DNA of 64,000 bases from a virus: the IMG/VR virus record IMGVR_UViG_3300011115_000874, positions 1-64,000 of that record; one strand, 5' to 3'. Shown here piece by piece: positions 1 through 64,000 of this stretch. The position numbers and the translations under genes were made by a program. Positions within the stretch are counted from its first letter, which is position 1. Every line of letters starts with the position of its first letter. The notes beneath the pieces were generated by a model. That model was not told the origin of the DNA and made no database searches. It worked only from the letters and a program-made list of their open reading frames with translations.

Positions 1-580
1 TAAATGCAAATCTTACTTCAGCTGGGTTTTTAGAGTCGTATCCTTCTTCACGGGCAATATGATAAGCAGTATAAGGTATAACATTATATACACCAAATTT
101 TTCCGCTATTTCTAATTTTAAGAAAAAATCACCATACTTACACATTTGACGAATCCAAGACCATAAGTTAAACTCAATGTTCAACACATCATAGAATAAG
201 TTGTATAGTATTTTTTGTATGTCTTCGTCGCTACTCTTAATTTGAAGTACTTCACCCATATCATTCTTGAGAGTACATTCGTCTGCGATTATATCCAAAG
301 CAGACGCGATAATAGCGTCAGTATCCATAGCATCATAATCAGAATAGATTTGGGTGCGTAAATATCTCCAGTTAAGATTTAATTGAGCACCATAAAGTGA
401 TGTACTATTGTTAGAGTAAATACGACTATAACGGTCTATTAATGAGTTAGTTTGATATTCCCCAGTAGATTGAATACTGTTAACATCCATTACTTTAAGT
501 TCGTTACCTCCAGCATTTCTGATAATAACATCAGTAGAGAATAATCGTCTTAGTCGTGTAAATACACTTGTATCTGCCAT
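1..580 (-). CDS. Portal vertex protein (T4 gp20-like), N-terminal part
   Basis: This is the start of a head portal protein, the dodecameric ring through which DNA enters and leaves the capsid and on which terminase docks. The first 193 codons are visible and the gene runs off the left edge. The start MADTSVFTRLRRLFSTDV, followed by an I-I-R-N-x-G-G segment, a D-x-D-A-I-I-A-S-A-L-D-I-I-A-D-E helix and a W-x-W-I-R-Q-M-C-K-Y-G-D-F-F segment, is the pattern I know from gp20-type portals. It lies directly downstream of terminase, the usual partner. A TATAAATAT-type late motif sits just before the start. The family call is from memory of conserved segments, not a search. Confidence 0.82.
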   Translation of the reverse strand, partial: MADTSVFTRLRRLFSTDVIIRNAGGNELKVMDVNSIQSTGEYQTNSLIDRYSRIYSNNSTSLYGAQLNLNWRYLRTQIYSDYDAMDTDAIIASALDIIADECTLKNDMGEVLQIKSSDEDIQKILYNLFYDVLNIEFNLWSWIRQMCKYGDFFLKLEIAEKFGVYNVIPYTAYHIAREEGYDSKNPAEVRFAF

Positions 581-598
581 TTTATATTAAATTATGTA

Positions 599-607
599 TA
601 TAAATAT
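599..607 (-). promoter_or_regulatory. Late-type AT motif before portal gene
   Basis: Plus-strand TATAAATAT (ATATTTATA on the coding strand) lies 18 bases before the portal start. The same motif precedes many virion genes in this window, so it may be the late promoter core. Confidence 0.5.
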
Positions 608-2178
608 TATAATAACCAGCTAATGTCCTCAGGCCCATTTCCAAAATCCATATTATATGGGTTGCTATTGAATTTATTTCCATAGATACCTTGTTGAGCT
701 GATTTAACTACAGTAATATTATTAAGCATTGCTCGAGTTAAATCCATTCCTTGTGTTTTAAATTTAAGAGCTGTGTCTCTTATATACATTGCTGTTCCAA
801 AACTTATAACTAAATCGTCATTATATCCTGATTGTGCTTCTGGTCGTCCATTTCTCCAAATAAACACTTTCATTTCTTCTAACAATCGTTTAGATTGTAT
901 AATAACACTTTTATCCCCAATATACTCTCTAAATTTACTAATCACAAGTGGTCTTGTTTTTAAAGACATTGTAAATCCAGGTGTCATTTTTGATGGGTCA
1001 TCAAATTTGTCTAAATAAGAATCAGCATTTGTTGTATCACTTTTTGGAGAATGATATAAATTTCTATATCCTCTTTCTTGAACTGCCTCAATTGTTGACC
1101 ATCCTATATTAGCATTTTCAATAACTAATAACGCTTCATTATATTCTGTAGCTATTGCTACTAGTAAATAGCCAAATTCTCTAGGTGATAATTGTCCTTT
1201 ATATTCACCTACTTGAGTATTTGTCTCAACATCTATAATATGAAATGCAGAAAAATCTTTACCATCTCCTCGAGCAACGTCAGCTACAACTATATAGCTG
1301 CGACTATAATCTGCTGGTTCCCATATCCATAAGTTATGATCGACTCCGCGCCTTTCCAAGGGATCCTTAATATATGTTTGAGCAATAAAGTCTATATACT
1401 CAGGATAGAATACTACATCACCAGATGTACTAAAATCACAGTCACATTCTTGTGCTGCCATTCTAGGATCACCTAATAATTCGTCTTGTCGTTTCCTCCA
1501 AGCCTCATCTCGCTCAGGATGAACATACCATGGTAATTTAATAGGTAAAAATTGGTTTTCACCTGCTTCTGCTTTAACCCATGTCTGATGGAACCAGTTA
1601 CCAGTACCATATGGGGTAGACAATACAATTGCTCCTCCTCCAGTGGCTAAGGTTTGTTGAGCGGATGCCCATATCTCACCAATACCATCAATGAATGCAG
1701 CCTCATCTATAATCAACAAAGAAACAGCTTCGGATCGACCTGCGTCACCAGCTGCTGATACTGCTTTGACTTGGGAGCCATTACTTAGTCGTAATGTTAG
1801 TTTATTATTTTCCTCTGCTGTTATTTTTAACCAAGAAGGTAGATTTTCAAACATGAACTTAACTTTCGTCACCATGTTTTTGGCTGTTTCTTGTTTAGTT
1901 GCTATACATAAGACATTTTTGTCTTGTTGAAATAGCATTAACCACAAGGAGTAACCTGCTACTAGAGTAGATATACCTAACTGTCTTGATTTAAGTATTA
2001 TATCATATGGATTGTCTTTCCATAAATTAAGTACTTTATCTTGGAAGGGATATAGGTTAAACATGATCCTACCACGTTGTGGATGTTGGATATAGCAGTA
2101 TTTACGCATAAAGTGCGCCGGATTAGAGGCGCACTTCAGGTATTCTTCACGAATTATTTGTTTTATATCTTGACTCAT
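607..2178 (-). CDS. terL: Terminase large subunit (gp17-like)
   Basis: This 523-aa protein is the DNA-packaging motor and headful nuclease. The N-terminal ATPase domain has a variant Walker A around residues 63-71 (K-S-R-Q-L-G-I-S-T, the SRQxGKT-type loop of large terminases with the lysine moved) and Walker B L-L-I-I-D-E-A at about 154-160. A coupling motif (S-T-P-Y-G) follows. The C-terminal RNase H-like nuclease begins near residue 297 with V-V-A-D-V-A-R-G-D-G-K-D, which supplies the first catalytic aspartate. The length is slightly short of T4 gp17 but normal for relatives. It lies between a leader-bearing acidic protein and the portal gene, in the packaging cluster. Confidence 0.93.
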   Translation of the reverse strand: MSQDIKQIIREEYLKCASNPAHFMRKYCYIQHPQRGRIMFNLYPFQDKVLNLWKDNPYDIILKSRQLGISTLVAGYSLWLMLFQQDKNVLCIATKQETAKNMVTKVKFMFENLPSWLKITAEENNKLTLRLSNGSQVKAVSAAGDAGRSEAVSLLIIDEAAFIDGIGEIWASAQQTLATGGGAIVLSTPYGTGNWFHQTWVKAEAGENQFLPIKLPWYVHPERDEAWRKRQDELLGDPRMAAQECDCDFSTSGDVVFYPEYIDFIAQTYIKDPLERRGVDHNLWIWEPADYSRSYIVVADVARGDGKDFSAFHIIDVETNTQVGEYKGQLSPREFGYLLVAIATEYNEALLVIENANIGWSTIEAVQERGYRNLYHSPKSDTTNADSYLDKFDDPSKMTPGFTMSLKTRPLVISKFREYIGDKSVIIQSKRLLEEMKVFIWRNGRPEAQSGYNDDLVISFGTAMYIRDTALKFKTQGMDLTRAMLNNITVVKSAQQGIYGNKFNSNPYNMDFGNGPEDISWLL

Positions 2179-2202
2179 AAGTAACCCTTATTAAGGGAGG
2201 TA

Positions 2203-2718
2203 TTATCTGATAATGTCAGATATTAAAGCTTTAAGATCTTTACCTCCATCTTTAAACAACTTTTTAATTTCAGGTTTCTTAATAAGTTGTCTAACAATTT
2301 CGATATTATCTTTTGTTGGGTTAGCTAATTTTTTCTTAATACCAGCTTCTAATTTATCTAATCTTTCTTGATCAGCAGGTGGTAATTTTTTAGCTAATTT
2401 AGTTGAACTAAACTCTTTATCTAATTTCTTTAATTCAGATTTTGATGGTTCAGTGTTAGCTATTTTAGCATCTTTCTTATCATCTTCATCTTCCTTACCA
2501 TAAGTATCTTCTACTTCATCATCTTCATCTTTAGCTTCAACAAATGTTACTGGGTCAGTAGTTGTTCCTAATTTAGGATTTTTTGTTGTATTTCTAGCTA
2601 ACGTAATTGCAGTTCGTTGTTGGTCTGGGGTTAAAACTCCAGGTGCGTCTATAGTTGCCTCGTCTAAAATTTCAAAGATGTTTTCTTCAATGTATTTTTT
2701 TAATTCAGATGATTTCAT
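2203..2718 (-). CDS. Acidic leader-bearing protein, possible head/core protein
   Basis: I do not recognise a family for this 171-aa protein. It begins with a lysine-rich amphipathic helix ending in I-L-D-E-A around residue 20, an (L/I)-x-E site like those cut by T4 gp21 prohead protease. A very acidic D/E/K-rich linker (about 60-90) and a helical C-terminus rich in lysine follow. The position just upstream of terminase and portal, the charge pattern and the leader suggest a head-internal or core protein. That is inference. A late-type motif overlaps the upstream gene's stop codon. Confidence 0.55.
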   Translation of the reverse strand: MKSSELKKYIEENIFEILDEATIDAPGVLTPDQQRTAITLARNTTKNPKLGTTTDPVTFVEAKDEDDEVEDTYGKEDEDDKKDAKIANTEPSKSELKKLDKEFSSTKLAKKLPPADQERLDKLEAGIKKKLANPTKDNIEIVRQLIKKPEIKKLFKDGGKDLKALISDIIR

Positions 2719-2734
2719 TATGTTTGGTTTTATG

Positions 2735-2743
2735 TATAAATAT
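2735..2743 (-). promoter_or_regulatory. Late-type AT motif
   Basis: Plus-strand TATAAATAT lies 16 bases before the start of the acidic leader-bearing gene and touches the stop codon of the upstream kinase gene. Confidence 0.5.
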
Positions 2744-3273
2744 CAAAAACCTAGACAAGATTTAACTTGTTTTATTCTTTCCTCAGTAGTACCCGATATA
2801 AATGCTAAACTTTTAATTTTATTTAAATTTTCACTTATAGTACCCTTAATAGTTATGTCAATTAACTTACGATAGTTAGCATCAGTTGTTCTGACTCCAT
2901 TATCTTCTATATCAACTCCAACAGGTGATACATAGAATATATAATCATATTCCCAAATTAATGGAGCGGCATAATCAGTGAATGCTATTTTATCATGAAT
3001 ATTAATTGACTCAGCACATTTAGCAAATGATATTACATCAATAATTGTTCTGTCAGTAATAACATTATCTCGCATTAACTCAGAACAACGTTCAGCTAAG
3101 AATATTGTTTGTCCTTTTAATGTACTATCCGTATTTAATGGAATACCTAAATCACGTAAATACTTACTACGTTCAGTAGCAAAATAATAATCTTTAAATT
3201 CAGGTAATTCCTTTAATGCATTTACTAGTGTAGACTTACCTACACTCATTGTTCCACAAAATCCTATTTTCAT
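2743..3273 (-). CDS. P-loop kinase, NadR/AAA-28-like
   Basis: This 176-aa protein is a small nucleotide-binding kinase. Walker A is G-T-M-S-V-G-K-S-T at residues 7-15. A region F-A-T-E-R-S-K-Y-L-R and a V-I-T-D-R-T-I-I-D strand follow, typical of the NadR-type/AAA_28 kinases common in T4-like phages. Family members phosphorylate small molecules such as nicotinamide riboside, but the substrate cannot be read here. The gene is packed against the 85-aa gene upstream (3 bases) and probably shares its transcript. It lacks the N-terminal leader seen in the other kinase at 25.2 kb. Confidence 0.72.
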   Translation of the reverse strand: MKIGFCGTMSVGKSTLVNALKELPEFKDYYFATERSKYLRDLGIPLNTDSTLKGQTIFLAERCSELMRDNVITDRTIIDVISFAKCAESINIHDKIAFTDYAAPLIWEYDYIFYVSPVGVDIEDNGVRTTDANYRKLIDITIKGTISENLNKIKSLAFISGTTEERIKQVKSCLGF

Positions 3274-3276
3274 ATC

Positions 3277-3534
3277 TTATGATCTAGTTCCTTTTCCTAT
3301 ACTACTTTTAAACCATGGCAAGCCAACACCATCTTTTCTAGCTTTTTTATGACTATCTTTAGTGTGTTGAACACCATTAATATAATACTCTTCTTTACCT
3401 TCAGATGTAATCAATGCTGGTCCTTCCCAGTTATGTAATTTACCATCTTTAATATGACGTACTGTACCATCAGGTGATGTATACTTCTTTGTTTTTAATG
3501 TTTCGTCTATGACTAATGGTTTTACTTCTTTCAT
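3277..3534 (-). CDS. Small MORN-like phage protein
   Basis: This 85-aa protein has two short beta-hairpin repeats of the form Y-x-S-P-D-G-T-V-R-H and E-E-Y-Y-I-N-G-V-Q-H, reminiscent of MORN-type repeats in small phage proteins. The C-terminus is basic. No function can be assigned. It has its own early-type promoter and leads into the kinase gene. Confidence 0.6.
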   Translation of the reverse strand: MKEVKPLVIDETLKTKKYTSPDGTVRHIKDGKLHNWEGPALITSEGKEEYYINGVQHTKDSHKKARKDGVGLPWFKSSIGKGTRS

Positions 3535-3552
3535 GTTGTTTGTTTATTTATT

Positions 3553-3584
3553 AAATATAACATCATTACTCCCAGTAGCCAAAC
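3553..3584 (-). promoter_or_regulatory. Early Bacteroidota-type promoter
   Basis: On the minus strand GTTTGGC (-33) and TTATATTTA (-7) are separated by the standard spacing. It drives the 85-aa gene and probably the kinase after it. Confidence 0.75.
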
Positions 3585-3589
3585 AAGTG

Positions 3590-3829
3590 TTATATGTTTT
3601 CTAGGTAATCTAAAAAGTCTTCAAATACTTCACGTTGTTCATGTTCTGACTTTGTTATAGCTTCACGTAATAATGTTGGGACATCTTGGCTAGACTCAAC
3701 TAACAATAACTTAAATGTATTTAATGTTGATTCAGCTATCATTAAATCAGCTTGATTATCACCATAATCTTCTAAGTCGTTTAAATACAATTGAATGTAC
3801 TCGTTTAATTTATTTTTGGAGGGCTTCAT
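3590..3829 (-). CDS. Hypothetical protein, 79 aa
   Basis: This small, acidic, largely helical protein is not recognised. Its start codon lies inside the 3' end of the gene that ends at 3810 (20-base overlap), which supports translational coupling. The reading frame is intact and closely packed. Confidence 0.55.
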   Translation of the reverse strand: MKPSKNKLNEYIQLYLNDLEDYGDNQADLMIAESTLNTFKLLLVESSQDVPTLLREAITKSEHEQREVFEDFLDYLENI

Positions 3830-4292
3830 ATATAAGATTTTTTAAACGTTTAAATGCTTCAGTTAATTTTTGTACTTGTGAATTTAACCACTTTAAACGC
3901 TCTCCGAAACGTTTTCCTTTCATAGGATTTTCTATATTACTATCTGGGATGTATTGGTCAAATGGTTTCATGTATTCACTTCCTGTTAAGAATACAAATT
4001 GATCTTTTTCAGGGTTAATACCTGCTGATCTCATTTGTTTAATTGTTTCTTCACCCCATTTATCTTTTTCATCTTTAGGCATTTCCTTAAGAGTTTTATC
4101 ATATGGTTCTAATGTTTTAGTTAAAGGAACTAGATGATGTTTAGCAGATAAAATGAACATCTTATCTGGTTTGAGGGACTTACCATATTCTAATGTCTTT
4201 TGGAACATTGGAGAAGCAGAATACAGCTCCTGTGCTGGAGCTGCGTGTTTAGTCTTTGATTTGGTACAACTTAAAAGTACTACTTTAGCCAT
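3810..4292 (-). CDS. DUF6884-like protein
   Basis: This 160-aa protein starts V-V-L-L-S-C-T-K-S-K and continues with A-P-A-x-E-L-Y-S-A-S-P-M-F, L-K-P-D-K-M-F-I-L-S-A-K-H-H-L and E-P-Y-D-K-T-L. I associate this set of conserved segments with DUF6884 proteins of phages and bacteria. The cysteine in the first strand and the L-S-A-K segment look like an active-site or ligand pocket, but no reaction is established to my knowledge. A late-type motif lies upstream. Confidence 0.65.
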   Translation of the reverse strand: MAKVVLLSCTKSKTKHAAPAQELYSASPMFQKTLEYGKSLKPDKMFILSAKHHLVPLTKTLEPYDKTLKEMPKDEKDKWGEETIKQMRSAGINPEKDQFVFLTGSEYMKPFDQYIPDSNIENPMKGKRFGERLKWLNSQVQKLTEAFKRLKNLIYEALQK

Positions 4293-4306
4293 TAATATTG
4301 TTTATA

Positions 4307-4315
4307 TATAAATAT
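4307..4315 (-). promoter_or_regulatory. Late-type AT motif
   Basis: Plus-strand TATAAATAT lies 14 bases before the DUF6884-like gene. Confidence 0.45.
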
Positions 4316-5415
4316 TAAACAAGTACTATCTCTTTAATTACTTCTTTTTTAGCCATATAATTTAAATGATAAACTAAACAAGGTAGTTGTTGTGAGAGTA
4401 ACTCAGGACATACTTTAGTGAAGTGATTTAATAATGCTTCAAATGGTATATAAGAATTTCTACCAAAATAAAGACCATATTTTTTAGCCTGTATTGCTTT
4501 TTTAACTAAATTATAGTTTTTATTAGCACTAACTTTATGTAAGTCACCAAACATATTATATAAAGCTATAATATAGGCTTTTGATGCTTCAAACTCACAG
4601 TTAGCTATAATTTCTTTCGCTACCTCCCAGTTTTCTATATCAGTACTTCTTAACATTCCATATAAGTTTTGAAATATTTCAAAGTCAATAATTAATCCTT
4701 TATTAATATCCTCATTTACACTTGAGTCAAATACAACTTTTAAGTTATGTTTTTTAATATTGTCTAATAAATTAATATAAAATCCAAGTCCATCAAATGC
4801 TTTTTTAGAACCATGTGATCCTTCTAATATAATTCCTCTAACTATTGTAGATTTGTTTATGACATTTTTAAAATAAGGAATGTGAGTACATATACTATTA
4901 TACTCATCTATTGATACACAATAATGAGTAATTTTTTTCTTTCCTTTTTCAGTAATTGAATTCCAACGATTATTATGAGGATTAATATACTTTTTAAATC
5001 CACTATCTTTAGTTATAATATCTACTGGGAATATTAAATAGTCAGTTGTATAATTAATTTCATGATTTTTTGTATTCACATTCCATATTGAAATATTAAA
5101 ATAATGTCTTTCAATAAAATCTTTATTAAGTACTAATGTATCTAACTTATCAAGCTTACGAGCAGTAGTAATTTTTAGTTTATTTTCTTGAATGTAATTC
5201 TTTAATTTATAAGCTGGTAATTCAGATAATGGGGTAATATATGTTGTACTATTGTCTGTTAGTTTATTATCTTTTGATTCATCAAATAATTTTTTTATTC
5301 TAAGTTGATAGTCTTCAGGTATAATTCCTCCAACCATATTATAACTTGTATTAAACATTCTATTTCCTCTACCATCATGGCTGAGTGTTAAGCGGAATAT
5401 TGTTGCGTCTTTCAT
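4315..5415 (-). CDS. Unknown protein in AAA+/VWA cluster
   Basis: I do not recognise this 366-aa protein. It is mixed alpha/beta, has no signal peptide or membrane segment, and shows no nucleotide-binding motif. Its start lies 2 bases downstream of the stop of the MoxR-type ATPase gene, so the two are co-transcribed and probably translationally coupled. By context it may be a substrate, adaptor or third component of the ATPase/VWA pair. The central region contains a G-S-H-G-S-K-K segment, which is not a proper Walker A. Confidence 0.6.
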   Translation of the reverse strand: MKDATIFRLTLSHDGRGNRMFNTSYNMVGGIIPEDYQLRIKKLFDESKDNKLTDNSTTYITPLSELPAYKLKNYIQENKLKITTARKLDKLDTLVLNKDFIERHYFNISIWNVNTKNHEINYTTDYLIFPVDIITKDSGFKKYINPHNNRWNSITEKGKKKITHYCVSIDEYNSICTHIPYFKNVINKSTIVRGIILEGSHGSKKAFDGLGFYINLLDNIKKHNLKVVFDSSVNEDINKGLIIDFEIFQNLYGMLRSTDIENWEVAKEIIANCEFEASKAYIIALYNMFGDLHKVSANKNYNLVKKAIQAKKYGLYFGRNSYIPFEALLNHFTKVCPELLSQQLPCLVYHLNYMAKKEVIKEIVLV

Positions 5416-5417
5416 AA

Positions 5418-6611
5418 TTACTTAGTTAAGAATTTAATTAAAGTTTTATTTAACATTAATGACTTGTAAGCTGATGTGTTATTGTTATAAATGTTTTTAA
5501 CCATTTTGTATTTTAAGTCAACAGCAAATACATCTTCATTCATTAAAAATGCTAAACGATCAATATATGCTTTTTCAACTTTATTATTTTTAGCATAAAA
5601 TGAGCTAAAGTTAGTAATACGAGTTGTTAAAATTGATGCTAAATCTGCTCTATATTTATCGTCCTTACCAATAACACCTTTTAAAGTATTCAAAACATAC
5701 TCTTCACTTTCATGAGTCATAATAGTTTCTGGTGATATAATCTTATCTAGTTTATTGTTAATAAACATTGTGAACATAGTTGTAAATTCAGGTCCAACAC
5801 TACCTTCACCTACCATTTGAATCAAACCTAATTCATTATCAAACGAATTTATTGATGAAATTGAATTAAAGAATGTTGTAATACTTCTTGAGTTAGTATT
5901 TGTTGATACTAATTCTGGGTGTTTTAGTAAGAAGTTAATACATCTATTATCTATTGTAGCATCTTCAGCCCACTCACTCCAACAATTAATATCAAATTTT
6001 AAATTAACTGAGATGAATCGTGTTTTTTGAGCGCTATCTATACTATTAACTAAATAATCTCCGTTATCAGGATTACTTGTTAATATAATATGCCAGTCTT
6101 TAGGTAACTCCCAGCTAATATATTGCTGTCTATCAATTAACTCCATAACAGCTTGAATGAACCTCACATCAGCACGATTCCAGTCATCTAATAATAAAAT
6201 ACCTCCATTAGTTTTACCACTAATCCATTCAGGTGGACAGTAACTCATACGATTTAGACCTGTAAATTTGTATCCTTGTTTAGTATACTCTTCTACTGCG
6301 TGTTCATCAATCCATAAACAGTCATTATCAGTTTTACATACTTCAAATTGACGAATTGGAAAACCTACTAAGTCACCTAGTTCCTCAATTTGAGCTAAAT
6401 TCAGCTTAACAAAGTTTAAATTTGTTTCTTTAGCTAACTGTAAGATAGTTGATGTTTTACCAATACCTGAGTCACCAACTACTTCAACGGCTACTGGTGG
6501 TTTGCCTTGTGCTTGTAAATAACGATTGTTATTTATGATGTGTTTTAAGAATTGTTTAGCCTCTTTAATGTTTAGAGACACTTCAGCGTGTTTTGTTTTT
6601 TGTTTTGCCAT
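5418..6611 (-). CDS. MoxR-type AAA+ ATPase
   Basis: This 397-aa AAA+ ATPase has Walker A G-D-S-G-I-G-K-T-S at about 46-54 and Walker B G-G-I-L-L-L-D-D-W-N at about 137-145. An R-x-I-Q-A-V-M-E-L-I-D-R-Q helix and a sensor-1 stretch I-I-L-T-S-N-P follow. MoxR ATPases act with VWA-domain partners to remodel or activate protein complexes. The gene just upstream (6650-7849) encodes such a partner. It has its own early-type promoter inside the 3' end of that gene and the leader AAATAAATAAAGGTTATG shared with four other genes here. Confidence 0.85.
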   Translation of the reverse strand: MAKQKTKHAEVSLNIKEAKQFLKHIINNNRYLQAQGKPPVAVEVVGDSGIGKTSTILQLAKETNLNFVKLNLAQIEELGDLVGFPIRQFEVCKTDNDCLWIDEHAVEEYTKQGYKFTGLNRMSYCPPEWISGKTNGGILLLDDWNRADVRFIQAVMELIDRQQYISWELPKDWHIILTSNPDNGDYLVNSIDSAQKTRFISVNLKFDINCWSEWAEDATIDNRCINFLLKHPELVSTNTNSRSITTFFNSISSINSFDNELGLIQMVGEGSVGPEFTTMFTMFINNKLDKIISPETIMTHESEEYVLNTLKGVIGKDDKYRADLASILTTRITNFSSFYAKNNKVEKAYIDRLAFLMNEDVFAVDLKYKMVKNIYNNNTSAYKSLMLNKTLIKFLTK

Positions 6612-6630
6612 AACCTTTATTTATTTGTTT

Positions 6631-6663
6631 TTAATATAATATTTGTATTTTAAGAAGCCAAAC
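6631..6663 (-). promoter_or_regulatory. Early promoter inside the end of the VWA gene
   Basis: Minus-strand GTTTGGC and TTATATTAA at standard spacing. The -33 box lies within the last codons of the VWA gene, so the ATPase can be transcribed separately from its partner. Confidence 0.7.
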
Positions 6664-7849
6664 TTATCTTGATTGTGTGGCCCCATCCGTTTTCTTTTAC
6701 TGTTTCTATACTATCACCATTTGAACAGATAACCATCATCATTGGTTTAAACGTCTTAACTTCATTTTCACCTATATAGCCATCAGTTAATATGATTAGG
6801 CTATTAAACTCCCTATGCTCATTAAAATATTCAATGAACGGGTTCATATTAGTACCACCTCTACCTGTTATTTTATCAGGTATGTTACCTTTATATTCAT
6901 ATACATTATGAATGTCAGCATCTCCCTCAGCTATAGTAATTGATACACCAGTTTTATGCATATGATTGATTTCATTAAAGAACTCAATTAAATCTTTTTC
7001 GCCTACTGAGCCGGATGTGTCAACTCCTACTAATATTTTCTTTTTAGTTTTGATTTTTAATGCTGGGTTTTCTTGGAAACGTTTATTTAGTTTACGTCTT
7101 GTTTTTTTAGTGTATGTTTTATTAGAAGTACCCATAAATCGTCTAAAATATGTTCTCCAATCATATGAAGCTTCTGTTTCCTCAAACATCCCATCAATCC
7201 AACTCTGTAATTCTGAAGGTACAAATCCTCTACCTTGGCTTTGTGAATTAACAATGTCTTTAATTTGATGTTCAATTTGTGCTTTAGCTAATTTAGCGTC
7301 AGCTTCACTCATTCCATCAAATTCTTTCCATGTTGGGTGTAAACCTCCACCACATTCTTCATTCCCACATAAACCATCCATTAATTTTTGCAATGATGGA
7401 CTTGTACCTGCGTCTAAAGCTTGTTGTAATAAACCATAATACACCTTGGTACCAGCTTTCTCAGGTAAATTTAATTCTGGGAATGAAGTTAATAATATAA
7501 TGTCGTCAGATGGGTAATACTCTGGTGTTAGGTATTGGTTAATCTCCAAATCGGCAGCTATATTATGTAATTCTTGATTTGGGAAGCCTTCTCTATCTTC
7601 TAAGTGGTTAAAACATATGTGAAGTAGTTCATGTTTCAATAAACCTATCTTCTTTTTGTCATTATCTAATGAGTTCCAAAATTCCTCATTAACAGCTAAT
7701 TGATAATTAATGTTTTGTTTGCAAACCCCTGCAGTAGGTAAATCCTTTCTTACAACTTTATTAAGAGTTGATAGGAATATACCATAGAATGGTTCACTAA
7801 ACATTAATTGCTTGCCTATTCTTGATAGGTCTTCATGTAAATTTTGCAT
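6650..7849 (-). CDS. Metallopeptidase-like / VWA protein (DUF2201 type)
   Basis: This 399-aa protein has two parts. The N-terminal part has an H-E-L-L-H motif at about 73-77 in a helix L-L-K-H-E-L-L-H-I-C-F-N-H, as in the DUF2201 putative metallopeptidase domain. The C-terminal part is a VWA-like domain with a MIDAS-type D-T-S-G-S-V near residue 277 and the strand S-L-I-I-L-T-D-G-Y. In bacteria such proteins are encoded beside MoxR ATPases, as here. The cellular target is unknown. It has its own promoter with an overlapping terminator-like hairpin. Confidence 0.82.
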   Translation of the reverse strand: MQNLHEDLSRIGKQLMFSEPFYGIFLSTLNKVVRKDLPTAGVCKQNINYQLAVNEEFWNSLDNDKKKIGLLKHELLHICFNHLEDREGFPNQELHNIAADLEINQYLTPEYYPSDDIILLTSFPELNLPEKAGTKVYYGLLQQALDAGTSPSLQKLMDGLCGNEECGGGLHPTWKEFDGMSEADAKLAKAQIEHQIKDIVNSQSQGRGFVPSELQSWIDGMFEETEASYDWRTYFRRFMGTSNKTYTKKTRRKLNKRFQENPALKIKTKKKILVGVDTSGSVGEKDLIEFFNEINHMHKTGVSITIAEGDADIHNVYEYKGNIPDKITGRGGTNMNPFIEYFNEHREFNSLIILTDGYIGENEVKTFKPMMMVICSNGDSIETVKENGWGHTIKISLAS

Positions 7850-7868
7850 AAGTATTTATAATTATAGC

Positions 7869-7901
7869 TAAATATAACAAAAGGGTTCAGCAAAGCCAAA
7901 C
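7869..7901 (-). promoter_or_regulatory. Early promoter fused to hairpin
   Basis: Minus-strand GTTTGGC and TTATATTTAGC drive the VWA gene. The -33 box lies within an inverted repeat AAGGGTTTGG / AACCCTT that is followed by TTTT, so it can also act as a terminator for upstream transcription. Confidence 0.7.
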
Positions 7902-7930
7902 CCTTCATGTCAAACGTTATGTATAGTTGG

Positions 7931-8539
7931 TTATATATATTTCCATTTATAACCATAAGCCGTTTTTTGCCTACCAGCAGCACAATCTGCTATGCTATTT
8001 CCACTTTTATTTAAGGCTTTTCCAGCTTCAGCAGCACTATTATATTGATTTATTAAATTATCATTAATATCATATTGGTATATAACTTTTTTATTAGGAT
8101 TAGGATAATTTTTAGGTATTCCTCTAAGAGCATCTCCTATTTTATCAGCCCAGAATATGGTTCGACCCTTATTAGCTTTACTTATTTTATCACACCATTC
8201 TTGTGTTTTAGGTCTTTTAGTGCCCATTTGTCCTTTACTTTGCCTAGCCTTTACTTCATCAGTATAAGACCATTTGGTTCCTCCAGAGGAATATAATGTT
8301 TGGTTAACTAATTCTATCCCAAGGAGTCTATAGTTGTTTATTAGTTCGTGTTCATATTTTATAGCTTGGTCTTCATTTTCAAAGTATTTAATAATTTCAA
8401 CTTTAAATCCTACTTTGTTAACTATTTTATTCCATCCTTTATTATTTCTCTTAGTACGAAAAGCCCTATCTTTACATCCTTTTCCTATATAAAATGGAAT
8501 ATTATTATCTAATCTTAAATGTTGGTATACGTAAAACAT
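7931..8539 (-). CDS. GIY-YIG homing endonuclease with NUMOD-type end
   Basis: This 202-aa protein has an N-terminal GIY-YIG nuclease domain: F-Y-V-Y-Q-H stands for the GIY strand and P-F-Y-I-G-K-G-C-K-D-R-A for the YIG strand, with the conserved arginine. The family glutamate is probably in Y-E-H-E-L-I. The basic middle holds helix-turn repeats (K-I-S-K-A-N-K-G-R) and the C-terminus I-A-D-C-A-A-G-R-Q-K-T-A-Y-G-Y-K-W resembles NUMOD1 DNA-binding motifs. It is a free-standing selfish endonuclease of the T4 Seg type, inserted between the FAD dehydrogenase and VWA genes. A late-type motif precedes it. Confidence 0.88.
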   Translation of the reverse strand: MFYVYQHLRLDNNIPFYIGKGCKDRAFRTKRNNKGWNKIVNKVGFKVEIIKYFENEDQAIKYEHELINNYRLLGIELVNQTLYSSGGTKWSYTDEVKARQSKGQMGTKRPKTQEWCDKISKANKGRTIFWADKIGDALRGIPKNYPNPNKKVIYQYDINDNLINQYNSAAEAGKALNKSGNSIADCAAGRQKTAYGYKWKYI

Positions 8540-8558
8540 AATGTATTTGATTATCGGA

Positions 8559-8567
8559 TATAAATAT
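8559..8567 (-). promoter_or_regulatory. Late-type AT motif
   Basis: Plus-strand TATAAATAT lies 19 bases before the GIY-YIG gene. Late expression is typical of phage homing endonucleases. Confidence 0.45.
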
Positions 8568-8584
8568 TACCCGAAATTAAATAC

Positions 8585-9874
8585 TTACATTTTTCTTAAA
8601 ATGCCTTCAACAATATAAATACCTTGACTACCTGCTACTGTTATTCCTCTTGCAGATAGAGCGTCTCCAGCAAAATAAACATTATTATAAGTTGTGAGGC
8701 TTAAATCATTGTAGTTAACTAGAGGCTCTGCGGAGACATACTTTACTTCAGGAATATACATTCCCCAATCATTCTTAAACTCAAATACTTTATTCATTTG
8801 GTCAATAAAGTTAATAATGTAGTCAGCGTATTCACCCATTACTTCTTTAAATTGGTTTAAATTAAAAATTTGAACTGCGTTAACATTTTCGCCTTCAGAT
8901 GTTTGTGATGGTGTACGAGATGGACTATAGTATAATCCAATATTCCTAAATTGTAATTTACTTACTACTTCTCTTGACCATTCAAATGGATTTTCAATAC
9001 CTTTAATTTCCATTAAGATACCAAAGTTAGTCATATCATTTCTAAATTCTTCACCTTTTTTAGCATGACCATTATAGCTAATATCACCATATGTTTCTTC
9101 TACTGCTACATAAGCTGCGTTATTGTTTGTGCAGAATGAGCGTAATGATACATTATTGAATTTTTGGTATAGTTTAAAATCATAGCTAATATCAATTAGT
9201 TTTTGGAAGTATTTTTGTGGTGCTTCAAATCTAACTCCAATTTGTACTGATTTTGGTTCTGTAGGTAAATTATATTCGTCTGCTAATTGTTTACCAAAAT
9301 CAATGCCTGATTTGCCTACTGCAAATATTAGTTCATCATATGATATTACTTTTAAACTATCCTTAATATCAATATATTCAGCTTTAAAATCAATCGCTGA
9401 TACTTCAGTATTCCATTTAAACTTAACACCTTTATCAACTAAGTATGAGTACCATGTTTTAGCAATTTCATGTAGATAATTTGAACCAATATGCCATACT
9501 GGGAATAAACGTAATCCAAAGTATGGTTTAATAAAATCAGGTTCCGCTTGTGGATCAGAGCAAAATATTTCTTCTGGTTTAGGGTGGAAACGTCTAAAAT
9601 TACTAATAACTTGGTCCATCAATTCCATTGCTTTGTCTTCACCACAATACTTAGATAATACACCTCCGATTGCTGTGTGATATGTTAATTTACCATCACT
9701 CCATCCACCAGCACCTAACATACCAGTCATTACCTCTTCAGGTAAACGATTATGGGGGTCATTTCCTTTGTCTATAATGGTGATTAAGTCACCTGGGTAG
9801 CCGTTATCGACTAACTTGGTAGCTGCGTTTATACCCGCTACTCCCGCACCTATAATTACTATTTTCTTGTTCAT
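8585..9874 (-). CDS. FAD-dependent dehydrogenase-like flavoprotein
   Basis: This 429-aa flavoprotein has a Rossmann dinucleotide-binding motif I-I-G-A-G-V-A-G-I-N-A-A at residues 7-18. The C-terminal FAD motif N-V-Y-F-A-G-D-A-L-S-A-R-G-I lies near 400. It resembles COG2509-type uncharacterised FAD-dependent dehydrogenases. No signal peptide or membrane segment is visible. The substrate is unknown. It is a rare kind of gene for a phage and may be an auxiliary metabolic or tRNA/cofactor-related enzyme. It stands alone, with its own promoter and an upstream terminator that isolates it from the 932-aa gene. Confidence 0.8.
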   Translation of the reverse strand: MNKKIVIIGAGVAGINAATKLVDNGYPGDLITIIDKGNDPHNRLPEEVMTGMLGAGGWSDGKLTYHTAIGGVLSKYCGEDKAMELMDQVISNFRRFHPKPEEIFCSDPQAEPDFIKPYFGLRLFPVWHIGSNYLHEIAKTWYSYLVDKGVKFKWNTEVSAIDFKAEYIDIKDSLKVISYDELIFAVGKSGIDFGKQLADEYNLPTEPKSVQIGVRFEAPQKYFQKLIDISYDFKLYQKFNNVSLRSFCTNNNAAYVAVEETYGDISYNGHAKKGEEFRNDMTNFGILMEIKGIENPFEWSREVVSKLQFRNIGLYYSPSRTPSQTSEGENVNAVQIFNLNQFKEVMGEYADYIINFIDQMNKVFEFKNDWGMYIPEVKYVSAEPLVNYNDLSLTTYNNVYFAGDALSARGITVAGSQGIYIVEGILRKM

Positions 9875-9880
9875 ATAATA

Positions 9881-9912
9881 TTAATATAATAAATTTATTT
9901 TAAAAGCCAAAC
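9881..9912 (-). promoter_or_regulatory. Early promoter of the flavoprotein gene
   Basis: Minus-strand GTTTGGC and TTATATTAATA at standard spacing. The -33 box lies directly after a strong hairpin. Confidence 0.7.
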
Positions 9913-9916
9913 TAAG

Positions 9917-9941
9917 GTGGCCCACCTTTTGGGTGGGCCAC
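9917..9941 (-). terminator. Hairpin terminator after the 932-aa gene
   Basis: A perfect 10-bp stem (GTGGCCCACC with GGTGGGCCAC, 5-base loop) is flanked by a second short pairing (ACTAAG with CTTAGT). It ends the virion transcript just before the flavoprotein promoter. Confidence 0.8.
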
Positions 9942-9991
9942 AGCTCCTTAGTAGTTTTATTAAATCGACTGGCTATGAATCAGTCTATATG

Positions 9992-12790
9992 TTACTTATT
10001 TATTTTGCTATATTCATTAGCAGCTTGAACAATAGCATTTTTTAATGCTCTTCTTTCACCACCATCTCCTTTTAATAATTTATCATTTAGATATGGTATT
10101 ATGTCTCGTAAAATTAATTGTATTGCTTCTTCAACAGTGTTAATTCTTTGAAGTTGAGCTTTAAGTGTAGTATCATTTAGAATTGCTTTAACAGTCGCTG
10201 ATACATCTTTAGCTTCTTCTTCTTGTATTCTGTTTCTTAAATTAAAGAATACAGATTTAGTTTTGTTTTTATCCTTTTTATATTCAGGATCTAAGAATTC
10301 ACTATTTTGATTAAAGATAGCTAGAACCAAATCTCTAAATTCAGCTACTGTATCAATTCTTTTTAGTAATGATTTTATTGAACTTCTAGAAGCAATAGTT
10401 TTACCTATACGATCAACGTCTGGTTGGGTTTTGTTTTTATCTTGTAACTTATCAATGTTTCGGAGTTGTGTAGCTGCATCGCCCGGTTTCATGAAAATAT
10501 AATTACCTCCAGGTTGAGATATAAATCCTAATCCTTTTAATTGTTTCTTTTCAGCGTCACTAAGCTTAGATGAATCTAAAATACTTAAAGTATTATCACC
10601 TTCTGCTGCGTACATACTACCTAATAATGCTAATAATCTAACTTTACTTGCTTGTATAATATCATCAGTTATTCCTAATTCTTGGAACACATCATCTACC
10701 ATTGCTTCATTAAGTATATTAATCAATTTAAACTCAGTTACTGTTTGAGTTTGAGCTCTAGTTGTAGCGCCAGGTTTAGTAGCAATAGCTTTAGCTCTTG
10801 GTTGAAGATCAACATCTAATGATTTTGATATTTTTTTAAGTAAAGTATCAGGAGATTTTCTTATATTAATAATCAATCTAGCTATTTTTTTAGCTTCTTC
10901 TGATGTTGTTATTTCTCCTTGAGCATTTTTGTATTTACCATTAATAATACCAGTTAAAATAGTATCAGTTAAGTTACTAACTTTATTATCTCCTAACTGT
11001 TTCCATATATTACTTTTATCACTTATACGAGCTAATACTAATCCTATTTGAGAATTTCTATTAAACTTATTTAAAGTAGATACATCTTGTTTAGTTTGAG
11101 CAGGAGTTTGTGTAACTGGGGCTGCATTTGATGTTGTATCAGATGTAGGTTTTTCTTTTTTAGTTTTACTATCTGTAGGAGTTGCTCCTTTTGCTTTACT
11201 TTTTTCAGAAGCGTTAAAACCTAATTTATCAGGATCAACTACAAACTGGGAGTATACTAACTTTATTGGTTCTCCTCCTTTTTCAGAAGTATCAATATCA
11301 GTTTCAGAACTTTGAAATGATGATTGTGTTTCTAAAAAATCTTGAGCGTTTTGAACTTTTTGATCATCAATTCCATTATGAGTATCTACTTCAGCAAATG
11401 ATATATCTACTGTAATTCCACTACCGTATGTTTTTTCTATAGCATCTTGTACTTTTTGAGCAGCTAATTTAGCTACTTTTTCAGATGAATCAAGACGTTG
11501 ATCTAATAAATCTCCTCCACTATTAGACACATTACTATCATCTCCTTGGTTATGAGATACAGCGGCTCCGTATTTTATTTTTAAGGTAATTTTAGTTAAA
11601 TTTTCACCCTTATTAGATTCAAGTTGATCATTTAAATCATCTATAGTTTTTTCAGCTAATTCATTTGCTGATTTTTCTAAACCTGCGTCATCTAATGTAC
11701 CTTCACCTGTCTCATATGTTTGAGTAGTAGCTGTATTATCTGTAACTTCTAAACCTTGAGTATCCACACCATTTTGATCTAAACCTCTAACAACCTCTGA
11801 GTCATCAATTTCAGTATTATATGGTGTTCCAGATGTTGGGATGTTTTGATCTATTTCTGTTCCTTCCTCTCCACTAGATTTATCAGCATCTTGACTATCT
11901 TGATCTGTGAAATCTTGTACTCCTGTGTCGTCAGGATTAGCTAAAGCTCCACTAGGACCATACATTCCAGTTACATCAGCATCTGTAAATAAACCTACAG
12001 TGCCTGCTGAGGCGTTTGATAAAGTCATTGCTGCTGTTAAGAACGCTAATGCTTTTTTACCACCTAATTTATTACCTACAAATCTAAAGAATTTCATTAT
12101 TTTGTTGCCAAAATTCTTTTCTCCTTGTTTTGCGATATAATCTACTTCTTTATTAGCCCAAATTTCAGCGGGTGCTGTGTATGTATATTCTTCTACATCT
12201 GGTTCAGGACCACCAAGTTTATAATCAACTGGGGGTTGGACTATATATTCCATATTAGGTTTTAACCCAAATTGTTTTTTACCAGCATCAATTACTATAT
12301 CTCCTCCATTCCATTTAACTTTAGAATTTGCTTTTCCTTTCCAAACAAATTTATCTCCAGGTTTTAAATTTTTTAATTGGTTAAAATCTGTAAATTCTTG
12401 CACATTACCTTCTTCAGCTTCTTGTAATTTGTTTGCTAAATTTAAAGTTTGAGTAGCTCTAAGTGTTTGAAAAAATTGATCTACATTTCTTTTATTAACT
12501 TTAGATAAATCACCAAGAATTTCTGTAGGGTTAAATCCTGTTTTCTTAATAGAGTCTACAACTTTTTTAGTTACTTGTTGTGCTTTAGCAGGTAATTTAG
12601 AAAATTTATCTTTAATTTTACTTGCTATACTTTTTAAATTAATCTCATTAATTTCCTCTTTTAAAATGCCTTTAGAATAATAATGATTATATAGGTATAC
12701 CTCAGTTAGTATACCTATAATTTCATTATAATTATCTTGAGCAGGCTTAACCCCTGCTAGTTGTTGCATTCTTAAAAATTCTTTATTCAT
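9992..12790 (-). CDS. Large leader/LAGV-motif virion protein
   Basis: This 932-aa protein is not assignable to a named family. It starts M-N-K-E-F-L-R-M-Q-Q-L-A-G-V and has an L-T-E site near residue 29. The same F-L-x-M-Q-x-L-A-G-V motif ends the adjacent upstream protein. A single hydrophobic segment (K-K-A-L-A-F-L-T-A-A-M-T-L-S) lies near 245, followed by a long acidic low-complexity linker. A later alpha/beta region has an OmpA-like feel (D-Q-R-L-D-S-S-E-K-V-A-K-L-A-A-Q-K). The C-terminus is helical. Size, repeats and context suggest an internal or ejected virion protein. Confidence 0.55.
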   Translation of the reverse strand: MNKEFLRMQQLAGVKPAQDNYNEIIGILTEVYLYNHYYSKGILKEEINEINLKSIASKIKDKFSKLPAKAQQVTKKVVDSIKKTGFNPTEILGDLSKVNKRNVDQFFQTLRATQTLNLANKLQEAEEGNVQEFTDFNQLKNLKPGDKFVWKGKANSKVKWNGGDIVIDAGKKQFGLKPNMEYIVQPPVDYKLGGPEPDVEEYTYTAPAEIWANKEVDYIAKQGEKNFGNKIMKFFRFVGNKLGGKKALAFLTAAMTLSNASAGTVGLFTDADVTGMYGPSGALANPDDTGVQDFTDQDSQDADKSSGEEGTEIDQNIPTSGTPYNTEIDDSEVVRGLDQNGVDTQGLEVTDNTATTQTYETGEGTLDDAGLEKSANELAEKTIDDLNDQLESNKGENLTKITLKIKYGAAVSHNQGDDSNVSNSGGDLLDQRLDSSEKVAKLAAQKVQDAIEKTYGSGITVDISFAEVDTHNGIDDQKVQNAQDFLETQSSFQSSETDIDTSEKGGEPIKLVYSQFVVDPDKLGFNASEKSKAKGATPTDSKTKKEKPTSDTTSNAAPVTQTPAQTKQDVSTLNKFNRNSQIGLVLARISDKSNIWKQLGDNKVSNLTDTILTGIINGKYKNAQGEITTSEEAKKIARLIINIRKSPDTLLKKISKSLDVDLQPRAKAIATKPGATTRAQTQTVTEFKLINILNEAMVDDVFQELGITDDIIQASKVRLLALLGSMYAAEGDNTLSILDSSKLSDAEKKQLKGLGFISQPGGNYIFMKPGDAATQLRNIDKLQDKNKTQPDVDRIGKTIASRSSIKSLLKRIDTVAEFRDLVLAIFNQNSEFLDPEYKKDKNKTKSVFFNLRNRIQEEEAKDVSATVKAILNDTTLKAQLQRINTVEEAIQLILRDIIPYLNDKLLKGDGGERRALKNAIVQAANEYSKINK

Positions 12791-12816
12791 AGTATAGTTT
12801 CCTATAAAGTGATAGA

Positions 12817-13332
12817 TTACAGGTTAATTTTTTTCTCGTTATATTGAGCTTCAGTAATTACACCTGCTAATTTTTGCATTTTAAGGAATGTTTCGTTTAT
12901 TGCTTTTTCTTCCTCGTCCATTGGTTGATGTTTAGTTTGACCTGCATTCCATGGATCATCTACTTCTGCATCATTCCAATTGTTTTCAGGGTTGTACTTA
13001 TCACCTTCTTCAACAGCTGGTTCGTCAACTGGTTCGTCAGTCACTACTTCTTTACCTTTGTTTTTCTTAGTTTTAACTTTTTCTAATTTTTCTTTAGATT
13101 TTTCAAGAGTTTTTAAATGTTTTTTAAGTTCATTTAATTTAGTAGGATCTACTAATTCTTGCATTTCTTCAAGGCTTTCAGCCATTTCAATTTTCTTATT
13201 TACTTTTTCAATAGCTTCAGTGTAAGCATTTAATTTAGCTTCCATTGCTGCGTTTTCAGCAACATCTTCAATTTCTTTAAGATTGTTACTGATTGATTCT
13301 CTTATGATTGAACGTAGTCTGTTAATTTCCAT
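12817..13332 (-). CDS. Coiled-coil leader protein with C-terminal LAGV motif
   Basis: This 171-aa protein begins with an amphipathic helix ending in N-L-K-E (possible prohead-protease site). A coiled coil rich in E and K follows (about 35-95), then an acidic linker. It ends with F-L-K-M-Q-K-L-A-G-V-I-T-E-A-Q-Y-N. That terminal motif recurs at the N-terminus of the next gene and, in my memory, in many uncultured marine/freshwater phage proteins. A scaffold or internal core role is an inference. A late-type motif precedes it. Confidence 0.55.
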   Translation of the reverse strand: MEINRLRSIIRESISNNLKEIEDVAENAAMEAKLNAYTEAIEKVNKKIEMAESLEEMQELVDPTKLNELKKHLKTLEKSKEKLEKVKTKKNKGKEVVTDEPVDEPAVEEGDKYNPENNWNDAEVDDPWNAGQTKHQPMDEEEKAINETFLKMQKLAGVITEAQYNEKKINL

Positions 13333-13348
13333 TTTGATTGTATTTTAT

Positions 13349-13357
13349 TATAAATAT
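13349..13357 (-). promoter_or_regulatory. Late-type AT motif
   Basis: Plus-strand TATAAATAT lies 16 bases before the coiled-coil leader gene. Confidence 0.5.
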
Positions 13358-13368
13358 GTTGAGGTTTA

Positions 13369-16300
13369 TTAAACTGTTTTCTTTTCTACTGATTTATTTA
13401 ATTTAAAGTTTCTAACACCTTTAATCGCTCTGATATCAGTAAATAATTGTTGTAAATCTTCATCTTTAAATCCATCAGGATATGGATGTGGATCAACTTT
13501 CATTTTAATTATTGTATAGTAGTTGGGATTACTAAACGCAGATGATTCGCCTGATAAATCATAATCTTTGCTTGATACAATTGTTACACCAGGTAGTGAA
13601 CGTATATCAGATAATATATCTTTTTGTGGGCGATCTTCAGTATTAGTTAATAATAATCCTTCAATATTATATTGAGTAGATTCTTCTTTAATTATTTTTA
13701 AAGTTAACTTACCATTACCTTTAATAACACGATGCCATTCACCTTTAGGTATTGAAATAGGTTGATTCATAGAAATTGGTAGTTGGTTTTCTAATTGTAT
13801 TTTCCAATCAGTTTTGCCTACAATTTCCACTACTCGATTTTCATTATCACGATGCCATTTAAGTTCAATAGGATCAATATTTTCATCAAACTCACGAATG
13901 ATATGTTCGTTGGTTACTTCTAAGTCCTTATACGGTTTAGTTTTAACTTTAGATTTAATTTCCTCTAGTTCTTCTGGTGTTGCTGCTCCCATTGCTACTC
14001 GTAATATATCTTCGGTTTCACGTAAGTTACGAGCTGTTAAAGTATCTATAAAGTTACCTACTCTACCCATATTAAACGCGGTATTAGTGGTTATAATATA
14101 ATGTCTGGCCTCAGGTTGGAACGATGCTTGTCCTATCATAGTACCACTAGCTAAACGAATGATATACATTCTACTTTGACCAGCAGATATAATTCTAGTA
14201 ACTTGCCCTCTGTCTCCTAATGCTCTATTACGACTTGCTACTCCATTGTCATTAGCTACTACTGTACCTGATAATATTCTACTTTTAAGTGAGTCTGGTA
14301 AAGCAGTGAATCCTTGTGCTAAGCCTGCTCCAATAATTACTTGTCGAACAGCATCATTTGGTTGGGCAGTAGTTGCTGGTGGTGTAGCTGCTGCGGCTGC
14401 AGGTGTTCTAGTACCTCTAACTGCTCCTGCAGGTGGTCTTGTTCCTAATATTGTGGATACTTTAGCTGGGGTAAGATTAGCTCTAAGTAAATTACCTGTT
14501 TGTGGGCTAAGTTTTCTACTTTCAGATGGATTATTTTGATTTATAATATACCATGTTCCTTCATATTGGGCTGGTTTGTATATATTATCAGCAGTTAAAG
14601 GAGGGTTAGCAGCTAAGAATTTTTGTCCAGCATAATATTGGGATCCAGCTAAAGCAAGGAATTGAGCAGAATCATAAGCTAAATTTTGAGATCTTAAATA
14701 ATTAAAATATTCAGACCATATTTCTTGGTTTGCCATTTTTCCACTACCAAATCTTCCATCTTCTCTGTAATTAAATGCTACAGAACTTCTATCTAAAGGA
14801 TTATTTGTATTCCATAAATTAAGTTCATTCCCTGTACTGCTAGGTATTATTATAAAACTTTCATCTCCTTTTCTTACTATTCTTTTTTCTGATGGAGTCT
14901 GTTTCACTATTGAGGCTACAGTTGACATAGGTAGTACTGATGGAGGAATACTATCAAATGCTGAAACTATCCTTATAATACCATCTTGAATACCACCACC
15001 TACTGTATCTGATTTTAATATACTTTGGACAGAATCATCTTCAAATGGTACTGGTGTGTATTCTCCATTTTCAGATTTATATGCCTTAAAAGTATTTGTA
15101 TCTAACACTATTTCGCCTTCATCAGTGTTTGCTGTTATAATAGCTGATTTAGAGTCTTCTTCTTTTGATTTATCAATTACTTTATCAACAGTATCTTTAG
15201 GTAAAAGATTATCTTTTGTTAGCTTTAATAAAGCATCAAAAGGCATCTCATCAAATCTAGGTAAACTCCTTAATATACTACTTGTACGAGAGTTTACTTT
15301 AACATTAGGATATGTATCTTTTTCAGTAAATAAACCCATTGATACATCATCACCACTAAATTTTAATTTAATTATAGCTTTATCATCATTAGAAACATAA
15401 TATCTTTCATCACTAGGGATATTAAGCAATTCACCTTTAACTACTGCTTTTTTAGCTGAAAAAGGGATACTACGTGATTTTAAAGTATCTGTGGATACTT
15501 TTGAAAATCTTCTAGCATTAGCTATAATTGATTTTTGATTTTGATTAGAAAAAGAATCAAATTCTTGTAATAATGTATTTATATCTATCATCCCATAGTT
15601 TTTAGCTACTATTGTAGCCATGTCTTGGTTATCTGGGAGGATAGTTTTTACAAATTTTTCATTAGTAATATCACTAAAAAGTCCTTTTCCTTTTCTAATA
15701 ATAAGATATCGTTCTTTAAAATCTGGTGGTGCTACTTCCCATTCTTCAACTGTTATAGCCATATTAGCATACTGTCGAGTTGATAACTCAACTTTACTAA
15801 CAGGAACATATCTAAATATTCTTTCTAAACCTTGAACTGATGGGAAATTTTGTTCAACAAATGACCATGGTTCCCATCTATTCCATTCTGTACCTCTACC
15901 ACCAACATCATTATTTGATCTATCTGATACTTTATAAGTATTATCACTACCTACTACAACAACAAAGAAACTTTTTCTATCACTATTTGGTAGATTAGTA
16001 TCTTTTACTAAATAAAATGTTGGATTTTTTCTATTTGAGTCGTAGCGATAATTACCAAATGATCCTTTAGTGATACACCATTGTTCACCTTTACCAAACT
16101 TTAAACAGTTTTCTTCATTATGACCACTATAAATTATAAGACCATTTTCATTATAAACAACGTCTGGGATGTTTGATGTATCTTCATCATCTTCTTCTTT
16201 ACTTGAACCTTTATAAGCGGATACAAGTTTAATTAAAGATTTTAATGGATATTTAGCTAAATCCTTTTCAGTTACTTTAGGATTATTTTTTAATCGTTCA

Positions 16301-16476
16301 TCAAAATAGTCAATATAATCGCTTAATTGTTTATCAGCAATTGTGATGTCGAAATCATCTGCTTCTTGTTTAAATTTGTCCATTAACTGTTGCTTAACTC
16401 TTGGAGCTAAAGCTTCAGATAAATTGTTTGACCAATTATTAACTAAATGTTCTATTAATTTATGAATATTACTCAT
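13369..16476 (-). CDS. Giant internal virion protein, unknown fold
   Basis: This 1035-aa protein is unassigned. The N-terminus is an amphipathic helix ending N-N-L-S-E-A near residue 22, an (L/I)-x-E site. Around 115-150 there is N-E-E-N-C-L-K-F-G-K-G-E-Q-W-C-I-T, a Cys...Trp-Cys segment I recall from large phage virion proteins. An Ala/Pro/Thr-rich linker lies near 670-690. The C-terminal 70 residues (R-S-L-P-G-V-T and R-A-I-K-G-V-R segments) form two ferredoxin-like half-repeats. It is probably a head-packaged or injected protein. No enzymatic motif is certain. Confidence 0.55.
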   Translation of the reverse strand: MSNIHKLIEHLVNNWSNNLSEALAPRVKQQLMDKFKQEADDFDITIADKQLSDYIDYFDERLKNNPKVTEKDLAKYPLKSLIKLVSAYKGSSKEEDDEDTSNIPDVVYNENGLIIYSGHNEENCLKFGKGEQWCITKGSFGNYRYDSNRKNPTFYLVKDTNLPNSDRKSFFVVVVGSDNTYKVSDRSNNDVGGRGTEWNRWEPWSFVEQNFPSVQGLERIFRYVPVSKVELSTRQYANMAITVEEWEVAPPDFKERYLIIRKGKGLFSDITNEKFVKTILPDNQDMATIVAKNYGMIDINTLLQEFDSFSNQNQKSIIANARRFSKVSTDTLKSRSIPFSAKKAVVKGELLNIPSDERYYVSNDDKAIIKLKFSGDDVSMGLFTEKDTYPNVKVNSRTSSILRSLPRFDEMPFDALLKLTKDNLLPKDTVDKVIDKSKEEDSKSAIITANTDEGEIVLDTNTFKAYKSENGEYTPVPFEDDSVQSILKSDTVGGGIQDGIIRIVSAFDSIPPSVLPMSTVASIVKQTPSEKRIVRKGDESFIIIPSSTGNELNLWNTNNPLDRSSVAFNYREDGRFGSGKMANQEIWSEYFNYLRSQNLAYDSAQFLALAGSQYYAGQKFLAANPPLTADNIYKPAQYEGTWYIINQNNPSESRKLSPQTGNLLRANLTPAKVSTILGTRPPAGAVRGTRTPAAAAATPPATTAQPNDAVRQVIIGAGLAQGFTALPDSLKSRILSGTVVANDNGVASRNRALGDRGQVTRIISAGQSRMYIIRLASGTMIGQASFQPEARHYIITTNTAFNMGRVGNFIDTLTARNLRETEDILRVAMGAATPEELEEIKSKVKTKPYKDLEVTNEHIIREFDENIDPIELKWHRDNENRVVEIVGKTDWKIQLENQLPISMNQPISIPKGEWHRVIKGNGKLTLKIIKEESTQYNIEGLLLTNTEDRPQKDILSDIRSLPGVTIVSSKDYDLSGESSAFSNPNYYTIIKMKVDPHPYPDGFKDEDLQQLFTDIRAIKGVRNFKLNKSVEKKTV

Positions 16477-16488
16477 TACTAAATTTAT

Positions 16489-16497
16489 TATAAATAT
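16489..16497 (-). promoter_or_regulatory. Late-type AT motif
   Basis: Plus-strand TATAAATAT lies 12 bases before the 1035-aa gene. Confidence 0.5.
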
Positions 16498-16503
16498 GGG
16501 TAA

Positions 16504-16929
16504 TTATTCTTCAGTTTTATCAACTAATGGACCTCCAACAACCCAAGCATCACAAGTTCGAGCAGCAGCACATTTAAATTTTAAAAATCTGCAATATCCT
16601 AATTTACCAGCATCAATTACATCAAATGGATCTTCTGATCCTCCATCGTTACCTATACCTTTAGCGATACAGTCTAGTGTTTTTGTTGTGATATCAAATG
16701 CAGCACAGTTACCACATAATGAAGTTTTAGCTTCTTCTATAGAATCAAGCTGCCACATATCTGCTTTAGCTTGCCAAAATTTTTCATTTGGTTCATTTGG
16801 ATTTAAAGGACCATATCCTTGATTTTTAATAGCTTTTTGTCTATTTTGAAGATTTAATTCTATGTTTTGTGTAGCAGCAGGACATTTATCTATATCTGCT
16901 TCATTTAAGATATCTACTAATTTTATCAT
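16504..16929 (-). CDS. Leader-tagged cysteine-rich protein
   Basis: This 141-aa protein starts at 16929, not at an in-frame ATG five codons upstream. The chosen ATG overlaps the TGA of the preceding gene (ATGA), and the product then begins with the tag M-I-K-L-V-D-I-L-N-E-A-D. The body has seven or more cysteines in C-G-N-C-A-A-F, L-G-Y-C-R-F and K-C-A-A-A-R-T-C-D-A-W. I recall this cysteine pattern from proteins of uncultured T4-like marine phages. It may bind metal. No function is known. Confidence 0.65.
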   Translation of the reverse strand: MIKLVDILNEADIDKCPAATQNIELNLQNRQKAIKNQGYGPLNPNEPNEKFWQAKADMWQLDSIEEAKTSLCGNCAAFDITTKTLDCIAKGIGNDGGSEDPFDVIDAGKLGYCRFLKFKCAAARTCDAWVVGGPLVDKTEE

Positions 16930-17636
16930 TTTGTTTTCCCCCATTTTTTACCTTTACCTTTAGTTTTACATTGAGATGGTGTAGGACGACATGATGGGTA
17001 TTTAGATCGTTTTTCACCTTCTTTACGCCCACAAGGTTTACATTTACCATTTCTACATGTATTGCAATCTACCCACCCACCTTCTTTACCTGGTGTGCCT
17101 TTACGTTTAAACCATTTATGCAATGATTCGTCTTCAGTTAAAATATCTTGAAATTCTTGAGGTAATTTTTTAATGTTTACTAATTTAGCAGGAATTGATT
17201 TTAATTCAGCATCTATAGCTTTATTAGCTCTATGATTACCATCTATAATATATTTATAATCTCTATTATCATCTACAATAATAATAATAGGATATTTAAA
17301 ATCAGCAGCACTTAACCTATCTGATTCTATACCACCACTGTCTTTTTTAATAACTATTTTTTTAATTTTTTCAATAGGGGCTTGAATAATAGGATAATCT
17401 TTTATAATATTCAAAAGTTGTGTTAATGTTATTTTTTGTCCATTTTTTCCTGTCCAAGATGTTTTTTGCCAATCTTCTTTTAAATCTTTCCAGATTTTAC
17501 CTTGACGACATCTAACAATAGCACCTGATTTGTAAGCAGATGGTTTATCGTATTTACGATCAGCAATACGTTTACAGCGATCTGCTTTTTTCTTTTTCTC
17601 CTCAAGGAGTTGTTTTAATATCTCTGTAAGTTTCAT
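16926..17636 (-). CDS. Leader-tagged ParB-like protein with DUF5872-like end
   Basis: This 236-aa protein begins M-K-L-T-E-I-L-K-Q-L-L-E-E, a variant of the shared leader. A basic Cys segment (A-D-R-C-K-R-I-A-D-R) follows. The middle has a ParB/sulfiredoxin-like core with Y-I-I-D-G-N-H-R-A-N-K-A near 129-140, the nucleotide-binding G-x-H-R motif. The C-terminus (H-K-W-F-K-R-K-G, G-G-W-V-D-C-N-T-C, R-K-Y-P-S-C-R-P-T type) matches what I know as DUF5872. ParB-fold proteins can be CTPases, kinases or nucleases. Which applies here is unknown. Confidence 0.72.
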   Translation of the reverse strand: MKLTEILKQLLEEKKKKADRCKRIADRKYDKPSAYKSGAIVRCRQGKIWKDLKEDWQKTSWTGKNGQKITLTQLLNIIKDYPIIQAPIEKIKKIVIKKDSGGIESDRLSAADFKYPIIIIVDDNRDYKYIIDGNHRANKAIDAELKSIPAKLVNIKKLPQEFQDILTEDESLHKWFKRKGTPGKEGGWVDCNTCRNGKCKPCGRKEGEKRSKYPSCRPTPSQCKTKGKGKKWGKTK

Positions 17637-17637
17637 A

Positions 17638-18282
17638 TCACCAGAATCCTGAAAATGTTGTTTTAAATCCTAATAACTTTGCATAACGAGGTAAACGACA
17701 TGACCAGTATGATGCCTTAGTACGATCTTTTTTATTAGCACAGTTATGTCTTTTGGCAAAGGCTTGACGCGCTTTAGGATTGTTAAGTTTAGCTCTTAGT
17801 CCACCACCTGCCATACCAAATGATACTTTTTTAATACGTTTAGTTTTAGGATCTTTAACATAAACATAGAATTTTTTAGAACCACCACGTTTTGGTTTAC
17901 CTAATGCGGGTTGTTTCTTTTCTTCTTCTAATTCGGCTTCTGTTAATATTTCAATTTCCATCATTGGTAAGTCTAAAGATACTATTTCACCTTCAAACAT
18001 CCCAAAACGACCTAAATCTGTATTTTCAAATAATTTTTTATCTTCAGCTAAAAGTTCAATAATACCTTGTTTCCATAGTATACGAGCTTCATGGATTAAT
18101 TCTATATGTGATTTAGAACCAGGACGGAATATATTCTCATGGATAGGTATTTTATTAGAAATATGATATCTCATTTCCTCAGATATAGGAGAATTATATT
18201 GTTTAGACTCATTTAATGTTGGGGCAACATTAGGTTGTTCTAGTAAAGCTGATTTTATTGCTTCTATTATTAGTTGCTTCAT
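17638..18282 (-). CDS. Leader-bearing basic virion protein
   Basis: This 214-aa protein begins M-K-Q-L-I-I-E-A-I-K-S-A-L-L-E-Q, an amphipathic leader ending L-L-E. The C-terminal half is very basic (G-K-P-K-R-G-G-S-K-K-F-Y-V-Y-V, then K-A-S-Y-W-S-C-R-L-P-R-Y-A-K-L-L-G), a pattern I recall from T4-like cyanophage proteins of unknown function. It overlaps its upstream gene by one base. DNA-binding head protein is a guess from charge. Confidence 0.6.
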   Translation of the reverse strand: MKQLIIEAIKSALLEQPNVAPTLNESKQYNSPISEEMRYHISNKIPIHENIFRPGSKSHIELIHEARILWKQGIIELLAEDKKLFENTDLGRFGMFEGEIVSLDLPMMEIEILTEAELEEEKKQPALGKPKRGGSKKFYVYVKDPKTKRIKKVSFGMAGGGLRAKLNNPKARQAFAKRHNCANKKDRTKASYWSCRLPRYAKLLGFKTTFSGFW

Positions 18283-19250
18283 TATTTAAACAATTGGTTA
18301 AAATTCATTGATATCTCAGAAGATTTAACTGTAATTCCATTATTTAATAAATTTTCATCTGGGATTTGAGATATTATATCACTAGTAATTTTTGTATAGT
18401 CTCCTTTTCCAACATAATTAACATTTAAAATATATCCTACTTCTTGATTCATGTTAGGTTTTTTAATTAATTTTGTCCATAAAAGTTTACGTAGTAAAGC
18501 TACAGTTGCTTGTTCTGGGGTTGGGTTAGAATCTAATCCTAATGCTTTATATAAAGTATCTATCTTACTAAAAAAAGGTTTAGTTATATCTAATTTTCTT
18601 AAATCATTATTAGAATAAATTTCAAATATAATTTTAAAACCACTTAATAAATCTTGAGGTTTAAAATTACCTGTGTTAGCTTGAATAGCTTCTTCATTAA
18701 ATAATGATAATGTACCAAATACTTTATTTAAAAGACTAATTGTTTCTTTATCAGTTCCAAATTTACCTAAAGTAATAGTTTTAGTATCATATGCTTTAAC
18801 TTCAACTCCAATCCCACTAATAATTAAATCTGGGTTTTCTCCTCCTCTACCATCTATAACATTTATTGATTTTATATTATGTTGATAAGCCCAATAAGTA
18901 GCTATCTCTCCATTTCCTGATCCTGCTGTAGGTGTACCATCTGATTTTAATGGTTTGATTGGGTATAAAGCAGCCCAAATTTTTTCATCGTCTCCTTTTA
19001 AATTAAAAGACTCACCTACAGATAGAGGAGTTTTACATTTTGGGATATCATTAGTTTTTAAAGCTGATTGTATTAGGGCATCATATGGACTATTACTTTC
19101 AGTTAAAATATTTGTTATATTCACATTTTCTCCTAATTTTTCATTTATTAGAGACTCAAGTAATGAAATATCAGTAGGGTTACTCATATCTGGGTAACCC
19201 TTAGGGAATTTGTAAGAAACACTGTGTAGAAATTTATCGAATATATTCAT
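18282..19250 (-). CDS. PD-(D/E)XK-like nuclease candidate
   Basis: This 322-aa protein shows a possible restriction-endonuclease-like core: G-N-G-E-I-A-T-Y-W near 112-120, then N-P-D-L-I-I-S-G-I-G-V-E-V-K at 139-152. That gives a glutamate, an aspartate and an E-x-K in the right order and spacing. The N-terminus carries a helix with N-I-L-T-E-S near 50, again an L-x-E site. If packaged like its neighbours, it could be an injected nuclease that attacks host or rival DNA. The nuclease call rests on this motif alone. Confidence 0.5.
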   Translation of the reverse strand: MNIFDKFLHSVSYKFPKGYPDMSNPTDISLLESLINEKLGENVNITNILTESNSPYDALIQSALKTNDIPKCKTPLSVGESFNLKGDDEKIWAALYPIKPLKSDGTPTAGSGNGEIATYWAYQHNIKSINVIDGRGGENPDLIISGIGVEVKAYDTKTITLGKFGTDKETISLLNKVFGTLSLFNEEAIQANTGNFKPQDLLSGFKIIFEIYSNNDLRKLDITKPFFSKIDTLYKALGLDSNPTPEQATVALLRKLLWTKLIKKPNMNQEVGYILNVNYVGKGDYTKITSDIISQIPDENLLNNGITVKSSEISMNFNQLFK

Positions 19251-19253
19251 ATT

Positions 19254-19262
19254 GATAAATAT
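19254..19262 (-). promoter_or_regulatory. Late-type AT motif (variant)
   Basis: Plus-strand GATAAATAT, one base from the common form, lies 3 bases before the nuclease-like gene. The position is closer than usual. Confidence 0.35.
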
Positions 19263-19715
19263 TTAATGAACTAATAAATAAACTAAAGGCGCTATAATTA
19301 TTACTGCTACTCCACCAGTTACAAATGTTGATGTGACCCATTTATTCTTTTTATCAGTCATATCATCCAATTTAATTTTTGTGTTTTCATGAGTAATATA
19401 CTCATCATTATACTTTTTTTGAAAATCTTTTGATACATCTAATAATTTGTCATATTCACCATTTAAGTGATCATATGCTGATCTTTCTCTTTCAATTTGT
19501 AAATCAGCATCCATCGCATATCTTTCCCATTTTGCTTTTTCAAGCTTACATCCTTCAAACTGTTTAAATTTTACTAATAATTCAATTTCTTGTTTATAAG
19601 TAAAAAATATACCAGTATCACCGCTAAAAACAATACGTTTAGGGGTTAAGTGTTGACCACATGCTATCGCGCTGGTCAAGAGTAAAATTATGGATATTAG
19701 AAATGTCTTTAGCAT
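19263..19715 (-). CDS. Spanin-like lipoprotein with C-terminal membrane segment
   Basis: I start this gene at 19715 (150 aa), where the product begins with a clean signal sequence M-L-K-T-F-L-I-S-I-I-L-L-L and a possible lipobox S-A-I-A-C (Cys19). A charged, probably coiled-coil body and a C-terminal hydrophobic segment (V-T-G-G-V-A-V-I-I-I-A-P-L-V-Y-L-L) follow. An outer-membrane lipid anchor plus an inner-membrane segment is the design of unimolecular spanins. The 5' end overlaps the 110-aa gene in another frame, as in Rz/Rz1 pairs. Confidence 0.55.
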   Translation of the reverse strand: MLKTFLISIILLLTSAIACGQHLTPKRIVFSGDTGIFFTYKQEIELLVKFKQFEGCKLEKAKWERYAMDADLQIERERSAYDHLNGEYDKLLDVSKDFQKKYNDEYITHENTKIKLDDMTDKKNKWVTSTFVTGGVAVIIIAPLVYLLVH

Positions 19716-19971
19716 TTTTGATTTGGATATATTGGATTTCTGTTTTAACATTTGTTTGAGCACTATCATAATCTCGTTTTAGTTTAGTATAAGATATATT
19801 TAATGAATCTACAATATGACTTAAACTATCAATACGATTGTCTATAGGAGGCACTATTGGTCTTATAGGTTTATTATATGTTATTATAATATGAACTAAA
19901 AATGCTATAGTAAAAAACCAAGGTAGCATTATATACCAATTCTTTTTTATAAATTTAATTGATGTGTTCAT
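19639..19971 (-). CDS. i-spanin (Rz)-like membrane protein
   Basis: This 110-aa protein has one N-terminal membrane anchor (Y-I-M-L-P-W-F-F-T-I-A-F-L-V-H-I-I-I, about 13-30). A helical, heptad-like periplasmic part runs through D-S-L-S-H-I-V-D-S-L-N to the end, with Y-I-Q-I-K-N-A-K-D. The topology matches inner-membrane spanins. It overlaps the downstream lipoprotein-like gene in a different frame by about 77 bases, a classic spanin arrangement. Sequence similarity to known Rz proteins was not tested. Confidence 0.55.
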   Translation of the reverse strand: MNTSIKFIKKNWYIMLPWFFTIAFLVHIIITYNKPIRPIVPPIDNRIDSLSHIVDSLNISYTKLKRDYDSAQTNVKTEIQYIQIKNAKDISNIHNFTLDQRDSMWSTLNP

Positions 19972-20528
19972 TATGCTGGTAGTGTTTCTTCAGGTGCTTC
20001 TTCTGTAGGTGGGGTTTCTTCTGTTGATGCTTCAGGTGTTGTTTCATCTGCTGGCATCTCTCCTCCCATTGGTACTTCTCCTACTGGTGCGTCTTTATCT
20101 GGTTCTGCTCCTCCACCATAACGTAATATACGAGCTATAGCTGCTGCAGCACGTTGTTCTTCATTTAAACTAGCTAAATAGAATTTTTTACCTTCAACTT
20201 GAGCAATCCAAGAACGTTCAGTGTATATCAAATAAAAATGTTGGTCATTAGCTAACATAATTTTAAATGTAGTAGGACGAGGAGCTACCCACCATATATC
20301 AGATATAAAATCTCCATATTGGTCTGTGAGTAAATCTATTATGACTTCTTTTAGTTTAGGAAATTTAGCTAATACAGGGAATAATTCCTCCTCAAAATTA
20401 ACATCATCTGGTGTTACACCGAATGTATCTTCTTGAGCTTCTTCTGAATTTTCTCCTGCTTTTCTAGCAGCATAGACACGTTTAGCTATAGCCTGTATTT
20501 TATCTACTAGTTCTTTTCTACTTGCCAT
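19971..20528 (-). CDS. Hypothetical virion-region protein, 185 aa
   Basis: The protein starts with a basic helix (R-K-E-L-V-D-K-I-Q-A-I-A-K-R-V-Y-A-A-R). A compact alpha/beta domain contains F-P-V-L-A-K-F-P-K-L-K-E-V and F-Y-L-I-Y-T-E-R-S-W-I-A-Q-V. It ends in a Pro/Glu/Thr-rich disordered tail of about 45 residues. No family is recognised. It shares one base with the spanin-like gene downstream. Confidence 0.55.
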   Translation of the reverse strand: MASRKELVDKIQAIAKRVYAARKAGENSEEAQEDTFGVTPDDVNFEEELFPVLAKFPKLKEVIIDLLTDQYGDFISDIWWVAPRPTTFKIMLANDQHFYLIYTERSWIAQVEGKKFYLASLNEEQRAAAAIARILRYGGGAEPDKDAPVGEVPMGGEMPADETTPEASTEETPPTEEAPEETLPA

Positions 20529-20529
20529 T

Positions 20530-21198
20530 TTATTTATCTAAAGTGTATTCAGTTTTTTCATCTATTCCTGGCTTATTAGCTGCTTGGAAACCTAAGTATT
20601 GACTAACTGACGCTATGTAGTCAGCGGCTTTAGTAATTTTACTTTGTACCCAAGCTTCTAATTGAGTATCATCATCTAGCATTTGCATTAACTCTTGAGA
20701 GTTTTTAACTAAACGATATAATTCAGACTTAGCCATTTCACCTTCATAGTCAACTTCTTCTTTAAGATCTACCCCACGTCCTTTTAATATATCCGCTTTA
20801 GTCACTTTACCATCACCTGTTAAATCAGGGAATTCTTTACTTTTTTTCTCACTTACAGGAGGTGTAGATAATTTTTTCTTAATTATATCTTTTAATTTAG
20901 TCTCACTCATAGTTTGTACTTGTTTTTTAGCTATATTAATTGCACGACCCCATAGTACATCTTCAGCGTTACTATTGTGGTTGGTAATAGCGTTTATTAT
21001 TGCTCCATCATCAGCTTTCATCGCTGAATATATGTCTTTTGCTCTGTCTTTAACAGCATCTGATAATCCTTCATTAATAGGTTCAGAAGCATATAATGCT
21101 TTCATATAAGCCTTAGCTTTTTTAACAGATGAAGAACATCCTTTCTTCTTACCTGTCTCTTTATTATAAACACATTTGCCTCTTAATTCGTATGGCAT
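20530..21198 (-). CDS. Virion-region protein with EF-hand-like loop
   Basis: This 222-aa protein opens M-P-Y-E-L-R-G-K-C-V-Y-N-K-E-T-G-K, continues with a helical region, and then has D-L-T-G-D-G-K-V-T-K-A-D-I-L near 125-138. That is a dockerin/EF-hand-like calcium loop. The last 70 residues (M-A-K-S-E-L-Y-R-L-V-K-N-S-Q-E-L, Q-S-K-I-T-K-A-A-D-Y-I) are a segment I know from T4-like environmental phages. Function unknown. No promoter is evident between it and the histone-like gene upstream, only a hairpin. Confidence 0.6.
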   Translation of the reverse strand: MPYELRGKCVYNKETGKKKGCSSSVKKAKAYMKALYASEPINEGLSDAVKDRAKDIYSAMKADDGAIINAITNHNSNAEDVLWGRAINIAKKQVQTMSETKLKDIIKKKLSTPPVSEKKSKEFPDLTGDGKVTKADILKGRGVDLKEEVDYEGEMAKSELYRLVKNSQELMQMLDDDTQLEAWVQSKITKAADYIASVSQYLGFQAANKPGIDEKTEYTLDK

Positions 21199-21219
21199 AT
21201 CTATTTATTTTAAAGTTAA

Positions 21220-21236
21220 GGGGAGCAATGCTCCCC
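21220..21236 (-). terminator. Hairpin terminator after histone-like gene
   Basis: A 7-bp perfect GC-rich stem (GGGGAGC / GCTCCCC, 3-base loop) follows the stop of the 57-aa gene. Only a weak T-rich tail comes after it. Confidence 0.65.
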
Positions 21237-21257
21237 TATAACTAAATTTTACAATTC

Positions 21258-21431
21258 TTATTTCGTTTTGTCTTCAGCAGTAGAAGCTTTACGGTATTCC
21301 GCAATTACCTTCTTAATCTCACCAGCTGTTTTGCGAGCACGTCCATGTGCTGCTTTGGCGGGTTTTGAGTGTTCTGCTACTAATAACTCGAATAACTCTT
21401 GCATTCTTTCTAATAACTCTTGACTGTTCAT
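21258..21431 (-). CDS. Histone H1-like (Hc1-type) small protein
   Basis: This 57-aa gene begins M-N-S-Q-E-L-L-E-R-M-Q-E-L-F-E-L-L and continues H-S-K-P-A-K-A-A-H-G-R-A-R-K-T-A-G-E-I-K. The closing segment is V-I-A-E-Y-R-K-A-S. This order matches short Hc1-type histone H1-like proteins common in Bacteroidota. Such proteins bind DNA through the lysine/alanine-rich helix. Here it may help compact phage DNA or act on the host nucleoid. The placement among virion genes favours a packaged DNA-binding role. A terminator follows. Confidence 0.78.
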   Translation of the reverse strand: MNSQELLERMQELFELLVAEHSKPAKAAHGRARKTAGEIKKVIAEYRKASTAEDKTK

Positions 21432-21454
21432 AGATTTTATTTGTTTGGTTTATA

Positions 21455-21808
21455 TTATGCTTGATCCTTGGTGATTTGTGTTTTCAAAAAGAATAAAGCG
21501 GTGTTTCCGATTTGGCGTACTAATTTATCTTTATTTTCTCCGTCTGGTAGTTGTTTAGCAGCGTCTAATGCTGTTTGTAAACCTTGACCAACTTGTTTTT
21601 CAACAGAATCACCACCCATATCTGCTCCCATATCAGCAGTAGGTTCAACATCTATATTATCTACAGGTGCTTCTTCAGCAGGTGCTTCTTCAGCATCCAC
21701 TTCAAGATCTAAATCTAAAGGAGGTAATTCGTCTTTTTTCTTTTTTTCAAATAAAGCAACTTCCTCTTTAATGATCTGTTGTATTAGTGATTTTAATTTA
21801 GTATTCAT
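21455..21808 (-). CDS. Leader-bearing acidic helical protein
   Basis: This 117-aa protein starts M-N-T-K-L-K-S-L-I-Q-Q-I-I-K-E-E, an amphipathic leader with an I-K-E site. A lysine patch, a very acidic D/E/A/P-rich linker with M-G-A-D-M-G-G-D, and a C-terminal helix follow. The composition resembles head core or scaffold proteins. A late-type motif lies upstream. Confidence 0.55.
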   Translation of the reverse strand: MNTKLKSLIQQIIKEEVALFEKKKKDELPPLDLDLEVDAEEAPAEEAPVDNIDVEPTADMGADMGGDSVEKQVGQGLQTALDAAKQLPDGENKDKLVRQIGNTALFFLKTQITKDQA

Positions 21809-21818
21809 TGTATTTTAT

Positions 21819-21827
21819 TATAAATAT
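21819..21827 (-). promoter_or_regulatory. Late-type AT motif
   Basis: Plus-strand TATAAATAT lies 10 bases before the 117-aa gene. Confidence 0.5.
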
Positions 21828-21828
21828 G

Positions 21829-22047
21829 TTATTTCTTCATGGTTTTACACTCATAACATTTCTTTTTAGATAATGCTTCTTTAGCGATATTTTTAATCTT
21901 ATCTTGAAGATCTTGAGAAAGTTCAGATTGTTTTTCGTCCCATTCTTTGTCCCACTGTTGTAAAAATTTCTTATCCCAGTCTTTAGTACCAGCGTGTGTG
22001 TTGGTTTTTTTATTTTCAACTTCAGCCAATTTATATTTAAAAGCCAT
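21829..22047 (-). CDS. Hypothetical protein, 72 aa, C-terminal Cys pair
   Basis: This small charged helical protein has W-D-K-K-F-L-Q-Q-W-D-K-E-W in the middle and ends K-K-K-C-Y-E-C-K-T-M-K-K. The CxxC may bind zinc. Its start overlaps the end of the 120-aa gene by one base, so the two are coupled. No family recognised. Confidence 0.55.
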   Translation of the reverse strand: MAFKYKLAEVENKKTNTHAGTKDWDKKFLQQWDKEWDEKQSELSQDLQDKIKNIAKEALSKKKCYECKTMKK

Positions 22048-22409
22048 TAATGTAAGTTTTGTAATTTGTAGATAGTTGATTTGATTAAATCTGTGATACC
22101 ATCTAGTAGATTTTGTATGTTAGTATCTTCAATTGATTGGTATACTTCATAGACTGCTTTACATAATGCGTCTAAGTATGCTATTACTTGTTGAACGTTA
22201 TTATATTCCATCAAGTTAAAATTAGAATATCCTTTTACAATACCATATTTACCTTGATATGCTTCTACAATACTATCAATTAATGGTACTATACCATCAT
22301 AGTAAACATTTAAAGCCATATGTTCTGCAAATGACTGTGTTTGTAGATGAAAAATGTGAGCTTGGGTACGAGAGTGAAATAAATACGATATTAGTTTTGC
22401 AAAATCCAT
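22047..22409 (-). CDS. Ferritin-like DUF5856-type protein
   Basis: This 120-aa helical protein contains L-F-H-S-R-T-Q-A-H-I-F-H-L-Q-T-Q-S-F-A-E-H near the start and I-D-S-I-V-E-A-Y-Q-G-K-Y-G in the middle. I associate this pattern with DUF5856, thought to have a ferritin/Dps-like four-helix fold. The conserved His/Glu positions could bind metal. Role in the phage is unknown. A late-type motif precedes it. Confidence 0.68.
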   Translation of the reverse strand: MDFAKLISYLFHSRTQAHIFHLQTQSFAEHMALNVYYDGIVPLIDSIVEAYQGKYGIVKGYSNFNLMEYNNVQQVIAYLDALCKAVYEVYQSIEDTNIQNLLDGITDLIKSTIYKLQNLH

Positions 22410-22422
22410 GTTTAATTTTAAT

Positions 22423-22431
22423 TATAAATAT
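22423..22431 (-). promoter_or_regulatory. Late-type AT motif
   Basis: Plus-strand TATAAATAT lies 13 bases before the DUF5856-like gene. Confidence 0.5.
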
Positions 22432-22434
22432 CGG

Positions 22435-23004
22435 CTATTTTTTCAAGCTCTCAAGATATTTAATGGTTTCTTCTTTACTCTCAAGAAGTTTATGTTTAGC
22501 ATCACCAGACCAACGTTCCATATCACCTGCTTCAGTTATATATGAATCATTTTTAGTATCCATTTCTTCATCAATCCAAATATTAAATTCATGAATCATA
22601 CCATCAATATCTGAGTTACCTATGAATTTTTCATATTCTTCAAGTAATCCTTTTTTTCTAAGGTCATACTCGAAATCTACTTGGCAATTAAAACATCTTT
22701 TATATTGTAAGTAAAAGCGTTTATCTAAATGTGGTTTCATTACTTTACTACAACATGGGCAAAATAATGGTAAATTAATTTCTTTTTTAGCAGCATCTAA
22801 TTTGGTGATATTTTGTTTAACACCATTTTTAATAGTCCAAGTCCGATCATCTTCTTCCCATACATCACCTTCTTCATGATGTTCATGTTGTTTAGTATAA
22901 CCAGTACCTACAGTATTTTTCTCACCATATTTACCTTGCATAAGGTTACGAAGACGTTGTACGTCTTTTTCCTTAAATTCTTTTTTCAAAACATTTTCTG
23001 CCAT
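22435..23004 (-). CDS. Zinc-ribbon phage protein, 189 aa
   Basis: The N-terminal half is helical and contains L-R-N-L-M-Q-G-K-Y-G. A zinc-binding pair lies at about 81-84 (F-C-P-C-C) and 104-107 (R-C-F-N-C-Q), forming a C-x2-C...C-x2-C ribbon. The C-terminal part is acidic and helical and contains W-I-D-E-E-M-D. I recall similar zinc proteins in T4-like environmental phages with no known role. Confidence 0.6.
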   Translation of the reverse strand: MAENVLKKEFKEKDVQRLRNLMQGKYGEKNTVGTGYTKQHEHHEEGDVWEEDDRTWTIKNGVKQNITKLDAAKKEINLPLFCPCCSKVMKPHLDKRFYLQYKRCFNCQVDFEYDLRKKGLLEEYEKFIGNSDIDGMIHEFNIWIDEEMDTKNDSYITEAGDMERWSGDAKHKLLESKEETIKYLESLKK

Positions 23005-23008
23005 AATA

Positions 23009-23461
23009 TTATTTTGATGGAACCTTTTCTATATCACATTTTATTTTAGCACTATCTAAAATTACTTTTAAATCATTCTCCATTTGAACTAAAGTAAGTG
23101 TATTTTTAGATTGAGGAAATCTTAAAGAATTACCTTCAACTTCAAAGTTAAACTTATTAGGATTTTTAAGATCTTCTTTAAATTTATTTATTTCAGTAGA
23201 GGTTTTTATAGGGAATGCTTTTCCTCTTTCTTTTTCTAGTGCTTTTCGTTTTGCTGGGTTTTGAGGACCAAAGTATTTTTCTAGGTCTGATTTAGAAATT
23301 TTAGCAAATAATTTTTCGTAGTTTTTAGGATTTTTAATAGCCTTTTCTACATCTTCAACTGTTGCGTTAGTTGGAGTTAACAATAAATCATTTGTTTGTT
23401 TATTAATTGAAAATGTTGCTTCTTCTTCATTTTCCATTAGTCTTACTAAACTGTATTTCAT
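23009..23461 (-). CDS. Hypothetical protein, 150 aa
   Basis: The start M-K-Y-S-L-V-R-L-M-E-N-E-E-E is a looser version of the amphipathic leader with an L-x-E site. The body is alpha/beta with many Lys/Asn residues and no recognised motif. The start overlaps the stop of the HAD phosphatase gene upstream by 4 bases, indicating coupled translation. Confidence 0.5.
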   Translation of the reverse strand: MKYSLVRLMENEEEATFSINKQTNDLLLTPTNATVEDVEKAIKNPKNYEKLFAKISKSDLEKYFGPQNPAKRKALEKERGKAFPIKTSTEINKFKEDLKNPNKFNFEVEGNSLRFPQSKNTLTLVQMENDLKVILDSAKIKCDIEKVPSK

Positions 23462-23958
23462 AGTCCTAGTTCTTTTAATTGTTTAATTGTATCCGCAGCT
23501 GATGTATGTAGTATTCCTATTCCACCTTTGTCTCTCCATTGTTGAATATTTTTTTCCATATCATCAATAAGTATTTTATTCTCCCCAGCATATTTTTGTT
23601 TAAACTTAGCTGGTGTCAAAATCATTTTAGCATCAGGTAAGTTATTTTTCTTCCATACTCGTTTACCTATTCTAGATGACTCTTCTTGTGAGGGTGCTGA
23701 TAATAATGTTGGGTTAAATGGTTTAATATAATTCCATAATGTTTGTCCATCAGGTAACCATTTTAATTTAATCCAAAATGAAGCTCCCATTTTATGTATT
23801 GGTTCCCAAAATTCTGCTCCTTCACCTGCAGCAGACATTGGTTTGCCTGTTGCTTCTTCATAACCTTTTTCAAAATCAACTAACACACCATCTAAATCAC
23901 AATAGATAGTATACTTGTTGTTTTCAACTTCTTCTAATAACTCTTTTAATTTAATCAT
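23458..23958 (-). CDS. Leader-tagged HAD-family phosphatase
   Basis: This 166-aa protein begins with the tag M-I-K-L-K-E-L-L-E-E-V. HAD motif I is Y-C-D-L-D-G-V-L-V-D-F, with catalytic Asp21 and Asp23. A late motif I-L-I-D-D-M-E-K-N-I is compatible with motif IV. It resembles small 5'(3')-deoxyribonucleotidase-like phage HAD enzymes, which dephosphorylate nucleotides. Substrate is not established. The tag suggests packaging in the head. It overlaps both neighbours by a few bases. Confidence 0.82.
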   Translation of the reverse strand: MIKLKELLEEVENNKYTIYCDLDGVLVDFEKGYEEATGKPMSAAGEGAEFWEPIHKMGASFWIKLKWLPDGQTLWNYIKPFNPTLLSAPSQEESSRIGKRVWKKNNLPDAKMILTPAKFKQKYAGENKILIDDMEKNIQQWRDKGGIGILHTSAADTIKQLKELGL

Positions 23959-25240
23959 TTCCTTTTATTGAATTTTCCCAACCTCTAAATAATAAACCAT
24001 TACCATATTCATACGCTTCACGTTCTAATTCTTTTAAATAATCGTCTTCATTTATGTTATGTCCTTCTATATTTTGTAACTTTCCTTCAAGATTTTGTTT
24101 ATGATGTACCATTTCATGAGCAAAAGAGCGCAATATATCTTTAGGATGACGTTTTAGTGTGTATAACGTGATTGACTTGTCATTTGGGTTATAATACGCT
24201 GTTTTGCCGAAGAAATCATCAGCGTTCTTAGTATCATCATCAACAAAATTAACATCAGGTAATGGTTCAATATTAATATGACCAATCATATAGCTTGTTA
24301 ATGATACTAATTTTTCTATAAAATCAGTGTCATGTTCTAGACCTTTTTTACTAATGTTAGATATTACTATTTTATCTTTATCTTTATCAACTTTAAAACC
24401 TGATGGTGATAGATTTTTATAATAATTTTTATAATAATCTACTTTAGTAGGTTCTGATGATATGTTTATGTCTAACTGTTTATTTTGGAGTGGCTCAAAG
24501 AAATTATTTGTTTCTTTTTTAGGTGTATTATCATGTCCACATTTATGACACATAAATAAATCATTACCACCATCTTTTATTTTCCAAGTCCAACCACAAC
24601 CATCACAAACTATACTATCACCTTCTATAGATTCTTCAACCCAAGTTGTTATTTCTTCACTCTCAGACATTGGATTAAGTATATTAAATACTTCATCTTG
24701 TTCTTTAGGTTCTAATTCATCTGGTAGGTAATTAAATAATGATTCTTTATCTGTTAATACTTGTCTAGCTTTAGTACCACTAACATCATTAGCAGTAACA
24801 ATATTAATTGCTTCTAAATTATCACGAGTATCTGTTGCTTTAGAACGTTTTTCAAAATCTTCAAAATCTTGGTTGCTACCTTGTCTAGATCCTAAAAACC
24901 ATTTAATATCTTCAAATGGATGTTCTTTAGTGTATCTATAAATTGAAGATACAGGATTAGGTGATGCTTCAATTTTAACATTATCTGGTAAGTATTTTTT
25001 ATATATGTTCCAAATTGCTAATGATTGATCTTGAGTAATGTTTGATCTTCCACCTCCTGTTCCAACAAATATAATAAATTTGTTTGGATTATATTTTTCT
25101 ATAGCTTGTTTAACTACCTCAAAATGACCCTTAGTTGGTGGTTGAAACCCACCACCAAACAAACCTACAGTTTTTCCTTCACCTAAAGAATCAACCTCAG
25201 TTAAAAATGGTAATATAAGTGATTTAACTAATGAGTTCAT
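23951..25240 (-). CDS. Nucleotidyltransferase-zinc ribbon-metallopeptidase fusion
   Basis: This 429-aa protein has three parts. (1) A leader M-N-S-L-V-K-S-L-I-L-P-F-L-T-E and a cytidylyltransferase/NMNAT-like domain with G-G-G-F-Q-P-P-T-K-G-H (29-39) and V-S-G-T-K-A-R (153-159). (2) A zinc ribbon with C212, C215, C231 and C234. (3) A C-terminal domain with H-E-M-V-H (375-379) in F-A-H-E-M-V-H-H-K-Q and a downstream E-R-E-A-Y-E-Y, typical of zinc metallopeptidases. The combination is unusual. The targets are unknown. Confidence 0.8.
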   Translation of the reverse strand: MNSLVKSLILPFLTEVDSLGEGKTVGLFGGGFQPPTKGHFEVVKQAIEKYNPNKFIIFVGTGGGRSNITQDQSLAIWNIYKKYLPDNVKIEASPNPVSSIYRYTKEHPFEDIKWFLGSRQGSNQDFEDFEKRSKATDTRDNLEAINIVTANDVSGTKARQVLTDKESLFNYLPDELEPKEQDEVFNILNPMSESEEITTWVEESIEGDSIVCDGCGWTWKIKDGGNDLFMCHKCGHDNTPKKETNNFFEPLQNKQLDINISSEPTKVDYYKNYYKNLSPSGFKVDKDKDKIVISNISKKGLEHDTDFIEKLVSLTSYMIGHINIEPLPDVNFVDDDTKNADDFFGKTAYYNPNDKSITLYTLKRHPKDILRSFAHEMVHHKQNLEGKLQNIEGHNINEDDYLKELEREAYEYGNGLLFRGWENSIKGND

Positions 25241-26034
25241 TTAATAAAATTATTAACAATAGTAGGTAATTGCTTACTATCTATAGGATTTAATTTAGAT
25301 TGAATATCCCCGTAAGTATTAGCTATTTTATCGATATTTTGATAAAGTTGTTGTTTTGTTTTTTCTCTTGACTTTTCTCTCTTTTCTTTCTCTTCAGGTG
25401 ATAAATCTGTGTCATCTTTTCTGAATGAAGATGTGAATTGACCTGTAGATAATAAGTTGTCGAAATATTCTTTTAAAGTACCATCTTGATATGCTTTTTC
25501 GAAATTAGCAATTTCTGTTGCTTCTTCTGGTCCTGATGGTGTATTTACTAAAACAAAATTGTCTCCAAATATATTTTTGTATTCATCTAATAAGTTGTAA
25601 ACATTACCCCAAGTACCTAAAACACCGGCTGCTGGTACTTTACGTTCGCGCTTATAGTTTCTTAAGAATGATACTATAGGATGAGCATAAACCATTATCA
25701 TCATTACATCATATCCACCTTCATTTAACATATCTAATGTTGGTTGAAGGGTAGATAAATTAGAAGCAGTAGTATCGTAAATTAAATTACGTTTAGCTTC
25801 TATAGCGCTTGGTAAATCTCTTTTTCTTATTTGAGTTGATGCGGCTGATAAATTACCAAACATAGGTGAGTCTTTATCTTCTACATATTTGTCAGCATTT
25901 AGATTTTCAAATCCACTTAATTGTGACTCAATTGTTTTTAATATTGTTGATTTACCTACTGACGCTCCTCCAGCCATTATGATGGCTTTTGGTTTATTTT
26001 GTACTTCTTTTAATAGATCCGTTAGTTTTATCAT
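25237..26034 (-). CDS. Leader-tagged zeta-toxin-like kinase
   Basis: I start this gene at 26034 (265 aa), where the product begins M-I-K-L-T-D-L-L-K-E-V. An in-frame ATG at 26082 lies upstream of the early promoter and would add 16 unrelated residues. Walker A is A-G-G-A-S-V-G-K-S-T at about 20-29. The following N-L-N-A-D-K-Y and I-Y-D-T-T-A-S segments fit zeta-toxin/AAA_33 kinases. Zeta toxins phosphorylate UDP-GlcNAc, but phage members may act on other targets. It overlaps the nucleotidyltransferase gene by 4 bases. Confidence 0.75.
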   Translation of the reverse strand: MIKLTDLLKEVQNKPKAIIMAGGASVGKSTILKTIESQLSGFENLNADKYVEDKDSPMFGNLSAASTQIRKRDLPSAIEAKRNLIYDTTASNLSTLQPTLDMLNEGGYDVMMIMVYAHPIVSFLRNYKRERKVPAAGVLGTWGNVYNLLDEYKNIFGDNFVLVNTPSGPEEATEIANFEKAYQDGTLKEYFDNLLSTGQFTSSFRKDDTDLSPEEKEKREKSREKTKQQLYQNIDKIANTYGDIQSKLNPIDSKQLPTIVNNFIK

Positions 26035-26040
26035 CTTGCT

Positions 26041-26072
26041 AAATATAATAAAAAAATTTGGCAAAGCCAAAC
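26041..26072 (-). promoter_or_regulatory. Promoter whose -33 box forms a terminator hairpin
   Basis: The minus strand reads GTTTGGC, then TTTGCCAAA and seven or more Ts, then TTATATTTAGC. TTTGGC pairs perfectly with GCCAAA, so the element is both an early promoter for the kinase and an intrinsic terminator for the nuclease gene upstream. Confidence 0.7.
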
Positions 26073-26079
26073 ATTTTAT

Positions 26080-26088
26080 CATAAATAT
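26080..26088 (-). promoter_or_regulatory. Late-type AT motif (variant)
   Basis: Plus-strand CATAAATAT lies upstream of the alternative start at 26082, so the kinase may have both early and late transcription. Confidence 0.35.
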
Positions 26089-26858
26089 TACAAGTCTTCT
26101 CGTTTTGCGGTAGTTCTAAACGACTCAAATATAGGTGCTGATTTAGGATTTTCAAGATCAAATAACTTACGTACTGTTTTAAATATTTCTAAATTTTCTT
26201 CAAATGTACGTTCTGATCCAGCTATTTCCCATCCTTTACCTTGCATTTTTTCTTTACTAGCCTTACGTTTAGATGATTTCAACCATAATACAGCAGCGTG
26301 ATCAGCTTCTAAACCATAGCATTCTTTGTAACATTGTTTGTAAACAGCTGTTTGCAATTCATATACTGTTTGTAAATGGTTAGATGTCTTAAAGTCAATA
26401 ATCCATAACTCACCATCAATTTCGCAAACTAAATCACATGTACCAGCTACTTTTAATTCATCTGAAAATAAATGTACTTCTGTTTCTATTAATTTAGGTT
26501 TGTATGTTTCCCAAAAGTCTACAAAACGTAAGAACATAATCCAAACATTTGGATCATATTGTGGTACACCATATGAACTTAAAAATGTTAATTCTTCACC
26601 GTTTAAGTATTCCTCAATCATTTCATGAGTTTGAGTACCATCTTCAGCTGCTTTCTTAACTATATATTCTGATGCATAACCTACTTTCTTTAACCAATCT
26701 TCAAAATGTTTACCTTTAGGGTAAGTACCTAATACATAAGTAACAGATGGGTAATAATCACTATTTCTTCTATAGTATCTAGAATCTGGTAGTGTTATTT
26801 GTTTATGGTCATCAGAAATTTCTAATATACGTTTATACGAGTGCTTTATTTTGCTCAT
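26088..26858 (-). CDS. PD-(D/E)XK exonuclease, RecB/Cas4-like
   Basis: This 256-aa nuclease has H-E-M-I-E-E-Y near 78-84, V-A-G-T-C-D-L-V-C-E near 138-146 (catalytic Asp142) and L-W-I-I-D-F-K-T-S at 151-159 (Asp155, Lys157). A Q-T-A-V-Y helix supplies the QxxxY motif. This is the Cas4/RecB-like PD-(D/E)XK core with no iron-sulphur cysteines evident. It lies directly after the primase gene with a 4-base overlap, so a replication or recombination role is likely. Confidence 0.87.
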   Translation of the reverse strand: MSKIKHSYKRILEISDDHKQITLPDSRYYRRNSDYYPSVTYVLGTYPKGKHFEDWLKKVGYASEYIVKKAAEDGTQTHEMIEEYLNGEELTFLSSYGVPQYDPNVWIMFLRFVDFWETYKPKLIETEVHLFSDELKVAGTCDLVCEIDGELWIIDFKTSNHLQTVYELQTAVYKQCYKECYGLEADHAAVLWLKSSKRKASKEKMQGKGWEIAGSERTFEENLEIFKTVRKLFDLENPKSAPIFESFRTTAKREDL

Positions 26859-27784
26859 ACTAATTGGAGTTTTTTCTCAAATAGACTTGAGAATGTTAAT
26901 GGAACAGTATGTTGGATTAGATTTGTAAAATTTTCAAATCCCATTTCACCAGGATCTTTATCTTGCATATCTACCAAATATACTTCTTTACCTTCATTGA
27001 TCAGCTCCTCACAGAATGATAGAGCCTGTTTAATAGCATCTTTATCTAATGCTATATATATTTTTTGTACTTTAGAAGTAACTAATTTTTTTCTTAAGTT
27101 TTGTTGGATATTTTTACCTAACAGTGGGATAACATTACGTTTAATAGCAAGTGCATCAAATGGTCCTTCACATAATATAATTGGTATATTCCAGTTAATA
27201 AACAACTCAAACGGTATTATATCGCGAGATACATCTGGGTTTTTATATTTTATAGATGAGTTTTTATCAAAACTACGAGCAGTAAAATAATTTAAAATTC
27301 CATCTTTATCATATGATGGTACTACAATACAGTTGTTATATTGGCCAGATTCACAATAACCTATATTGTATTTAATAATGTCGTTAGATGTAACTTGTCT
27401 GCGTTTTAAATAGCTGATTGCGTGCTTATATGCGATGCTATTATATTGGTTTGACAGTGGTTTAAATTCTTTAGGTAATTCTACTTTTTTATCAACTACT
27501 ACTGTTTCTACACCTGATGTGTATTTTACTAGTGATTTTAGTTCATTTATTTTTTCAGCAGTTACCTCTATTAACTTAAATAGTTTAACTAAGCTTTTAC
27601 CTCTTTTATCACACACCCAACAATGCCATGGATGTTCACCTTTTTCATTCTCAGATAAATTAACTTCAAGTTTAGGCTTATGATGATTACAGAATGGACA
27701 ATGGTAAGCAAAATTACCTTTAGAGGTAGACTTACCAGTACCTAAAACAGAATTTATTGTTGCTACTAAAGCTTGATTTACCAT
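26855..27784 (-). CDS. DNA primase (zinc finger + Toprim)
   Basis: This 309-aa primase has an N-terminal zinc finger (H-C-P-F-C near 28-32 and H-C-W-V-C near 54-58). A Toprim domain follows with I-I-L-C-E-G-P-F-D-A-L at about 202-211 and A-L-D-K-D-A at 245-250, the metal-binding glutamate and DxD. It makes RNA primers for replication. It is shorter than bacterial DnaG and lacks an evident helicase-binding extension. It sits between the GIY-YIG gene and the RecB-like nuclease. Confidence 0.88.
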   Translation of the reverse strand: MVNQALVATINSVLGTGKSTSKGNFAYHCPFCNHHKPKLEVNLSENEKGEHPWHCWVCDKRGKSLVKLFKLIEVTAEKINELKSLVKYTSGVETVVVDKKVELPKEFKPLSNQYNSIAYKHAISYLKRRQVTSNDIIKYNIGYCESGQYNNCIVVPSYDKDGILNYFTARSFDKNSSIKYKNPDVSRDIIPFELFINWNIPIILCEGPFDALAIKRNVIPLLGKNIQQNLRKKLVTSKVQKIYIALDKDAIKQALSFCEELINEGKEVYLVDMQDKDPGEMGFENFTNLIQHTVPLTFSSLFEKKLQLV

Positions 27785-27786
27785 AC

Positions 27787-28254
27787 TTACAATATATCAA
27801 TAGGACTTGGAGTCGCCAAATCTTTCTTAAAATATCGTCCTTGTATATTATCATTATAGCTATTTGTTTCTAAACATCCAGTCACAAACTGATATTTAGC
27901 TTCGAGGTATGATAGATGTTTTGATGTCCATGCTAGGTCTAGTATTTCTCTATAAAATTTGTCTTCACCTAAACGTGATACATCTTCTAGTAATGGTTTA
28001 CAACTACCCCAATATGTTTTCCAATCTGATTCAGCGTATGATACTTCTTTAGTTTTCTTACGGCCAGGACCAGTTTGTTCAGCTATAGCTTTCTTACCTA
28101 GTTTTTTAGTCTTTTTATGTTGTAAGAATTTTTTACCAATGTATATTCTACCATCAATAGTATTAGAAATAAGATAAACAAACCCAAATGGAGTTTGTTC
28201 ACCAAAGTCTTCTATATTTTCAATTTTATTACCTTTATATAACCAATTTATCAT
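27787..28254 (-). CDS. GIY-YIG endonuclease (Seg-like)
   Basis: This 155-aa protein has G-F-V-Y-L-I-S-N as the GIY strand and R-I-Y-I-G-K-K as the YIG strand (about 24-43). A lysine-rich insertion follows, and the conserved catalytic glutamate probably lies in Y-L-E-A-K-Y. It is a compact free-standing endonuclease without clear NUMOD repeats. It separates the tail module from the primase, a typical place for a mobile endonuclease in T4-like genomes. Confidence 0.82.
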   Translation of the reverse strand: MINWLYKGNKIENIEDFGEQTPFGFVYLISNTIDGRIYIGKKFLQHKKTKKLGKKAIAEQTGPGRKKTKEVSYAESDWKTYWGSCKPLLEDVSRLGEDKFYREILDLAWTSKHLSYLEAKYQFVTGCLETNSYNDNIQGRYFKKDLATPSPIDIL

Positions 28255-28258
28255 AATC

Positions 28259-29215
28259 TTATTTATCTATATTAACTAATATTGTTGTGTCAGTTGTTCG
28301 ACTTGTTGGTAATGGTTGACCTAATTTGGCTACCATTAATAACTCTTGAGCTTCATTATAAAATCCTACAGTTGTGACATATGGACTAAAATATGAACCT
28401 GTTACAAAATTATAAACTGTACCTTCTGTAGAACCTGATATTAATGATGGATTTAAACTAAAATTAAATTCCTCAGGTCTAATAGTACATTTGTATTGTG
28501 TCTCATATATTGTTCTTGAACTTTGGAAACTGCAAGTAACATTATTATCTTGGAATAAACATTCATCTATATTTATCCCCATATTATATGGAAATATTAT
28601 AGTGCCATGACTATAGTTTATAATTCCTATAGCTAGAGAGCTAGATATTAATATTCCTTCTCCATTATCTGTAACTGTAATAAACTCTCCTGGGGTTGCG
28701 GGTGCTTGTTCTAGTCTTAAATAGAAAGTATTTGGGTTTATATAATCTCCAAATAAATCTCTAGGTATAGATAACATAACAAAACCAGCTAAATCAAAAT
28801 ATCTACTAAATCCATAGTTAGAAGTATACCCAAATGAATTAGTTTGGAATAATGTTGTAGATTCATAATTATAAAATCTACTATAAACATTAGTTCTAGA
28901 ATCATCTTCAACTACTTGTCCTAGATAATTAGTAACATAAGGTGAACCACTAATTGGGTTAGGGATATAATTAGTATAATATAACTGTTTTACAGAATTA
29001 TATAACCCTCCCATAGATATTGAAGAACTTACTGCTGGGTTTATGTAAGAAGCAGAAATAAAGAAGTTAGAGGAACTTTTATTAAAATTTATTCCTGTTA
29101 ATTCAATAACCCCAGCATTAATTAAAGACGCAGTACCCTCAAAAGAAAAACTTTTGTTAACAACTAACGGAGATACAATGACATCCGTGCTTAGAAATTG
29201 TTTGTAAGCACTCAT
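28259..29215 (-). CDS. Tail/baseplate-region structural protein, paralog 1
   Basis: This 318-aa protein is rich in Ser, Thr, Asn and Tyr, as expected for beta-rich tail proteins. The last 80 residues (E-E-F-N-F-S-L-N-P-S, then I-S-G-S-T, then Y-V-T-T-V-G-F-Y-N-E and L-L-M-V-A-K-L-G-Q-P-L) match the end of the next gene upstream closely, so the two are paralogs. Exact location in the tail is unknown. Confidence 0.65.
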   Translation of the reverse strand: MSAYKQFLSTDVIVSPLVVNKSFSFEGTASLINAGVIELTGINFNKSSSNFFISASYINPAVSSSISMGGLYNSVKQLYYTNYIPNPISGSPYVTNYLGQVVEDDSRTNVYSRFYNYESTTLFQTNSFGYTSNYGFSRYFDLAGFVMLSIPRDLFGDYINPNTFYLRLEQAPATPGEFITVTDNGEGILISSSLAIGIINYSHGTIIFPYNMGINIDECLFQDNNVTCSFQSSRTIYETQYKCTIRPEEFNFSLNPSLISGSTEGTVYNFVTGSYFSPYVTTVGFYNEAQELLMVAKLGQPLPTSRTTDTTILVNIDK

Positions 29216-29218
29216 TCA

Positions 29219-30289
29219 TTAAAAGTCTAATTTAACACGTATTAATGCCTCTTTTGTAAAATCTTTCTTAAGTGGTTTAGATAATTTAGCTACTGCTAAT
29301 AATTCATTTGAATCATTATACATTCCTACTGTTGTGATATAAGTAGTTGGACTATTAATAAATAAATCATATAGTACAGCTCCTGTGCTACCCGATATAA
29401 AACTTGGATTTTCAGTGTAGTTAAATTCAGCATTTCTTGCTCTACAAAATACAAAATCTGAAGTTATTGTTTCATTACTATTTAATGAGAAACTGCTTGT
29501 TATAGATCCTGTAGTTAGTCCTCTTGTTCCACTACCTGTTGAGAATAAACGAGCTGGGTTTGCAGCGTTAACATTTGATGTTCTTACTGTGTTTAAAGCA
29601 ATACCTCCACTAGCATGTGGTAAATCTAAAGCAGATGCATTTAATATAATAGTTCCAATATCTGGTAAAAATAAACCATATGATCCTGAGATAGTCATAC
29701 CATTACTTACTGCTCCTAAAGCACTATTTGCTGTTGATACAGCTGTTCCATAACTTCCTGATACTATTTGGAATACTCGACCTGCATCACAATATGTAAT
29801 AGTAGTTGTATCTAAACTATTATCTGTTAAAGTAATTGATTTAGAAGAAGAATATAATGTTAGGTTTAATGATCCTGGGAATAATGATTCTTTAAATCTT
29901 GCTCTATCAATTGTTATAGAATAGAAATCTTGTTGTGATGGAGTAACTGATGAGAATGAAAATTGAGTGTTTTCATCTCCATAAATTAAATTACGGAATT
30001 GACCATATATTGTTCTAGAAGGAGATAATCCATTTATACCAGCATCATATAATAATGAACCAGATCCAAATATGTTACCATATGCTATATTAAATTGTAT
30101 TTCAGATGAAACATCTGTTAAAGGATTAGTGTTATATACATTTAAGTAATAATTACCTGATGTTCCAACTGCTTGAACAGATGATGTGTATAGAGCAGTT
30201 ATAGGATTAGCATTACCAGTCCAACATGGAGCTGTTATAGTATCAGCACTAACTAAGAAATCTTGAGGGTCTAAGGCTTTATATGACAT
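29219..30289 (-). CDS. Tail/baseplate-region structural protein, paralog 2
   Basis: This 356-aa protein shares its C-terminal module with the downstream gene: E-F-N-Y-T-E-N-P-S-F-I-S-G-S-T, Y-I-T-T-V-G-M-Y-N-D and L-L-A-V-A-K-L-S-K-P-L. The N-terminal halves differ in length and sequence but both start with an L-D/S-x-x-D-F/V-I/L-V-S-type strand. Beta-rich composition and position in the tail block support a structural role. Confidence 0.65.
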   Translation of the reverse strand: MSYKALDPQDFLVSADTITAPCWTGNANPITALYTSSVQAVGTSGNYYLNVYNTNPLTDVSSEIQFNIAYGNIFGSGSLLYDAGINGLSPSRTIYGQFRNLIYGDENTQFSFSSVTPSQQDFYSITIDRARFKESLFPGSLNLTLYSSSKSITLTDNSLDTTTITYCDAGRVFQIVSGSYGTAVSTANSALGAVSNGMTISGSYGLFLPDIGTIILNASALDLPHASGGIALNTVRTSNVNAANPARLFSTGSGTRGLTTGSITSSFSLNSNETITSDFVFCRARNAEFNYTENPSFISGSTGAVLYDLFINSPTTYITTVGMYNDSNELLAVAKLSKPLKKDFTKEALIRVKLDF

Positions 30290-30305
30290 TTTTTATAATA
30301 TTTTA

Positions 30306-30962
30306 TTAGCTAACTTTTGTTATAGTAATTGGAATAGTTACTCTTGCTCCACTATCTCTACCAGTTATAATTAATACTGTTTGTAATTGGGTTTGTGAAC
30401 CAAATAATGAATTAATAGTAGTTCCAGTCATATTCAATGTAGTACCAATTACTGTTTTAGATACGTTAGTTCCAAGGGTAGTTGTTGAGTTTAAAGCAGT
30501 AGATGAATTAGTATTAACACCTACTCCATTAAATACACTCATTGTTCTAACATCACCTATAGTAAAATTATAACCAGATGTTTCATATGTTTGAGATCCA
30601 CCTAAATAATTTAATGTTTGAGGTGTAATTGATAATGAAGCACCTTGTTTTAATACTATGTTAGTATAACCAATATTAAGAATAGGCATTTTAGCTGTAC
30701 CACGAGGTAATGTAGTGAGTTGATACTTCATTATTTGAGTTTCATCTGAAAATGCTTCTAATAAAGGCATACCTTCAATTGCTTGACCATAATACGCTGA
30801 TCCTGAAGGATTGGTTGGGTTGAACAATGTGTAATCAATTTCATCATCTGATAGTGAGAATTGAGTGATACGGAATGAGCCGTCATTTTTAGCTAATAAC
30901 TCTCTACCTTTTTTAGTTAAAATAGCGTCAACTGTTACTATTTGGTTATTTAAATATCCCAT
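30306..30962 (-). CDS. Conserved tail-region structural protein
   Basis: This 218-aa protein begins V-T-V-D-A-I-L-T-K-K-G-R-E-L-L-A-K and continues S-F-R-I-T-Q-F-S-L-S-D-D-E-I-D-Y-T-L, then E-G-M-P-L-L-E-A-F. I recall these segments from many environmental T4-like phages. The C-terminal half is Thr/Ser-rich. A late-type motif precedes it, so it may start a late transcript covering the next genes. Confidence 0.65.
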   Translation of the reverse strand: MGYLNNQIVTVDAILTKKGRELLAKNDGSFRITQFSLSDDEIDYTLFNPTNPSGSAYYGQAIEGMPLLEAFSDETQIMKYQLTTLPRGTAKMPILNIGYTNIVLKQGASLSITPQTLNYLGGSQTYETSGYNFTIGDVRTMSVFNGVGVNTNSSTALNSTTTLGTNVSKTVIGTTLNMTGTTINSLFGSQTQLQTVLIITGRDSGARVTIPITITKVS

Positions 30963-30979
30963 TTTTTATTTTAATTTAT

Positions 30980-30988
30980 TATAAATAT
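30980..30988 (-). promoter_or_regulatory. Late-type AT motif
   Basis: Plus-strand TATAAATAT lies 17 bases before the conserved 218-aa tail gene. Confidence 0.5.
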
Positions 30989-30990
30989 TA

Positions 30991-32505
30991 TTATATTGTA
31001 CCTTCTGCGGCAAGTTTTTGAACTATAGTTGTAAAATTATCTTCTAATTCTTTAGTCATATATTGTGGTTTAATAAAACCAGTTAGTGGTTGACCAGTTG
31101 TACCTGTAGGTTTAGGTACATCTAATATTATTTGATTACCAGCATTTGGATTTATCCTATATACAGTAAAATGATCTAAAATAGATCCTGATGGTATTGG
31201 TGGGCTTATTTCTAAGTAGATATATCCTCCAGTAAATGAACTAACATTATATACTTTAGATTGTTTTGTTTTATCATATTCAAATCTAATATAATCTCCA
31301 GGTCGAATATGAGCTAAAGATGTTATATTATTAAATCCTAATGATAAAGATGCTGTAGGTGTTATTTGGATGTAATCATTTTGAGAATTTAATATACTTG
31401 AAAATGGTAAGGTAGCAATTAAATATTGGACATTATTAGATGATGTAGGATAATTTACAGCACCTAACCAATATGAAGATGTTAATAATAAATCATTAGA
31501 ATAATTGGTTGTAGCAATAAATGAAGTATTTGTATTATTATCATTTGATCCTAATATTGTAGCGCTAGGAGTAATGCCTGGGTTTCCTCCTAGTTTATAT
31601 CTTACTTTTATTTGAGAACCACTTTCAAATACTTGTGGAAATGTTCCAACAATATTTACGCATGCTGATGGGAATAAAAAAGTACCTGTTCCTCTAGCTA
31701 TATAAAATTTACCTTCAGAATCAGATGATATTACTTGTATACTAGGTAAAGTTAAATTTGAAGGAGTTGGTAATATTTCTAAATCTAAAGATTGAGATGT
31801 CACAAAATTATCATTAGATTTTATTATTTGTAAGTAAAATTCTTCTTGGTCACTGAGATTAAATAACAACACACTAGCTTTAAAAGCTACTTTAGTACTA
31901 TAATCATATGTGTTAGTACTAAAAGAATATGTGTATGTAGATGGATTATAACTACCTGAAGGATCTAATAATTCAGTTGCAAATGGAAGGTCAGTCCATG
32001 TTGTACTGGTAATAGTTGTGTTTGAAGATCTTACAGCTGTGAAAGTATAATTTGGGGTAAAAGATATTTGTGATGTGGTTCCACCTTGATAAAAACTCAT
32101 TGTTCTTAAATAATCTATTCTTCCAGATCCGGTTTCTGTGGTTAGAACAGTATCTATTCTTCCTATGTCAGTTACAGTTTTAGTTCCTAATAATGATCCA
32201 AATAATGTAGTACCTTCTAAACTAGTAACATTAACTTGTTTTCCTGCTTCAAAATTTTGTAGTAAATTTAATACATCAATAGAATTTGGTTGGGGAGTAA
32301 CCACATTACCTTGAGCATCAATTAAATACTTTACAAAGTAAGCTGTTTGATCTATAAGTTCAGGACCTGTTCCTCCTATACTACTAAAATAAGCAAAATA
32401 AGTTTGATTTTTTTCAGCTGCTGGGAGTGAACCATATCCACTATCATCGGTAGTAGGGTCATTAAAATCTCCTTGAATATTTGCACTATATAAATTATCT
32501 GACAT
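30991..32505 (-). CDS. Tail-region structural protein, 504 aa
   Basis: This Ser/Thr/Asn-rich, beta-rich protein has no recognised enzyme motif. It shares I-G-R-I-D-T-V-L-T and I-R-P-G-D-Y-I-R-F-E-Y segments typical of tail-associated proteins from environmental phages. It is one base from the upstream gene and in the same order as other tail genes. A baseplate-proximal or fibre role is inferred from position. Confidence 0.6.
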   Translation of the reverse strand: MSDNLYSANIQGDFNDPTTDDSGYGSLPAAEKNQTYFAYFSSIGGTGPELIDQTAYFVKYLIDAQGNVVTPQPNSIDVLNLLQNFEAGKQVNVTSLEGTTLFGSLLGTKTVTDIGRIDTVLTTETGSGRIDYLRTMSFYQGGTTSQISFTPNYTFTAVRSSNTTITSTTWTDLPFATELLDPSGSYNPSTYTYSFSTNTYDYSTKVAFKASVLLFNLSDQEEFYLQIIKSNDNFVTSQSLDLEILPTPSNLTLPSIQVISSDSEGKFYIARGTGTFLFPSACVNIVGTFPQVFESGSQIKVRYKLGGNPGITPSATILGSNDNNTNTSFIATTNYSNDLLLTSSYWLGAVNYPTSSNNVQYLIATLPFSSILNSQNDYIQITPTASLSLGFNNITSLAHIRPGDYIRFEYDKTKQSKVYNVSSFTGGYIYLEISPPIPSGSILDHFTVYRINPNAGNQIILDVPKPTGTTGQPLTGFIKPQYMTKELEDNFTTIVQKLAAEGTI

Positions 32506-32506
32506 G

Positions 32507-33475
32507 TTATATTGTTCTATATGAATTTGTTCTGCTGCCGTTGTATCTTAAATTAGACCAAGCTTTTGAACTATAATTTGAATCTTGGACAAATGCTCTA
32601 TCAGCTGTTCCTGATATGATAAGGCCAAAGTTAATAGGGACCAAGGGATTTTGAGAATAATCTACATCCATCCATGTAGTTGAGTATTGAGGAGTCTCAG
32701 CATTATCTAATAATGGGTTATAATCATTATAATCAAAATTAATAGAGTCTGGGTCGTATAATATTAATGATGGTGAAGCATTAAATGGGGTAGCATCATA
32801 TAAAGACATACTAACATAAAATTTAGTTATAGTAGTTGCTCCAATTAAAGAAGTAGTTACAAATCCTATTTGGTCATTTTCTAAAATTTGAAATGAGGAT
32901 GTAAGATACAATGTAAAATCAAAATTACCTCCAGCCCAACTATTAACAGCTGTTAAATAATTTGAATCATTAAACTCAACATTTTCATTCTTAACTATAG
33001 AAAATCCATTAGCTACAGCGGTAGTGGTGCCACTTCCACTTATTTGTACTTTAATAAATTTATTAGGTGTTTGGCCTGATAGGTATGAGCCTAGAGATGC
33101 AGTCATGAATCCTAAGGTATTTCCACTTATTGAACCAAAAGATGTTACTCTCTTATTGTAGATATCAGATGCTGTGCCTACCCCACCACCATCAGGAGAA
33201 GTAAAACTACTAGCTGAGGTAGCTAAAAAACTATAATCATTTATATCTCCTAATGATGAAGTAAATGGTTGTGGTGATGTTAAACCAAATATAAAATAAT
33301 CATTTTGAACTTGTGTTGTTGCTATATTATATTGTTTAACCCCAATATCTGGGTGGTTGATTCGAATTGAAGTCATTTGAGCTAGGTAATCAGACTTATC
33401 TGTACCATTAGTATCAAACTTATTAATTTTTAAATATTTTACACCTTCATTAAAGGTTGTACCGTATGTTGGCAT
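32507..33475 (-). CDS. Tail-region structural protein, 322 aa
   Basis: This beta-rich protein begins Y-G-T-T-F-N-E-G-V-K-Y-L-K-I-N-K-F-D-T-N-G. The body is rich in Ser, Thr and aromatic residues and has no enzyme motif. It is packed between the giant tail protein and the 504-aa gene. Function inferred from position only. Confidence 0.58.
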   Translation of the reverse strand: MPTYGTTFNEGVKYLKINKFDTNGTDKSDYLAQMTSIRINHPDIGVKQYNIATTQVQNDYFIFGLTSPQPFTSSLGDINDYSFLATSASSFTSPDGGGVGTASDIYNKRVTSFGSISGNTLGFMTASLGSYLSGQTPNKFIKVQISGSGTTTAVANGFSIVKNENVEFNDSNYLTAVNSWAGGNFDFTLYLTSSFQILENDQIGFVTTSLIGATTITKFYVSMSLYDATPFNASPSLILYDPDSINFDYNDYNPLLDNAETPQYSTTWMDVDYSQNPLVPINFGLIISGTADRAFVQDSNYSSKAWSNLRYNGSRTNSYRTI

Positions 33476-33491
33476 ATAATTTTATTTAGTT

Positions 33492-36400
33492 TTAACCTAT
33501 ATTTCCTCCACCTCCAGTTGGTACACCTGGGCCTACTGGGGAGAGTGTACTACCTGTATCAAACCATAAATATATCTCTCCTTGGTTTGGTGAAGTATTA
33601 ATATTTAAAAAATTCTCTAAAGATGTTATAGTACTTATATACAATGTAGGAGTATATAAATTTTGTGTGGTTGAAGGATACTTAAATTCATTATTTGGAT
33701 TTAATTCACCATTTGTTACTACAAACTCAGTTCCAGGTAATTCCCCATTATAAAACTCATCTTGTGATGAATGAGAGATATAAGATATGCCTGTTGGTCC
33801 ATCATAAGTTTGTATCCAAGATTGAGTGAAGTTTAAATTATTAAAATTATTAAATGTTCCCCCAGTACTACCACTTATAAAAGCAGTATCAATAACACCT
33901 TCATATGTTAAATCCTCCCCATAATTAAATGAACTACTTAAACCTAAACTTGAAGAATAAGTAGTTGAGTTTTGATATTGAGTATCATAAACTTGTGGTT
34001 GTGGGTATTTATTTCTTTCTAAAATATGTTGTTTGATAACTACACCAGTTGTAAGACTTGTTCTTGCAGGAACAAAATCCTTAATCATTTTAAATAATGA
34101 GTTATCAAAATATTTAATTAATCTTACATAATCAGTTAAATCGTAAGTATCAAAATACTTTTGGAAGAAATTATTACTTAAAGTGTTTAAATCAGGATAT
34201 GAAGTAGCAGATGAAGATACTTGTCTTGGGTCACCAATATATTCACCTATATTAAAGTATCCTAATGAATCAATAATATCATCGTTAACTTCGTTTTGAG
34301 GTGAAAATGCTACCTCTAACATGTTGACATCAGGTGATTCACTACCTAATGATGGATAATATTGTTCTATAGAAGTATATTGTGATAATACACTTCCTGT
34401 AGGTAAACTAGATGATACAATTTGTATTTTGTCTGTTACTCTACCTTTTAAACCTATTACTGGTGAATTTAAAAATCGTGCTTCAATATTTGGTTTAAAA
34501 GTAACATTAGTTAATGTAGCGTCATTAGATGCTATAAATGAAGCTGTTTGAGCCCAAGAACCTGTTATTCTAGGATGTACAGATTGTGATCCAGTATATA
34601 AATCTCCTCCTAAAGGTAATCTAAATGCTAAATAATCATCATATAAAATCTCTCCAGAATAATCTATAGATTGAGGATTCATCACATAATCTTTAAATGA
34701 ATCTACACTTCCTGTTTTGATCCAATATCTTATTTCTTGTAATGAACCTGTGAATCTATTATATGTTGTTCCTCCTATACTTGAAGAAGAAGATACGAAT
34801 ACTGATACACTACTACTCCCAGTCCATGATGTGTTAGCTAATACAACTGATGAAGAAGCTAAATATCCTATTTGGTTACCATCATACCCATCATAATAAA
34901 GTTTATTACTAGCATATAATGTATAAGTATCTTGAAACTTATTAATCATAACTGACCACCACCCATGATCAAAAAATGGTAAGTATACACTTGCTGTATT
35001 TACAATATCATTTACTTTAGGGTAAAATGTTAAATAAGCATGTTGGTAATAAGGATTTACTGATGATCCACTATATGAACCTGAGGTTAAACCTGATCCA
35101 CTATATCTAAGAACTAATGAAGATGAAGGTGGAGTAGTTGGTCCTGTATTTAGACTCCAAATTTGGTAATTAGATCCTGTGTCAAAATCACTAGTTTTGA
35201 ATCTAAATTGTATTGATGATGCTTTAAAATTATTAATACTAGCACTCCACGCTGTATTTAAAAGCCATGGGGTAATAATTAATGATGATGCACTTGCCTC
35301 AGCAGCGTAATTAAATTGTTGGTCAAAATAATCATAAGTAGAAGTATCTTTGTCTCTACCTCCAAACTCACTAATTCTTAAAATAGTATCAGGTACACCA
35401 AAACAATTTATTAACGCTCGTAAACCAGGTATAGTACCCTTAGTTTTAGCTAAATAAGGTAAGTTATGATAAATACGTTTATATATTTCTTTATTTAAAT
35501 CATCTATTGGTGTAACAGATGCTTCATATGAAGCAGTTATATAGTTTGTAATTAAATCTGATCCTGTTGGATTTAGATTTATACCTGTACTTCCTGAGTT
35601 AAATCCAGTGAAGGCGTTAAATAAATCACTAGTAGTAAAATTATTTTGATATAATTTAACTCCAAATGACTTTAATGCCTCAGCTACTAAATCTTTTGAA
35701 ATACCATAATCTAATCTATTATCAGCATTATAATGGTTAGTAACATCTTTATAATATGTCCATAAGTAATCATAATGTTGTCCTACTAATTGTACAAAAG
35801 AATAATATGGTGAATTTCTTTCATCATCACGTATATATTCAGGTATAGTATAGTATAAATAATCTTGATTATTTCTATCATATATAGATGCACTAAGTAA
35901 TCTTCCCCCATAGTAAGGAGATGTATAATCAGAACTACCTAACCAGTTTAAAACTTGAGTACTACCTGTTGAATATAAAGTATAAGGTACTTTATTATTA
36001 GATTTAGGCCATGTATATGATCCTGATTCATAGTACATATAATATTCGTATCCATCAAAATTTTGTATTATATCTGTTATTTTATTTTTAATAATAACAG
36101 AACTTGTTAATGATGATGTAACACTAGATAATAAATTTAATTCATTATTATAGGTTTCTATTTGTTTTACTTTATAGTAAAAATTATCTAATCTAGTTTC
36201 AGCTGAAGAAAAATGTATGAAATTAGAAAAATCAGTGTAATCAAGGCTAATATCAATTGCTTTTTCTTCTAATATACTTTTAATTTGGTTTACAGATGAA
36301 GTAAGAGTATTAGATAATAATAAATTATAATTTGTATAATCAGTTGAGTTATTTAGTCTATCCTGTATATTAACATTAAAATTTGGGCCTTTTATACCAA

Positions 36401-37070
36401 ATGTGACTACAGGAGGAGTAAAAGGTTCAGGTGTGTAAATTATATTAAAAGCTAAAGAATTAGCTATTTTAGTTACAACCCAAAAATCTGAGTTGGTGCT
36501 AATATTAGATGGAAGAGGATTATATAAATTAATTAATATATCATTTGTAGTAGGATTAACTTGTATGTTGTTAGCTACTAATAATATATTGTTACCAAAA
36601 TTTAAATAAAAATCACTAAAATAAAAAGAAGTATTATTAGTAAAATTATTAACTATAAGAACAGGATCTATTGATGGTGAAGTATATTTAACAACTAACT
36701 CAGTTCTATCAGCTGATATACTTTTTATAAAAAGGCCTTTATTTATAGAATTAGTTAATAATTCATTCCTGTAAAAGTTATAATATGTGTTATAGTCTCC
36801 AGATGTAATTCCTCTATTACTTAAATCAACTTCAGGATTTATTTCTATAGAACTAATATTATTTGATACAACTGTCCCATCTATTGGAAATGAAAAAGCA
36901 TTATAGTTATAATCTACAGTTTGAAATGAATTATTCTTTGTAGAAATTACATACTCAATATAATCAGTAGATGGATTAAATGTAGCCTCAATTTGAGTTG
37001 GGTTAATTAATCTTTCATCTTGTGAAGAATAAGGAGAAGAAGAAAATATTTGGGATATAGTTACAGCCAT
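33492..37070 (-). CDS. Giant tail protein with LamG-like domain
   Basis: At 1192 aa this is the largest product in the window. The middle (about 600-790) looks like a concanavalin/LamG-type beta-sandwich: S-I-Q-F-R-F-K-T-S-D-F, H-G-W-W-S-V-M-I-N and F-T-G-S-L-Q-E-I-R-Y-W. An earlier segment has Y-R-I-Y-H-N-L-P-Y-L-A-K-T-K-G-T type strands. The end is Gly/Pro-rich. LamG-like domains often bind glycans, so it may contact the host surface. It overlaps the upstream gene by one base. Confidence 0.65.
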   Translation of the reverse strand: MAVTISQIFSSSPYSSQDERLINPTQIEATFNPSTDYIEYVISTKNNSFQTVDYNYNAFSFPIDGTVVSNNISSIEINPEVDLSNRGITSGDYNTYYNFYRNELLTNSINKGLFIKSISADRTELVVKYTSPSIDPVLIVNNFTNNTSFYFSDFYLNFGNNILLVANNIQVNPTTNDILINLYNPLPSNISTNSDFWVVTKIANSLAFNIIYTPEPFTPPVVTFGIKGPNFNVNIQDRLNNSTDYTNYNLLLSNTLTSSVNQIKSILEEKAIDISLDYTDFSNFIHFSSAETRLDNFYYKVKQIETYNNELNLLSSVTSSLTSSVIIKNKITDIIQNFDGYEYYMYYESGSYTWPKSNNKVPYTLYSTGSTQVLNWLGSSDYTSPYYGGRLLSASIYDRNNQDYLYYTIPEYIRDDERNSPYYSFVQLVGQHYDYLWTYYKDVTNHYNADNRLDYGISKDLVAEALKSFGVKLYQNNFTTSDLFNAFTGFNSGSTGINLNPTGSDLITNYITASYEASVTPIDDLNKEIYKRIYHNLPYLAKTKGTIPGLRALINCFGVPDTILRISEFGGRDKDTSTYDYFDQQFNYAAEASASSLIITPWLLNTAWSASINNFKASSIQFRFKTSDFDTGSNYQIWSLNTGPTTPPSSSLVLRYSGSGLTSGSYSGSSVNPYYQHAYLTFYPKVNDIVNTASVYLPFFDHGWWSVMINKFQDTYTLYASNKLYYDGYDGNQIGYLASSSVVLANTSWTGSSSVSVFVSSSSSIGGTTYNRFTGSLQEIRYWIKTGSVDSFKDYVMNPQSIDYSGEILYDDYLAFRLPLGGDLYTGSQSVHPRITGSWAQTASFIASNDATLTNVTFKPNIEARFLNSPVIGLKGRVTDKIQIVSSSLPTGSVLSQYTSIEQYYPSLGSESPDVNMLEVAFSPQNEVNDDIIDSLGYFNIGEYIGDPRQVSSSATSYPDLNTLSNNFFQKYFDTYDLTDYVRLIKYFDNSLFKMIKDFVPARTSLTTGVVIKQHILERNKYPQPQVYDTQYQNSTTYSSSLGLSSSFNYGEDLTYEGVIDTAFISGSTGGTFNNFNNLNFTQSWIQTYDGPTGISYISHSSQDEFYNGELPGTEFVVTNGELNPNNEFKYPSTTQNLYTPTLYISTITSLENFLNINTSPNQGEIYLWFDTGSTLSPVGPGVPTGGGGNIG

Positions 37071-37420
37071 TATTTTATATTTAAGCTAGATGAAAATTGA
37101 AGATTTAAAACTTGTTGGTTAGCTGCTAACAGTTGTTGTCTTAATGATGATATTTCATCTAATAAAAGTTGAGTTTCATCATTTGGAATAGCAACATTTA
37201 TATAATCTCCACTTGTTTTAACTAAATATTCATGTGAATTTATATTCCCTTCAGCAGGAATATCATAAAATATTTTATTATAATACCCAAAAAATTGTTC
37301 TACAGTTATAGTATCTTCAACTGGTGGTGGTGGAAGTTGTAACTGTGTAAAAGAAGTATCAATAACGTTAGTATATTCTCTTCTATTATAAACTGTTTTA
37401 TTTAAATTATAATTAGCCAT
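37070..37420 (-). CDS. Small tail-region protein
   Basis: This 116-aa protein has a proline-rich segment L-Q-L-P-P-P-P-V-E-D near 30 and a C-terminal coiled coil (I-S-S-L-R-Q-Q-L-L-A-A-N-Q-Q-V-L). It is coupled to both neighbours by short overlaps. It may be a fibre connector or chaperone. No family recognised. Confidence 0.55.
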   Translation of the reverse strand: MANYNLNKTVYNRREYTNVIDTSFTQLQLPPPPVEDTITVEQFFGYYNKIFYDIPAEGNINSHEYLVKTSGDYINVAIPNDETQLLLDEISSLRQQLLAANQQVLNLQFSSSLNIK

Positions 37421-38501
37421 TTATTACTTTAAAATAATAATTATCATCAAATATTATTGTACTACCATTTATAGTGGTCTTGATCAATATACTATAGAAT
37501 CGTTCTGGTTCCAAGCCGTTCATGTAAAGCTTAAAATAACTTCCATTAGCATCTACACTTAATTGAGTAAATTGGTTATCAAAATCAATCACATACTCAT
37601 TAGTATATAAATCTTTAATAGCGTAATATGATGCTGTAGGTAAATAATAATTTTGAGTGAAATATGAGGCAGTAGCAAATACTCTATTAGGATATTCAGG
37701 TCTACTGTTTACTCTAAAAATATTATCACTATCAGGATAAAAAATACCTGGGTTATTGTCTACCGCTATAGTAGCAGGGAAGACATTTATTTCAGTTAAA
37801 GAACCAGTACTAAATGAATAGTCTCTCCATTTTATTTCTAATTGAGGAGGATATATAGTATGGGTATCTCTTGAAAAATAATCTAAATTAATATTATATA
37901 AAAGATTGTTTACAAACTCAGCAGCTTGTTTAATAATAAATCCATTATTAGCTATTGAACCTGAGTACCAACTTCTAACTATAGGTGTAACATCTACGTT
38001 TATATCTTTATCATCATAGTATGAAAATGACTGCGTATAAGATGAAGTATACCAATTACCTCCACCACTCACGGAACCATATGATCCTGTTATTCCAACA
38101 GGGAATCCCGTTGTTCTCCAAGCACCACTACCAGAAGATAATCTATTATACCAACTTACTCCATTAGTATATTCTGGGGAGTAAGAATATTTTCCTGTAC
38201 CCATGTTCCAAGAACCAGTCACAGCGTATATTTCTAAAGTAGTGTCTGAGTTTAATCCATTAACTTCAGATATAAATCCTTTTAATGAAGCACTCCAAAC
38301 TGACCCACTTATTTTATTATTAATTACATCAGCTATTTCAGTGGATGAAAATTGGATTAAAGTTCTAGCAGCTTGTGTGTTACCACTATCTTGAGCATCC
38401 TCAATACTTACAGATAATATTTCATTTAATCCTGCATTTTTATTAGGATATCTAGAATATATTGTAGCGTCTTGTGAAGGGAATAATTTGTATATAGCCA
38501 T
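37413..38501 (-). CDS. DNRLRE-type tail protein
   Basis: This 362-aa protein begins I-Y-K-L-F-P-S-Q-D-A-T-I-Y-S-R-Y-P-N-K-N-A-G, then S-A-A-R-T-L-I-Q-F-type strands and V-D-V-T-P-I-V-R-S-W-Y-S-G. This order matches DNRLRE-like beta-sandwich domains found in bacterial surface and phage tail proteins. Host-surface recognition is plausible. A late-type motif lies 4 bases before the start. Confidence 0.68.
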   Translation of the reverse strand: MAIYKLFPSQDATIYSRYPNKNAGLNEILSVSIEDAQDSGNTQAARTLIQFSSTEIADVINNKISGSVWSASLKGFISEVNGLNSDTTLEIYAVTGSWNMGTGKYSYSPEYTNGVSWYNRLSSGSGAWRTTGFPVGITGSYGSVSGGGNWYTSSYTQSFSYYDDKDINVDVTPIVRSWYSGSIANNGFIIKQAAEFVNNLLYNINLDYFSRDTHTIYPPQLEIKWRDYSFSTGSLTEINVFPATIAVDNNPGIFYPDSDNIFRVNSRPEYPNRVFATASYFTQNYYLPTASYYAIKDLYTNEYVIDFDNQFTQLSVDANGSYFKLYMNGLEPERFYSILIKTTINGSTIIFDDNYYFKVING

Positions 38502-38505
38502 TTGT

Positions 38506-38514
38506 TATAAATAT
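38506..38514 (-). promoter_or_regulatory. Late-type AT motif
   Basis: Plus-strand TATAAATAT lies 4 bases before the DNRLRE-type gene, close enough that a transcript from here would be almost leaderless. Confidence 0.45.
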
Positions 38515-38520
38515 AATTTA

Positions 38521-40383
38521 TTAAAAGGATACAACTTTACCTTTAATATCAACATTAGGGTATTTAACTTCAAATATCATTGGGTCTAAACTTGGATATA
38601 CAACATTATTTTGAGTAGCACCTGCTATGTCATAAGCATATTCTGAGTATCCTAATATTGCTCCAGTTTTATTAACTATAGCTACATTTTTAACTGTTTG
38701 AACTCCTTCTATTTTATCTAAAAGTAAATAAATATCTTTTAATATAATAGGTTCATTTATTTGCCAATTATTTAAATTAAAAAATTGTTTTAGTTGAGTA
38801 ATACAATTAAATATAACTTCATTACTATTATATTGAGGGTAGACAGTAATATTAAAATCTACACCTATATTAATAATAAATGCGTCTTTAATTTTAATAG
38901 AGTCATTTATTACTCTATTTTGTGAGATATATGTAGAAAGATTTTGTTTTAGCGCTGGTGATGCTTGGGTTAGATTCCCATTAACATCATAAGATAAAAC
39001 ATATAAATCTAAAACAGATGGAGTTTCTCCTGGGAGGAGAGATGATATTTTTTGAGTTTCAATATATGCTTTTGATATTGAGCCATAATCTGGGGGTAAA
39101 CTCATAGCCCTAACTAAATAATCATCTAATGTGACACTTCTTTGTTGGGATGTAAAACTAACTAGAGAATTTAATCTTATTTGTTCAATTGTATCTCCAG
39201 GTGAACCACCATTAGCTGCTGATGGATTATTTGTAGCTACAGAATTAAAAACATATTGTGCTAAAGTAGCGTCTAGTCCATTATTTACCTTAATATTATT
39301 TTTATTGGTTATAACATTTAATACACCAGAAGCTACATTAGATGTAATCCCACCACCAATTAAATACCTTACTGTTAAAGTAGTATTATTAGGAGCTATA
39401 CCATAAGTATCAGTGTATAAAAAGTTAGATGGAGAGAATGCTGTTGTTAATAATGATCTTTTATATGGTAAACCTAAACCTATATTATTAGGGTTAGGAG
39501 TAATTTCTTCATCTATATTTTGAGTATTAGTACCTGCTCCAAATTGGATTTGAAGTGTTGTTGGAGTCATAAATCTAGTTACAAATCTACGAGGTATTTT
39601 TTTAAGTTGAAGAAGAAATGGAACATCACTTTGATTAACTGAGAGGTTAGGATTGTTTATATTAGTATTTTTAATAGTATCATATACCATTTCTTGAGCT
39701 AAATATGGTACTTCATACCATTTATTTCCGTCACTATCAGTTATATCTAATATTTTAATTATATTAGAATCTTCTATTTCTATTGTTGGATATTTTTCTA
39801 CAGATCCAAAAGAGAATGTTGTTGTTTTAATTTCAGCTGATATAGCTTTTCTAGTTTTCTTTAAAAGGAAATAATCAATATTATTTCCAGTTGTTTGATA
39901 AATAGTTACAGTTGTAGGGTCTTGTGAACTAGAGAATGAAAAATCAACTGAGTCTTGCATCAAAAATGAAGTATTTTGAGTTAAAGATGAGTTAATTTGA
40001 GTGTTTTCAAGTAATTGAACAGCATAATTATAATCAGGAGTATAATTTGTTCCTGATAATATAGATGGGATTTGTTGGTATACATCAATATCAACTGTAG
40101 CTGCTCCAGTGACTTTTGGAGTATAACCTAACATATATGCTAATGAATATATATTATTTTGCTGTCTAGCATATTGGATAAAATTCTCTTGAATTTGATT
40201 ATCAAGATAAAAAGATAATACGTCACCAACATAAGCTGACATTTCAAGAAACATAGTACCAGGGGAACTAGGAGTAAAATTAGCGTAAGTTGAAGGGAAA
40301 TAAGTTTTAGCAAATTCAGTTAATGTATTTTTGAATTCACTAAAATCCTTATTAATGTATTTAATGTCAATATTTTCAGCCAT
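38521..40383 (-). CDS. Baseplate wedge protein gp6-like
   Basis: This 620-aa protein begins I-K-Y-I-N-K-D-F-S-E-F-K-N-T-L-T-E-F-A-K, then S-S-P-G-T-M-F-L-E-M-S-A-Y-V-G-D-V-L-S-F-Y-L-D-N. This is the conserved opening of gp6/J-type baseplate wedge proteins. A Q-R-S-V-T-L-D-D-Y segment near 418 is also typical. gp6 forms the inner ring of the baseplate around the hub. The gp25-like gene is 1 base away, as expected for wedge partners. Confidence 0.9.
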   Translation of the reverse strand: MAENIDIKYINKDFSEFKNTLTEFAKTYFPSTYANFTPSSPGTMFLEMSAYVGDVLSFYLDNQIQENFIQYARQQNNIYSLAYMLGYTPKVTGAATVDIDVYQQIPSILSGTNYTPDYNYAVQLLENTQINSSLTQNTSFLMQDSVDFSFSSSQDPTTVTIYQTTGNNIDYFLLKKTRKAISAEIKTTTFSFGSVEKYPTIEIEDSNIIKILDITDSDGNKWYEVPYLAQEMVYDTIKNTNINNPNLSVNQSDVPFLLQLKKIPRRFVTRFMTPTTLQIQFGAGTNTQNIDEEITPNPNNIGLGLPYKRSLLTTAFSPSNFLYTDTYGIAPNNTTLTVRYLIGGGITSNVASGVLNVITNKNNIKVNNGLDATLAQYVFNSVATNNPSAANGGSPGDTIEQIRLNSLVSFTSQQRSVTLDDYLVRAMSLPPDYGSISKAYIETQKISSLLPGETPSVLDLYVLSYDVNGNLTQASPALKQNLSTYISQNRVINDSIKIKDAFIINIGVDFNITVYPQYNSNEVIFNCITQLKQFFNLNNWQINEPIILKDIYLLLDKIEGVQTVKNVAIVNKTGAILGYSEYAYDIAGATQNNVVYPSLDPMIFEVKYPNVDIKGKVVSF

Positions 40384-40384
40384 G

Positions 40385-40801
40385 TTATAAAGTTATATCT
40401 ATAGAATTTTTGTTACCAGCAAATGAATAATCAATAATAATATTAATTGAGTTAACATCATAATTTGGATTAATAATTACACTATTTGTAGTGATTTGTG
40501 GAAAATTTGCTTTTAATCCTTCTATAATTTGTAATTTAAGATTATTTAAATTTACTTCAGTTGTATTTTGAAATATAAATCTTCTTAAATCACTACCATA
40601 ATTTGGATTAAGAACACGTTCACCTTTATTAGTTAACATATAATTAATAACATCTGATCTTAATTGTTCTGTAGTAGTGTATGTTGAACTAAATACAGCA
40701 TCTGAACCACTAATTATTGAACCAACAAATGGTAGACTTACCCCAATAGCTAGTTGATAATCAAGATCTAATGGATTATTATTTTCTATTCTATATGCCA
40801 T
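40385..40801 (-). CDS. Baseplate wedge protein gp25-like
   Basis: This 138-aa protein has L-R-S-D-V-I-N-Y-M-L-T-N-K-G-E-R, then P-N-Y-G-S-D-L-R-R-F-I-F. These are signatures of the gp25/GPW family, which anchors the sheath to the wedge. The family glutamate/arginine region R-V-L-N-P-N-Y-G is intact. Its neighbours are gp6-like and a leader-bearing small protein. Confidence 0.9.
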   Translation of the reverse strand: MAYRIENNNPLDLDYQLAIGVSLPFVGSIISGSDAVFSSTYTTTEQLRSDVINYMLTNKGERVLNPNYGSDLRRFIFQNTTEVNLNNLKLQIIEGLKANFPQITTNSVIINPNYDVNSINIIIDYSFAGNKNSIDITL

Positions 40802-41148
40802 TATTTACTATTCATTAGTCCCATTATTTGATCTAAACCTACTTCACCGCCTGGGAGACTTGATCCTTCACCCATTGTGTTAATTGGTGGAGGTGTGTAA
40901 GCAGGTTGAGCATGAGATGAGTTTGCAGTAATTGTAGCATCAAATTCACCTCCAATCATACTTCGTAAATTACGTTTAAGATCATGATTTACAGGAGAAG
41001 ATTGTTGATAGGTAGGAACGGGAGTATAAGTTTCCTGTATTACTGTTTTAGGTGATTTAACTGCTTCAAGAAGGATATCTTTAATTTCCTCTTGAATTGC
41101 TTCACGTACTGCTTCTTTAATTAATTTTTTTAGTCCGTCGATTTTCAT
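40801..41148 (-). CDS. Leader-bearing small protein next to gp25
   Basis: This 115-aa protein starts with a long amphipathic helix M-K-I-D-G-L-K-K-L-I-K-E-A-V-R-E and reaches I-L-L-E-A near residue 29. The rest is Pro/Gly/Ser-rich with S-M-I-G-G-E-F-D near 70. Similar openings are common in T4-like environmental phages near gp25. Despite its position in the tail block, its leader has L-x-E sites like the head cargo candidates. Confidence 0.55.
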   Translation of the reverse strand: MKIDGLKKLIKEAVREAIQEEIKDILLEAVKSPKTVIQETYTPVPTYQQSSPVNHDLKRNLRSMIGGEFDATITANSSHAQPAYTPPPINTMGEGSSLPGGEVGLDQIMGLMNSK

Positions 41149-41153
41149 ATGAT

Positions 41154-41162
41154 TATAAATAT
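41154..41162 (-). promoter_or_regulatory. Late-type AT motif
   Basis: Plus-strand TATAAATAT lies 5 bases before the 115-aa gene. Confidence 0.45.
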
Positions 41163-41166
41163 TTGA

Positions 41167-42576
41167 TTATTCAGTTGTTATATTAGGAGTTGTATCTATT
41201 ATGAATTTTAATTGAGATATTAACACTGATGGGTCTGAAGCAAATGAAGAGTCAGTTCTTAGTACATCTACACCTTGCTTATTTTGAGCTACAGCATAGC
41301 GTCTAATATATTTACTTTCATTTTTTTCATCAATTTTCACTCCTAAAGTAAATCCTTTATAAGTATTAGTATTTTCATTTTGAGTAGCTACTACTGTAGG
41401 ATTAGCTAAAGCATTAATTTCAGCATTAATTTGTTCTAAATCCATATTTTGGCTCCCAGAACAATGTTCTAATATAACATCTAATATATCTAAAAATTTT
41501 AAAATTATTCCTAAAAATGTTGCAAATGATGCTATTGTTATATTTACAGTGGTAATTGTTTTTTCATTAACTACTATTTCATTTTTTATTTTAGCTATAA
41601 ATGAAGATATTTTAGCTTGAAGTCCTGCAGTCATTGGGGGTAGTCCTAAAGGAGGTACACCTGTTGCTGGGTATGGGTTAGATTCAGCTAAGTTTATTGC
41701 AAGCTGTATAGCAGATATAACTGTGGCTGTTATTCCTAATATTGTGGCTGTTTTTTTAATTGTATCATACATTCCATTTATTTGAGTAACTAATGAAGCT
41801 CGTAACTTAATAACAGATTGTATTTTTGATGATGATGGGCAATCTATTAAATCTATCAATTGATCTTTAGTAATTTTCCCTAGTATAAAAGCTGCTCCAG
41901 CACCCGCTGCTCCAGCTGCTGCTGCTTTTAAAGCTTCTTTATCTTTAGCTGTTTCTTTAGCTCCATCTGCTGCATTTTTAGCTTGGTTGGTTTTATCTTG
42001 GGCATTTGCTTTAACAGAATCTAAAGTTGAATCTTCACTTATACCTAAATTAGAGATTACTAAAGGAATAACTTGTGGTGCAAATGGAGTTATTAAACCT
42101 ATAATAAATGGGATTAATCTTTTTTTAATAGTTACTTTTTGACTATTAACAAAATTAGAAAATTTAACTTCAGGTGGTAATTCAGCGTTTAATGTTTTGT
42201 TTAGAGCTTTATTATCTTGAGATAGTATTTCTTTGTTAGTTTTGGCTGTGTTTAAAGCTGTTTCGTCTGTTGCTTCAGACATTGCTTTTCTAGGAATCTC
42301 ATAAACAATATTATTTCCTTTAGAATTTTGAGTAGATGAGTCTTGTCCTCCCTCAACAGTATACGGTAATGGTGCTCCTCCAGCGTTGTAATCAACTATA
42401 TTATTAGCTAGCAATATTTCCTCAGCTATACCAGGATAGTCAATAGCACTAGACATCCATTCTCTACCTTTAATTACTTCTCCATTAGATTTAGTTAAAA
42501 TAGCTGATCTTAAAGGACCACGAGTACTAAATGTGATCACACTACCATCACTAACTTTATATATAGGTGTACTCAT
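41167..42576 (-). CDS. Tail-region protein with hydrophobic segments
   Basis: This 469-aa protein has several hydrophobic stretches (L-I-P-F-I-I-G-L-I-T-P-F near 155, A-A-A-A-G-A-A-G-A-G-A-A-F near 220, T-A-T-V-I-S-A-I-Q-L near 285, F-A-T-F-L-G-I-I-L-K near 355) between polar helices. It may be a tail-tip or membrane-penetrating protein, or a tape-measure-like component, but it is short for the latter. No family recognised. Confidence 0.5.
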   Translation of the reverse strand: MSTPIYKVSDGSVITFSTRGPLRSAILTKSNGEVIKGREWMSSAIDYPGIAEEILLANNIVDYNAGGAPLPYTVEGGQDSSTQNSKGNNIVYEIPRKAMSEATDETALNTAKTNKEILSQDNKALNKTLNAELPPEVKFSNFVNSQKVTIKKRLIPFIIGLITPFAPQVIPLVISNLGISEDSTLDSVKANAQDKTNQAKNAADGAKETAKDKEALKAAAAGAAGAGAAFILGKITKDQLIDLIDCPSSSKIQSVIKLRASLVTQINGMYDTIKKTATILGITATVISAIQLAINLAESNPYPATGVPPLGLPPMTAGLQAKISSFIAKIKNEIVVNEKTITTVNITIASFATFLGIILKFLDILDVILEHCSGSQNMDLEQINAEINALANPTVVATQNENTNTYKGFTLGVKIDEKNESKYIRRYAVAQNKQGVDVLRTDSSFASDPSVLISQLKFIIDTTPNITTE

Positions 42577-42590
42577 GTTTGGTTATTTAC

Positions 42591-42599
42591 AATAAATAT
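42591..42599 (-). promoter_or_regulatory. Late-type AT motif (variant)
   Basis: Plus-strand AATAAATAT lies 14 bases before the 469-aa gene, close to the divergent plus-strand promoter. Confidence 0.35.
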
Positions 42600-42619
42600 G
42601 CGAAATATATGAAATTGTG

Positions 42620-42652
42620 TTTGGCTTTCCAAGTTATGTTTATTATATTTAG
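42620..42652 (+). promoter_or_regulatory. Plus-strand early-type promoter
   Basis: TTTGGC at 42620-42625 and TATATTTAG at 42644-42652 copy the minus-strand early promoters at the same spacing. It is the only clear promoter of this type on the plus strand. Confidence 0.75.
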
Positions 42653-42667
42653 GTATAAATAAAGGTT

Positions 42668-42997
42668 ATGAAAAAGTTAATTATTTTAGGATTCGCAGCA
42701 TTTTTAATTCAATCATGTACTGTTTTTAAACATAAACCTAATTGTGGTCAAGATATTGTAGATTTAATTAATTATGAAGATACAATTAAAATTGAATTTA
42801 AAGGTATTGACTCATTAGTTTTTAAAAATAAAGACTACAAACATGTTGCTGATTCATTAATGTATAATCATAATGATGTTTATATGCGAATTGATGTTCA
42901 GAATATTCATACTGGTTATATCCATCGAATTGTTTTTACAAGAAATGCGTTTAGTCGTTACCCATATGATGAAGTTAATTATAAATGGGTAGAATAA
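42668..42997 (+). CDS. Plus-strand lipoprotein
   Basis: This 109-aa product is the only convincing plus-strand gene. It has a classic lipoprotein signal M-K-K-L-I-I-L-G-F-A-A-F-L-I-Q-S-C, with Cys17 as the lipid-attachment residue. The mature part is small and alpha/beta, with no recognised family. It has its own early-type promoter and the AAATAAAGGTTATG leader. A phage-made surface lipoprotein in the middle of late genes suggests a moron, for example for superinfection exclusion. That role is inference. Confidence 0.8.
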   Translation: MKKLIILGFAAFLIQSCTVFKHKPNCGQDIVDLINYEDTIKIEFKGIDSLVFKNKDYKHVADSLMYNHNDVYMRIDVQNIHTGYIHRIVFTRNAFSRYPYDEVNYKWVE

Positions 42998-42999
42998 TA

Positions 43000-44556
43000 T
43001 TAACTATCGGATTTAATTAAGCTAAGAGCGTTAGTTGAAAATACATCTGGGTTAGTTTCAATTATTTTATCTTTACATACATCATATTTAAATAACCATA
43101 TTGTCTCATCTCTATTTGATGGTGTTTTACCTTTTAATGTTTCAGAAGCATATGTAACTACAAATGAATTATTTTGTGGTTTTATTTTATATAATTTAAA
43201 AGCTCCAACTCCTTCATGACATTTATTAACTCCCCAAAAATCTTTATAATTTTCAGTTCCTGGAGGTTTAAAGCATGTTATGCTAAAAGTTATAATTTTT
43301 TCATCTAACCCAGTGGTTAATTCTTTTAGTTTAGATGAATTAATTATGAATCTATTATATCTATATCCTCCAATTCTTTTAACTTTTGGTGGAGTTGTAT
43401 CACTAATAGGAAATTGGTCACCTGGTTGTAAAAATTTAAATCTTTCATCATTTTCAGGTGAGGTAGGAGAATGATATCCTGTTATGATGTTTTCATAGTC
43501 TTTTACTTCAGTGTATATGTTATTAAAATTACTTTCAGCAAAAGATTGAGGTATATTATTATTTAAACTAGCGTAATTATTTCCATCATCTCTTAATAAT
43601 ATTTGGTTATTAGCTTTTACTTGATATGTAGCTGAGTTACATTGGTGGCCATCACCTATATACATTACATCAAATGCTAAATTATTAGCTAAACAATCAT
43701 TATCTTTAGATGCTAATTCAACTGTTATACGTGTATATTGATCATTTTTATATTTAGGCAAATCAGCTGTTCTTTCTATTTTAGTATTAGGATCTAAAGA
43801 ACTAGAATTTAATTGTTCTAATAATTGCTTATTTGTTGCTATAACATCAGATCTTTCATTTATTACTAAATCATTAGGATTAGTAGGATTTGGGGTGAAA
43901 TACCTTTCCCAAGGTTCTAAACCTACTTTAGTTATATCTCCAAACTCTATTGTAGGTCTATTATTAATATTAAGAGTTGGGTTTTCAATATATTTTTTAT
44001 CTAAGAAATCATTAACATATTTTTTTAATGCTTCTGCTCTTGCTTTGGCTAACGATCCTGGTGTTCTTCTAAATTCATCTGTTCTATTAACTCCATCTCC
44101 TTCTTCATTATCAGAATTAGTTACTTGTGATTCAGATGAAGTAATTGTAATTTTTGTATTACCTGGATTATTTTTTATGAACTGGAACATGTCTTCAAGT
44201 TCTTGTTTTATTACTTCTTTAGATTCATTACTTAATGAATCAACAAGATATGTTCCTGATTCGTAAAGTCCTTGAAGATTAAGAGTACCTCCTTTTACAG
44301 GATCAATATAACTTGGTAATTCAGCTGTTTGTTGAGGATTAGTGATAGATGTAGTTTCTAAACCAGATTTAGAAAAGGTAACAGTTATATCTTTTGGATC
44401 AAGATCTACAGGAATGGTAATTAACCATTTACCTTCAGAATCAGTTGTTGTGAATTTACCAGATGGTATTCCATTTCCACTTATAGTAACCTTTACTCCT
44501 TCTAATTTATTTCCTGCTGGGGTGTCAAAAACTTGTCCATTAAATTGGTTTGGCAT
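43000..44556 (-). CDS. Tail-region protein with carboxypeptidase-regulatory-like domain
   Basis: This 518-aa protein starts with a beta-sandwich of the CarboxypepD-regulatory type: F-N-G-Q-V-F-D-T-P-A-G-N-K-L-E-G-V-K-V-T, then F-T-T-T-D-S-E-G-K-W. An OmpA-like helix with L-A-K-A-R-A-E-A-L-K-K-Y-V near 170 follows. The rest is beta-rich. It lies between the spike-like gene and the lipoprotein. It may be a baseplate or fibre attachment protein. Confidence 0.58.
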   Translation of the reverse strand: MPNQFNGQVFDTPAGNKLEGVKVTISGNGIPSGKFTTTDSEGKWLITIPVDLDPKDITVTFSKSGLETTSITNPQQTAELPSYIDPVKGGTLNLQGLYESGTYLVDSLSNESKEVIKQELEDMFQFIKNNPGNTKITITSSESQVTNSDNEEGDGVNRTDEFRRTPGSLAKARAEALKKYVNDFLDKKYIENPTLNINNRPTIEFGDITKVGLEPWERYFTPNPTNPNDLVINERSDVIATNKQLLEQLNSSSLDPNTKIERTADLPKYKNDQYTRITVELASKDNDCLANNLAFDVMYIGDGHQCNSATYQVKANNQILLRDDGNNYASLNNNIPQSFAESNFNNIYTEVKDYENIITGYHSPTSPENDERFKFLQPGDQFPISDTTPPKVKRIGGYRYNRFIINSSKLKELTTGLDEKIITFSITCFKPPGTENYKDFWGVNKCHEGVGAFKLYKIKPQNNSFVVTYASETLKGKTPSNRDETIWLFKYDVCKDKIIETNPDVFSTNALSLIKSDS

Positions 44557-44558
44557 GA

Positions 44559-45839
44559 TTATATCGTTTTAACTGTTTTAGATAATAAATTTTTAGCGTT
44601 TACTATATTTAAAATATCATTACTTAAAGTTTCAGCATCACATGCTATAGCTTGTAAAGATACAATTGGAGCACCATTACTATCAATAGATGTTTTAAAT
44701 GCTATATTAAGTGTCTGTAAAAATACAGCTATATCAGATAATAAAAAATTTAAATTTTCACCTAATACAACTGACTGTATTTTGCTTCCTTCTATTCCTT
44801 CAGATGAACCTAAATAAACTTTTTCGGCTGTTAATGAGATTTGTTTAGCATTCACTCCTAAGGTTTCACCACATGATAATTGAATTGCTTTACTAGATAA
44901 TAATAATATTGAATCAGATTTAGCATTAAATACTAATCTTCCTGAGTTAAGTACAATTTGGTTTCCTTCATATTGTCCTACATTAGTAGGAGGTGTTGAT
45001 TTAGTAAATGAAGAATTATTTATATTAGCTGGGAATAGTGGTAGTTGTTGGTTTGAAGTTAAATAAATTGATGATTTATCATTATTAATATCTTCAGTCA
45101 CAGGGACCCAAGGATCAGTAGTATATGATGCTTGTCCGTTTCTTATTATAACAATGGGATCACCATTACTATAACTAGCTCCATTAGACCACCCATTAGG
45201 TATAAAAGAATTACCTACAGTTGAACCAAAACGAATTGAGTTACCCCATCTACCTTCATATATTATGTCTCCTTCATATGGTAATAAAGGATGAATATCT
45301 GTTCTTTCATCAAATGTTTTACCTAAATTGATATCAGTACTATTATCAGTTACTCGTCTATAAGATCCTAATGTAGTAGAAACATAGTCTCTATCTTCAG
45401 CTTCTGTTAAATTTGGTGATACAGGAACAGCATTATGATGTTGGCTATTCCAAACGTTTGAAGGAGGAAAATAATAAGCTACAGATGAATTAGGATTTTC
45501 GGTTAAATTAGCCCCAGGTAAGAATATAATATATGTTAACTCATTAATAAGAGGATACTGTTTTATATTAGGAAATAATGGGATAGCAATTGTATTAGAT
45601 GTAGTATTATTATTATTTACAGCACTTAATCCATAATATGCTTCTTCATAAAAAATAGTTCCAATACTATTCCATTCTCCATATTCTTTAAATTTAGGAT
45701 GAGAATTATCTAAAATAATATCTAATACTCTAATGGGTGTAATTTTAATATCACCTCTACCTAAATTAGCAATTGAAGAAGGATTTGTAGTAAAAGTATT
45801 TTGATATGTACCTGCTACTCCGAACCTAATTTGAGTCAT
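44559..45839 (-). CDS. Baseplate spike (gp5-like) protein
   Basis: This 426-aa protein has an N-terminal OB-like region (A-N-L-G-R-G-D-I-K-I-T-P-I-R-V-L-D-I), a central L-L-P-Y-E-G-D-I-I-Y-E-G-R-W-G-N-S-I-R-F-G-S, and a repetitive beta-helix-like end (I-L-L-L-S-S-K-A-I-Q-L, K-Q-I-S-L-T-A-E-K-V-Y-L). These fit central spike/VgrG-type proteins. No lysozyme domain is visible. It overlaps the 113-aa gene by one base. Confidence 0.68.
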   Translation of the reverse strand: MTQIRFGVAGTYQNTFTTNPSSIANLGRGDIKITPIRVLDIILDNSHPKFKEYGEWNSIGTIFYEEAYYGLSAVNNNNTTSNTIAIPLFPNIKQYPLINELTYIIFLPGANLTENPNSSVAYYFPPSNVWNSQHHNAVPVSPNLTEAEDRDYVSTTLGSYRRVTDNSTDINLGKTFDERTDIHPLLPYEGDIIYEGRWGNSIRFGSTVGNSFIPNGWSNGASYSNGDPIVIIRNGQASYTTDPWVPVTEDINNDKSSIYLTSNQQLPLFPANINNSSFTKSTPPTNVGQYEGNQIVLNSGRLVFNAKSDSILLLSSKAIQLSCGETLGVNAKQISLTAEKVYLGSSEGIEGSKIQSVVLGENLNFLLSDIAVFLQTLNIAFKTSIDSNGAPIVSLQAIACDAETLSNDILNIVNAKNLLSKTVKTI

Positions 45840-46180
45840 TATTCTTCAGTTTTAAATTTATCTAACTCAGCTAATAATTGTTGTTTTTCTTCTTCAGAAA
45901 TACCAAAACTACCATCATTAGGTCCAGCACTATTATTCATAATACGTTGGATAATAGTAGCCATTTTAATCAATTGTTCATCATTCTTAACACTTATCTC
46001 TAAGTATTCTTTAATCAAAGGAACAATAAGAGTAGCATCACCTATTTCTTGTACAAGTGGTTTAAGTTCTGATATTAAGATAGATATTTGTTTGTCTTTT
46101 TTCTGTTGGTTAGTATAAATCTCTTCTAATATATCTGAAAATTTCTTTTTACCAAATACAACATTGTCTAATCCATTCAT
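45839..46180 (-). CDS. Small helical baseplate-region protein
   Basis: This 113-aa helical protein contains K-F-S-D-I-L-E-E-I-Y-T-N-Q-Q-K-K-D, then L-K-P-L-V-Q-E-I-G-D-A. It resembles small tail-associated helical proteins in T4-like phages. Its end overlaps the spike start. A late-type motif lies 11 bases upstream, so it may head the late tail transcript. Confidence 0.52.
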   Translation of the reverse strand: MNGLDNVVFGKKKFSDILEEIYTNQQKKDKQISILISELKPLVQEIGDATLIVPLIKEYLEISVKNDEQLIKMATIIQRIMNNSAGPNDGSFGISEEEKQQLLAELDKFKTEE

Positions 46181-46191
46181 AATATTTTATC

Positions 46192-46200
46192 TATAAATAT
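46192..46200 (-). promoter_or_regulatory. Late-type AT motif
   Basis: Plus-strand TATAAATAT lies 11 bases before the 113-aa gene at the head of the tail cluster. Confidence 0.5.
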
Positions 46201-46205
46201 GAGCA

Positions 46206-46922
46206 TTAGAAATTTGTATATCCGTTTTCTAGATAGAAATAATAATATTGTTTAAATATACCATATAATTTGTCGGCTATCTTAGTGATTTTAGGGGTTT
46301 TAGCGTCAATAATCTCACGAATGTATATATACAGTGCTTTTTTATTAAAGATGTCTATATGCTCTCTCTTACGGAATAACTCAAGGATGGCATCTGCAAT
46401 TTGAGCGTCTGCTTCTTTAGGAAATAAAGTATAAATATTAGATGTACAATAAGTAACATATTCATCTAAAAAATTAGATAATCTATCTTGAGATGAACCT
46501 TCATCAATTCTATAGGAAAAGTTTTCATTTGATTCAATTTCTTCAATAGGGGCTTTATCTACTCGTTTTTTATAATTTTTAGTGTTAGTAATAATTAAGT
46601 AACGTTTAGCAATAGTGCCGAAATATGAGAATGCTTTTGCTCCCCTAGCTGGGTTGAATAGATGTATTTTAGAAAGTAAAAATGTTATTACTTCGTGTTG
46701 TAAATCCTGGATGTTATCTACCTCAGTATAATAGAACTTAAAAGTATGGATAATGTTTTCGGTTAATTTAAAGAAAGCATAATGAATACGTTCACGATAT
46801 ATTTTATCTTTTAATTCAAAGTCAGTAGTACTATTATACTCATTAATAGCATTTTCTGTATCTTGGGTAAAATATTGAACACCTTTAGGTTTTCTTTTTT
46901 TAGCCTCTTGTATTTCGATCAT
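46206..46922 (-). CDS. Late sigma factor, gp55-like
   Basis: This 238-aa protein has a sigma region 2-like core: D-I-Q-D-L-Q-H-E-V-I-T-F-L-L-S-K-I-H-L-F-N-P-A-R-G followed by A-F-S-Y-F-G-T-I-A-K-R-Y-L. T4 gp55 is a minimal sigma factor that reads the late promoter TATAAATA. A region 4 is absent or weak, as in gp55. The gene supports reading the ATATTTATA motifs before virion genes as late promoters. Confidence 0.82.
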   Translation of the reverse strand: MIEIQEAKKRKPKGVQYFTQDTENAINEYNSTTDFELKDKIYRERIHYAFFKLTENIIHTFKFYYTEVDNIQDLQHEVITFLLSKIHLFNPARGAKAFSYFGTIAKRYLIITNTKNYKKRVDKAPIEEIESNENFSYRIDEGSSQDRLSNFLDEYVTYCTSNIYTLFPKEADAQIADAILELFRKREHIDIFNKKALYIYIREIIDAKTPKITKIADKLYGIFKQYYYFYLENGYTNF

Positions 46923-47194
46923 AAATTTTTAATTTTAAAAGCATTCAATGTTTCTTGAATTTGCTTTATTTCTTGAAAAAAGAATCCTACTTCATCATCA
47001 GATTCAAATGAACCTTTACGATCTACTTCTTTAAGTTTTTTATCTGAGAATTCAATCACTCCAGATATTTTACTTAAGTATTCCATATACCCTGTTAAGA
47101 TATCTTCTTGTTTTTCATTCTTTTTAAGAAGATTAAAGGTCGTGAATCCAAGAGCCACGACCAATATTCCTAATATAATTACTAATATTATCAT
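46919..47194 (-). CDS. Small membrane protein with coiled coil
   Basis: This 91-aa protein has one N-terminal membrane segment (I-I-L-V-I-I-L-G-I-L-V-V-A-L-G-F) and a charged helical tail. It overlaps both the sigma factor and the HD gene by 4 bases, so the three are one coupled unit. Function unknown. Confidence 0.6.
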   Translation of the reverse strand: MIILVIILGILVVALGFTTFNLLKKNEKQEDILTGYMEYLSKISGVIEFSDKKLKEVDRKGSFESDDEVGFFFQEIKQIQETLNAFKIKNL

Positions 47195-47961
47195 ATACTA
47201 TCTAACATATTCATTAAACCTTGAGACTTAACATTACTTAATGTCTTAGTTTTAATTGTTTGTTTAGGTGCTTTAGTGACAGCAAAATTATTTACTTTTT
47301 TAACTTCACCTTTTAATTTTGGATTCCATTCACGTTCAAACTCAATACGAGCAGCCATTAAATCAGCTTGATGAACAATGTAAATTAGTGAAGTACGAGG
47401 CTTAGTTTCTGGTGACCAAGACATCAAGTATGGTTTATTAGCATCATCATATAAACCATCATGTAATTTAATTGCTAACCATTCATTTTTAGACATCTGG
47501 ATACCATGAGACAGTAGTAAATGTAAACTACGATCTGGTACTGACATGAATTCTAAACGATCATTAAATTTATAGTCTTCACCTAATTTATCTTTACGCC
47601 ATTGGTCATCTTGAGGGATATAAGCATCATGTTGTTCATCACCCATTTTACCTAGGTCATGATTTAAGGCTGCGAATACTAATTCTTCTTTAGTATAAGT
47701 AGATTCGTCTACTCCCATTTCAACCCATACATTATTTACTTTAAGAGCACAATCAATAACTCGTAACACGTGGTCTACATAACCACCTGGGAAAGCATTA
47801 TGGTATTCTTTCTTATGTGCCGCGGGCATTAACATAAGACGTTCTGAGTATTTAGAATAAAAATCTAATAATTGTGAACGACGTGGTTCACTAATATAAA
47901 CCTCTATTCTAGACATTAATTTATTCCAGTTATCCTGGATTTGTTCTGCTGTTAGATTCAT
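47191..47961 (-). CDS. HD-domain phosphohydrolase
   Basis: I start this gene at 47961 (256 aa), 1 base after the stop of the 60-aa gene. A farther ATG would overlap that gene extensively. The motifs G-G-Y-V-D-H (His64), A-L-N-H-D-L-G-K (His101-Asp102) and V-H-Q-A-D near 200 form the HD metal site. HD enzymes often hydrolyse nucleotides. The exact substrate is not clear. It shares an operon with the sigma factor. Confidence 0.82.
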   Translation of the reverse strand: MNLTAEQIQDNWNKLMSRIEVYISEPRRSQLLDFYSKYSERLMLMPAAHKKEYHNAFPGGYVDHVLRVIDCALKVNNVWVEMGVDESTYTKEELVFAALNHDLGKMGDEQHDAYIPQDDQWRKDKLGEDYKFNDRLEFMSVPDRSLHLLLSHGIQMSKNEWLAIKLHDGLYDDANKPYLMSWSPETKPRTSLIYIVHQADLMAARIEFEREWNPKLKGEVKKVNNFAVTKAPKQTIKTKTLSNVKSQGLMNMLDSI

Positions 47962-47962
47962 A

Positions 47963-48145
47963 TTAATTATACATTGTTTGTTCAGACTCAACAAATAAGC
48001 GAGTTTGCTCAATCATATCTTTTAATCTATCAATACCTTCTAAATATACTTCTAGAGGTTGTTCTTGTTTAACGATAAAGTTTAATTGGTTAGCAAGATT
48101 ATCCATCTTATCTAATTGATGTAATACGTTGTCTTTGTTTTTCAT
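47963..48145 (-). CDS. Small helical protein, 60 aa
   Basis: A short helical product (M-K-N-K-D-N-V-L-H-Q-L-D-K-M-D-N-L-A-N-Q) that lies just before the HD gene and after a structured leader. I recall similar small helical ORFs in T4-like phages, without a known role. The frame is closed precisely by the HD start. Confidence 0.6.
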   Translation of the reverse strand: MKNKDNVLHQLDKMDNLANQLNFIVKQEQPLEVYLEGIDRLKDMIEQTRLFVESEQTMYN

Positions 48146-48170
48146 ACGTTTATTATTTGTTTTATGTACC

Positions 48171-48223
48171 CGTGGTCACATTCCACGTTCTTTATTTCCT
48201 ACGTTTTAGATGTTTCCTAAAAC
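48171..48223 (-). promoter_or_regulatory. Two stem-loops in the HD/sigma operon leader
   Basis: CGTGG/CCACG (48171-48187) and GTTTTAG/CTAAAAC (48203-48223) form two hairpins in a leader of about 85 bases between the promoter and the 60-aa gene. Such a long structured leader is unusual here and may control the operon encoding the late sigma factor. Confidence 0.45.
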
Positions 48224-48230
48224 CCGTATC

Positions 48231-48264
48231 TATATAATACGAATTAGGACTTGCGAGGCCAAGC
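48231..48264 (-). promoter_or_regulatory. Early-type promoter of the HD/sigma operon
   Basis: Minus-strand CTTGGCC and TATTATATAGAT at the usual spacing, a slightly degenerate copy of the early consensus. Confidence 0.55.
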
Positions 48265-48269
48265 TATTT

Positions 48270-48683
48270 TTAAGAGGGATTTGCTATGTCTTGTATTTTT
48301 TTAAGAAGAGCACAATTCTCATATTCTTCTAAATCTTCAAAGTGGGAGAGTGCTGATGATAATGCTTTTAAAAATTGTTCATCTGAGTATAGTATAAGAC
48401 AATCACGATGCATTTGGTTAGTAGTATCTATTTTAGAAATATGATCCATAGCTCTAGCAAACACCATCATACCACCAGCTAACTTAATGTCATCTACATT
48501 TAATTTAGGATCAGATGATTCGAAGAACTCTACCATCTGTTTACTAAATACTTTATAATTTATAATTAACTTTTTAAACATTCCCATCCAAACAATAGGA
48601 TGATTAGACATATCTACTTGAGTAGTAGTCTCAACTTTCTCTTCAGGGGATTTAAATAAGTTAAAAATATCATCAATATTCAT
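48270..48683 (-). CDS. Hypothetical helical protein, 137 aa
   Basis: This helical protein contains V-D-M-S-N-H-P-I-V-W-M-G-M-F-K-K-L-I-I-N and F-A-R-A-M-D-H-I-S. I do not recognise it. It is alone on its transcript, with a late-type motif 3 bases before the start and the HD operon promoter just downstream. Confidence 0.55.
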   Translation of the reverse strand: MNIDDIFNLFKSPEEKVETTTQVDMSNHPIVWMGMFKKLIINYKVFSKQMVEFFESSDPKLNVDDIKLAGGMMVFARAMDHISKIDTTNQMHRDCLILYSDEQFLKALSSALSHFEDLEEYENCALLKKIQDIANPS

Positions 48684-48686
48684 ATA

Positions 48687-48695
48687 TATAAATAT
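48687..48695 (-). promoter_or_regulatory. Late-type AT motif
   Basis: Plus-strand TATAAATAT lies 3 bases before the 137-aa gene. Confidence 0.4.
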
Positions 48696-48711
48696 ATGTT
48701 AAACAGGAGAA

Positions 48712-48730
48712 TAGCGGCTTTAGGCCGCTA
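48712..48730 (-). terminator. Hairpin terminator
   Basis: TAGCGGC/GCCGCTA (7 bp, 5-base loop) lies downstream of the 114-aa membrane gene. The minus strand has a run of Ts before it and T-rich sequence after, so it may work in both directions. Confidence 0.65.
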
Positions 48731-48769
48731 TAATAAAAAAATTGTGGATGTGTTATTGACGGTTTAAAT

Positions 48770-49114
48770 TTATCCTTTAATTAATTGTTTTTGCTCTTTT
48801 AATGTAGCAGACATTTTATCAATTCTTGAGTCTACATAAGACACAGTGTTATTAAATTTAATATCTAATTCACGCTGTAACTCAGTGACATGATGATCGG
48901 AATGGCGTCCTATTTCATCTAATCTACGATCCAAATCTTGACGTAGATGATTTAAATTTTCCCATCCATCACGTTCAATATTCTTACTTTGTTGTTCTTG
49001 TTCTTTAATTGCTTTTAACAATTTAGTAATCTTAACTACACCCCAAACGATTGCAGCTACAAATGCAGCTCCAACAATCGAGAGCATACCTAAAACGAAA
49101 TATATTGTTTCCAT
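48770..49114 (-). CDS. Membrane-anchored coiled-coil protein
   Basis: This 114-aa protein has an N-terminal membrane segment (F-V-L-G-M-L-S-I-V-G-A-A-F-V-A-A-I-V-W) and a long helix with L-N-H-L-R-Q-D-L-D-R-R-L-D-E. It has a strong Shine-Dalgarno-like AAGGAG 9 bases upstream, rare in this window. It may be a lysis-related or membrane-associated protein. Confidence 0.6.
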   Translation of the reverse strand: METIYFVLGMLSIVGAAFVAAIVWGVVKITKLLKAIKEQEQQSKNIERDGWENLNHLRQDLDRRLDEIGRHSDHHVTELQRELDIKFNNTVSYVDSRIDKMSATLKEQKQLIKG

Positions 49115-49161
49115 ATTTATTTTCTCCTTATTATTATGTCAAAGAACACATCCACAATTGT

Positions 49162-49234
49162 GCGCCCTCCTGGGATCGAACCAGGTACCTACTGATTATG
49201 AGTCAGTTGCTCTAACCTAATGAGCTAAGGGCGC
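49162..49234 (-). tRNA. tRNA-Met (CAT)
   Basis: A regular cloverleaf: acceptor GCGCCCT/AGGGCGC, anticodon loop CTCATAA (CAT) in a 5-bp stem A-C-T-G-A/T-C-A-G-T, and T arm C-C-T-G-G/C-C-A-G-G. An Ile(CAT) identity after lysidine modification cannot be excluded from sequence. Confidence 0.85.
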
Positions 49235-49240
49235 TATTTG

Positions 49241-49312
49241 AGGTCCTGAACGGAATCGAACCGCTGTATAAGCTTTTGCAGAGCTCCACCTAACCACTCG
49301 GCTACAGGACCT
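49241..49312 (-). tRNA. tRNA-Cys (GCA)
   Basis: A regular cloverleaf with acceptor AGGTCCT/AGGACCT, anticodon stem GAGCT/AGCTT and loop CTGCAAA, which gives GCA. The T arm carries GGTTCGATTCC. It lies 6 bases from the tRNA-Met gene. Confidence 0.85.
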
Positions 49313-49317
49313 TTTTG

Positions 49318-49458
49318 TACTCAAGGCAGGAGTTGAACCTGCACGGGCTGCCATTATAATGACCACATCTTGTTCAGATGATTTTTTACCCACGTTGTTA
49401 TAACCATACGTTGCGTCTACCGTCGAACAGGGCCTCCTGATCCTTTCGCCACTTGAGT
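49318..49458 (-). tRNA. Oversized tRNA-like gene (141 nt)
   Basis: Perfect 7-bp acceptor (ACTCAAG/CTTGAGT) and intact T arm (GCAGG-TTCAACT-CCTGC) frame a 5' part resembling a leucine-type D arm (TGGCGAAA...TAGACGC). About 22 extra bases sit in the D loop and a long stretch of about 50 bases lies between the presumed anticodon and T arms. No unambiguous anticodon can be read. It may be a split, intron-bearing or decayed tRNA. Confidence 0.5.
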
Positions 49459-49465
49459 ATATGAT

Positions 49466-49497
49466 GAATATAATATCTATATATTATAAAGCCAAAC
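49466..49497 (-). promoter_or_regulatory. Early-type promoter of the tRNA cluster
   Basis: Minus-strand GTTTGGC and TATTATATTC at standard spacing. The predicted start lies a few bases before the oversized tRNA-like gene. Confidence 0.7.
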
Positions 49498-49511
49498 TCT
49501 TCTTGATAAAA

Positions 49512-49534
49512 AAAGCCGGGCTTAACCCGGCTTT
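49512..49534 (-). terminator. Strong intrinsic terminator after holin gene
   Basis: AAAGCCGGG/CCCGGCTTT (9 bp, 5-base loop) is followed on the minus strand by TTTTTTTA. It ends the 95-aa gene's transcript just before the tRNA promoter. Confidence 0.85.
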
Positions 49535-49557
49535 AAACGACTACTTATATTTTAGCG

Positions 49558-49845
49558 TTATAGTTGTTCGTCTGTATTAGTAGGTGGGGTATTGCCGTTA
49601 TTTGGCGTGTTATTCTTGGCTTGTTGTTTCATCTTAACAACGTTTTCTATAACAGTTAAACCTAAACCACCACCAGCAATTAACGCGATTGAATCGAACA
49701 TGAATTCGGGTGTGATGTGTTCTTCGTTCTTATAGGTAGCTATGTACGCTAGAGATATAACTACAGCTAATGCTAATAACGATGCGAAACGCTTACTTGA
49801 AGTATCTGAAGTGCCTGATAATAGGTCTTTAAGGAATTTTTTCAT
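49558..49845 (-). CDS. Putative holin with two membrane segments
   Basis: This 95-aa protein has two hydrophobic segments (F-A-S-L-L-A-L-A-V-V-I-S-L-A-Y at about 20-36 and S-I-A-L-I-A-G-G-G-L-G-L-T-V at about 52-65) and a polar Asn/Pro/Thr-rich tail. Size and topology fit phage holins. No endolysin is recognisable nearby. A variant of the late AT motif (GATAAATAT) precedes it. Confidence 0.55.
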   Translation of the reverse strand: MKKFLKDLLSGTSDTSSKRFASLLALAVVISLAYIATYKNEEHITPEFMFDSIALIAGGGLGLTVIENVVKMKQQAKNNTPNNGNTPPTNTDEQL

Positions 49846-49876
49846 AGTGTGTGTTTTATGATAAATATATAGTGAT

Positions 49877-50404
49877 TTACACTAGTAATGATTTTAACTT
49901 TATAGCTAGATCAGGTAGTTTTTTAATAGATAATATCTCTGACCAAGCATTAGGGATATAACTTTTTATAACGGTTACAACCTCAGGTATTTTAGACATA
50001 TCTAAACTATATAAAATTCCAGCTATTATTAATACTGTAGCTTTTAAAATATTAGCTAATTTATTTCTTTGACCATCATCTTTCACAAATGGTTTTAACA
50101 TTAACCTAATTGGAGAGTCTAATTTAGAATCTAATTTACTTGATAAATTAATTATCCAATCTACTTTTTGTCTCATTGGATCTCCACCTTTTTTAAGACT
50201 AATTCTAGACATTAAGGCTTTTACAACTCTAGCTAAGTTATTAACAATCCCTGGTATGGCTGGTGCTATCAAAGCTATATCTCCAATTGTAACTTCATTT
50301 TGAGGTACCTGTTTAATAGCATTTAATATAGCGTCATCTACACCTGATAAATCAATATCTTCTTGTGAGTCTAGTTCTTTTAATAAATCAACTAATTTAA
50401 TCAT
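49877..50404 (-). CDS. Leader-tagged protein of unknown fold
   Basis: This 175-aa protein begins with the tag M-I-K-L-V-D-L-L-K-E-L-D and continues with helices. A moderately hydrophobic segment (A-T-V-L-I-I-A-G-I-L-Y-S-L) lies near 125-138. I see no enzyme motif. Its tag and lone transcription fit a head-packaged effector. That is inference from the leader alone. Confidence 0.58.
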   Translation of the reverse strand: MIKLVDLLKELDSQEDIDLSGVDDAILNAIKQVPQNEVTIGDIALIAPAIPGIVNNLARVVKALMSRISLKKGGDPMRQKVDWIINLSSKLDSKLDSPIRLMLKPFVKDDGQRNKLANILKATVLIIAGILYSLDMSKIPEVVTVIKSYIPNAWSEILSIKKLPDLAIKLKSLLV

Positions 50405-50423
50405 AATAATAAATACAACAGAG

Positions 50424-50443
50424 AAAGGAGCTTTCGCTCCCTT
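50424..50443 (-). terminator. Hairpin terminator after DUF932 gene
   Basis: A stem of AAGGGAGC with GCTCCTTT (minus strand, one G-T pair) closed by a stable GAAA tetraloop is followed by TTTCTC. It separates the DUF932 gene from the tagged gene downstream. Confidence 0.75.
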
Positions 50444-50465
50444 CCCCTAATCAACCTTTAACTAA

Positions 50466-51269
50466 TTAGGCAGCAAACTCAGCTGCTAACTCATATAACT
50501 TAGCATTCAAATCTAAATCTTGTTTGAAGTTCTTAATCTTACGAGCCTTTCTAACCTTAGCTCCTGATTGGTATTCAAACATTCCTTGAGTAATTTTTTC
50601 TTGAATCACATTAAACACACTCCACAAATCAGTACCACGGTCTTCAGGTCTAGTAGCTGTAGTTAAGGCGTTATAATCAATTGCAATGTTTTGCGCTTGT
50701 TCTTCACCAAAACGTATTTGAACTGCTTTACGAGCAAACTCTAAAATTTGTTCTTGGGCCAGTTGCGTTTGTTTGAATTGATTCATTGACTCAACTGCTA
50801 ACGGTAACGCTTCTACCATTGTATTAATAACAGTTTGTAACTCTGTAAAATCATATCCGTAGTGACGAATCTTCATATTCTCAAACTCTTGAGTTGAAAT
50901 TACTAAACCATTCTCACAAATCATTCGAAACAAACCAGCAGTGAATGTAAACGCATTTTTACCATCATGACTATTAGTTAATAGAATTTGTGGAAAAACA
51001 TTATCACCATCTGCACCCTCAATGAACAAATCATTGTTACGAAACACTACTAAGTGTTTTTGAAATCCTTCACCTTTACGGGCGCGTACTTGTTTAACGT
51101 CTACTACACCCCATCCTAACTCTTCCATATCATCAATGATCTGTTTAGTTGAGATATGTGAATACTTCTGACTAGTACCTGGAGCACTTGTAGTTGTGAA
51201 AATTGAACTTGCTTTCTCTTTAATTTCAGAAGCAGTTAAAAACGTGTTGTTGTTTAAATCTAGTGGCAT
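50466..51269 (-). CDS. DUF932 family protein
   Basis: This 267-aa protein has Y-S-H-I-S-T-K-Q-I-I-D-D-M-E-E-L-G-W, then F-T-F-T-A-G-L-F-R-M-I-C-E-N-G-L-V, which fit phage DUF932 (ArdC-like) proteins. The biochemical role is unknown. It uses the AAATAAATAAAGGTTATG-type leader but no close TTTGGC promoter, so it may be read from the gene upstream. Confidence 0.8.
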   Translation of the reverse strand: MPLDLNNNTFLTASEIKEKASSIFTTTSAPGTSQKYSHISTKQIIDDMEELGWGVVDVKQVRARKGEGFQKHLVVFRNNDLFIEGADGDNVFPQILLTNSHDGKNAFTFTAGLFRMICENGLVISTQEFENMKIRHYGYDFTELQTVINTMVEALPLAVESMNQFKQTQLAQEQILEFARKAVQIRFGEEQAQNIAIDYNALTTATRPEDRGTDLWSVFNVIQEKITQGMFEYQSGAKVRKARKIKNFKQDLDLNAKLYELAAEFAA

Positions 51270-51291
51270 AACCTTTATTTATTTATTTTAT

Positions 51292-51588
51292 TTATAATTC
51301 GTTAATTAATGAACACATACGACTAATTGTGTTTCTGTATTTTTCTCTATAATCCATTCTCCATGGATCCCTATCTATATCCTGAGCTAAAAGAACTGCC
51401 TGGTCTGCATATATCTTTAACTTCTCAGATGTAGTGCCTTCAAATTCACCTTCTAAGGCGTCAATTGTAGGTACAATAAATATCTTTTGAACTGCCTTAC
51501 GGCCTCTTTTTTTAGGTTCAGCTGTGCTTACTTCTAATTTAACTTCTTGTTTTTTTGTCCCTGGTGGACGACCTCTTCTTTTTTCCAT
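51292..51588 (-). CDS. AT-hook protein, 98 aa
   Basis: The N-terminus M-E-K-R-R-G-R-P-P-G-T-K-K is a clear AT-hook, and K-K-R-G-R-K-A near 28 is a second. The rest is helical. It probably binds AT-rich DNA in the minor groove. Two other products in this window have the same type of motif. It has its own early promoter and shared leader. Confidence 0.72.
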   Translation of the reverse strand: MEKRRGRPPGTKKQEVKLEVSTAEPKKRGRKAVQKIFIVPTIDALEGEFEGTTSEKLKIYADQAVLLAQDIDRDPWRMDYREKYRNTISRMCSLINEL

Positions 51589-51615
51589 AACCTTTATTTG
51601 TGTTTTTAATTATAC

Positions 51616-51649
51616 CTAAATATAACATCCTTATCCTGGTGAGCCAAAC
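51616..51649 (-). promoter_or_regulatory. Early promoter of the AT-hook gene
   Basis: Minus-strand GTTTGGC and GTTATATTTAG at standard spacing. The -33 box sits just downstream of the stop of the upstream 57-aa gene. Confidence 0.75.
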
Positions 51650-51651
51650 TT

Positions 51652-51825
51652 TTAGTTGAATAGGCTAAGAATAGTAATAATGATAAAAAATATTGTAAAA
51701 TTAAAAACAAGACTACGTGAAACATTAATTACTTCTTCTTTAAATGTAGGCTTTACTTCAGCTTGTTGAGTGAGAATCATACGTGTAATCACTACTCCTA
51801 AAATCAAAATCATAATTGCGTTCAT
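51652..51825 (-). CDS. Small two-membrane-segment protein, 57 aa
   Basis: It reads M-N-A-I-M-I-L-I-L-G-V-V-I-T-R-M, a short polar middle, and S-L-V-F-N-F-T-I-F-F-I-I-I-T-I-L-S-L-F-N. Own promoter and stop codon are intact. Small membrane proteins are common in this early region. Function unknown. Confidence 0.65.
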   Translation of the reverse strand: MNAIMILILGVVITRMILTQQAEVKPTFKEEVINVSRSLVFNFTIFFIIITILSLFN

Positions 51826-51853
51826 AGTCGTTGTTATTAATTATTATTATGAA

Positions 51854-51887
51854 CTAAATATAACATCAACTCACCAGGAAGCCAAAC
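51854..51887 (-). promoter_or_regulatory. Early promoter
   Basis: Minus-strand GTTTGGC and GTTATATTTAG drive the 57-aa membrane-protein gene. Confidence 0.75.
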
Positions 51888-51938
51888 ACTCAACCGGAAA
51901 GGTCACAAGAAAATACTAGAACGTTGAAAATTAATGGA

Positions 51939-52898
51939 TTAGACGATTTCTAGGATAACATCGTCACCTACCTCACGAATCACTGCCAAAGCATCCTGAG
52001 TCGCTACTACTATAACTGGGTAGTTATCATCATCATTCAACCCAACCATTTGCATTAAATCAGCTCCTTCAATTACTTCCTCAATTGAACCAGCTTGATC
52101 TACAACTGCGTCTAACTCAGTTACTTTAATTTTTGTAGTTGATTCATAAATACCATAATCACCTTTAGATAATGATAACCCAGATAAAGCTTGTTTAATA
52201 TCAAGTAACACTTGAGGTGGATCAGTAGATAGTATTAAGTGGTCTACCCCTATACCTTCCATCAAACTAGAATTACTTATATCCTCAGGGGTGAATGGAA
52301 CAATAATTCCTCCTACTTCACCTCCAATAAAATTACCTTGTTTTAAACCTATAGGAGCTAACTTACTAATCCATAAACTCCAACTACCTGGGTATAAGAT
52401 GTTATCTGAGAAAATTGTTTTATATGCTTCTAATAACATAGTATACATCTTAATACCCAATCCTTTACCGCGGTACTTCGGGCTAACGTACGTTAAATGT
52501 ATCTCTGCACCAGGTAGGCGATATGGTTTAGTACGCCCAGAATTCGCATTGATGTATATTTTCTCCACCTCTACTTGTCCTATAACATAATCATCTAAAG
52601 TAGTGCCTTTAGTATTTACTAAATATAAAGTACCACGGTAAGTTGAAGGTACTATAAACTCAAAGTCACCATCAGCTGTGATAACACTTTTTTTAATCAT
52701 ACGAGGATTAAATGTAGCATCAGGCTTTAGATTAAAGTCCTCAGAGTTAAACTTACCTCTACTAACAGTAAAGAACTCATCTTCAGGTATTTGAAAGTCT
52801 TCTAAGAATGCAATCAATACTTGTTCTAAAGTAATGTTATCATCTAGATCGCCACCACGTAGGTCTAATTCTTTAAGTAAGTCGGTTAATTTAATCAT
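51939..52898 (-). CDS. Leader-tagged GNAT acetyltransferase
   Basis: This 319-aa protein begins M-I-K-L-T-D-L-L-K-E-L-D. Near 134-158 it has I-H-L-T-Y-V-S-P-K-Y-R-G-K-G-L-G-I-K-M-Y, the GNAT acetyl-CoA loop (R/Q-x-x-G-x-G/A) and helix. The C-terminal 130 residues form another domain with no clear identity. If packaged and injected, it could acetylate a host protein early in infection, as some phage-delivered enzymes do. The target is unknown. Confidence 0.75.
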   Translation of the reverse strand: MIKLTDLLKELDLRGGDLDDNITLEQVLIAFLEDFQIPEDEFFTVSRGKFNSEDFNLKPDATFNPRMIKKSVITADGDFEFIVPSTYRGTLYLVNTKGTTLDDYVIGQVEVEKIYINANSGRTKPYRLPGAEIHLTYVSPKYRGKGLGIKMYTMLLEAYKTIFSDNILYPGSWSLWISKLAPIGLKQGNFIGGEVGGIIVPFTPEDISNSSLMEGIGVDHLILSTDPPQVLLDIKQALSGLSLSKGDYGIYESTTKIKVTELDAVVDQAGSIEEVIEGADLMQMVGLNDDDNYPVIVVATQDALAVIREVGDDVILEIV

Positions 52899-52900
52899 AA

Positions 52901-53950
52901 TTAAAAATTCTTGCTGATTTCATCAGCTAATTGAGGTGATTTAGGAATAGTACTATGTAATGCATCAATTGGTATTACTTTTGATGACGCGTTTGTAGTT
53001 GCTTTTTTAGCGTTTTCTTCTTCTGTTTTAATTTCTTCAGGTGTTTTAGCACCTTCTTTTTTCTTAGAAGCAATTAATGATATTACTTCAACACCATTTA
53101 AGGGTCCTAATTTTTTACCTCCTGGTAATTCTCGTCCTAACCCTGCTTTCTTTTTAGTATCGTTAGTAGCGAACCATTTATAATCTATTGGATCTCCTTC
53201 TTTAAAAGTTTTACCTTTCACAGTGGGTGCTTTATTACTATATCGTTTTTCAAAATTTGTAGTATCAAATTTATCTTCTATTATCCAAGGATCTGATTGT
53301 TTAATATTAGATGCTTGTTTCTTGATTCCACTATCAGATGGAGGGAAATTACTACCAACGTATTCTATATATTTTCCTTCATTACTCTTTTTAAAACCAT
53401 CTAACTCATCATCAGTATAAAAAGTTTTAATCTTTTGTTCCTCAGTTGGTGAAAGATCACCTCCAACTCTATTCTTTACAAATACACTTAATGGTTGAGC
53501 AATTGCTACTCTAGGTTTATTACCTGCTACCATGTTATCAATAAAACTATCTGTACTATCAGCTATACCACTATCTATAAAGAATAATTTGTTATTAAAT
53601 TTCTTAGAGTCTAATGCTTTTAACTCTTTAGCTAAATGCCAAGCCATAGCACCTCCAATAGAAAAACCACCTACTCCAAATTTACTTATGTTAGGATTAC
53701 TTTCAATCTCATTAGCAATGTCTTTAGCATATTTTCTTACATCTAATTCATTAGCAAAATCAGCAGTATAAACAGAAAAATTTTTACCTAAATTATTTGC
53801 TAATGTAGTAAAATCACTTCCACCTTGACCTCCTCCAGCTCCAGAACCAGGTAAGAGTATGAGTGTGTTAGCTCCACCTTTAGATAAAGCGTAGAGTTTA
53901 GGTTTGTTTTCCTCTATTACTTCTTTTAATAAGTGGGTTAGTTTTATCAT
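52901..53950 (-). CDS. Leader-tagged alpha/beta hydrolase
   Basis: This 349-aa protein begins M-I-K-L-T-H-L-L-K-E-V. The alpha/beta core has an oxyanion segment L-I-L-L-P-G-S-G-A-G-G and the nucleophile elbow G-G-F-S-I-G-G near 94-100 (Ser97). F-F-I-D-S-G-I-A-D near 123-131 is compatible with the acid. The C-terminal 70 residues are Lys/Thr/Ala-rich and probably disordered. Esterase or lipase activity is likely. Target unknown. A late-type motif precedes it. Confidence 0.78.
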   Translation of the reverse strand: MIKLTHLLKEVIEENKPKLYALSKGGANTLILLPGSGAGGGQGGSDFTTLANNLGKNFSVYTADFANELDVRKYAKDIANEIESNPNISKFGVGGFSIGGAMAWHLAKELKALDSKKFNNKLFFIDSGIADSTDSFIDNMVAGNKPRVAIAQPLSVFVKNRVGGDLSPTEEQKIKTFYTDDELDGFKKSNEGKYIEYVGSNFPPSDSGIKKQASNIKQSDPWIIEDKFDTTNFEKRYSNKAPTVKGKTFKEGDPIDYKWFATNDTKKKAGLGRELPGGKKLGPLNGVEVISLIASKKKEGAKTPEEIKTEEENAKKATTNASSKVIPIDALHSTIPKSPQLADEISKNF

Positions 53951-53953
53951 GGT

Positions 53954-53962
53954 TATAAATAT
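53954..53962 (-). promoter_or_regulatory. Late-type AT motif
   Basis: Plus-strand TATAAATAT lies 3 bases before the tagged hydrolase gene, so a transcript starting from it would be nearly leaderless. Confidence 0.45.
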
Positions 53963-53977
53963 TTAAAAAGTAAGAGA

Positions 53978-53993
53978 GGTCCATATGTGGACC
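53978..53993 (-). terminator. Hairpin terminator
   Basis: GGTCCA/TGGACC with loop TATG lies after the 56-aa membrane gene. The minus strand has T-rich sequence about 10 bases later. Confidence 0.5.
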
Positions 53994-54026
53994 CCATCTT
54001 ATTGCACTTTAATACGTATATACGAT

Positions 54027-54197
54027 TTATAGGCAAGCTACAATAGCATCACCAATAGCGTATATAAGGGACAGTGTTGACCATCCTAAGAAAAACCAAG
54101 ATGATTTATACCAAAATGTTTTTGGTTCATCTTTCCATACATGAATGTTAAGCGCGTGTAGGCCTGTTAGTAGTGCCCATCCAATAATTGATATCAT
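54027..54197 (-). CDS. Small membrane protein, 56 aa
   Basis: It reads M-I-S-I-I-G-W-A-L-L-T-G-L-H-A-L-N-I-H-V, a polar loop and S-S-W-F-F-L-G-W-S-T-L-S-L-I-Y-A-I-G. Two membrane segments are likely. Its start codon is 1 base after the stop of the 79-aa gene, indicating coupled translation. Confidence 0.6.
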   Translation of the reverse strand: MISIIGWALLTGLHALNIHVWKDEPKTFWYKSSWFFLGWSTLSLIYAIGDAIVACL

Positions 54198-54198
54198 A

Positions 54199-54438
54199 TT
54201 ATTCTATTGTTAAGTTATCTTCTTGTAACATTTCTCTAATAACGTCTCTTAGACGGTAACATACATCCATTTCCTCAGATGTTGCTTCACCTTGACCTTG
54301 TAGCGCAGCTCCATACTTATGGACACTACGCAATTTTTGGTCTAGTTCCCAAATGAGATGTCTATACTTATATCCGTCTATTGCAGCACGAGCATCATTT
54401 TCTTCGTCTTCTGTAAATTCTAATATTATTTTTGCCAT
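54199..54438 (-). CDS. Conserved small acidic phage protein
   Basis: This 79-aa acidic protein has M-A-K-I-I-L-E-F-T-E-D-E-E-N-D-A-R-A-A-I, then W-E-L-D-Q-K-L-R-S-V-H-K-Y and Y-R-L-R-D-V-I-R-E-M-L. I recall this order of segments from small proteins of many phages, with no known function. It has its own early promoter. Confidence 0.62.
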   Translation of the reverse strand: MAKIILEFTEDEENDARAAIDGYKYRHLIWELDQKLRSVHKYGAALQGQGEATSEEMDVCYRLRDVIREMLQEDNLTIE

Positions 54439-54449
54439 ATGTTTTTATT

Positions 54450-54483
54450 TTAAATATAACATTGTTTAGCCTGAAAGCCAAAC
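54450..54483 (-). promoter_or_regulatory. Early promoter
   Basis: Minus-strand GTTTGGC and GTTATATTTAAA drive the 79-aa gene and the small membrane gene. Confidence 0.72.
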
Positions 54484-54488
54484 TTTAG

Positions 54489-54594
54489 TAGTCAGGACAG
54501 GAATCGAACCTGCTTCAGCTTTATCATTTTGAGTGCCATTAGCTGTTAATCTCAACCCTGGAAGGTGCCGCGCTTTCCAAAACGCCACCTGACT
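54489..54594 (-). tRNA. Oversized tRNA-like gene (106 nt)
   Basis: Perfect acceptor (AGTCAGG/CCTGACT), T arm (GCAGG-TTCGATT-CCTGT) and a leucine-type 5' part (TGGCGTTTTGGAAAGCGC) are present. The central region is about 20 bases longer than normal and has no standard anticodon stem. A CTCAAAA loop could give a CAA (Leu) anticodon with an imperfect stem. Its 3' part is nearly identical to the next tRNA-like gene. Confidence 0.45.
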
Positions 54595-54597
54595 ATA

Positions 54598-54681
54598 TTA
54601 GTTTATTAAGAATAGTAAAACGAATCCTCCTGTTCCAATAAACAATATCCAAAACAACGACCATTTTTCTTCATTTTTCAT
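54598..54681 (-). CDS. Very small membrane peptide, 27 aa
   Basis: It begins M-K-N-E-E-K-W-S-L-F-W-I-L-F and ends in hydrophobic residues and I-N. It lies between two tRNA-like genes. The frame is short, so it may not be a true gene. Confidence 0.3.
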   Translation of the reverse strand: MKNEEKWSLFWILFIGTGGFVLLFLIN

Positions 54682-54697
54682 AACTTTTTAATTTTAG

Positions 54698-54773
54698 TAG
54701 TCAGGACAGGATTCGAACCTGTACTCGGTGATACATTCTAGATTGCTCATTCCGATGCCAACTTTACCTGACT
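54698..54773 (-). tRNA. Atypical tRNA-like gene (76 nt)
   Basis: The acceptor (AGTCAGG/CCTGACT) and T arm (ACAGG-TTCGAAT-CCTGT) are perfect and nearly match the 54489 element. The D and anticodon arms cannot be folded normally. CTAGAAT is a possible anticodon loop, but its stem is poor. It may be a decayed copy made by recombination of tRNA ends. Confidence 0.45.
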
Positions 54774-54778
54774 ATGTT

Positions 54779-54984
54779 ACTATTAGTTCTTTAGCATTCT
54801 ACTCCCAGCTTGAGGAATTGTATCTAACTTAGCCCTACTCACGCTGTGCGGGTACTAAAGTTAACTAATAGTTGCCTTTTTGAACGACGTCGAGAAGGCT
54901 AACTCTATCTCCTATACGATGAGAACAGTTACTTGAGCTTATGTCAGAGGCTTACTGTGTTTTACGATCCCCTCGCGAGCGGGG
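54779..54984 (-). ncRNA. Structured non-coding region beside tRNA-like genes
   Basis: No ORF lies here. A long stem pairs ACTATTAGTT-CTTTAG (54779-54794) with CTAAAG-TT-AACTAATAGT (54855-54872). A second hairpin pairs GCCTT with AAGGC at 54874-54899. A third pairs AACAGT (54924-54929) with ACTGTGTT. It ends in a GC-rich hairpin (CCCCTCGCGAGCGGGG). The arrangement suggests a structured RNA of about 200 nt. Its class is unknown. Confidence 0.5.
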
Positions 54985-55269
54985 CTAATTTTTATTATCA
55001 AAAACTACTCCATCTTGGTTTTCCATATAGATTCGTTTTCCATCTTTATCATATGTGGTTTTGAACCAATATCCATTATCATCTTCATGATATGTCACTT
55101 TCTCTTCAATGTGATTATGTATTAATTTTAATATCCAAGCGTTTTCGTGCTCATATACACCACATACAATACCTGCTTCTTCTTCGGTGTCATAGTATTT
55201 TATAATACCATCTTTATCCTTCATAAAATCCATAGTTCTAAGATCTATGATTACGTATTTACCTTCCAT
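54985..55269 (-). CDS. Hypothetical protein, 94 aa
   Basis: This small beta-rich acidic protein has M-E-G-K-Y-V-I-I-D-L-R-T-M-D-F, then Y-Y-D-T-E-E-E-A-G-I-V-C and D-K-D-G-K-R-I-Y. It may contain repeats of a small beta-sheet. No family recognised. It is tightly packed with the small membrane gene upstream. Confidence 0.58.
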   Translation of the reverse strand: MEGKYVIIDLRTMDFMKDKDGIIKYYDTEEEAGIVCGVYEHENAWILKLIHNHIEEKVTYHEDDNGYWFKTTYDKDGKRIYMENQDGVVFDNKN

Positions 55270-55271
55270 AA

Positions 55272-55400
55272 TTATCCTAATAATTTAACTATAACAGGAC
55301 ATAATAACGCTATTACCATAAATAAATAAATTGGAAATGGATCTATTGGGTAACAAGCTTCCTCCATTTCCTGGTGAAATCTTTTAATTAATTTCTTCAT
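55272..55400 (-). CDS. Small membrane protein, 42 aa
   Basis: It reads M-K-K-L-I-K-R-F-H-Q-E-M-E-E-A-C-Y-P-I, then one membrane segment P-I-Y-L-F-M-V-I-A-L-L-C-P-V-I-V-K-L-L. Start and stop lie in a close chain with the neighbouring small genes. Confidence 0.5.
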   Translation of the reverse strand: MKKLIKRFHQEMEEACYPIDPFPIYLFMVIALLCPVIVKLLG

Positions 55401-55412
55401 AACTTTTGATTT

Positions 55413-55520
55413 TTAAATTATTCCATTTTGAACTAAATTTAGGATTGTAATCCCAACTATTCCACCTACAAGAAATCCTATTAAAAATGCATTAAATTGT
55501 TTTTCTTCAATCTTATTCAT
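55413..55520 (-). CDS. Small membrane protein, 35 aa
   Basis: It reads M-N-K-I-E-E-K-Q-F-N-A and a single membrane segment F-L-I-G-F-L-V-G-G-I-V-G-I-T-I-L. It lies 4 bases after the stop of the 85-aa gene, which supports reality despite its size. Confidence 0.5.
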   Translation of the reverse strand: MNKIEEKQFNAFLIGFLVGGIVGITILNLVQNGII

Positions 55521-55524
55521 AATC

Positions 55525-55782
55525 TTAAAATCGTGCTAAAGGATCTGAAGTGATGATACCACCATCTTTTTCACCTCGTGAAGTTAACATTTGCTCCTGT
55601 GGTATTACTTCCACTATAACACCGTTAGCAGTGAATTTACCACCCTGCTTTAGCAACTTCGTGAATAGCGTTGCGTGCTTAGGTTCCCATGTTTTACTCG
55701 CCTCTATGACAGCTGGTTTCTCTACTACCTTACCATCGAACTTGATGGTAATACCTTTTCTAATTGCTCTTGATGAAATCAT
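55525..55782 (-). CDS. Hypothetical protein, 85 aa
   Basis: The protein starts M-I-S-S-R-A-I-R-K-G-I-T-I-K-F-D-G-K and is a small alpha/beta product with no recognised motif. It is the first gene after an early promoter, followed by two tiny membrane genes and the 94-aa gene. Confidence 0.6.
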   Translation of the reverse strand: MISSRAIRKGITIKFDGKVVEKPAVIEASKTWEPKHATLFTKLLKQGGKFTANGVIVEVIPQEQMLTSRGEKDGGIITSDPLARF

Positions 55783-55798
55783 ATGTTTTTATTTTATA

Positions 55799-55833
55799 TC
55801 TAAATATACGTATATACTTCCCGATAGCCAAAC
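55799..55833 (-). promoter_or_regulatory. Early promoter
   Basis: Minus-strand GTTTGGC and GTATATTTAGA at standard spacing, driving the 85-aa gene operon. Confidence 0.75.
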
Positions 55834-55859
55834 CTTTTGTTAAAGGAGTTCTTTTGAGT

Positions 55860-56085
55860 TTTACGATTGTTGGTTGAAGGGATTATTTCGGAATCGTAGT
55901 GTACTGTTGATAATATATATGTATATACAAATCGATTCGTAAAGATCGTTTACGATCTGAGAATTGATCCACTCGCGGGAGTTTCAGGACTACCGGGTAT
56001 ATGGATATCAACGCGCATGGTAGCGCTTACGTCGTACTGTATATGTACATACCGTGTACACGCGCACTCCCGCGACATAGGAAGA
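55860..56085 (-). ncRNA. GC-rich structured non-coding region
   Basis: No gene is visible. A 10-bp perfect inverted repeat (TCGCGGGAGT at 55973-55982 with ACTCCCGCGA at 56066-56075) encloses about 83 bases that include a GCGC/GCGC hairpin. A second perfect hairpin AGATCG-TTTA-CGATCT lies at 55943-55958. The block is much richer in G+C than its surroundings. It may be a non-coding RNA or part of a terminator region. Confidence 0.45.
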
Positions 56086-56250
56086 TCAAGCGTGGTCAGA
56101 AATGTAAACCACTTCTTCACTGGTCAACGACACCGAAATTTGCTCGGCGATCGTCTTCACTAGGTTAGGTGACAGTTCACCATGTGGCACTTGCTGGCGA
56201 TGGACCTCCATCATCACTAGTGCGGCGTTGTAGCTCATTGTTGTCATCAT
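56086..56250 (-). CDS. Hypothetical protein, 54 aa
   Basis: It reads M-M-T-T-M-S-Y-N-A-A-L-V-M-M-E-V-H-R-Q-Q, then L-S-P-N-L-V-K-T-I-A-E-Q-I-S and a short acidic end. Its start overlaps the TGA of the 61-aa gene (ATGA), implying translational coupling. No family recognised. Confidence 0.55.
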   Translation of the reverse strand: MMTTMSYNAALVMMEVHRQQVPHGELSPNLVKTIAEQISVSLTSEEVVYISDHA

Positions 56251-56432
56251 GCTTGGAAGTATGATTGGATGAATTCATTACACATATCAGCTGTGCCTAC
56301 CATTCGAACAGCACCATTCCAGTCTAGTACCTCATAGGCGGGTGAGCTTGATGGGCAGTTAGAATAATTGTCTTCGGGGAACTGGCTCATTGTTTTACCA
56401 GTGGATTTGATTTGAAATCGTTTCATGTTCAT
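56247..56432 (-). CDS. Hypothetical protein, 61 aa
   Basis: It begins M-N-M-K-R-F-Q-I-K-S-T-G-K (a start two codons later is possible) and contains P-A-Y-E-V-L-D-W-N-G-A-V-R-M-V. It is small and beta-rich. It lies directly downstream of the 80-aa gene and upstream of the 54-aa gene. Confidence 0.55.
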   Translation of the reverse strand: MNMKRFQIKSTGKTMSQFPEDNYSNCPSSSPAYEVLDWNGAVRMVGTADMCNEFIQSYFQA

Positions 56433-56441
56433 ATGTTTTAA

Positions 56442-56684
56442 TTAGTGTTTAATATCGTAACTGAATAAGTAACCACAATCGTCATCATAAAAATCTATCT
56501 CACGCGTTACCAGATCACCTAATTGATCTAATATTGTTTGGTCTAGCGGTTGCCAGTAACCAACTCTTAAGTAACGATTGTTGTCTCGGAATTGGATATC
56601 GTTCTGCTTGATACCATTGTTGGTTAAGATGTTCTCGATTGTTCTTTCAATCGTGGTTTGAGGTGCTTCGTTTTCTAATCTCAT
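56442..56684 (-). CDS. Hypothetical protein, 80 aa
   Basis: I place the start at 56684 because the upstream in-frame ATG lies in the promoter itself. The product begins M-R-L-E-N-E-A-P-Q-T-T-I-E-R-T-I-E-N and contains R-Y-L-R-V-G-Y-W-Q-P-L-D-Q. No family recognised. Confidence 0.6.
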   Translation of the reverse strand: MRLENEAPQTTIERTIENILTNNGIKQNDIQFRDNNRYLRVGYWQPLDQTILDQLGDLVTREIDFYDDDCGYLFSYDIKH

Positions 56685-56707
56685 GTTATATGTGTTTTTA
56701 ATTATAC

Positions 56708-56741
56708 CTGAATATAACATCACCTGATCGGGAAGCCAAAC
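56708..56741 (-). promoter_or_regulatory. Early promoter
   Basis: Minus-strand GTTTGGC and GTTATATTCAGG with the canonical GATG before the -7. Drives the 80-, 61- and 54-aa genes. Confidence 0.8.
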
Positions 56742-56747
56742 AAGAGG

Positions 56748-57296
56748 TTACTTACTTATGTACCATCTATCACTGTTATACCTAGCGATGTCATTTGTCT
56801 CTGCTAGCAAGCGGTATTGATGACCTACACTGGTATGTATTTCATCCATAGCGTCTGACACCAGTAAACGTTCACCTAACAACTGTGCGAACATGTCGTT
56901 GGACCTGTCTACTGTGTTCTGGTCTGTGTATATCTTGAAGTAAGACGCTTCCGCTACCTCGCTGATGAACATCCCGGAGTACATACCCTTGAGCTTATAT
57001 CTGTTAACAAACTGGTCGGCGTTGCACCAGATGAATATGCTGTTGTCCTTAGCCGCTAGTGCTTCGGCCACCAGTGAGTCCACAATGTACATACCTGATC
57101 TGAATCCTGATACGTTCAACAGTCCACCTGGTGTTCCATGGCCTAACATGATCACCTGATCGTGTTCATCTATCATATCCATGAGCTCGAGTCGGCTACA
57201 TCCTGTAGTCACTAATGTGACATCAGGTAAACGATTGTATATTGGCGCTAGGAAGTCTGTGGACTCGTCTGTCGGGTGTATTACTAATCGTTTCAT
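56748..57296 (-). CDS. Caspase-like-fold protein
   Basis: This 182-aa protein opens V-I-H-P-T-D-E-S-T-D-F-L-A-P-I-Y and has V-I-M-L-G-H-G-T-P-G-G-L-L near 48-60 (His53), then S-I-F-I-W-C-N-A-D-Q-F near 86-96 (Cys91). A His-Gly followed by a Cys at the end of the next strand is the layout of caspase-fold cysteine peptidases. I recall close relatives in Bacteroidota genomes. The target and even catalysis are unproven. It is the last of three small genes in one early operon. Confidence 0.68.
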   Translation of the reverse strand: MKRLVIHPTDESTDFLAPIYNRLPDVTLVTTGCSRLELMDMIDEHDQVIMLGHGTPGGLLNVSGFRSGMYIVDSLVAEALAAKDNSIFIWCNADQFVNRYKLKGMYSGMFISEVAEASYFKIYTDQNTVDRSNDMFAQLLGERLLVSDAMDEIHTSVGHQYRLLAETNDIARYNSDRWYISK

Positions 57297-57557
57297 TTAT
57301 GCTGTTGTATTATTATCCTTACTGGCTATCATATTCATGACCTCGAGTACCTCGTCTGGTGAACACCATCCGCGGACATCATCATGCTCGCTCAATTTTA
57401 TCCACCCACCTGGACCCCATGCTGCGATTTCAGCTGTGGTCTCACCTCCATCTGAGTAATTGGTTTTACTGAATTGGACACTTATAGTGTATCCATTTTT
57501 GAATGTCATATGGAACCCATTATTGTATTCGTTTTGTGTTGCTCTAAATTTACTCAT
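57297..57557 (-). CDS. Hypothetical protein, 86 aa
   Basis: This small beta-rich protein has F-H-M-T-F-K-N-G-Y-T-I-S-V-Q-F, then A-A-W-G-P-G-G-W-I-K-L and R-G-W-C-S-P-D-E-V-L-E-V-M. I recall similar strands in small phage proteins of unknown function. It lies next to the caspase-like gene (stop to start about 1 base) and overlaps the 87-aa gene by 4 bases. Confidence 0.6.
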   Translation of the reverse strand: MSKFRATQNEYNNGFHMTFKNGYTISVQFSKTNYSDGGETTAEIAAWGPGGWIKLSEHDDVRGWCSPDEVLEVMNMIASKDNNTTA

Positions 57558-57817
57558 ATGTCTAATGCTTTTCTTTGTATATTAATAAACCACTCAATTG
57601 TCTCACCATCCTCCTTAACCTTATCACTAGTGTCATTTAAAACGCAAACGTCAAAACGTGATTTGTGATACTCAATACTGTCATGATAATTTTTATGATC
57701 AGGTTTGATAAACGTTACTCGTCCTCCGTCCCCATCATCTACTACCTCGTAACCTAATCCTGTTACCATTTCAAATACTAGCTTGTTAAGCGCTTTTCTT
57801 GATTCTGTTTTGTTCAT
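57554..57817 (-). CDS. Hypothetical protein, 87 aa
   Basis: This product begins M-N-K-T-E-S-R-K-A-L-N-K-L-V-F-E-M-V and continues with a small beta-rich domain and W-F-I-N-I-Q-R-K-A-L-D-I. It heads the operon that also encodes the 86-aa protein and the caspase-like protein. Confidence 0.6.
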   Translation of the reverse strand: MNKTESRKALNKLVFEMVTGLGYEVVDDGDGGRVTFIKPDHKNYHDSIEYHKSRFDVCVLNDTSDKVKEDGETIEWFINIQRKALDI

Positions 57818-57837
57818 GTTCGTGTTATTTAATTATG

Positions 57838-57872
57838 ACTAAATATAACATCACTCTCACCAGAGGCCAAAC
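57838..57872 (-). promoter_or_regulatory. Early promoter of the caspase-like operon
   Basis: Minus-strand GTTTGGC and GTTATATTTAGT at standard spacing, directly downstream of a strong terminator. Confidence 0.78.
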
Positions 57873-57886
57873 CTAGGTACGGAAAA

Positions 57887-57903
57887 GGGCCCCAATGGGG
57901 CCC
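57887..57903 (-). terminator. Strong GC-rich terminator
   Basis: GGGCCCC/GGGGCCC with a 3-base loop is followed on the minus strand by TTTTCC. It ends the 172-aa gene. Confidence 0.8.
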
Positions 57904-57937
57904 ACATCCTATATAATTAAAAACACACACATGCTAC

Positions 57938-58456
57938 TTAACTGATCCTCTCTAGGTACATGTCCCCAAAGATATCATCTATCTCATCACTTATCGAATC
58001 TACATCCAAGCAAACCGCATCCTCGATTTCACTATTGACATTATTAGATAGTGTATTGTTGTCTAACTCCACCTCAATCACATTACTCCAGTTATTCAAC
58101 TCTAGTGTGACCAAGTCATCCGCGTTTAATTCCATATCAGTAACTGCTTTCTTAATTGATTCGATTACTCGTTCTGTCAACCTAGTGGCGAAGTCGATCA
58201 ACTCTGCTTTGGTAAGGTGAACATGTCCCGCGTACTTATCATCCTCTGTTACCATGTACTGGCCATCCACAACTCGGTCCTCTTTACTGAAACCAGCGCT
58301 ATCAAACTCAGGACCTTCGTCTTCCACTTCCACAGGTGACTCATCACATCCGCATCCACAAGCACCATCACTACAGATGGTTTCACCACACACTGCAATT
58401 TCAATTGCGCTAATCTTATCTTTTAACTCCATTAATTGTTCTAATACTGTCTTCAT
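57938..58456 (-). CDS. Acidic protein with Cys-rich insert, 172 aa
   Basis: The protein has a leading helix, then a Cys-rich segment (C-S-D-G-A-C-G-C-G-C-D-E-S-P) near 29-42, which may bind metal. The core L-T-K-A-E-L-I-D-F-A-T-R-L-T-E-R-V resembles F-T-K-E-E-L-I-E-F-T-K-T-I-S in the 114-aa protein at 62.9 kb, so the two may be related. Very acidic C-terminus. Function unknown. Confidence 0.6.
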   Translation of the reverse strand: MKTVLEQLMELKDKISAIEIAVCGETICSDGACGCGCDESPVEVEDEGPEFDSAGFSKEDRVVDGQYMVTEDDKYAGHVHLTKAELIDFATRLTERVIESIKKAVTDMELNADDLVTLELNNWSNVIEVELDNNTLSNNVNSEIEDAVCLDVDSISDEIDDIFGDMYLERIS

Positions 58457-58477
58457 GTTATCTGTTTTTATTATTGA

Positions 58478-58512
58478 TCTAAATATAACGTCCTAATTCC
58501 CCTAAGCCAAAC
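58478..58512 (-). promoter_or_regulatory. Early promoter
   Basis: Minus-strand GTTTGGC and GTTATATTTAGA drive the 172-aa acidic gene. Confidence 0.78.
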
Positions 58513-58518
58513 CTAAGG

Positions 58519-58701
58519 TTATTTAAATCTGTATTTCTTTACCTTATAATCAGTTACTTCTTCATCCACCTCATCCTCCTCATCAACGTCCTTCTGATGA
58601 CTCATCACTCGGTGAACCGCTGTTTCCTCATCTTCAGCATCCACAAAATAAATTCGTTTAATTGTTTTCAAAACTGTTTCTTCTACCTTAAATGTCTTCA
58701 T
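58519..58701 (-). CDS. Hypothetical protein, 60 aa
   Basis: The start is placed at 58701. An earlier ATG gives the promoter-derived prefix M-L-Y-S-D-I-I-K-K. The product begins M-K-T-F-K-V-E-E-T-V-L-K-T-I and has an acidic E-E-D-E-V-D-E-E-V segment. No family recognised. Confidence 0.6.
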   Translation of the reverse strand: MKTFKVEETVLKTIKRIYFVDAEDEETAVHRVMSHQKDVDEEDEVDEEVTDYKVKKYRFK

Positions 58702-58723
58702 ATGTTTATGTTTTTTAATTATG

Positions 58724-58758
58724 TCTGAATATAGCATCCCTGTCCCGTTAAGCCAAAC
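58724..58758 (-). promoter_or_regulatory. Early promoter
   Basis: Minus-strand GTTTGGC and GCTATATTCAGA, one base off the usual GTTATATT. Drives the 60-aa gene. Confidence 0.75.
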
Positions 58759-58764
58759 AAATGG

Positions 58765-59034
58765 TTAGTTAAGGTAAAACCCAATCTCATGTATTTCATT
58801 CTTAGCGAATGATTTAGCAGAGTCTAGGAAGTGTAGGTGCAAGTGCAAGGCGTTTATGTCGTCCATGATCTCCCTAGTTGGTCTCATATCCAGGTACATC
58901 ATTGAGTTGTGCTCTAGTTCCTGTATCTGTGTTAACGCCTGGCTTATTGACTTATTAGCCATAGCCAATATCTCTAGGACTTGATGTGCCTGTAAGCGTT
59001 CTAATACTTCGTCTGTGTGTTTATTGTAGTCCAT
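58765..59034 (-). CDS. Helical protein, 89 aa
   Basis: I start this gene at 59034, 10 bases after the stop of the 69-aa gene. A longer frame would overlap that gene. It is entirely helical, with Q-V-L-E-I-L-A-M-A-N-K-S-I-S-Q-A and L-H-L-H-L-H-F-L-D-S-A. Function unknown. Confidence 0.58.
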   Translation of the reverse strand: MDYNKHTDEVLERLQAHQVLEILAMANKSISQALTQIQELEHNSMMYLDMRPTREIMDDINALHLHLHFLDSAKSFAKNEIHEIGFYLN

Positions 59035-59044
59035 GTGTCTATAA

Positions 59045-59254
59045 TTATAGGTTATCAATAAATTCTTGTACTTCTTCAACCAAATTTGCATCATCAATTT
59101 CATATCCATCTTTACTACGTAAAATGAAATCAATACATTTACCATTACTAGAGTCAATAAACTCTTTATACACTAATACTCCTTCCTTTAGATGTTGAAT
59201 AGTGTAAGTGTTTTCAACTACTTGACCCTCAATTTCATGTTTTAATAATTCCAT
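59045..59254 (-). CDS. Hypothetical protein, 69 aa
   Basis: It begins M-E-L-L-K-H-E-I-E-G-Q-V-V-E-N-T-Y-T-I and ends in an acidic helix V-E-E-V-Q-E-F-I-D-N-L. It is the first gene after its promoter and is followed by the 89-aa gene. Confidence 0.6.
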   Translation of the reverse strand: MELLKHEIEGQVVENTYTIQHLKEGVLVYKEFIDSSNGKCIDFILRSKDGYEIDDANLVEEVQEFIDNL

Positions 59255-59277
59255 TGTGTTTATGTTTTTTAATTATG

Positions 59278-59312
59278 GTTAAATATAACATCAATTGTTC
59301 ACAAAGCCAAAT
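59278..59312 (-). promoter_or_regulatory. Early promoter
   Basis: Minus-strand TTTGGC and GTTATATTTAAC at standard spacing. Drives the 69- and 89-aa genes. Confidence 0.72.
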
Positions 59313-59329
59313 AAGGGTGTAAGGGAGTT

Positions 59330-59584
59330 TTAAAATAGAAAATCCTCACCCTCTACAAACCCACTAACATCACCATACTCCCACTCAAATCTCCAAGTCC
59401 CATCTGGTCCTATATGACCAGAAATTAATTTACCATACTTTGAAGTACCATGACTTCGCCAAAATTCTCCTTTAGTAAATTGTCTTTCTCCTTCATGGTC
59501 AAGTAATTTATCTGTAGAACATAATGGTTTATCATACCAATACCACTTAAGTTTGTCAAAATCAATTTTGTTTTTCATATTCAT
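59330..59584 (-). CDS. Hypothetical protein, 84 aa
   Basis: The start is taken at M-N-M-K-N-K (59584), with M-K-N-K (59578) as an alternative. The earlier ATG lies in the promoter. The product has L-K-W-Y-W-Y-D-K-P-L, then I-G-P-D-G-T-W-R-F-E-W-E-Y-G, suggesting a small beta-rich fold. No family recognised. Confidence 0.6.
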   Translation of the reverse strand: MNMKNKIDFDKLKWYWYDKPLCSTDKLLDHEGERQFTKGEFWRSHGTSKYGKLISGHIGPDGTWRFEWEYGDVSGFVEGEDFLF

Positions 59585-59598
59585 GTTTTTAATTATAC

Positions 59599-59632
59599 CT
59601 GAATATAACATCCATGCTCCGCAGAGCCAAGC
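59599..59632 (-). promoter_or_regulatory. Early promoter
   Basis: Minus-strand TTGGC and GTTATATTCAGG at standard spacing, driving the 84-aa gene. The -33 box is a C-T-T-G-G-C variant. Confidence 0.68.
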
Positions 59633-59638
59633 AAGGGG

Positions 59639-59869
59639 TTAAACCCCTTTAAAATCAAAATCAATACATCTACCTAACATCATACCATACCCATCATGGC
59701 CTTCTATAAAAATTATATTATTATCATTTAATATCTTTTTACATTTAACCCAATTCACTCTCCCATCAACCCTACAAATTCTAAATCTATCCTTATCATC
59801 CATTCTCATTATAAAAATTCCATCACCACACTTAACAAACATTCCTCTTAACATTTCTAATCTTTCCAT
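59639..59869 (-). CDS. Hypothetical protein, 76 aa
   Basis: This compact product has M-F-V-K-C-G-D-G-I-F-I-M-R-M-D-D, then V-N-W-V-K-C-K-K-I and F-I-E-G-H-D-G-Y-G. It is probably beta-rich. It may be related in style to the 75- and 77-aa products downstream in the array, but this is weak. Confidence 0.58.
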   Translation of the reverse strand: MERLEMLRGMFVKCGDGIFIMRMDDKDRFRICRVDGRVNWVKCKKILNDNNIIFIEGHDGYGMMLGRCIDFDFKGV

Positions 59870-59891
59870 AATATTACATTTTTTAATTATG

Positions 59892-59926
59892 GTTAAATAT
59901 AATAAATATTACCCACAAAGCCAAAC
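59892..59926 (-). promoter_or_regulatory. Early promoter
   Basis: Minus-strand GTTTGGC and ATTATATTTAAC at standard spacing drive the 76-aa gene. Confidence 0.72.
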
Positions 59927-59966
59927 AATGGTACATGGGTCTTTAAGGAAGGTACATGGAAACAAG

Positions 59967-59988
59967 GTGGGACCCCGTTGGATCCCAC
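59967..59988 (-). terminator. Terminator after HTH gene
   Basis: GTGGGATCC/GGGTCCCAC (9 bp on the minus strand with one wobble pair, 4-base loop) is followed by CTTGTTTCC. It ends the HTH regulator transcript. Confidence 0.65.
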
Positions 59989-60015
59989 TTGTAAAAACAC
60001 ACACATGGCTGGGTA

Positions 60016-60225
60016 TTAACCCACTAGCTCGATAGTCTTCATACGACGACGAGACATATTGTACATAGCGTTCGCTACGTCTTGGTTCACCGAACGGTTA
60101 CCATTAATGATGTTTGAAACATGACTGGTAGAATAACCAGTTGCTTCTGCTAGGCGAGCAGTGTCACCTTGTCTTTGACGTGCATTGTAGAACGCCAATT
60201 TTGCTGTACGATTTAATTTACGCAT
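60016..60225 (-). CDS. HTH (XRE-type) DNA-binding protein
   Basis: This 69-aa protein has a helix-turn-helix: D-T-A-R-L-A-E-A-T-G-Y-S-T-S-H-V-S-N-I-I-N-G at about 21-42, the typical Cro/XRE recognition layout. The N-terminus and C-terminus are basic. It may repress early promoters or control a host gene. A degenerate early promoter lies upstream. Confidence 0.8.
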   Translation of the reverse strand: MRKLNRTAKLAFYNARQRQGDTARLAEATGYSTSHVSNIINGNRSVNQDVANAMYNMSRRRMKTIELVG

Positions 60226-60251
60226 AACTTTAATTAATTATTTATTTATAT

Positions 60252-60284
60252 CTCAATATACGATAGTACTAGTGATAGAGCAAG
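60252..60284 (-). promoter_or_regulatory. Degenerate early promoter of HTH gene
   Basis: Minus-strand CTTG and TATATTGAGA at standard spacing. The -33 GGC part is missing, so it may be weaker or regulated. Confidence 0.45.
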
Positions 60285-60302
60285 CTATCCTTAAGAAGGG
60301 GT

Positions 60303-60331
60303 GAGGCATGAACTGATCAGGTCCATGCCTC
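60303..60331 (-). terminator. Hairpin after tRNA cluster
   Basis: GAGGCATG/CATGCCTC (8-bp stem, 13-base loop) is followed on the minus strand by ACCCCTTCTT. It probably ends the transcript with the two tRNAs. Confidence 0.55.
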
Positions 60332-60497
60332 GGTTAAGGGAGCTTTGCATCGCTTTCGAATCCCATGAGTAAGTGGTTATTCATCTTCCGGCATACGTTC
60401 CAGTTGATATAGCAGTGCCTACCTGCCTCCCTCATTGTTACCAGATTAAATGTCTCATAATCAACTTAGGCGTCTCATAATCAACTACTGGTATTGG
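60332..60497 (-). ncRNA. Non-coding region with direct repeat
   Basis: No ORF is visible between the tRNA-Met gene and the terminator hairpin. A 15-bp sequence GTCTCATAATCAACT occurs twice about 20 bases apart. The block could be a tRNA trailer, a small RNA or remnant sequence. Confidence 0.3.
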
Positions 60498-60569
60498 TTG
60501 CGGGAGGGGGATTCGAACCCTCGACCTCAAGGTTATGAGCCTTGCGAGCTACCACTGCTCTATCCCGCG
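60498..60569 (-). tRNA. tRNA-Met (CAT), initiator-like acceptor
   Basis: Regular cloverleaf: acceptor C-GCGGGA with TCCCGC-A, giving a C1-A72 mismatch, D arm GAGC/GCTC, anticodon stem CAAGG/CCTTG with loop CTCATAA (CAT), and T arm GAGGG/CCCCC. The C1-A72 mismatch is typical of initiator tRNA, but the anticodon stem lacks the three G-C pairs. Confidence 0.82.
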
Positions 60570-60574
60570 ATATG

Positions 60575-60658
60575 TAGCCGGGGCGGGAATCGAACCCGCA
60601 CACCTGTTAGAGTACAAGATTTTAAGTCTTGCGTGTCTACCTATTTCACCACCCGGCC
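60575..60658 (-). tRNA. tRNA-Leu (TAA)
   Basis: Regular class II cloverleaf: acceptor GGCCGGG/CCCGGCT (one wobble), D arm GTG...CAC, anticodon stem CAAGA/TCTTG with loop CTTAAAA (TAA), a long variable arm, and T arm GCGGG/CCCGC. TTA is a preferred leucine codon in such AT-rich genes. Confidence 0.88.
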
Positions 60659-60667
60659 ATTTGAGGC

Positions 60668-60841
60668 TTACGCCTCCGGAGTTGCCTCCGTTTGTTCAAC
60701 CTCGACTTGATCAACCTCAGCCTTAGGCTTAGATGGACGTCCACGTTTAACTGTTCCTCCGTTTGCTGCAACTCGTGCTGCGCGGGCCGCTAGACGTGCT
60801 TGACGTGCGCTACCCTCTACTACTGGTCTTCCTTTTTGCAT
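60668..60841 (-). CDS. AT-hook protein, 57 aa
   Basis: The gene reads M-Q-K-G-R-P-V-V-E-G-S-A-R-Q-A-R-L-A-A-R, then K-R-G-R-P-S-K-P-K (AT-hook) and an acidic tail. It starts after the shared AAATAAATAAAGGTTATG leader and promoter, and it heads the transcript that also covers the two tRNA genes. The G+C content is higher than that of neighbours. Confidence 0.72.
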   Translation of the reverse strand: MQKGRPVVEGSARQARLAARAARVAANGGTVKRGRPSKPKAEVDQVEVEQTEATPEA

Positions 60842-60870
60842 AACCTTTATTTATTTGTTTTTATTATTTG

Positions 60871-60905
60871 ATTTAATATAATATCCAATCCTAACATAGC
60901 CAAAC
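60871..60905 (-). promoter_or_regulatory. Early promoter
   Basis: Minus-strand GTTTGGC and ATTATATTAAAT at standard spacing drive the AT-hook gene and tRNAs. Confidence 0.72.
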
Positions 60906-61175
60906 TTATTCGTGGATAAGATTCACTTCTTTTACCACTTCTGAAACACTAAACTCTCGTTCCTCAGCCACGGCTATAAGTTGTTGAATCTGTCTTGCGT
61001 CGAAGACGTTATCTGGGTCTAGTACGTCGGTTAAGGCCGTTATAAACGTCTTAAATACCGCATCATCCACATTGTGGTAACTGATAACTCCTTTAATAGT
61101 TCCAATCAACTTACCGTAACGGGCGTGTATTGATTGTTCTGCATCTTTTCCTGGCTCAATGATTAAATTTTTCAT
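60906..61175 (-). CDS. Hypothetical protein, 89 aa
   Basis: The start is placed at 61175. The ORF could extend upstream only through the promoter-derived M-L-Y-S-G-I-I-K-N. The product is helical, with K-T-F-I-T-A-L-T-D-V-L-D and Q-Q-L-I-A-V-A-E-E-R-E-F-S-V. No family recognised. Confidence 0.6.
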   Translation of the reverse strand: MKNLIIEPGKDAEQSIHARYGKLIGTIKGVISYHNVDDAVFKTFITALTDVLDPDNVFDARQIQQLIAVAEEREFSVSEVVKEVNLIHE

Positions 61176-61196
61176 ATATCTGTTTTTAATTATACC

Positions 61197-61229
61197 TGAA
61201 TATAACATCCCTGTCCCACTAGGCCAAAC
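61197..61229 (-). promoter_or_regulatory. Early promoter
   Basis: Minus-strand GTTTGGC and GTTATATTCAGG drive the 89-aa gene. Confidence 0.78.
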
Positions 61230-61235
61230 AAGAGG

Positions 61236-61463
61236 TTACACATTGTAAACCTCTTTTTTATTCACTGACCATATATCTCCATCCTTATCCATACAATGAA
61301 CCGTAGTGGGTCTTACCTTAACTATTTCTCCTACCCAATTTATTTCCCCAAAAAGACCATTTCGGATTAATTCAATTGTGGACCATTTAACTGATTCCCC
61401 TACCTTAAATGAACGTTTTGCTCTTGGTTTTTTAACTGCTGCTGTTTTGATAATCTTTGCCAT
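61236..61463 (-). CDS. Small basic SH3-like protein
   Basis: The start is placed at 61463, giving 75 aa. The product has M-A-K-I-I-K-T-A-A-V-K-K-P-R-A-K-R, then F-K-V-G-E-S-V-K-W, I-N-W-V-G-E-I-V-K-V and W-S-V-N-K-K-E-V. The alternating strands and V-G-E segments resemble small SH3-like DNA- or RNA-binding domains. That is an inference. Confidence 0.55.
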   Translation of the reverse strand: MAKIIKTAAVKKPRAKRSFKVGESVKWSTIELIRNGLFGEINWVGEIVKVRPTTVHCMDKDGDIWSVNKKEVYNV

Positions 61464-61485
61464 GTGTTTATATTTTTTAATTATG

Positions 61486-61520
61486 ATTAAATATAACATC
61501 ATGTTCCCCAGAAGCCAAAC
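61486..61520 (-). promoter_or_regulatory. Early promoter
   Basis: Minus-strand GTTTGGC and GTTATATTTAAT drive the 75-aa gene. Confidence 0.76.
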
Positions 61521-61741
61521 ATATCTTGACCCTCCTATCCGGATCTCCCTACCGGATCCACCTACCCGATAATCCTGCGGCCATAACCGGGCATTAGGCG
61601 GCCTTAGGCGGCCCTCAATGCAATACGTTACCCGATACCCCTAGACCGGGTTAGGCCGGGTCCTAGACCGGGTATGGATTCTACGCACGAGAAATGGGCA
61701 CGTTTCCGTACCCATCTCCCTATAATTAAAAAACACACACT
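61521..61741 (-). ncRNA. GC-rich repetitive non-coding block
   Basis: No gene is visible. The block is far richer in G+C than its surroundings and contains tandem TTAGGCGGCC copies (61594-61613), two CTAGACCGGGT copies (61641 and 61663), two ACCCGATA copies and a near-perfect ATGGG..CCCAT hairpin at 61694-61715. It may be a structured RNA, an origin-like element or a terminator region for the RecA-fold gene. Confidence 0.45.
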
Positions 61742-62545
61742 TTATTCCTCTTCGTCCGCCTCTGGCAAACTGTACTCTACTTTACTAAACCCAATTCTAT
61801 ATTTGATATACGATTCAGTATCACAATCTCTGTTTTTACTAAAATATACCTTTCTACTATCACTACCTTTAATTCTATCAATATGACACATTGCTTCGGT
61901 CATGTGTTTCAATCTGTTACTACCTGCAAAATCACCTGCTTTAGTTACTTGTTGAATGTTAATGAACGATGTGTACTTTTTTAATTTGTTACCACCTTTC
62001 TTAACAATACATTGTAAATTCAAAAACCATAACTCAGCAGCGCTTTCAGTTGTACGGTAAGTATCTTTATACATTTCAATTACCTCAGCAATACTATCAA
62101 TCGCAATCACATCATAACCTTGGTCGAACACATACTCCATTGTTTCCTTAACTGTCTCAGTGTAATTCTTCAAAAATAATGTCGGTACAACCTTAAAACC
62201 AGGCATACGTTTGCAATATTTGAAGTGACCAATTTCATCCATCTCACCGCTCACAAACAATACCTTTTTACCTCTCGCCGCTAACTTAGATAACATATCT
62301 AATACCACCGTACTCTTACCTGAACCTGGTCCGCCACATATAATCATGTTAACCGCAGGCATTAAACCTTTATCCGTTGATAAAATCGAATCCATCAACG
62401 TTCCAGTTGACATTGGGCGAAATACAGATTCGTTAAACGATAACTCAGAACCTTTAAATATTTGAACTGATTTTGGGTCGAACGCTACTGTCTCTTTAAC
62501 TTTTGGCTTGCGACCTCTTTTCTTTTGCATTACTAAATTTTTCAT
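61742..62545 (-). CDS. RecA-fold ATPase (RadA-like) with AT-hook
   Basis: This 267-aa protein starts with an AT-hook-like K-K-R-G-R-K-P-K. The RecA-type ATPase core has Walker A G-G-P-G-S-G-K-S-T near 71-79 and Walker B Y-D-V-I-A-I-D-S near 144-151. The segment V-S-G-E-M-D-E-I-G-H-F-K-Y-C-K resembles RadA/Sms-type or KaiC-like ATPases. A role in phage recombination or replication is likely. Its own early promoter lies upstream. Confidence 0.78.
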   Translation of the reverse strand: MKNLVMQKKRGRKPKVKETVAFDPKSVQIFKGSELSFNESVFRPMSTGTLMDSILSTDKGLMPAVNMIICGGPGSGKSTVVLDMLSKLAARGKKVLFVSGEMDEIGHFKYCKRMPGFKVVPTLFLKNYTETVKETMEYVFDQGYDVIAIDSIAEVIEMYKDTYRTTESAAELWFLNLQCIVKKGGNKLKKYTSFINIQQVTKAGDFAGSNRLKHMTEAMCHIDRIKGSDSRKVYFSKNRDCDTESYIKYRIGFSKVEYSLPEADEEE

Positions 62546-62565
62546 GTGTGTGTTTTTTATTATGA

Positions 62566-62600
62566 ATTAAATATAACATCCCTTGTCCCGAAGGCCAAAC
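62566..62600 (-). promoter_or_regulatory. Early promoter of RecA-fold gene
   Basis: Minus-strand GTTTGGC and GTTATATTTAAT at standard spacing. Drives the RecA-fold gene. Confidence 0.78.
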
Positions 62601-62610
62601 AAGTTGTGTA

Positions 62611-62823
62611 TTATTTTTTATTAAGAGAAGTTTTATAATTGTAAACAAAATCTCTCAATGTTTCACCTCGACAGATATCATACCCATTTTTTGCAGTGGT
62701 ATTATTTCTAGTAGCATATTCCTCTAACGCAGCATATGTTTCTGGGTATAATATTGTCTTCCACTCACTCAACTGTGTTTGTTGGATTCGAATACCTTCT
62801 CCTACGGTTAACTTCTTTGCCAT
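62611..62823 (-). CDS. Hypothetical protein, 70 aa
   Basis: This small protein has M-A-K-K-L-T-V-G-E-G-I-R-I-Q-Q-T-Q-L, then Y-A-A-L-E-E-Y-A-T-R. It is helical and basic. Own promoter lies upstream. No family recognised. Confidence 0.58.
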   Translation of the reverse strand: MAKKLTVGEGIRIQQTQLSEWKTILYPETYAALEEYATRNNTTAKNGYDICRGETLRDFVYNYKTSLNKK

Positions 62824-62848
62824 TGTATTATGTGTTTTTAATTATATC

Positions 62849-62881
62849 TGAATATAACATCACCTAACCCAAAGGCCAAAC
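62849..62881 (-). promoter_or_regulatory. Early promoter
   Basis: Minus-strand GTTTGGC and GTTATATTCAGA drive the 70-aa gene. It abuts the terminator hairpin. Confidence 0.78.
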
Positions 62882-62882
62882 A

Positions 62883-62904
62883 GAGGGCACCATTTTGTGC
62901 CCTC
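62883..62904 (-). terminator. Terminator abutting promoter
   Basis: GAGGGCAC/GTGCCCTC (8 bp, 6-base loop) lies just upstream of the 70-aa gene's TTTGGC box. On the minus strand it is followed by TGTTTGGC, so terminator and promoter overlap. Confidence 0.7.
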
Positions 62905-62923
62905 CTCTACCTTAAAGGTAATT

Positions 62924-63268
62924 TTACTTACCTAAACCCTCTAATACAGTCTCAACTACACTCTCAACATTCTCATCATCTAATACCCAATCAATACTAT
63001 CTACAACCTCATTTAATACTCTACCTCTACTAACTTTAACTTCAATTCCACCAATTACATCACTCTTTTTAGAGTATAAGGCATTTGTAAAATCAAAATT
63101 ATCCTTTTTACTTAACTCAAACTTCACACCATTTGCAACGGCATTACTAATTGTTTTAGTAAATTCAATTAACTCCTCTTTTGTGAAAGTAACAGTTTCG
63201 TTGTTAATTTCGTTTTCTAATTTAGCAACTTGTGCTTTTAATCCTAACAATTCTGCAATTTTGCTCAT
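62924..63268 (-). CDS. Helical acidic protein, 114 aa
   Basis: The protein has a leading helix (A-E-L-L-G-L-K-A-Q-V-A-K-L-E-N-E) and a core F-T-K-E-E-L-I-E-F-T-K-T-I-S-N-A-V-A related to the 172-aa acidic protein at 58 kb, but without its Cys-rich insert. Function unknown. Confidence 0.6.
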   Translation of the reverse strand: MSKIAELLGLKAQVAKLENEINNETVTFTKEELIEFTKTISNAVANGVKFELSKKDNFDFTNALYSKKSDVIGGIEVKVSRGRVLNEVVDSIDWVLDDENVESVVETVLEGLGK

Positions 63269-63303
63269 TTTGTTTTTGTTTTTAATTATTATTTTTTTAT
63301 TTG

Positions 63304-63338
63304 ATTAAATATAACATCCATTTCCCACAAAGCCAAAC
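63304..63338 (-). promoter_or_regulatory. Early promoter
   Basis: Minus-strand GTTTGGC and GTTATATTTAAT drive the 114-aa gene. Confidence 0.78.
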
Positions 63339-63563
63339 CTAACTTACCCTCTCTAAAAACTCTTCTTTACTAATCTTATTCTTAATAGCCCAAGATGCGG
63401 CATCACAAAAATAACCTTTAAAGAATATAAGATGATTGTATTTAGGTCTATTTATTATTTTAGGGTTAATTTTATAACCTTTTTCTCCAGCTATTTTAGC
63501 TAATAATTTTAACTCAGCTCTATCTTTACAGATAACTCCTTCATAATCTTTAAATTCTTTCAT
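63339..63563 (-). CDS. Hypothetical protein, 74 aa
   Basis: This product has M-K-E-F-K-D-Y-E-G-V-I-C-K-D-R-A-E-L, then A-G-E-K-G-Y-K-I-N and F-F-K-G-Y-F-C-D-A. The pattern is alpha/beta. Own promoter lies upstream. No family recognised. Confidence 0.58.
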   Translation of the reverse strand: MKEFKDYEGVICKDRAELKLLAKIAGEKGYKINPKIINRPKYNHLIFFKGYFCDAASWAIKNKISKEEFLERVS

Positions 63564-63584
63564 GTTTGTGTTTTTTAATTATGA

Positions 63585-63618
63585 CTGAATATAACATCTC
63601 TATTCTACAAAGCCAAAC
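63585..63618 (-). promoter_or_regulatory. Early promoter
   Basis: Minus-strand GTTTGGC and GTTATATTCAGT drive the 74-aa gene. Confidence 0.78.
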
Positions 63619-63619
63619 A

Positions 63620-63853
63620 TTACACAATAGTTCTTTTAACTGCTTTATACTCCACTAACTCATAACTTAACCAGTTTAATGGAATTTTTACTTTACCAAA
63701 ATTAATGGCCCCCATATTGGTGTTTGGGTCAAATTCCTCCATTATTTTAGATTTATTACCTACAATTTCTCCTACCTTAAACTCCATATCAAAGTGTTTA
63801 GTTATTTCTTTAACACCTTTTTTACTTAAACCTCTGTTGAAAATCTTTACCAT
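63620..63853 (-). CDS. Hypothetical protein, 77 aa
   Basis: The product is small and basic, with M-E-F-K-V-G-E-I-V-G-N-K-S-K and I-N-F-G-K-V-K-I-P-L-N-W-L. It shares K-V-G-E-x-V with the 75-aa product. A small beta-barrel is possible. No family recognised. Confidence 0.58.
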   Translation of the reverse strand: MVKIFNRGLSKKGVKEITKHFDMEFKVGEIVGNKSKIMEEFDPNTNMGAINFGKVKIPLNWLSYELVEYKAVKRTIV

Positions 63854-63876
63854 TTTTATGTGTTTTTAATTATGAC

Positions 63877-63909
63877 TGAATATAACATCAATGTTCGGCG
63901 AAGCCAAAC
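63877..63909 (-). promoter_or_regulatory. Early promoter
   Basis: Minus-strand GTTTGGC and GTTATATTCAGT drive the 77-aa gene. Confidence 0.78.
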
Positions 63910-63925
63910 AAAGTGGTGAGGGAGT

Positions 63926-64000
63926 TTAAATACTCACCTCACACACCACATAATCTAACTCCTCACCTTCCTCATCTTCACATGGGAACCCACTATCCTC
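63926..64000 (-). CDS. C-terminal end of an acidic small protein (partial)
   Basis: The last 24 codons of a minus-strand gene are visible at the right edge: acidic, containing F-P-C-E-D-E-E-G-E-E-L-D-Y and ending in C-E-V-S-I before TAA. The start lies outside the window. It follows the same pattern of small early genes. Confidence 0.5.
   Translation of the reverse strand, partial: EDSGFPCEDEEGEELDYVVCEVSI

What the first reader, a model, noticed from the sequence alone, without database searches (positions are those of the whole stretch)
16504..53950. A shared N-terminal tag on unrelated enzymes: probable capsid-cargo system
At least six products begin with nearly the same 10-12 residues, M-I-K-L-x-x-L-L-x-E: 16929 (cysteine-rich protein), 23958 (HAD phosphatase), 26034 (zeta-like kinase), 50404 (unknown), 52898 (acetyltransferase) and 53950 (alpha/beta hydrolase). 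A close variant starts the ParB-like protein at 17636. The domains after the tag are unrelated, so common ancestry of whole proteins is excluded. In T4, internal head proteins carry a 10-residue capsid-targeting sequence that ends in an (L/I)-x-E cut site of the gp21 prohead protease. The tag here ends in L-x-E at the same place. I infer that these enzymes are packed in the head, trimmed and injected with the DNA.
Basis: partly seen in the sequence, partly recalled or inferred. Interest (0 to 1): 0.9.

Follow-up and report, generated by a model that had tools for sequence, protein, structure and literature searches.

The report
Interchangeable cargo tags in phage heads
A virus of bacteria related to phage T4 puts short, interchangeable tags on many unrelated enzymes; the evidence suggests that each tag draws its enzyme into the growing virus head, where the virus's own protease can cut the tag off, so the virus may arrive in its next host with a kit of proteins.

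Summary
Six minus-strand genes start exactly M-I-K-L-x-x-[LI]-L-x-E (16929, 23958, 26034, 50404, 52898, 53950). A seventh lies outside the window (104173 of the 160.8-kb viral record). Seven of nine proteome matches to the relaxed motif sit at a start (P about 4e-14), and the bodies behind the tags are unrelated. In a kinase family tag positions 4, 7, 8 and 10 are conserved, the positions that matter in the T4 IPIII capsid-targeting sequence. Tag A is one of several tags. Tag C (FxRMQKLAG[LI]ITE) copies the C-terminal tail of the gp22 scaffold plus an L/I-x-E site; tags B and D also recur. Tags are swapped on homologous bodies (A/B, A/D, B/C, C/D). Best reading: a modular capsid-targeting system working like the T4 CTS, partly by scaffold mimicry. 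Targeting is strongly inferred, cleavage well supported, injection plausible; no virion proteomics was available. New variant of a known kind.

The parts
16504..16929 (-). Tag-A protein, cysteine-rich (CGNC...GYC...FKC...RTC), 141 aa; tag codons 16900-16929 (MIKLVDILNE). Homologs in >=599 IMG/VR stretches; a D-tagged homolog in another phage
16926..17636 (-). DUF5872/ParB-like protein with a looser leader MKLTEILKQLLEE (between tags A and B)
23458..23958 (-). Tag-A HAD phosphatase, 5'-3' deoxyribonucleotidase-like; tag 23929-23958 (MIKLKELLEE)
   Evidence: phrog_2643 E 5e-26
25237..26034 (-). Tag-A zeta-toxin-like P-loop kinase; tag 26005-26034 (MIKLTDLLKE) lies outside the folded domain in the model
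   Evidence: (PF06414 E 3e-13)
49877..50404 (-). Tag-A protein of unknown function; tag 50375-50404 (MIKLVDLLKE); tagged homolog in G021 48071
51939..52898 (-). Tag-A GNAT acetyltransferase-like protein; tag 52869-52898 (MIKLTDLLKE)
52901..53950 (-). Tag-A alpha/beta-hydrolase-like protein; tag 53921-53950 (MIKLTHLLKE); the only homolog found (50-52% id) keeps the tag (MIKLLDILKE)
9992..12790 (-). 932-aa protein with a tag-C-like N-terminus (MNKEFLRMQQLAGV)
12817..13332 (-). 171-aa protein with a B-like N-terminus and tag C at its C-terminus (ETFLKMQKLAGVITEAQYNEKKINL)
2203..2718 (-). B-type leader (MKSSELKKYIEENIFEILDE) next to TerL
21455..21808 (-). B-like leader (MNTKLKSLIQQIIKEE)
40801..41148 (-). 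B-like leader (MKIDGLKKLIKEAVREA) on a small protein beside baseplate genes; may be generic
607..2178 (-). Large terminase, marks the T4-type packaging module
   Evidence: sequence; homolog annotated in phage immuto

Best explanation
This T4-type phage carries a modular capsid-targeting system. Short terminal peptides bring unrelated proteins into the prohead core, probably by docking on the sites that the gp22 scaffold itself uses; the gp21-type protease then cuts after [LIV]-x-E, freeing cargo from tag, and the cargo stays in the head with the DNA and is probably delivered with it. Tag A (MIKLxxLLxE) works like the 10-residue T4 CTS. Tag C (FxRMQKLAGLITE) is a copy of the C-terminal tail of the gp22 scaffold plus a cut site; tags B and D are alternative leaders. 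Shown: the motifs, their position, unrelated bodies, conservation pattern, tag swapping, scaffold-tail identity and the protease gene. Inferred: docking partner, cleavage, packaging, injection.
For: gp21-family protease in the record, with the predicted head cluster around it, and in 12 of 16 relatives tested, among them all four large MCP-selected ones. Tag-A homologs of the kinase keep L4 37/45, [LI]7 43/45, [LI]8 44/45, E10 40/45 while 5, 6, 9 vary; E10 is invariant in a 16-sequence alignment. T4 CTS residues 4, 7 (targeting) and 8, 10 (processing) match (PMC9026906); T4 IPII/IPIII have the L/I-x-E site ending at residue 10. Tag A sits on 40 unrelated bodies, C on 57, B on 28, D on 14. Swaps on one body: A/D (window protein 16504 vs G004 144111, 46% over 119 aa, E 2e-29), A/B (49%/102 aa), C/D (57%/68 aa), B/C (55%/84 aa). 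gp22 ends in FxRMQKLAGI or close variants in nearly all relatives, with [ILV]-x-E 8-11 residues upstream in 65/66 distinct tails against 42% of equal windows elsewhere. Tag C DNA: >=118 IMG/VR stretches, 2 in 257 Gb of cellular genomes; 80 of 87 copies N-terminal, 3 C-terminal. A tag-C protein (155607) lies between protease and gp22. In the kinase model the tag is a low-confidence helix outside the domain.
Against: No virion proteomics or cut N-terminus is available. L/I-x-E is a weak motif, common in Glu-rich proteins (42% of windows in gp22). The resemblance of tag A to the gp22 N-terminus is only moderate (rank 18 of 202 here; 2-8 in six relatives, 13-75 in three). Tag B resembles ordinary amphipathic leaders, and the TerL start looks like it too. 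Some homologs of cargo lack a tag (e.g. HAD in G004 and HTVC008M). Two tag-A contigs (G017, G022) showed no protease, possibly because they are fragments.
Confidence: 0.8

Rival explanations
1. The tags are docking peptides for a complex inside the infected cell (replication or takeover assembly), not packaging signals; the proteins act in the cell in which they are made.
For: Several cargoes are metabolic or regulatory enzymes that could act in the producing cell (HAD deoxyribonucleotidase, kinase, GNAT).
Against: Tag C matches the tail of the scaffold and is followed by a prohead-protease-type site; one tag-C gene sits inside the head cluster; conserved positions match the T4 CTS.
Confidence: 0.1
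2. The tagged proteins are packed with the core but only as structural or size-determining core components that leave or are degraded before DNA packaging; nothing is injected.
For: T4 gp22, gp67 and gp68 are core proteins cut into fragments (PMC9026906); several C/B/D proteins here are small, acidic and look core-like.
Against: Many tag-A bodies are enzyme-like domains that need no role in the core; T4 IPs and Alt with the same layout are retained and ejected into the host (PMC9026906).
Confidence: 0.15
3. The shared N-termini are a DNA-level or translational artefact: a repeated ribosome-binding or promoter element read as protein.
For: Another shared N-terminus here (MLYSGIIKN...) does look like a repeated upstream element.
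Against: Synonymous codon variation, unrelated upstream DNA, conservation across families with fixed residues 4/7/8/10, and tag C also at C-termini.
Confidence: 0.01
4. The tags are a general export or membrane-association helix.
For: Tag A is a short amphipathic helix in the model.
Against: No hydrophobic core or signal-peptidase site is seen in the sequence; near-invariant Glu10; bodies swap between tag A and tags B, C, D, one of which is the scaffold tail.
Confidence: 0.03

Closest known systems
T4 internal proteins IPI-III and Alt with the capsid-targeting sequence (CTS) and gp21
   Same: 10-residue N-terminal propeptide ending in L/I-x-E, same key positions (4, 7, 8, 10), gp21-family protease, unrelated bodies behind similar tags
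   Different: Different tag sequence; at least three further tag types, one copying the scaffold tail; many more cargoes; tags also at C-termini; here packaging is inferred only
P1 DarB capsid-targeting signal
   Same: N-terminal signal sufficient to send a reporter into the head (PMC9024508)
   Different: 30 residues; P1 has no identified separate scaffold; no family of interchangeable tags reported in that paper
phiKZ/SPN3US ejection proteins
   Same: Head proteins with N-terminal propeptides cut after a short x-x-E motif
   Different: Mostly long propeptides (111-254 aa), A-x-E site, gp22 counterpart not confirmed

Membership tests
T4-type head assembly (gp21/gp22/gp23) | gp21-family (Peptidase_S77) prohead protease | tested here: met
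   E 6.9e-30, over cut-off
T4-type head assembly (gp21/gp22/gp23) | gp23-type major capsid protein and gp22-type scaffold in a head cluster | tested here: met
   MCP 54% id to immuto gp23; gp22 identified by position and conserved ends
T4 capsid-targeting sequence | Short N-terminal peptide shared by unrelated proteins, ending in L/I-x-E near residue 10 | tested here: met
T4 capsid-targeting sequence | Constraint on residues 4, 7 (targeting) and 8, 10 (processing) | tested here: met
   (by conservation only, not by mutation)
T4 capsid-targeting sequence | Sequence homology to the T4 CTS itself | tested here: inconclusive
   same layout, but the strict tag-A DNA pattern is absent from T4; peptides too short to prove homology
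T4 capsid-targeting sequence | Tag directs the protein into the prohead | not testable with these tools
   needs virion proteomics or reporter fusion
T4 capsid-targeting sequence | Removal of the tag by the prohead protease | not testable with these tools
   needs N-terminal peptides from virions
Injected internal head proteins | Delivery into the host with the DNA | not testable with these tools
   no experiment available

The most novel reading that the evidence does not exclude
A lineage of T4-type phages runs a true 'zip-code' system: several interchangeable peptides, at least one of them a transplanted copy of the scaffold's own C-terminal docking tail with a protease site added, load dozens of unrelated and fast-changing effector enzymes into the head for delivery to the next host.
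Probability: 0.55. Interest if true: 0.85.

Novelty: new variant of a known kind. Interest (0 to 1): 0.72.

Why it matters
If right, a 10-15 residue motif predicts from sequence alone which proteins such phages bring into a cell, turning many 'hypothetical proteins' into candidate injected effectors. It also suggests how cargo docks on the prohead: by copying the ends of the scaffold. T4 and P1 targeting signals are already used to load foreign proteins into heads; a set of natural, swappable tags on both N- and C-termini would widen that toolbox and is testable at once in a culturable relative (Flavobacterium phage immuto).

Tried and rejected
A DNA-repeat or translation artefact was rejected. 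Common ancestry of whole proteins was rejected. The idea that tag A is simply the gp22 N-terminus was tested and is only suggestive. T4 gp22 also has a CTS-like start (MLKEQLIAEA), noted but not tested for significance. A model of the cysteine-rich protein 16504 was poor (pLDDT 42) and was not used. The candidate ADP-ribosyltransferase-like tagged proteins (L425 2301, Mel-JY01 60276) gave no Pfam or PHROGs match, and L425 2301 no PDB match; the idea rests on a visual motif only. The alpha/beta hydrolase has no match in the annotated phage collection and none in the PDB by sequence. Paper searches found no description of these tags; the library lacks most subscription journals.

Full report
Observation. 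The window is bases 1-64000 of a 160,798-base viral record; a seventh case is at 103667-104173. Of nine matches to the relaxed motif in the whole proteome, seven are at a start; even if every Met in the first 35 residues of every ORF counts as a start, P is about 4e-14. The codons vary synonymously and the upstream DNA is unrelated. The bodies show no similarity and carry different domains: HAD deoxyribonucleotidase, zeta-like P-loop kinase, GNAT, alpha/beta hydrolase, a cysteine-rich protein and two unknowns. A tag-blind comparison of the first residues gives 30 similar N-terminal pairs against 1 internal pair here; in T4, HTVC008M and RM378, N-terminal and internal numbers are alike.

Genome context. 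The record encodes a gp21-type prohead protease (156453-157061; PF03420 E 7e-30), gp22 scaffold (154344-155405), gp23 MCP (152639-154312), and TerL (607-2178). By MCP the nearest annotated relatives are the Flavobacterium phages immuto (54%), Microcystis phage Mel-JY01 (47%) and Rhodothermus phage RM378 (35%). The protease is also found in 12 of 16 further records tested, including the four large MCP-selected relatives; two tag-A contigs without it (G017, G022) may be fragments.

Conservation of tag A. In 45 distinct kinase homologs from IMG/VR the leader keeps L/I at 4, L/I at 7, L at 8 and E at 10, while 5, 6 and 9 vary; E10 is invariant in a 16-sequence alignment. The same pattern holds in the cysteine-rich family, and the one known homolog of the hydrolase keeps the tag. 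In T4, IPII and IPIII start MKTYQEFIAE with the L/I-x-E site at residue 10, and mutagenesis placed targeting at residues 4 and 7 and processing at 8 and 10 (PMC9026906). In the kinase model the tag is a low-confidence helix before the folded domain (block 1-10 pLDDT 52, next blocks 85-92).

Other tags. De novo comparison shows further shared N-termini: B (MKKSELKxxIKEE), C (N/QFxRMQKLAGLITE) and, in relatives, D (MxNFDLKKYLVENKxT). Over all loci held, tag A is on 152 proteins with 40 unrelated bodies, C on 101 with 57, B on 44 with 28, D on 14 with 14. The tag-A DNA pattern occurs in relatives but not in T4, HTVC008M, VH7D, P-SSM4 or LR756508, and the reversed pattern never.

Tag swapping. Homologous bodies carry different tags in different phages: the window's own 16504 protein (tag A) against G004 144111 (tag D; 46% over 119 aa); G005 43031 (A) against G004 143411 (B; 49% over 102 aa); G005 30187 (C) against immuto 1803 (D; 57% over 68 aa); L215 2366 (C) against L416 16730 in G019 (B; 55% over 84 aa). 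This is what functionally equivalent tags would produce and is hard to explain otherwise.

Scaffold mimicry. In nearly all relatives gp22 ends in FxRMQKLAGI(K) or a close variant, the same residues that make tag C. Just upstream lies [ILV]-x-E, in 65 of 66 distinct tails and in 54 at one fixed distance, against 42% of equal windows elsewhere in gp22 (sequences are related, so no P value is given). Where the motif is moved to the N-terminus of a cargo, ITE follows it directly. A tag-C protein is encoded between protease and gp22 in this record (155607-156449). The N-terminus of gp22 (NRDLLKEAIADAK) resembles tag A, but only moderately.

Mechanism proposed. Tagged proteins bind the prohead core or shell through sites used by the scaffold; the protease, active once the prohead is complete, cuts after [LIV]-x-E in scaffold, MCP and cargo; tags and scaffold fragments leave, cargo stays and is probably delivered with the DNA. 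Steps shown by sequence: motif, position, constraint, swapping, scaffold identity, protease gene. Steps inferred: docking, cleavage, retention, injection. My estimated likelihoods: targeting 0.85, cleavage 0.75, injection 0.65.

Comparison. T4 IPs/Alt, P1 DarB (PMC9024508) and phiKZ/SPN3US ejection proteins (PMC5694885, PMC10052503) are the known cases of N-terminal head-targeting propeptides. The present system matches the T4 CTS in layout and protease family but differs in tag sequence, in having several interchangeable tags, in the scaffold-tail copy, in C-terminal tags and in the breadth of cargo. No paper in the held library was found to describe it. I rate it a new variant of a known kind.

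Noticed in passing
window 56442-61502 (starts 56723, 59611, 61208 and others): Several small ORFs share the leader MLYSGIIKN or MLYLxIIKKYKHM; this looks like a repeated AT-rich upstream element, with the true start probably at a later Met.
   Followed up: no
record-wide, e.g. upstream of 16476, 53950, sheath 140109, tube 138349, TMP 136699: ATATTTATA lies 12-32 bases before many starts (34 genes hold this 9-mer in the 45 bases upstream), including structural genes and operon heads of tagged genes; a likely promoter element.
   Followed up: partly
L490-L505: In another phage group the cysteine-rich protein (16504 family) sits behind other sequence with x-A-E or x-V-E junctions (GVAEA, SIVED), as if in a polyprotein cut by a prohead protease.
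   Followed up: partly
L425 2301-2969; L152 10276-10923 (Mel-JY01): Tag-A proteins with WYHGST or VWHLTT after the tag, reminiscent by eye of ADP-ribosyltransferases (T4 Alt is one); no database match.
   Followed up: partly
L096 2447-2959 (G011); L009 3366-3803 (immuto): Tag-A proteins with a Gly-rich loop like protein kinases; the first matches a PHROGs kinase family (E 9e-5).
   Followed up: partly
window 13369-16476: The C-terminal part of this 1035-aa protein (IRAIKGVRNF) is homologous to stand-alone B-tagged proteins in relatives.
   Followed up: no
record 107628-112666: Genes that look by eye like 7-deazaguanine synthesis (FolE, QueE, QueD, QueC and a DpdA-like protein), as annotated in phage immuto; possible DNA modification.
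   Followed up: no
L277 (CANGUP010000043.1), L278: The only two cellular-collection contigs with tag C; the first is in a Flavobacteriaceae MAG and may be a phage contig.
   Followed up: no
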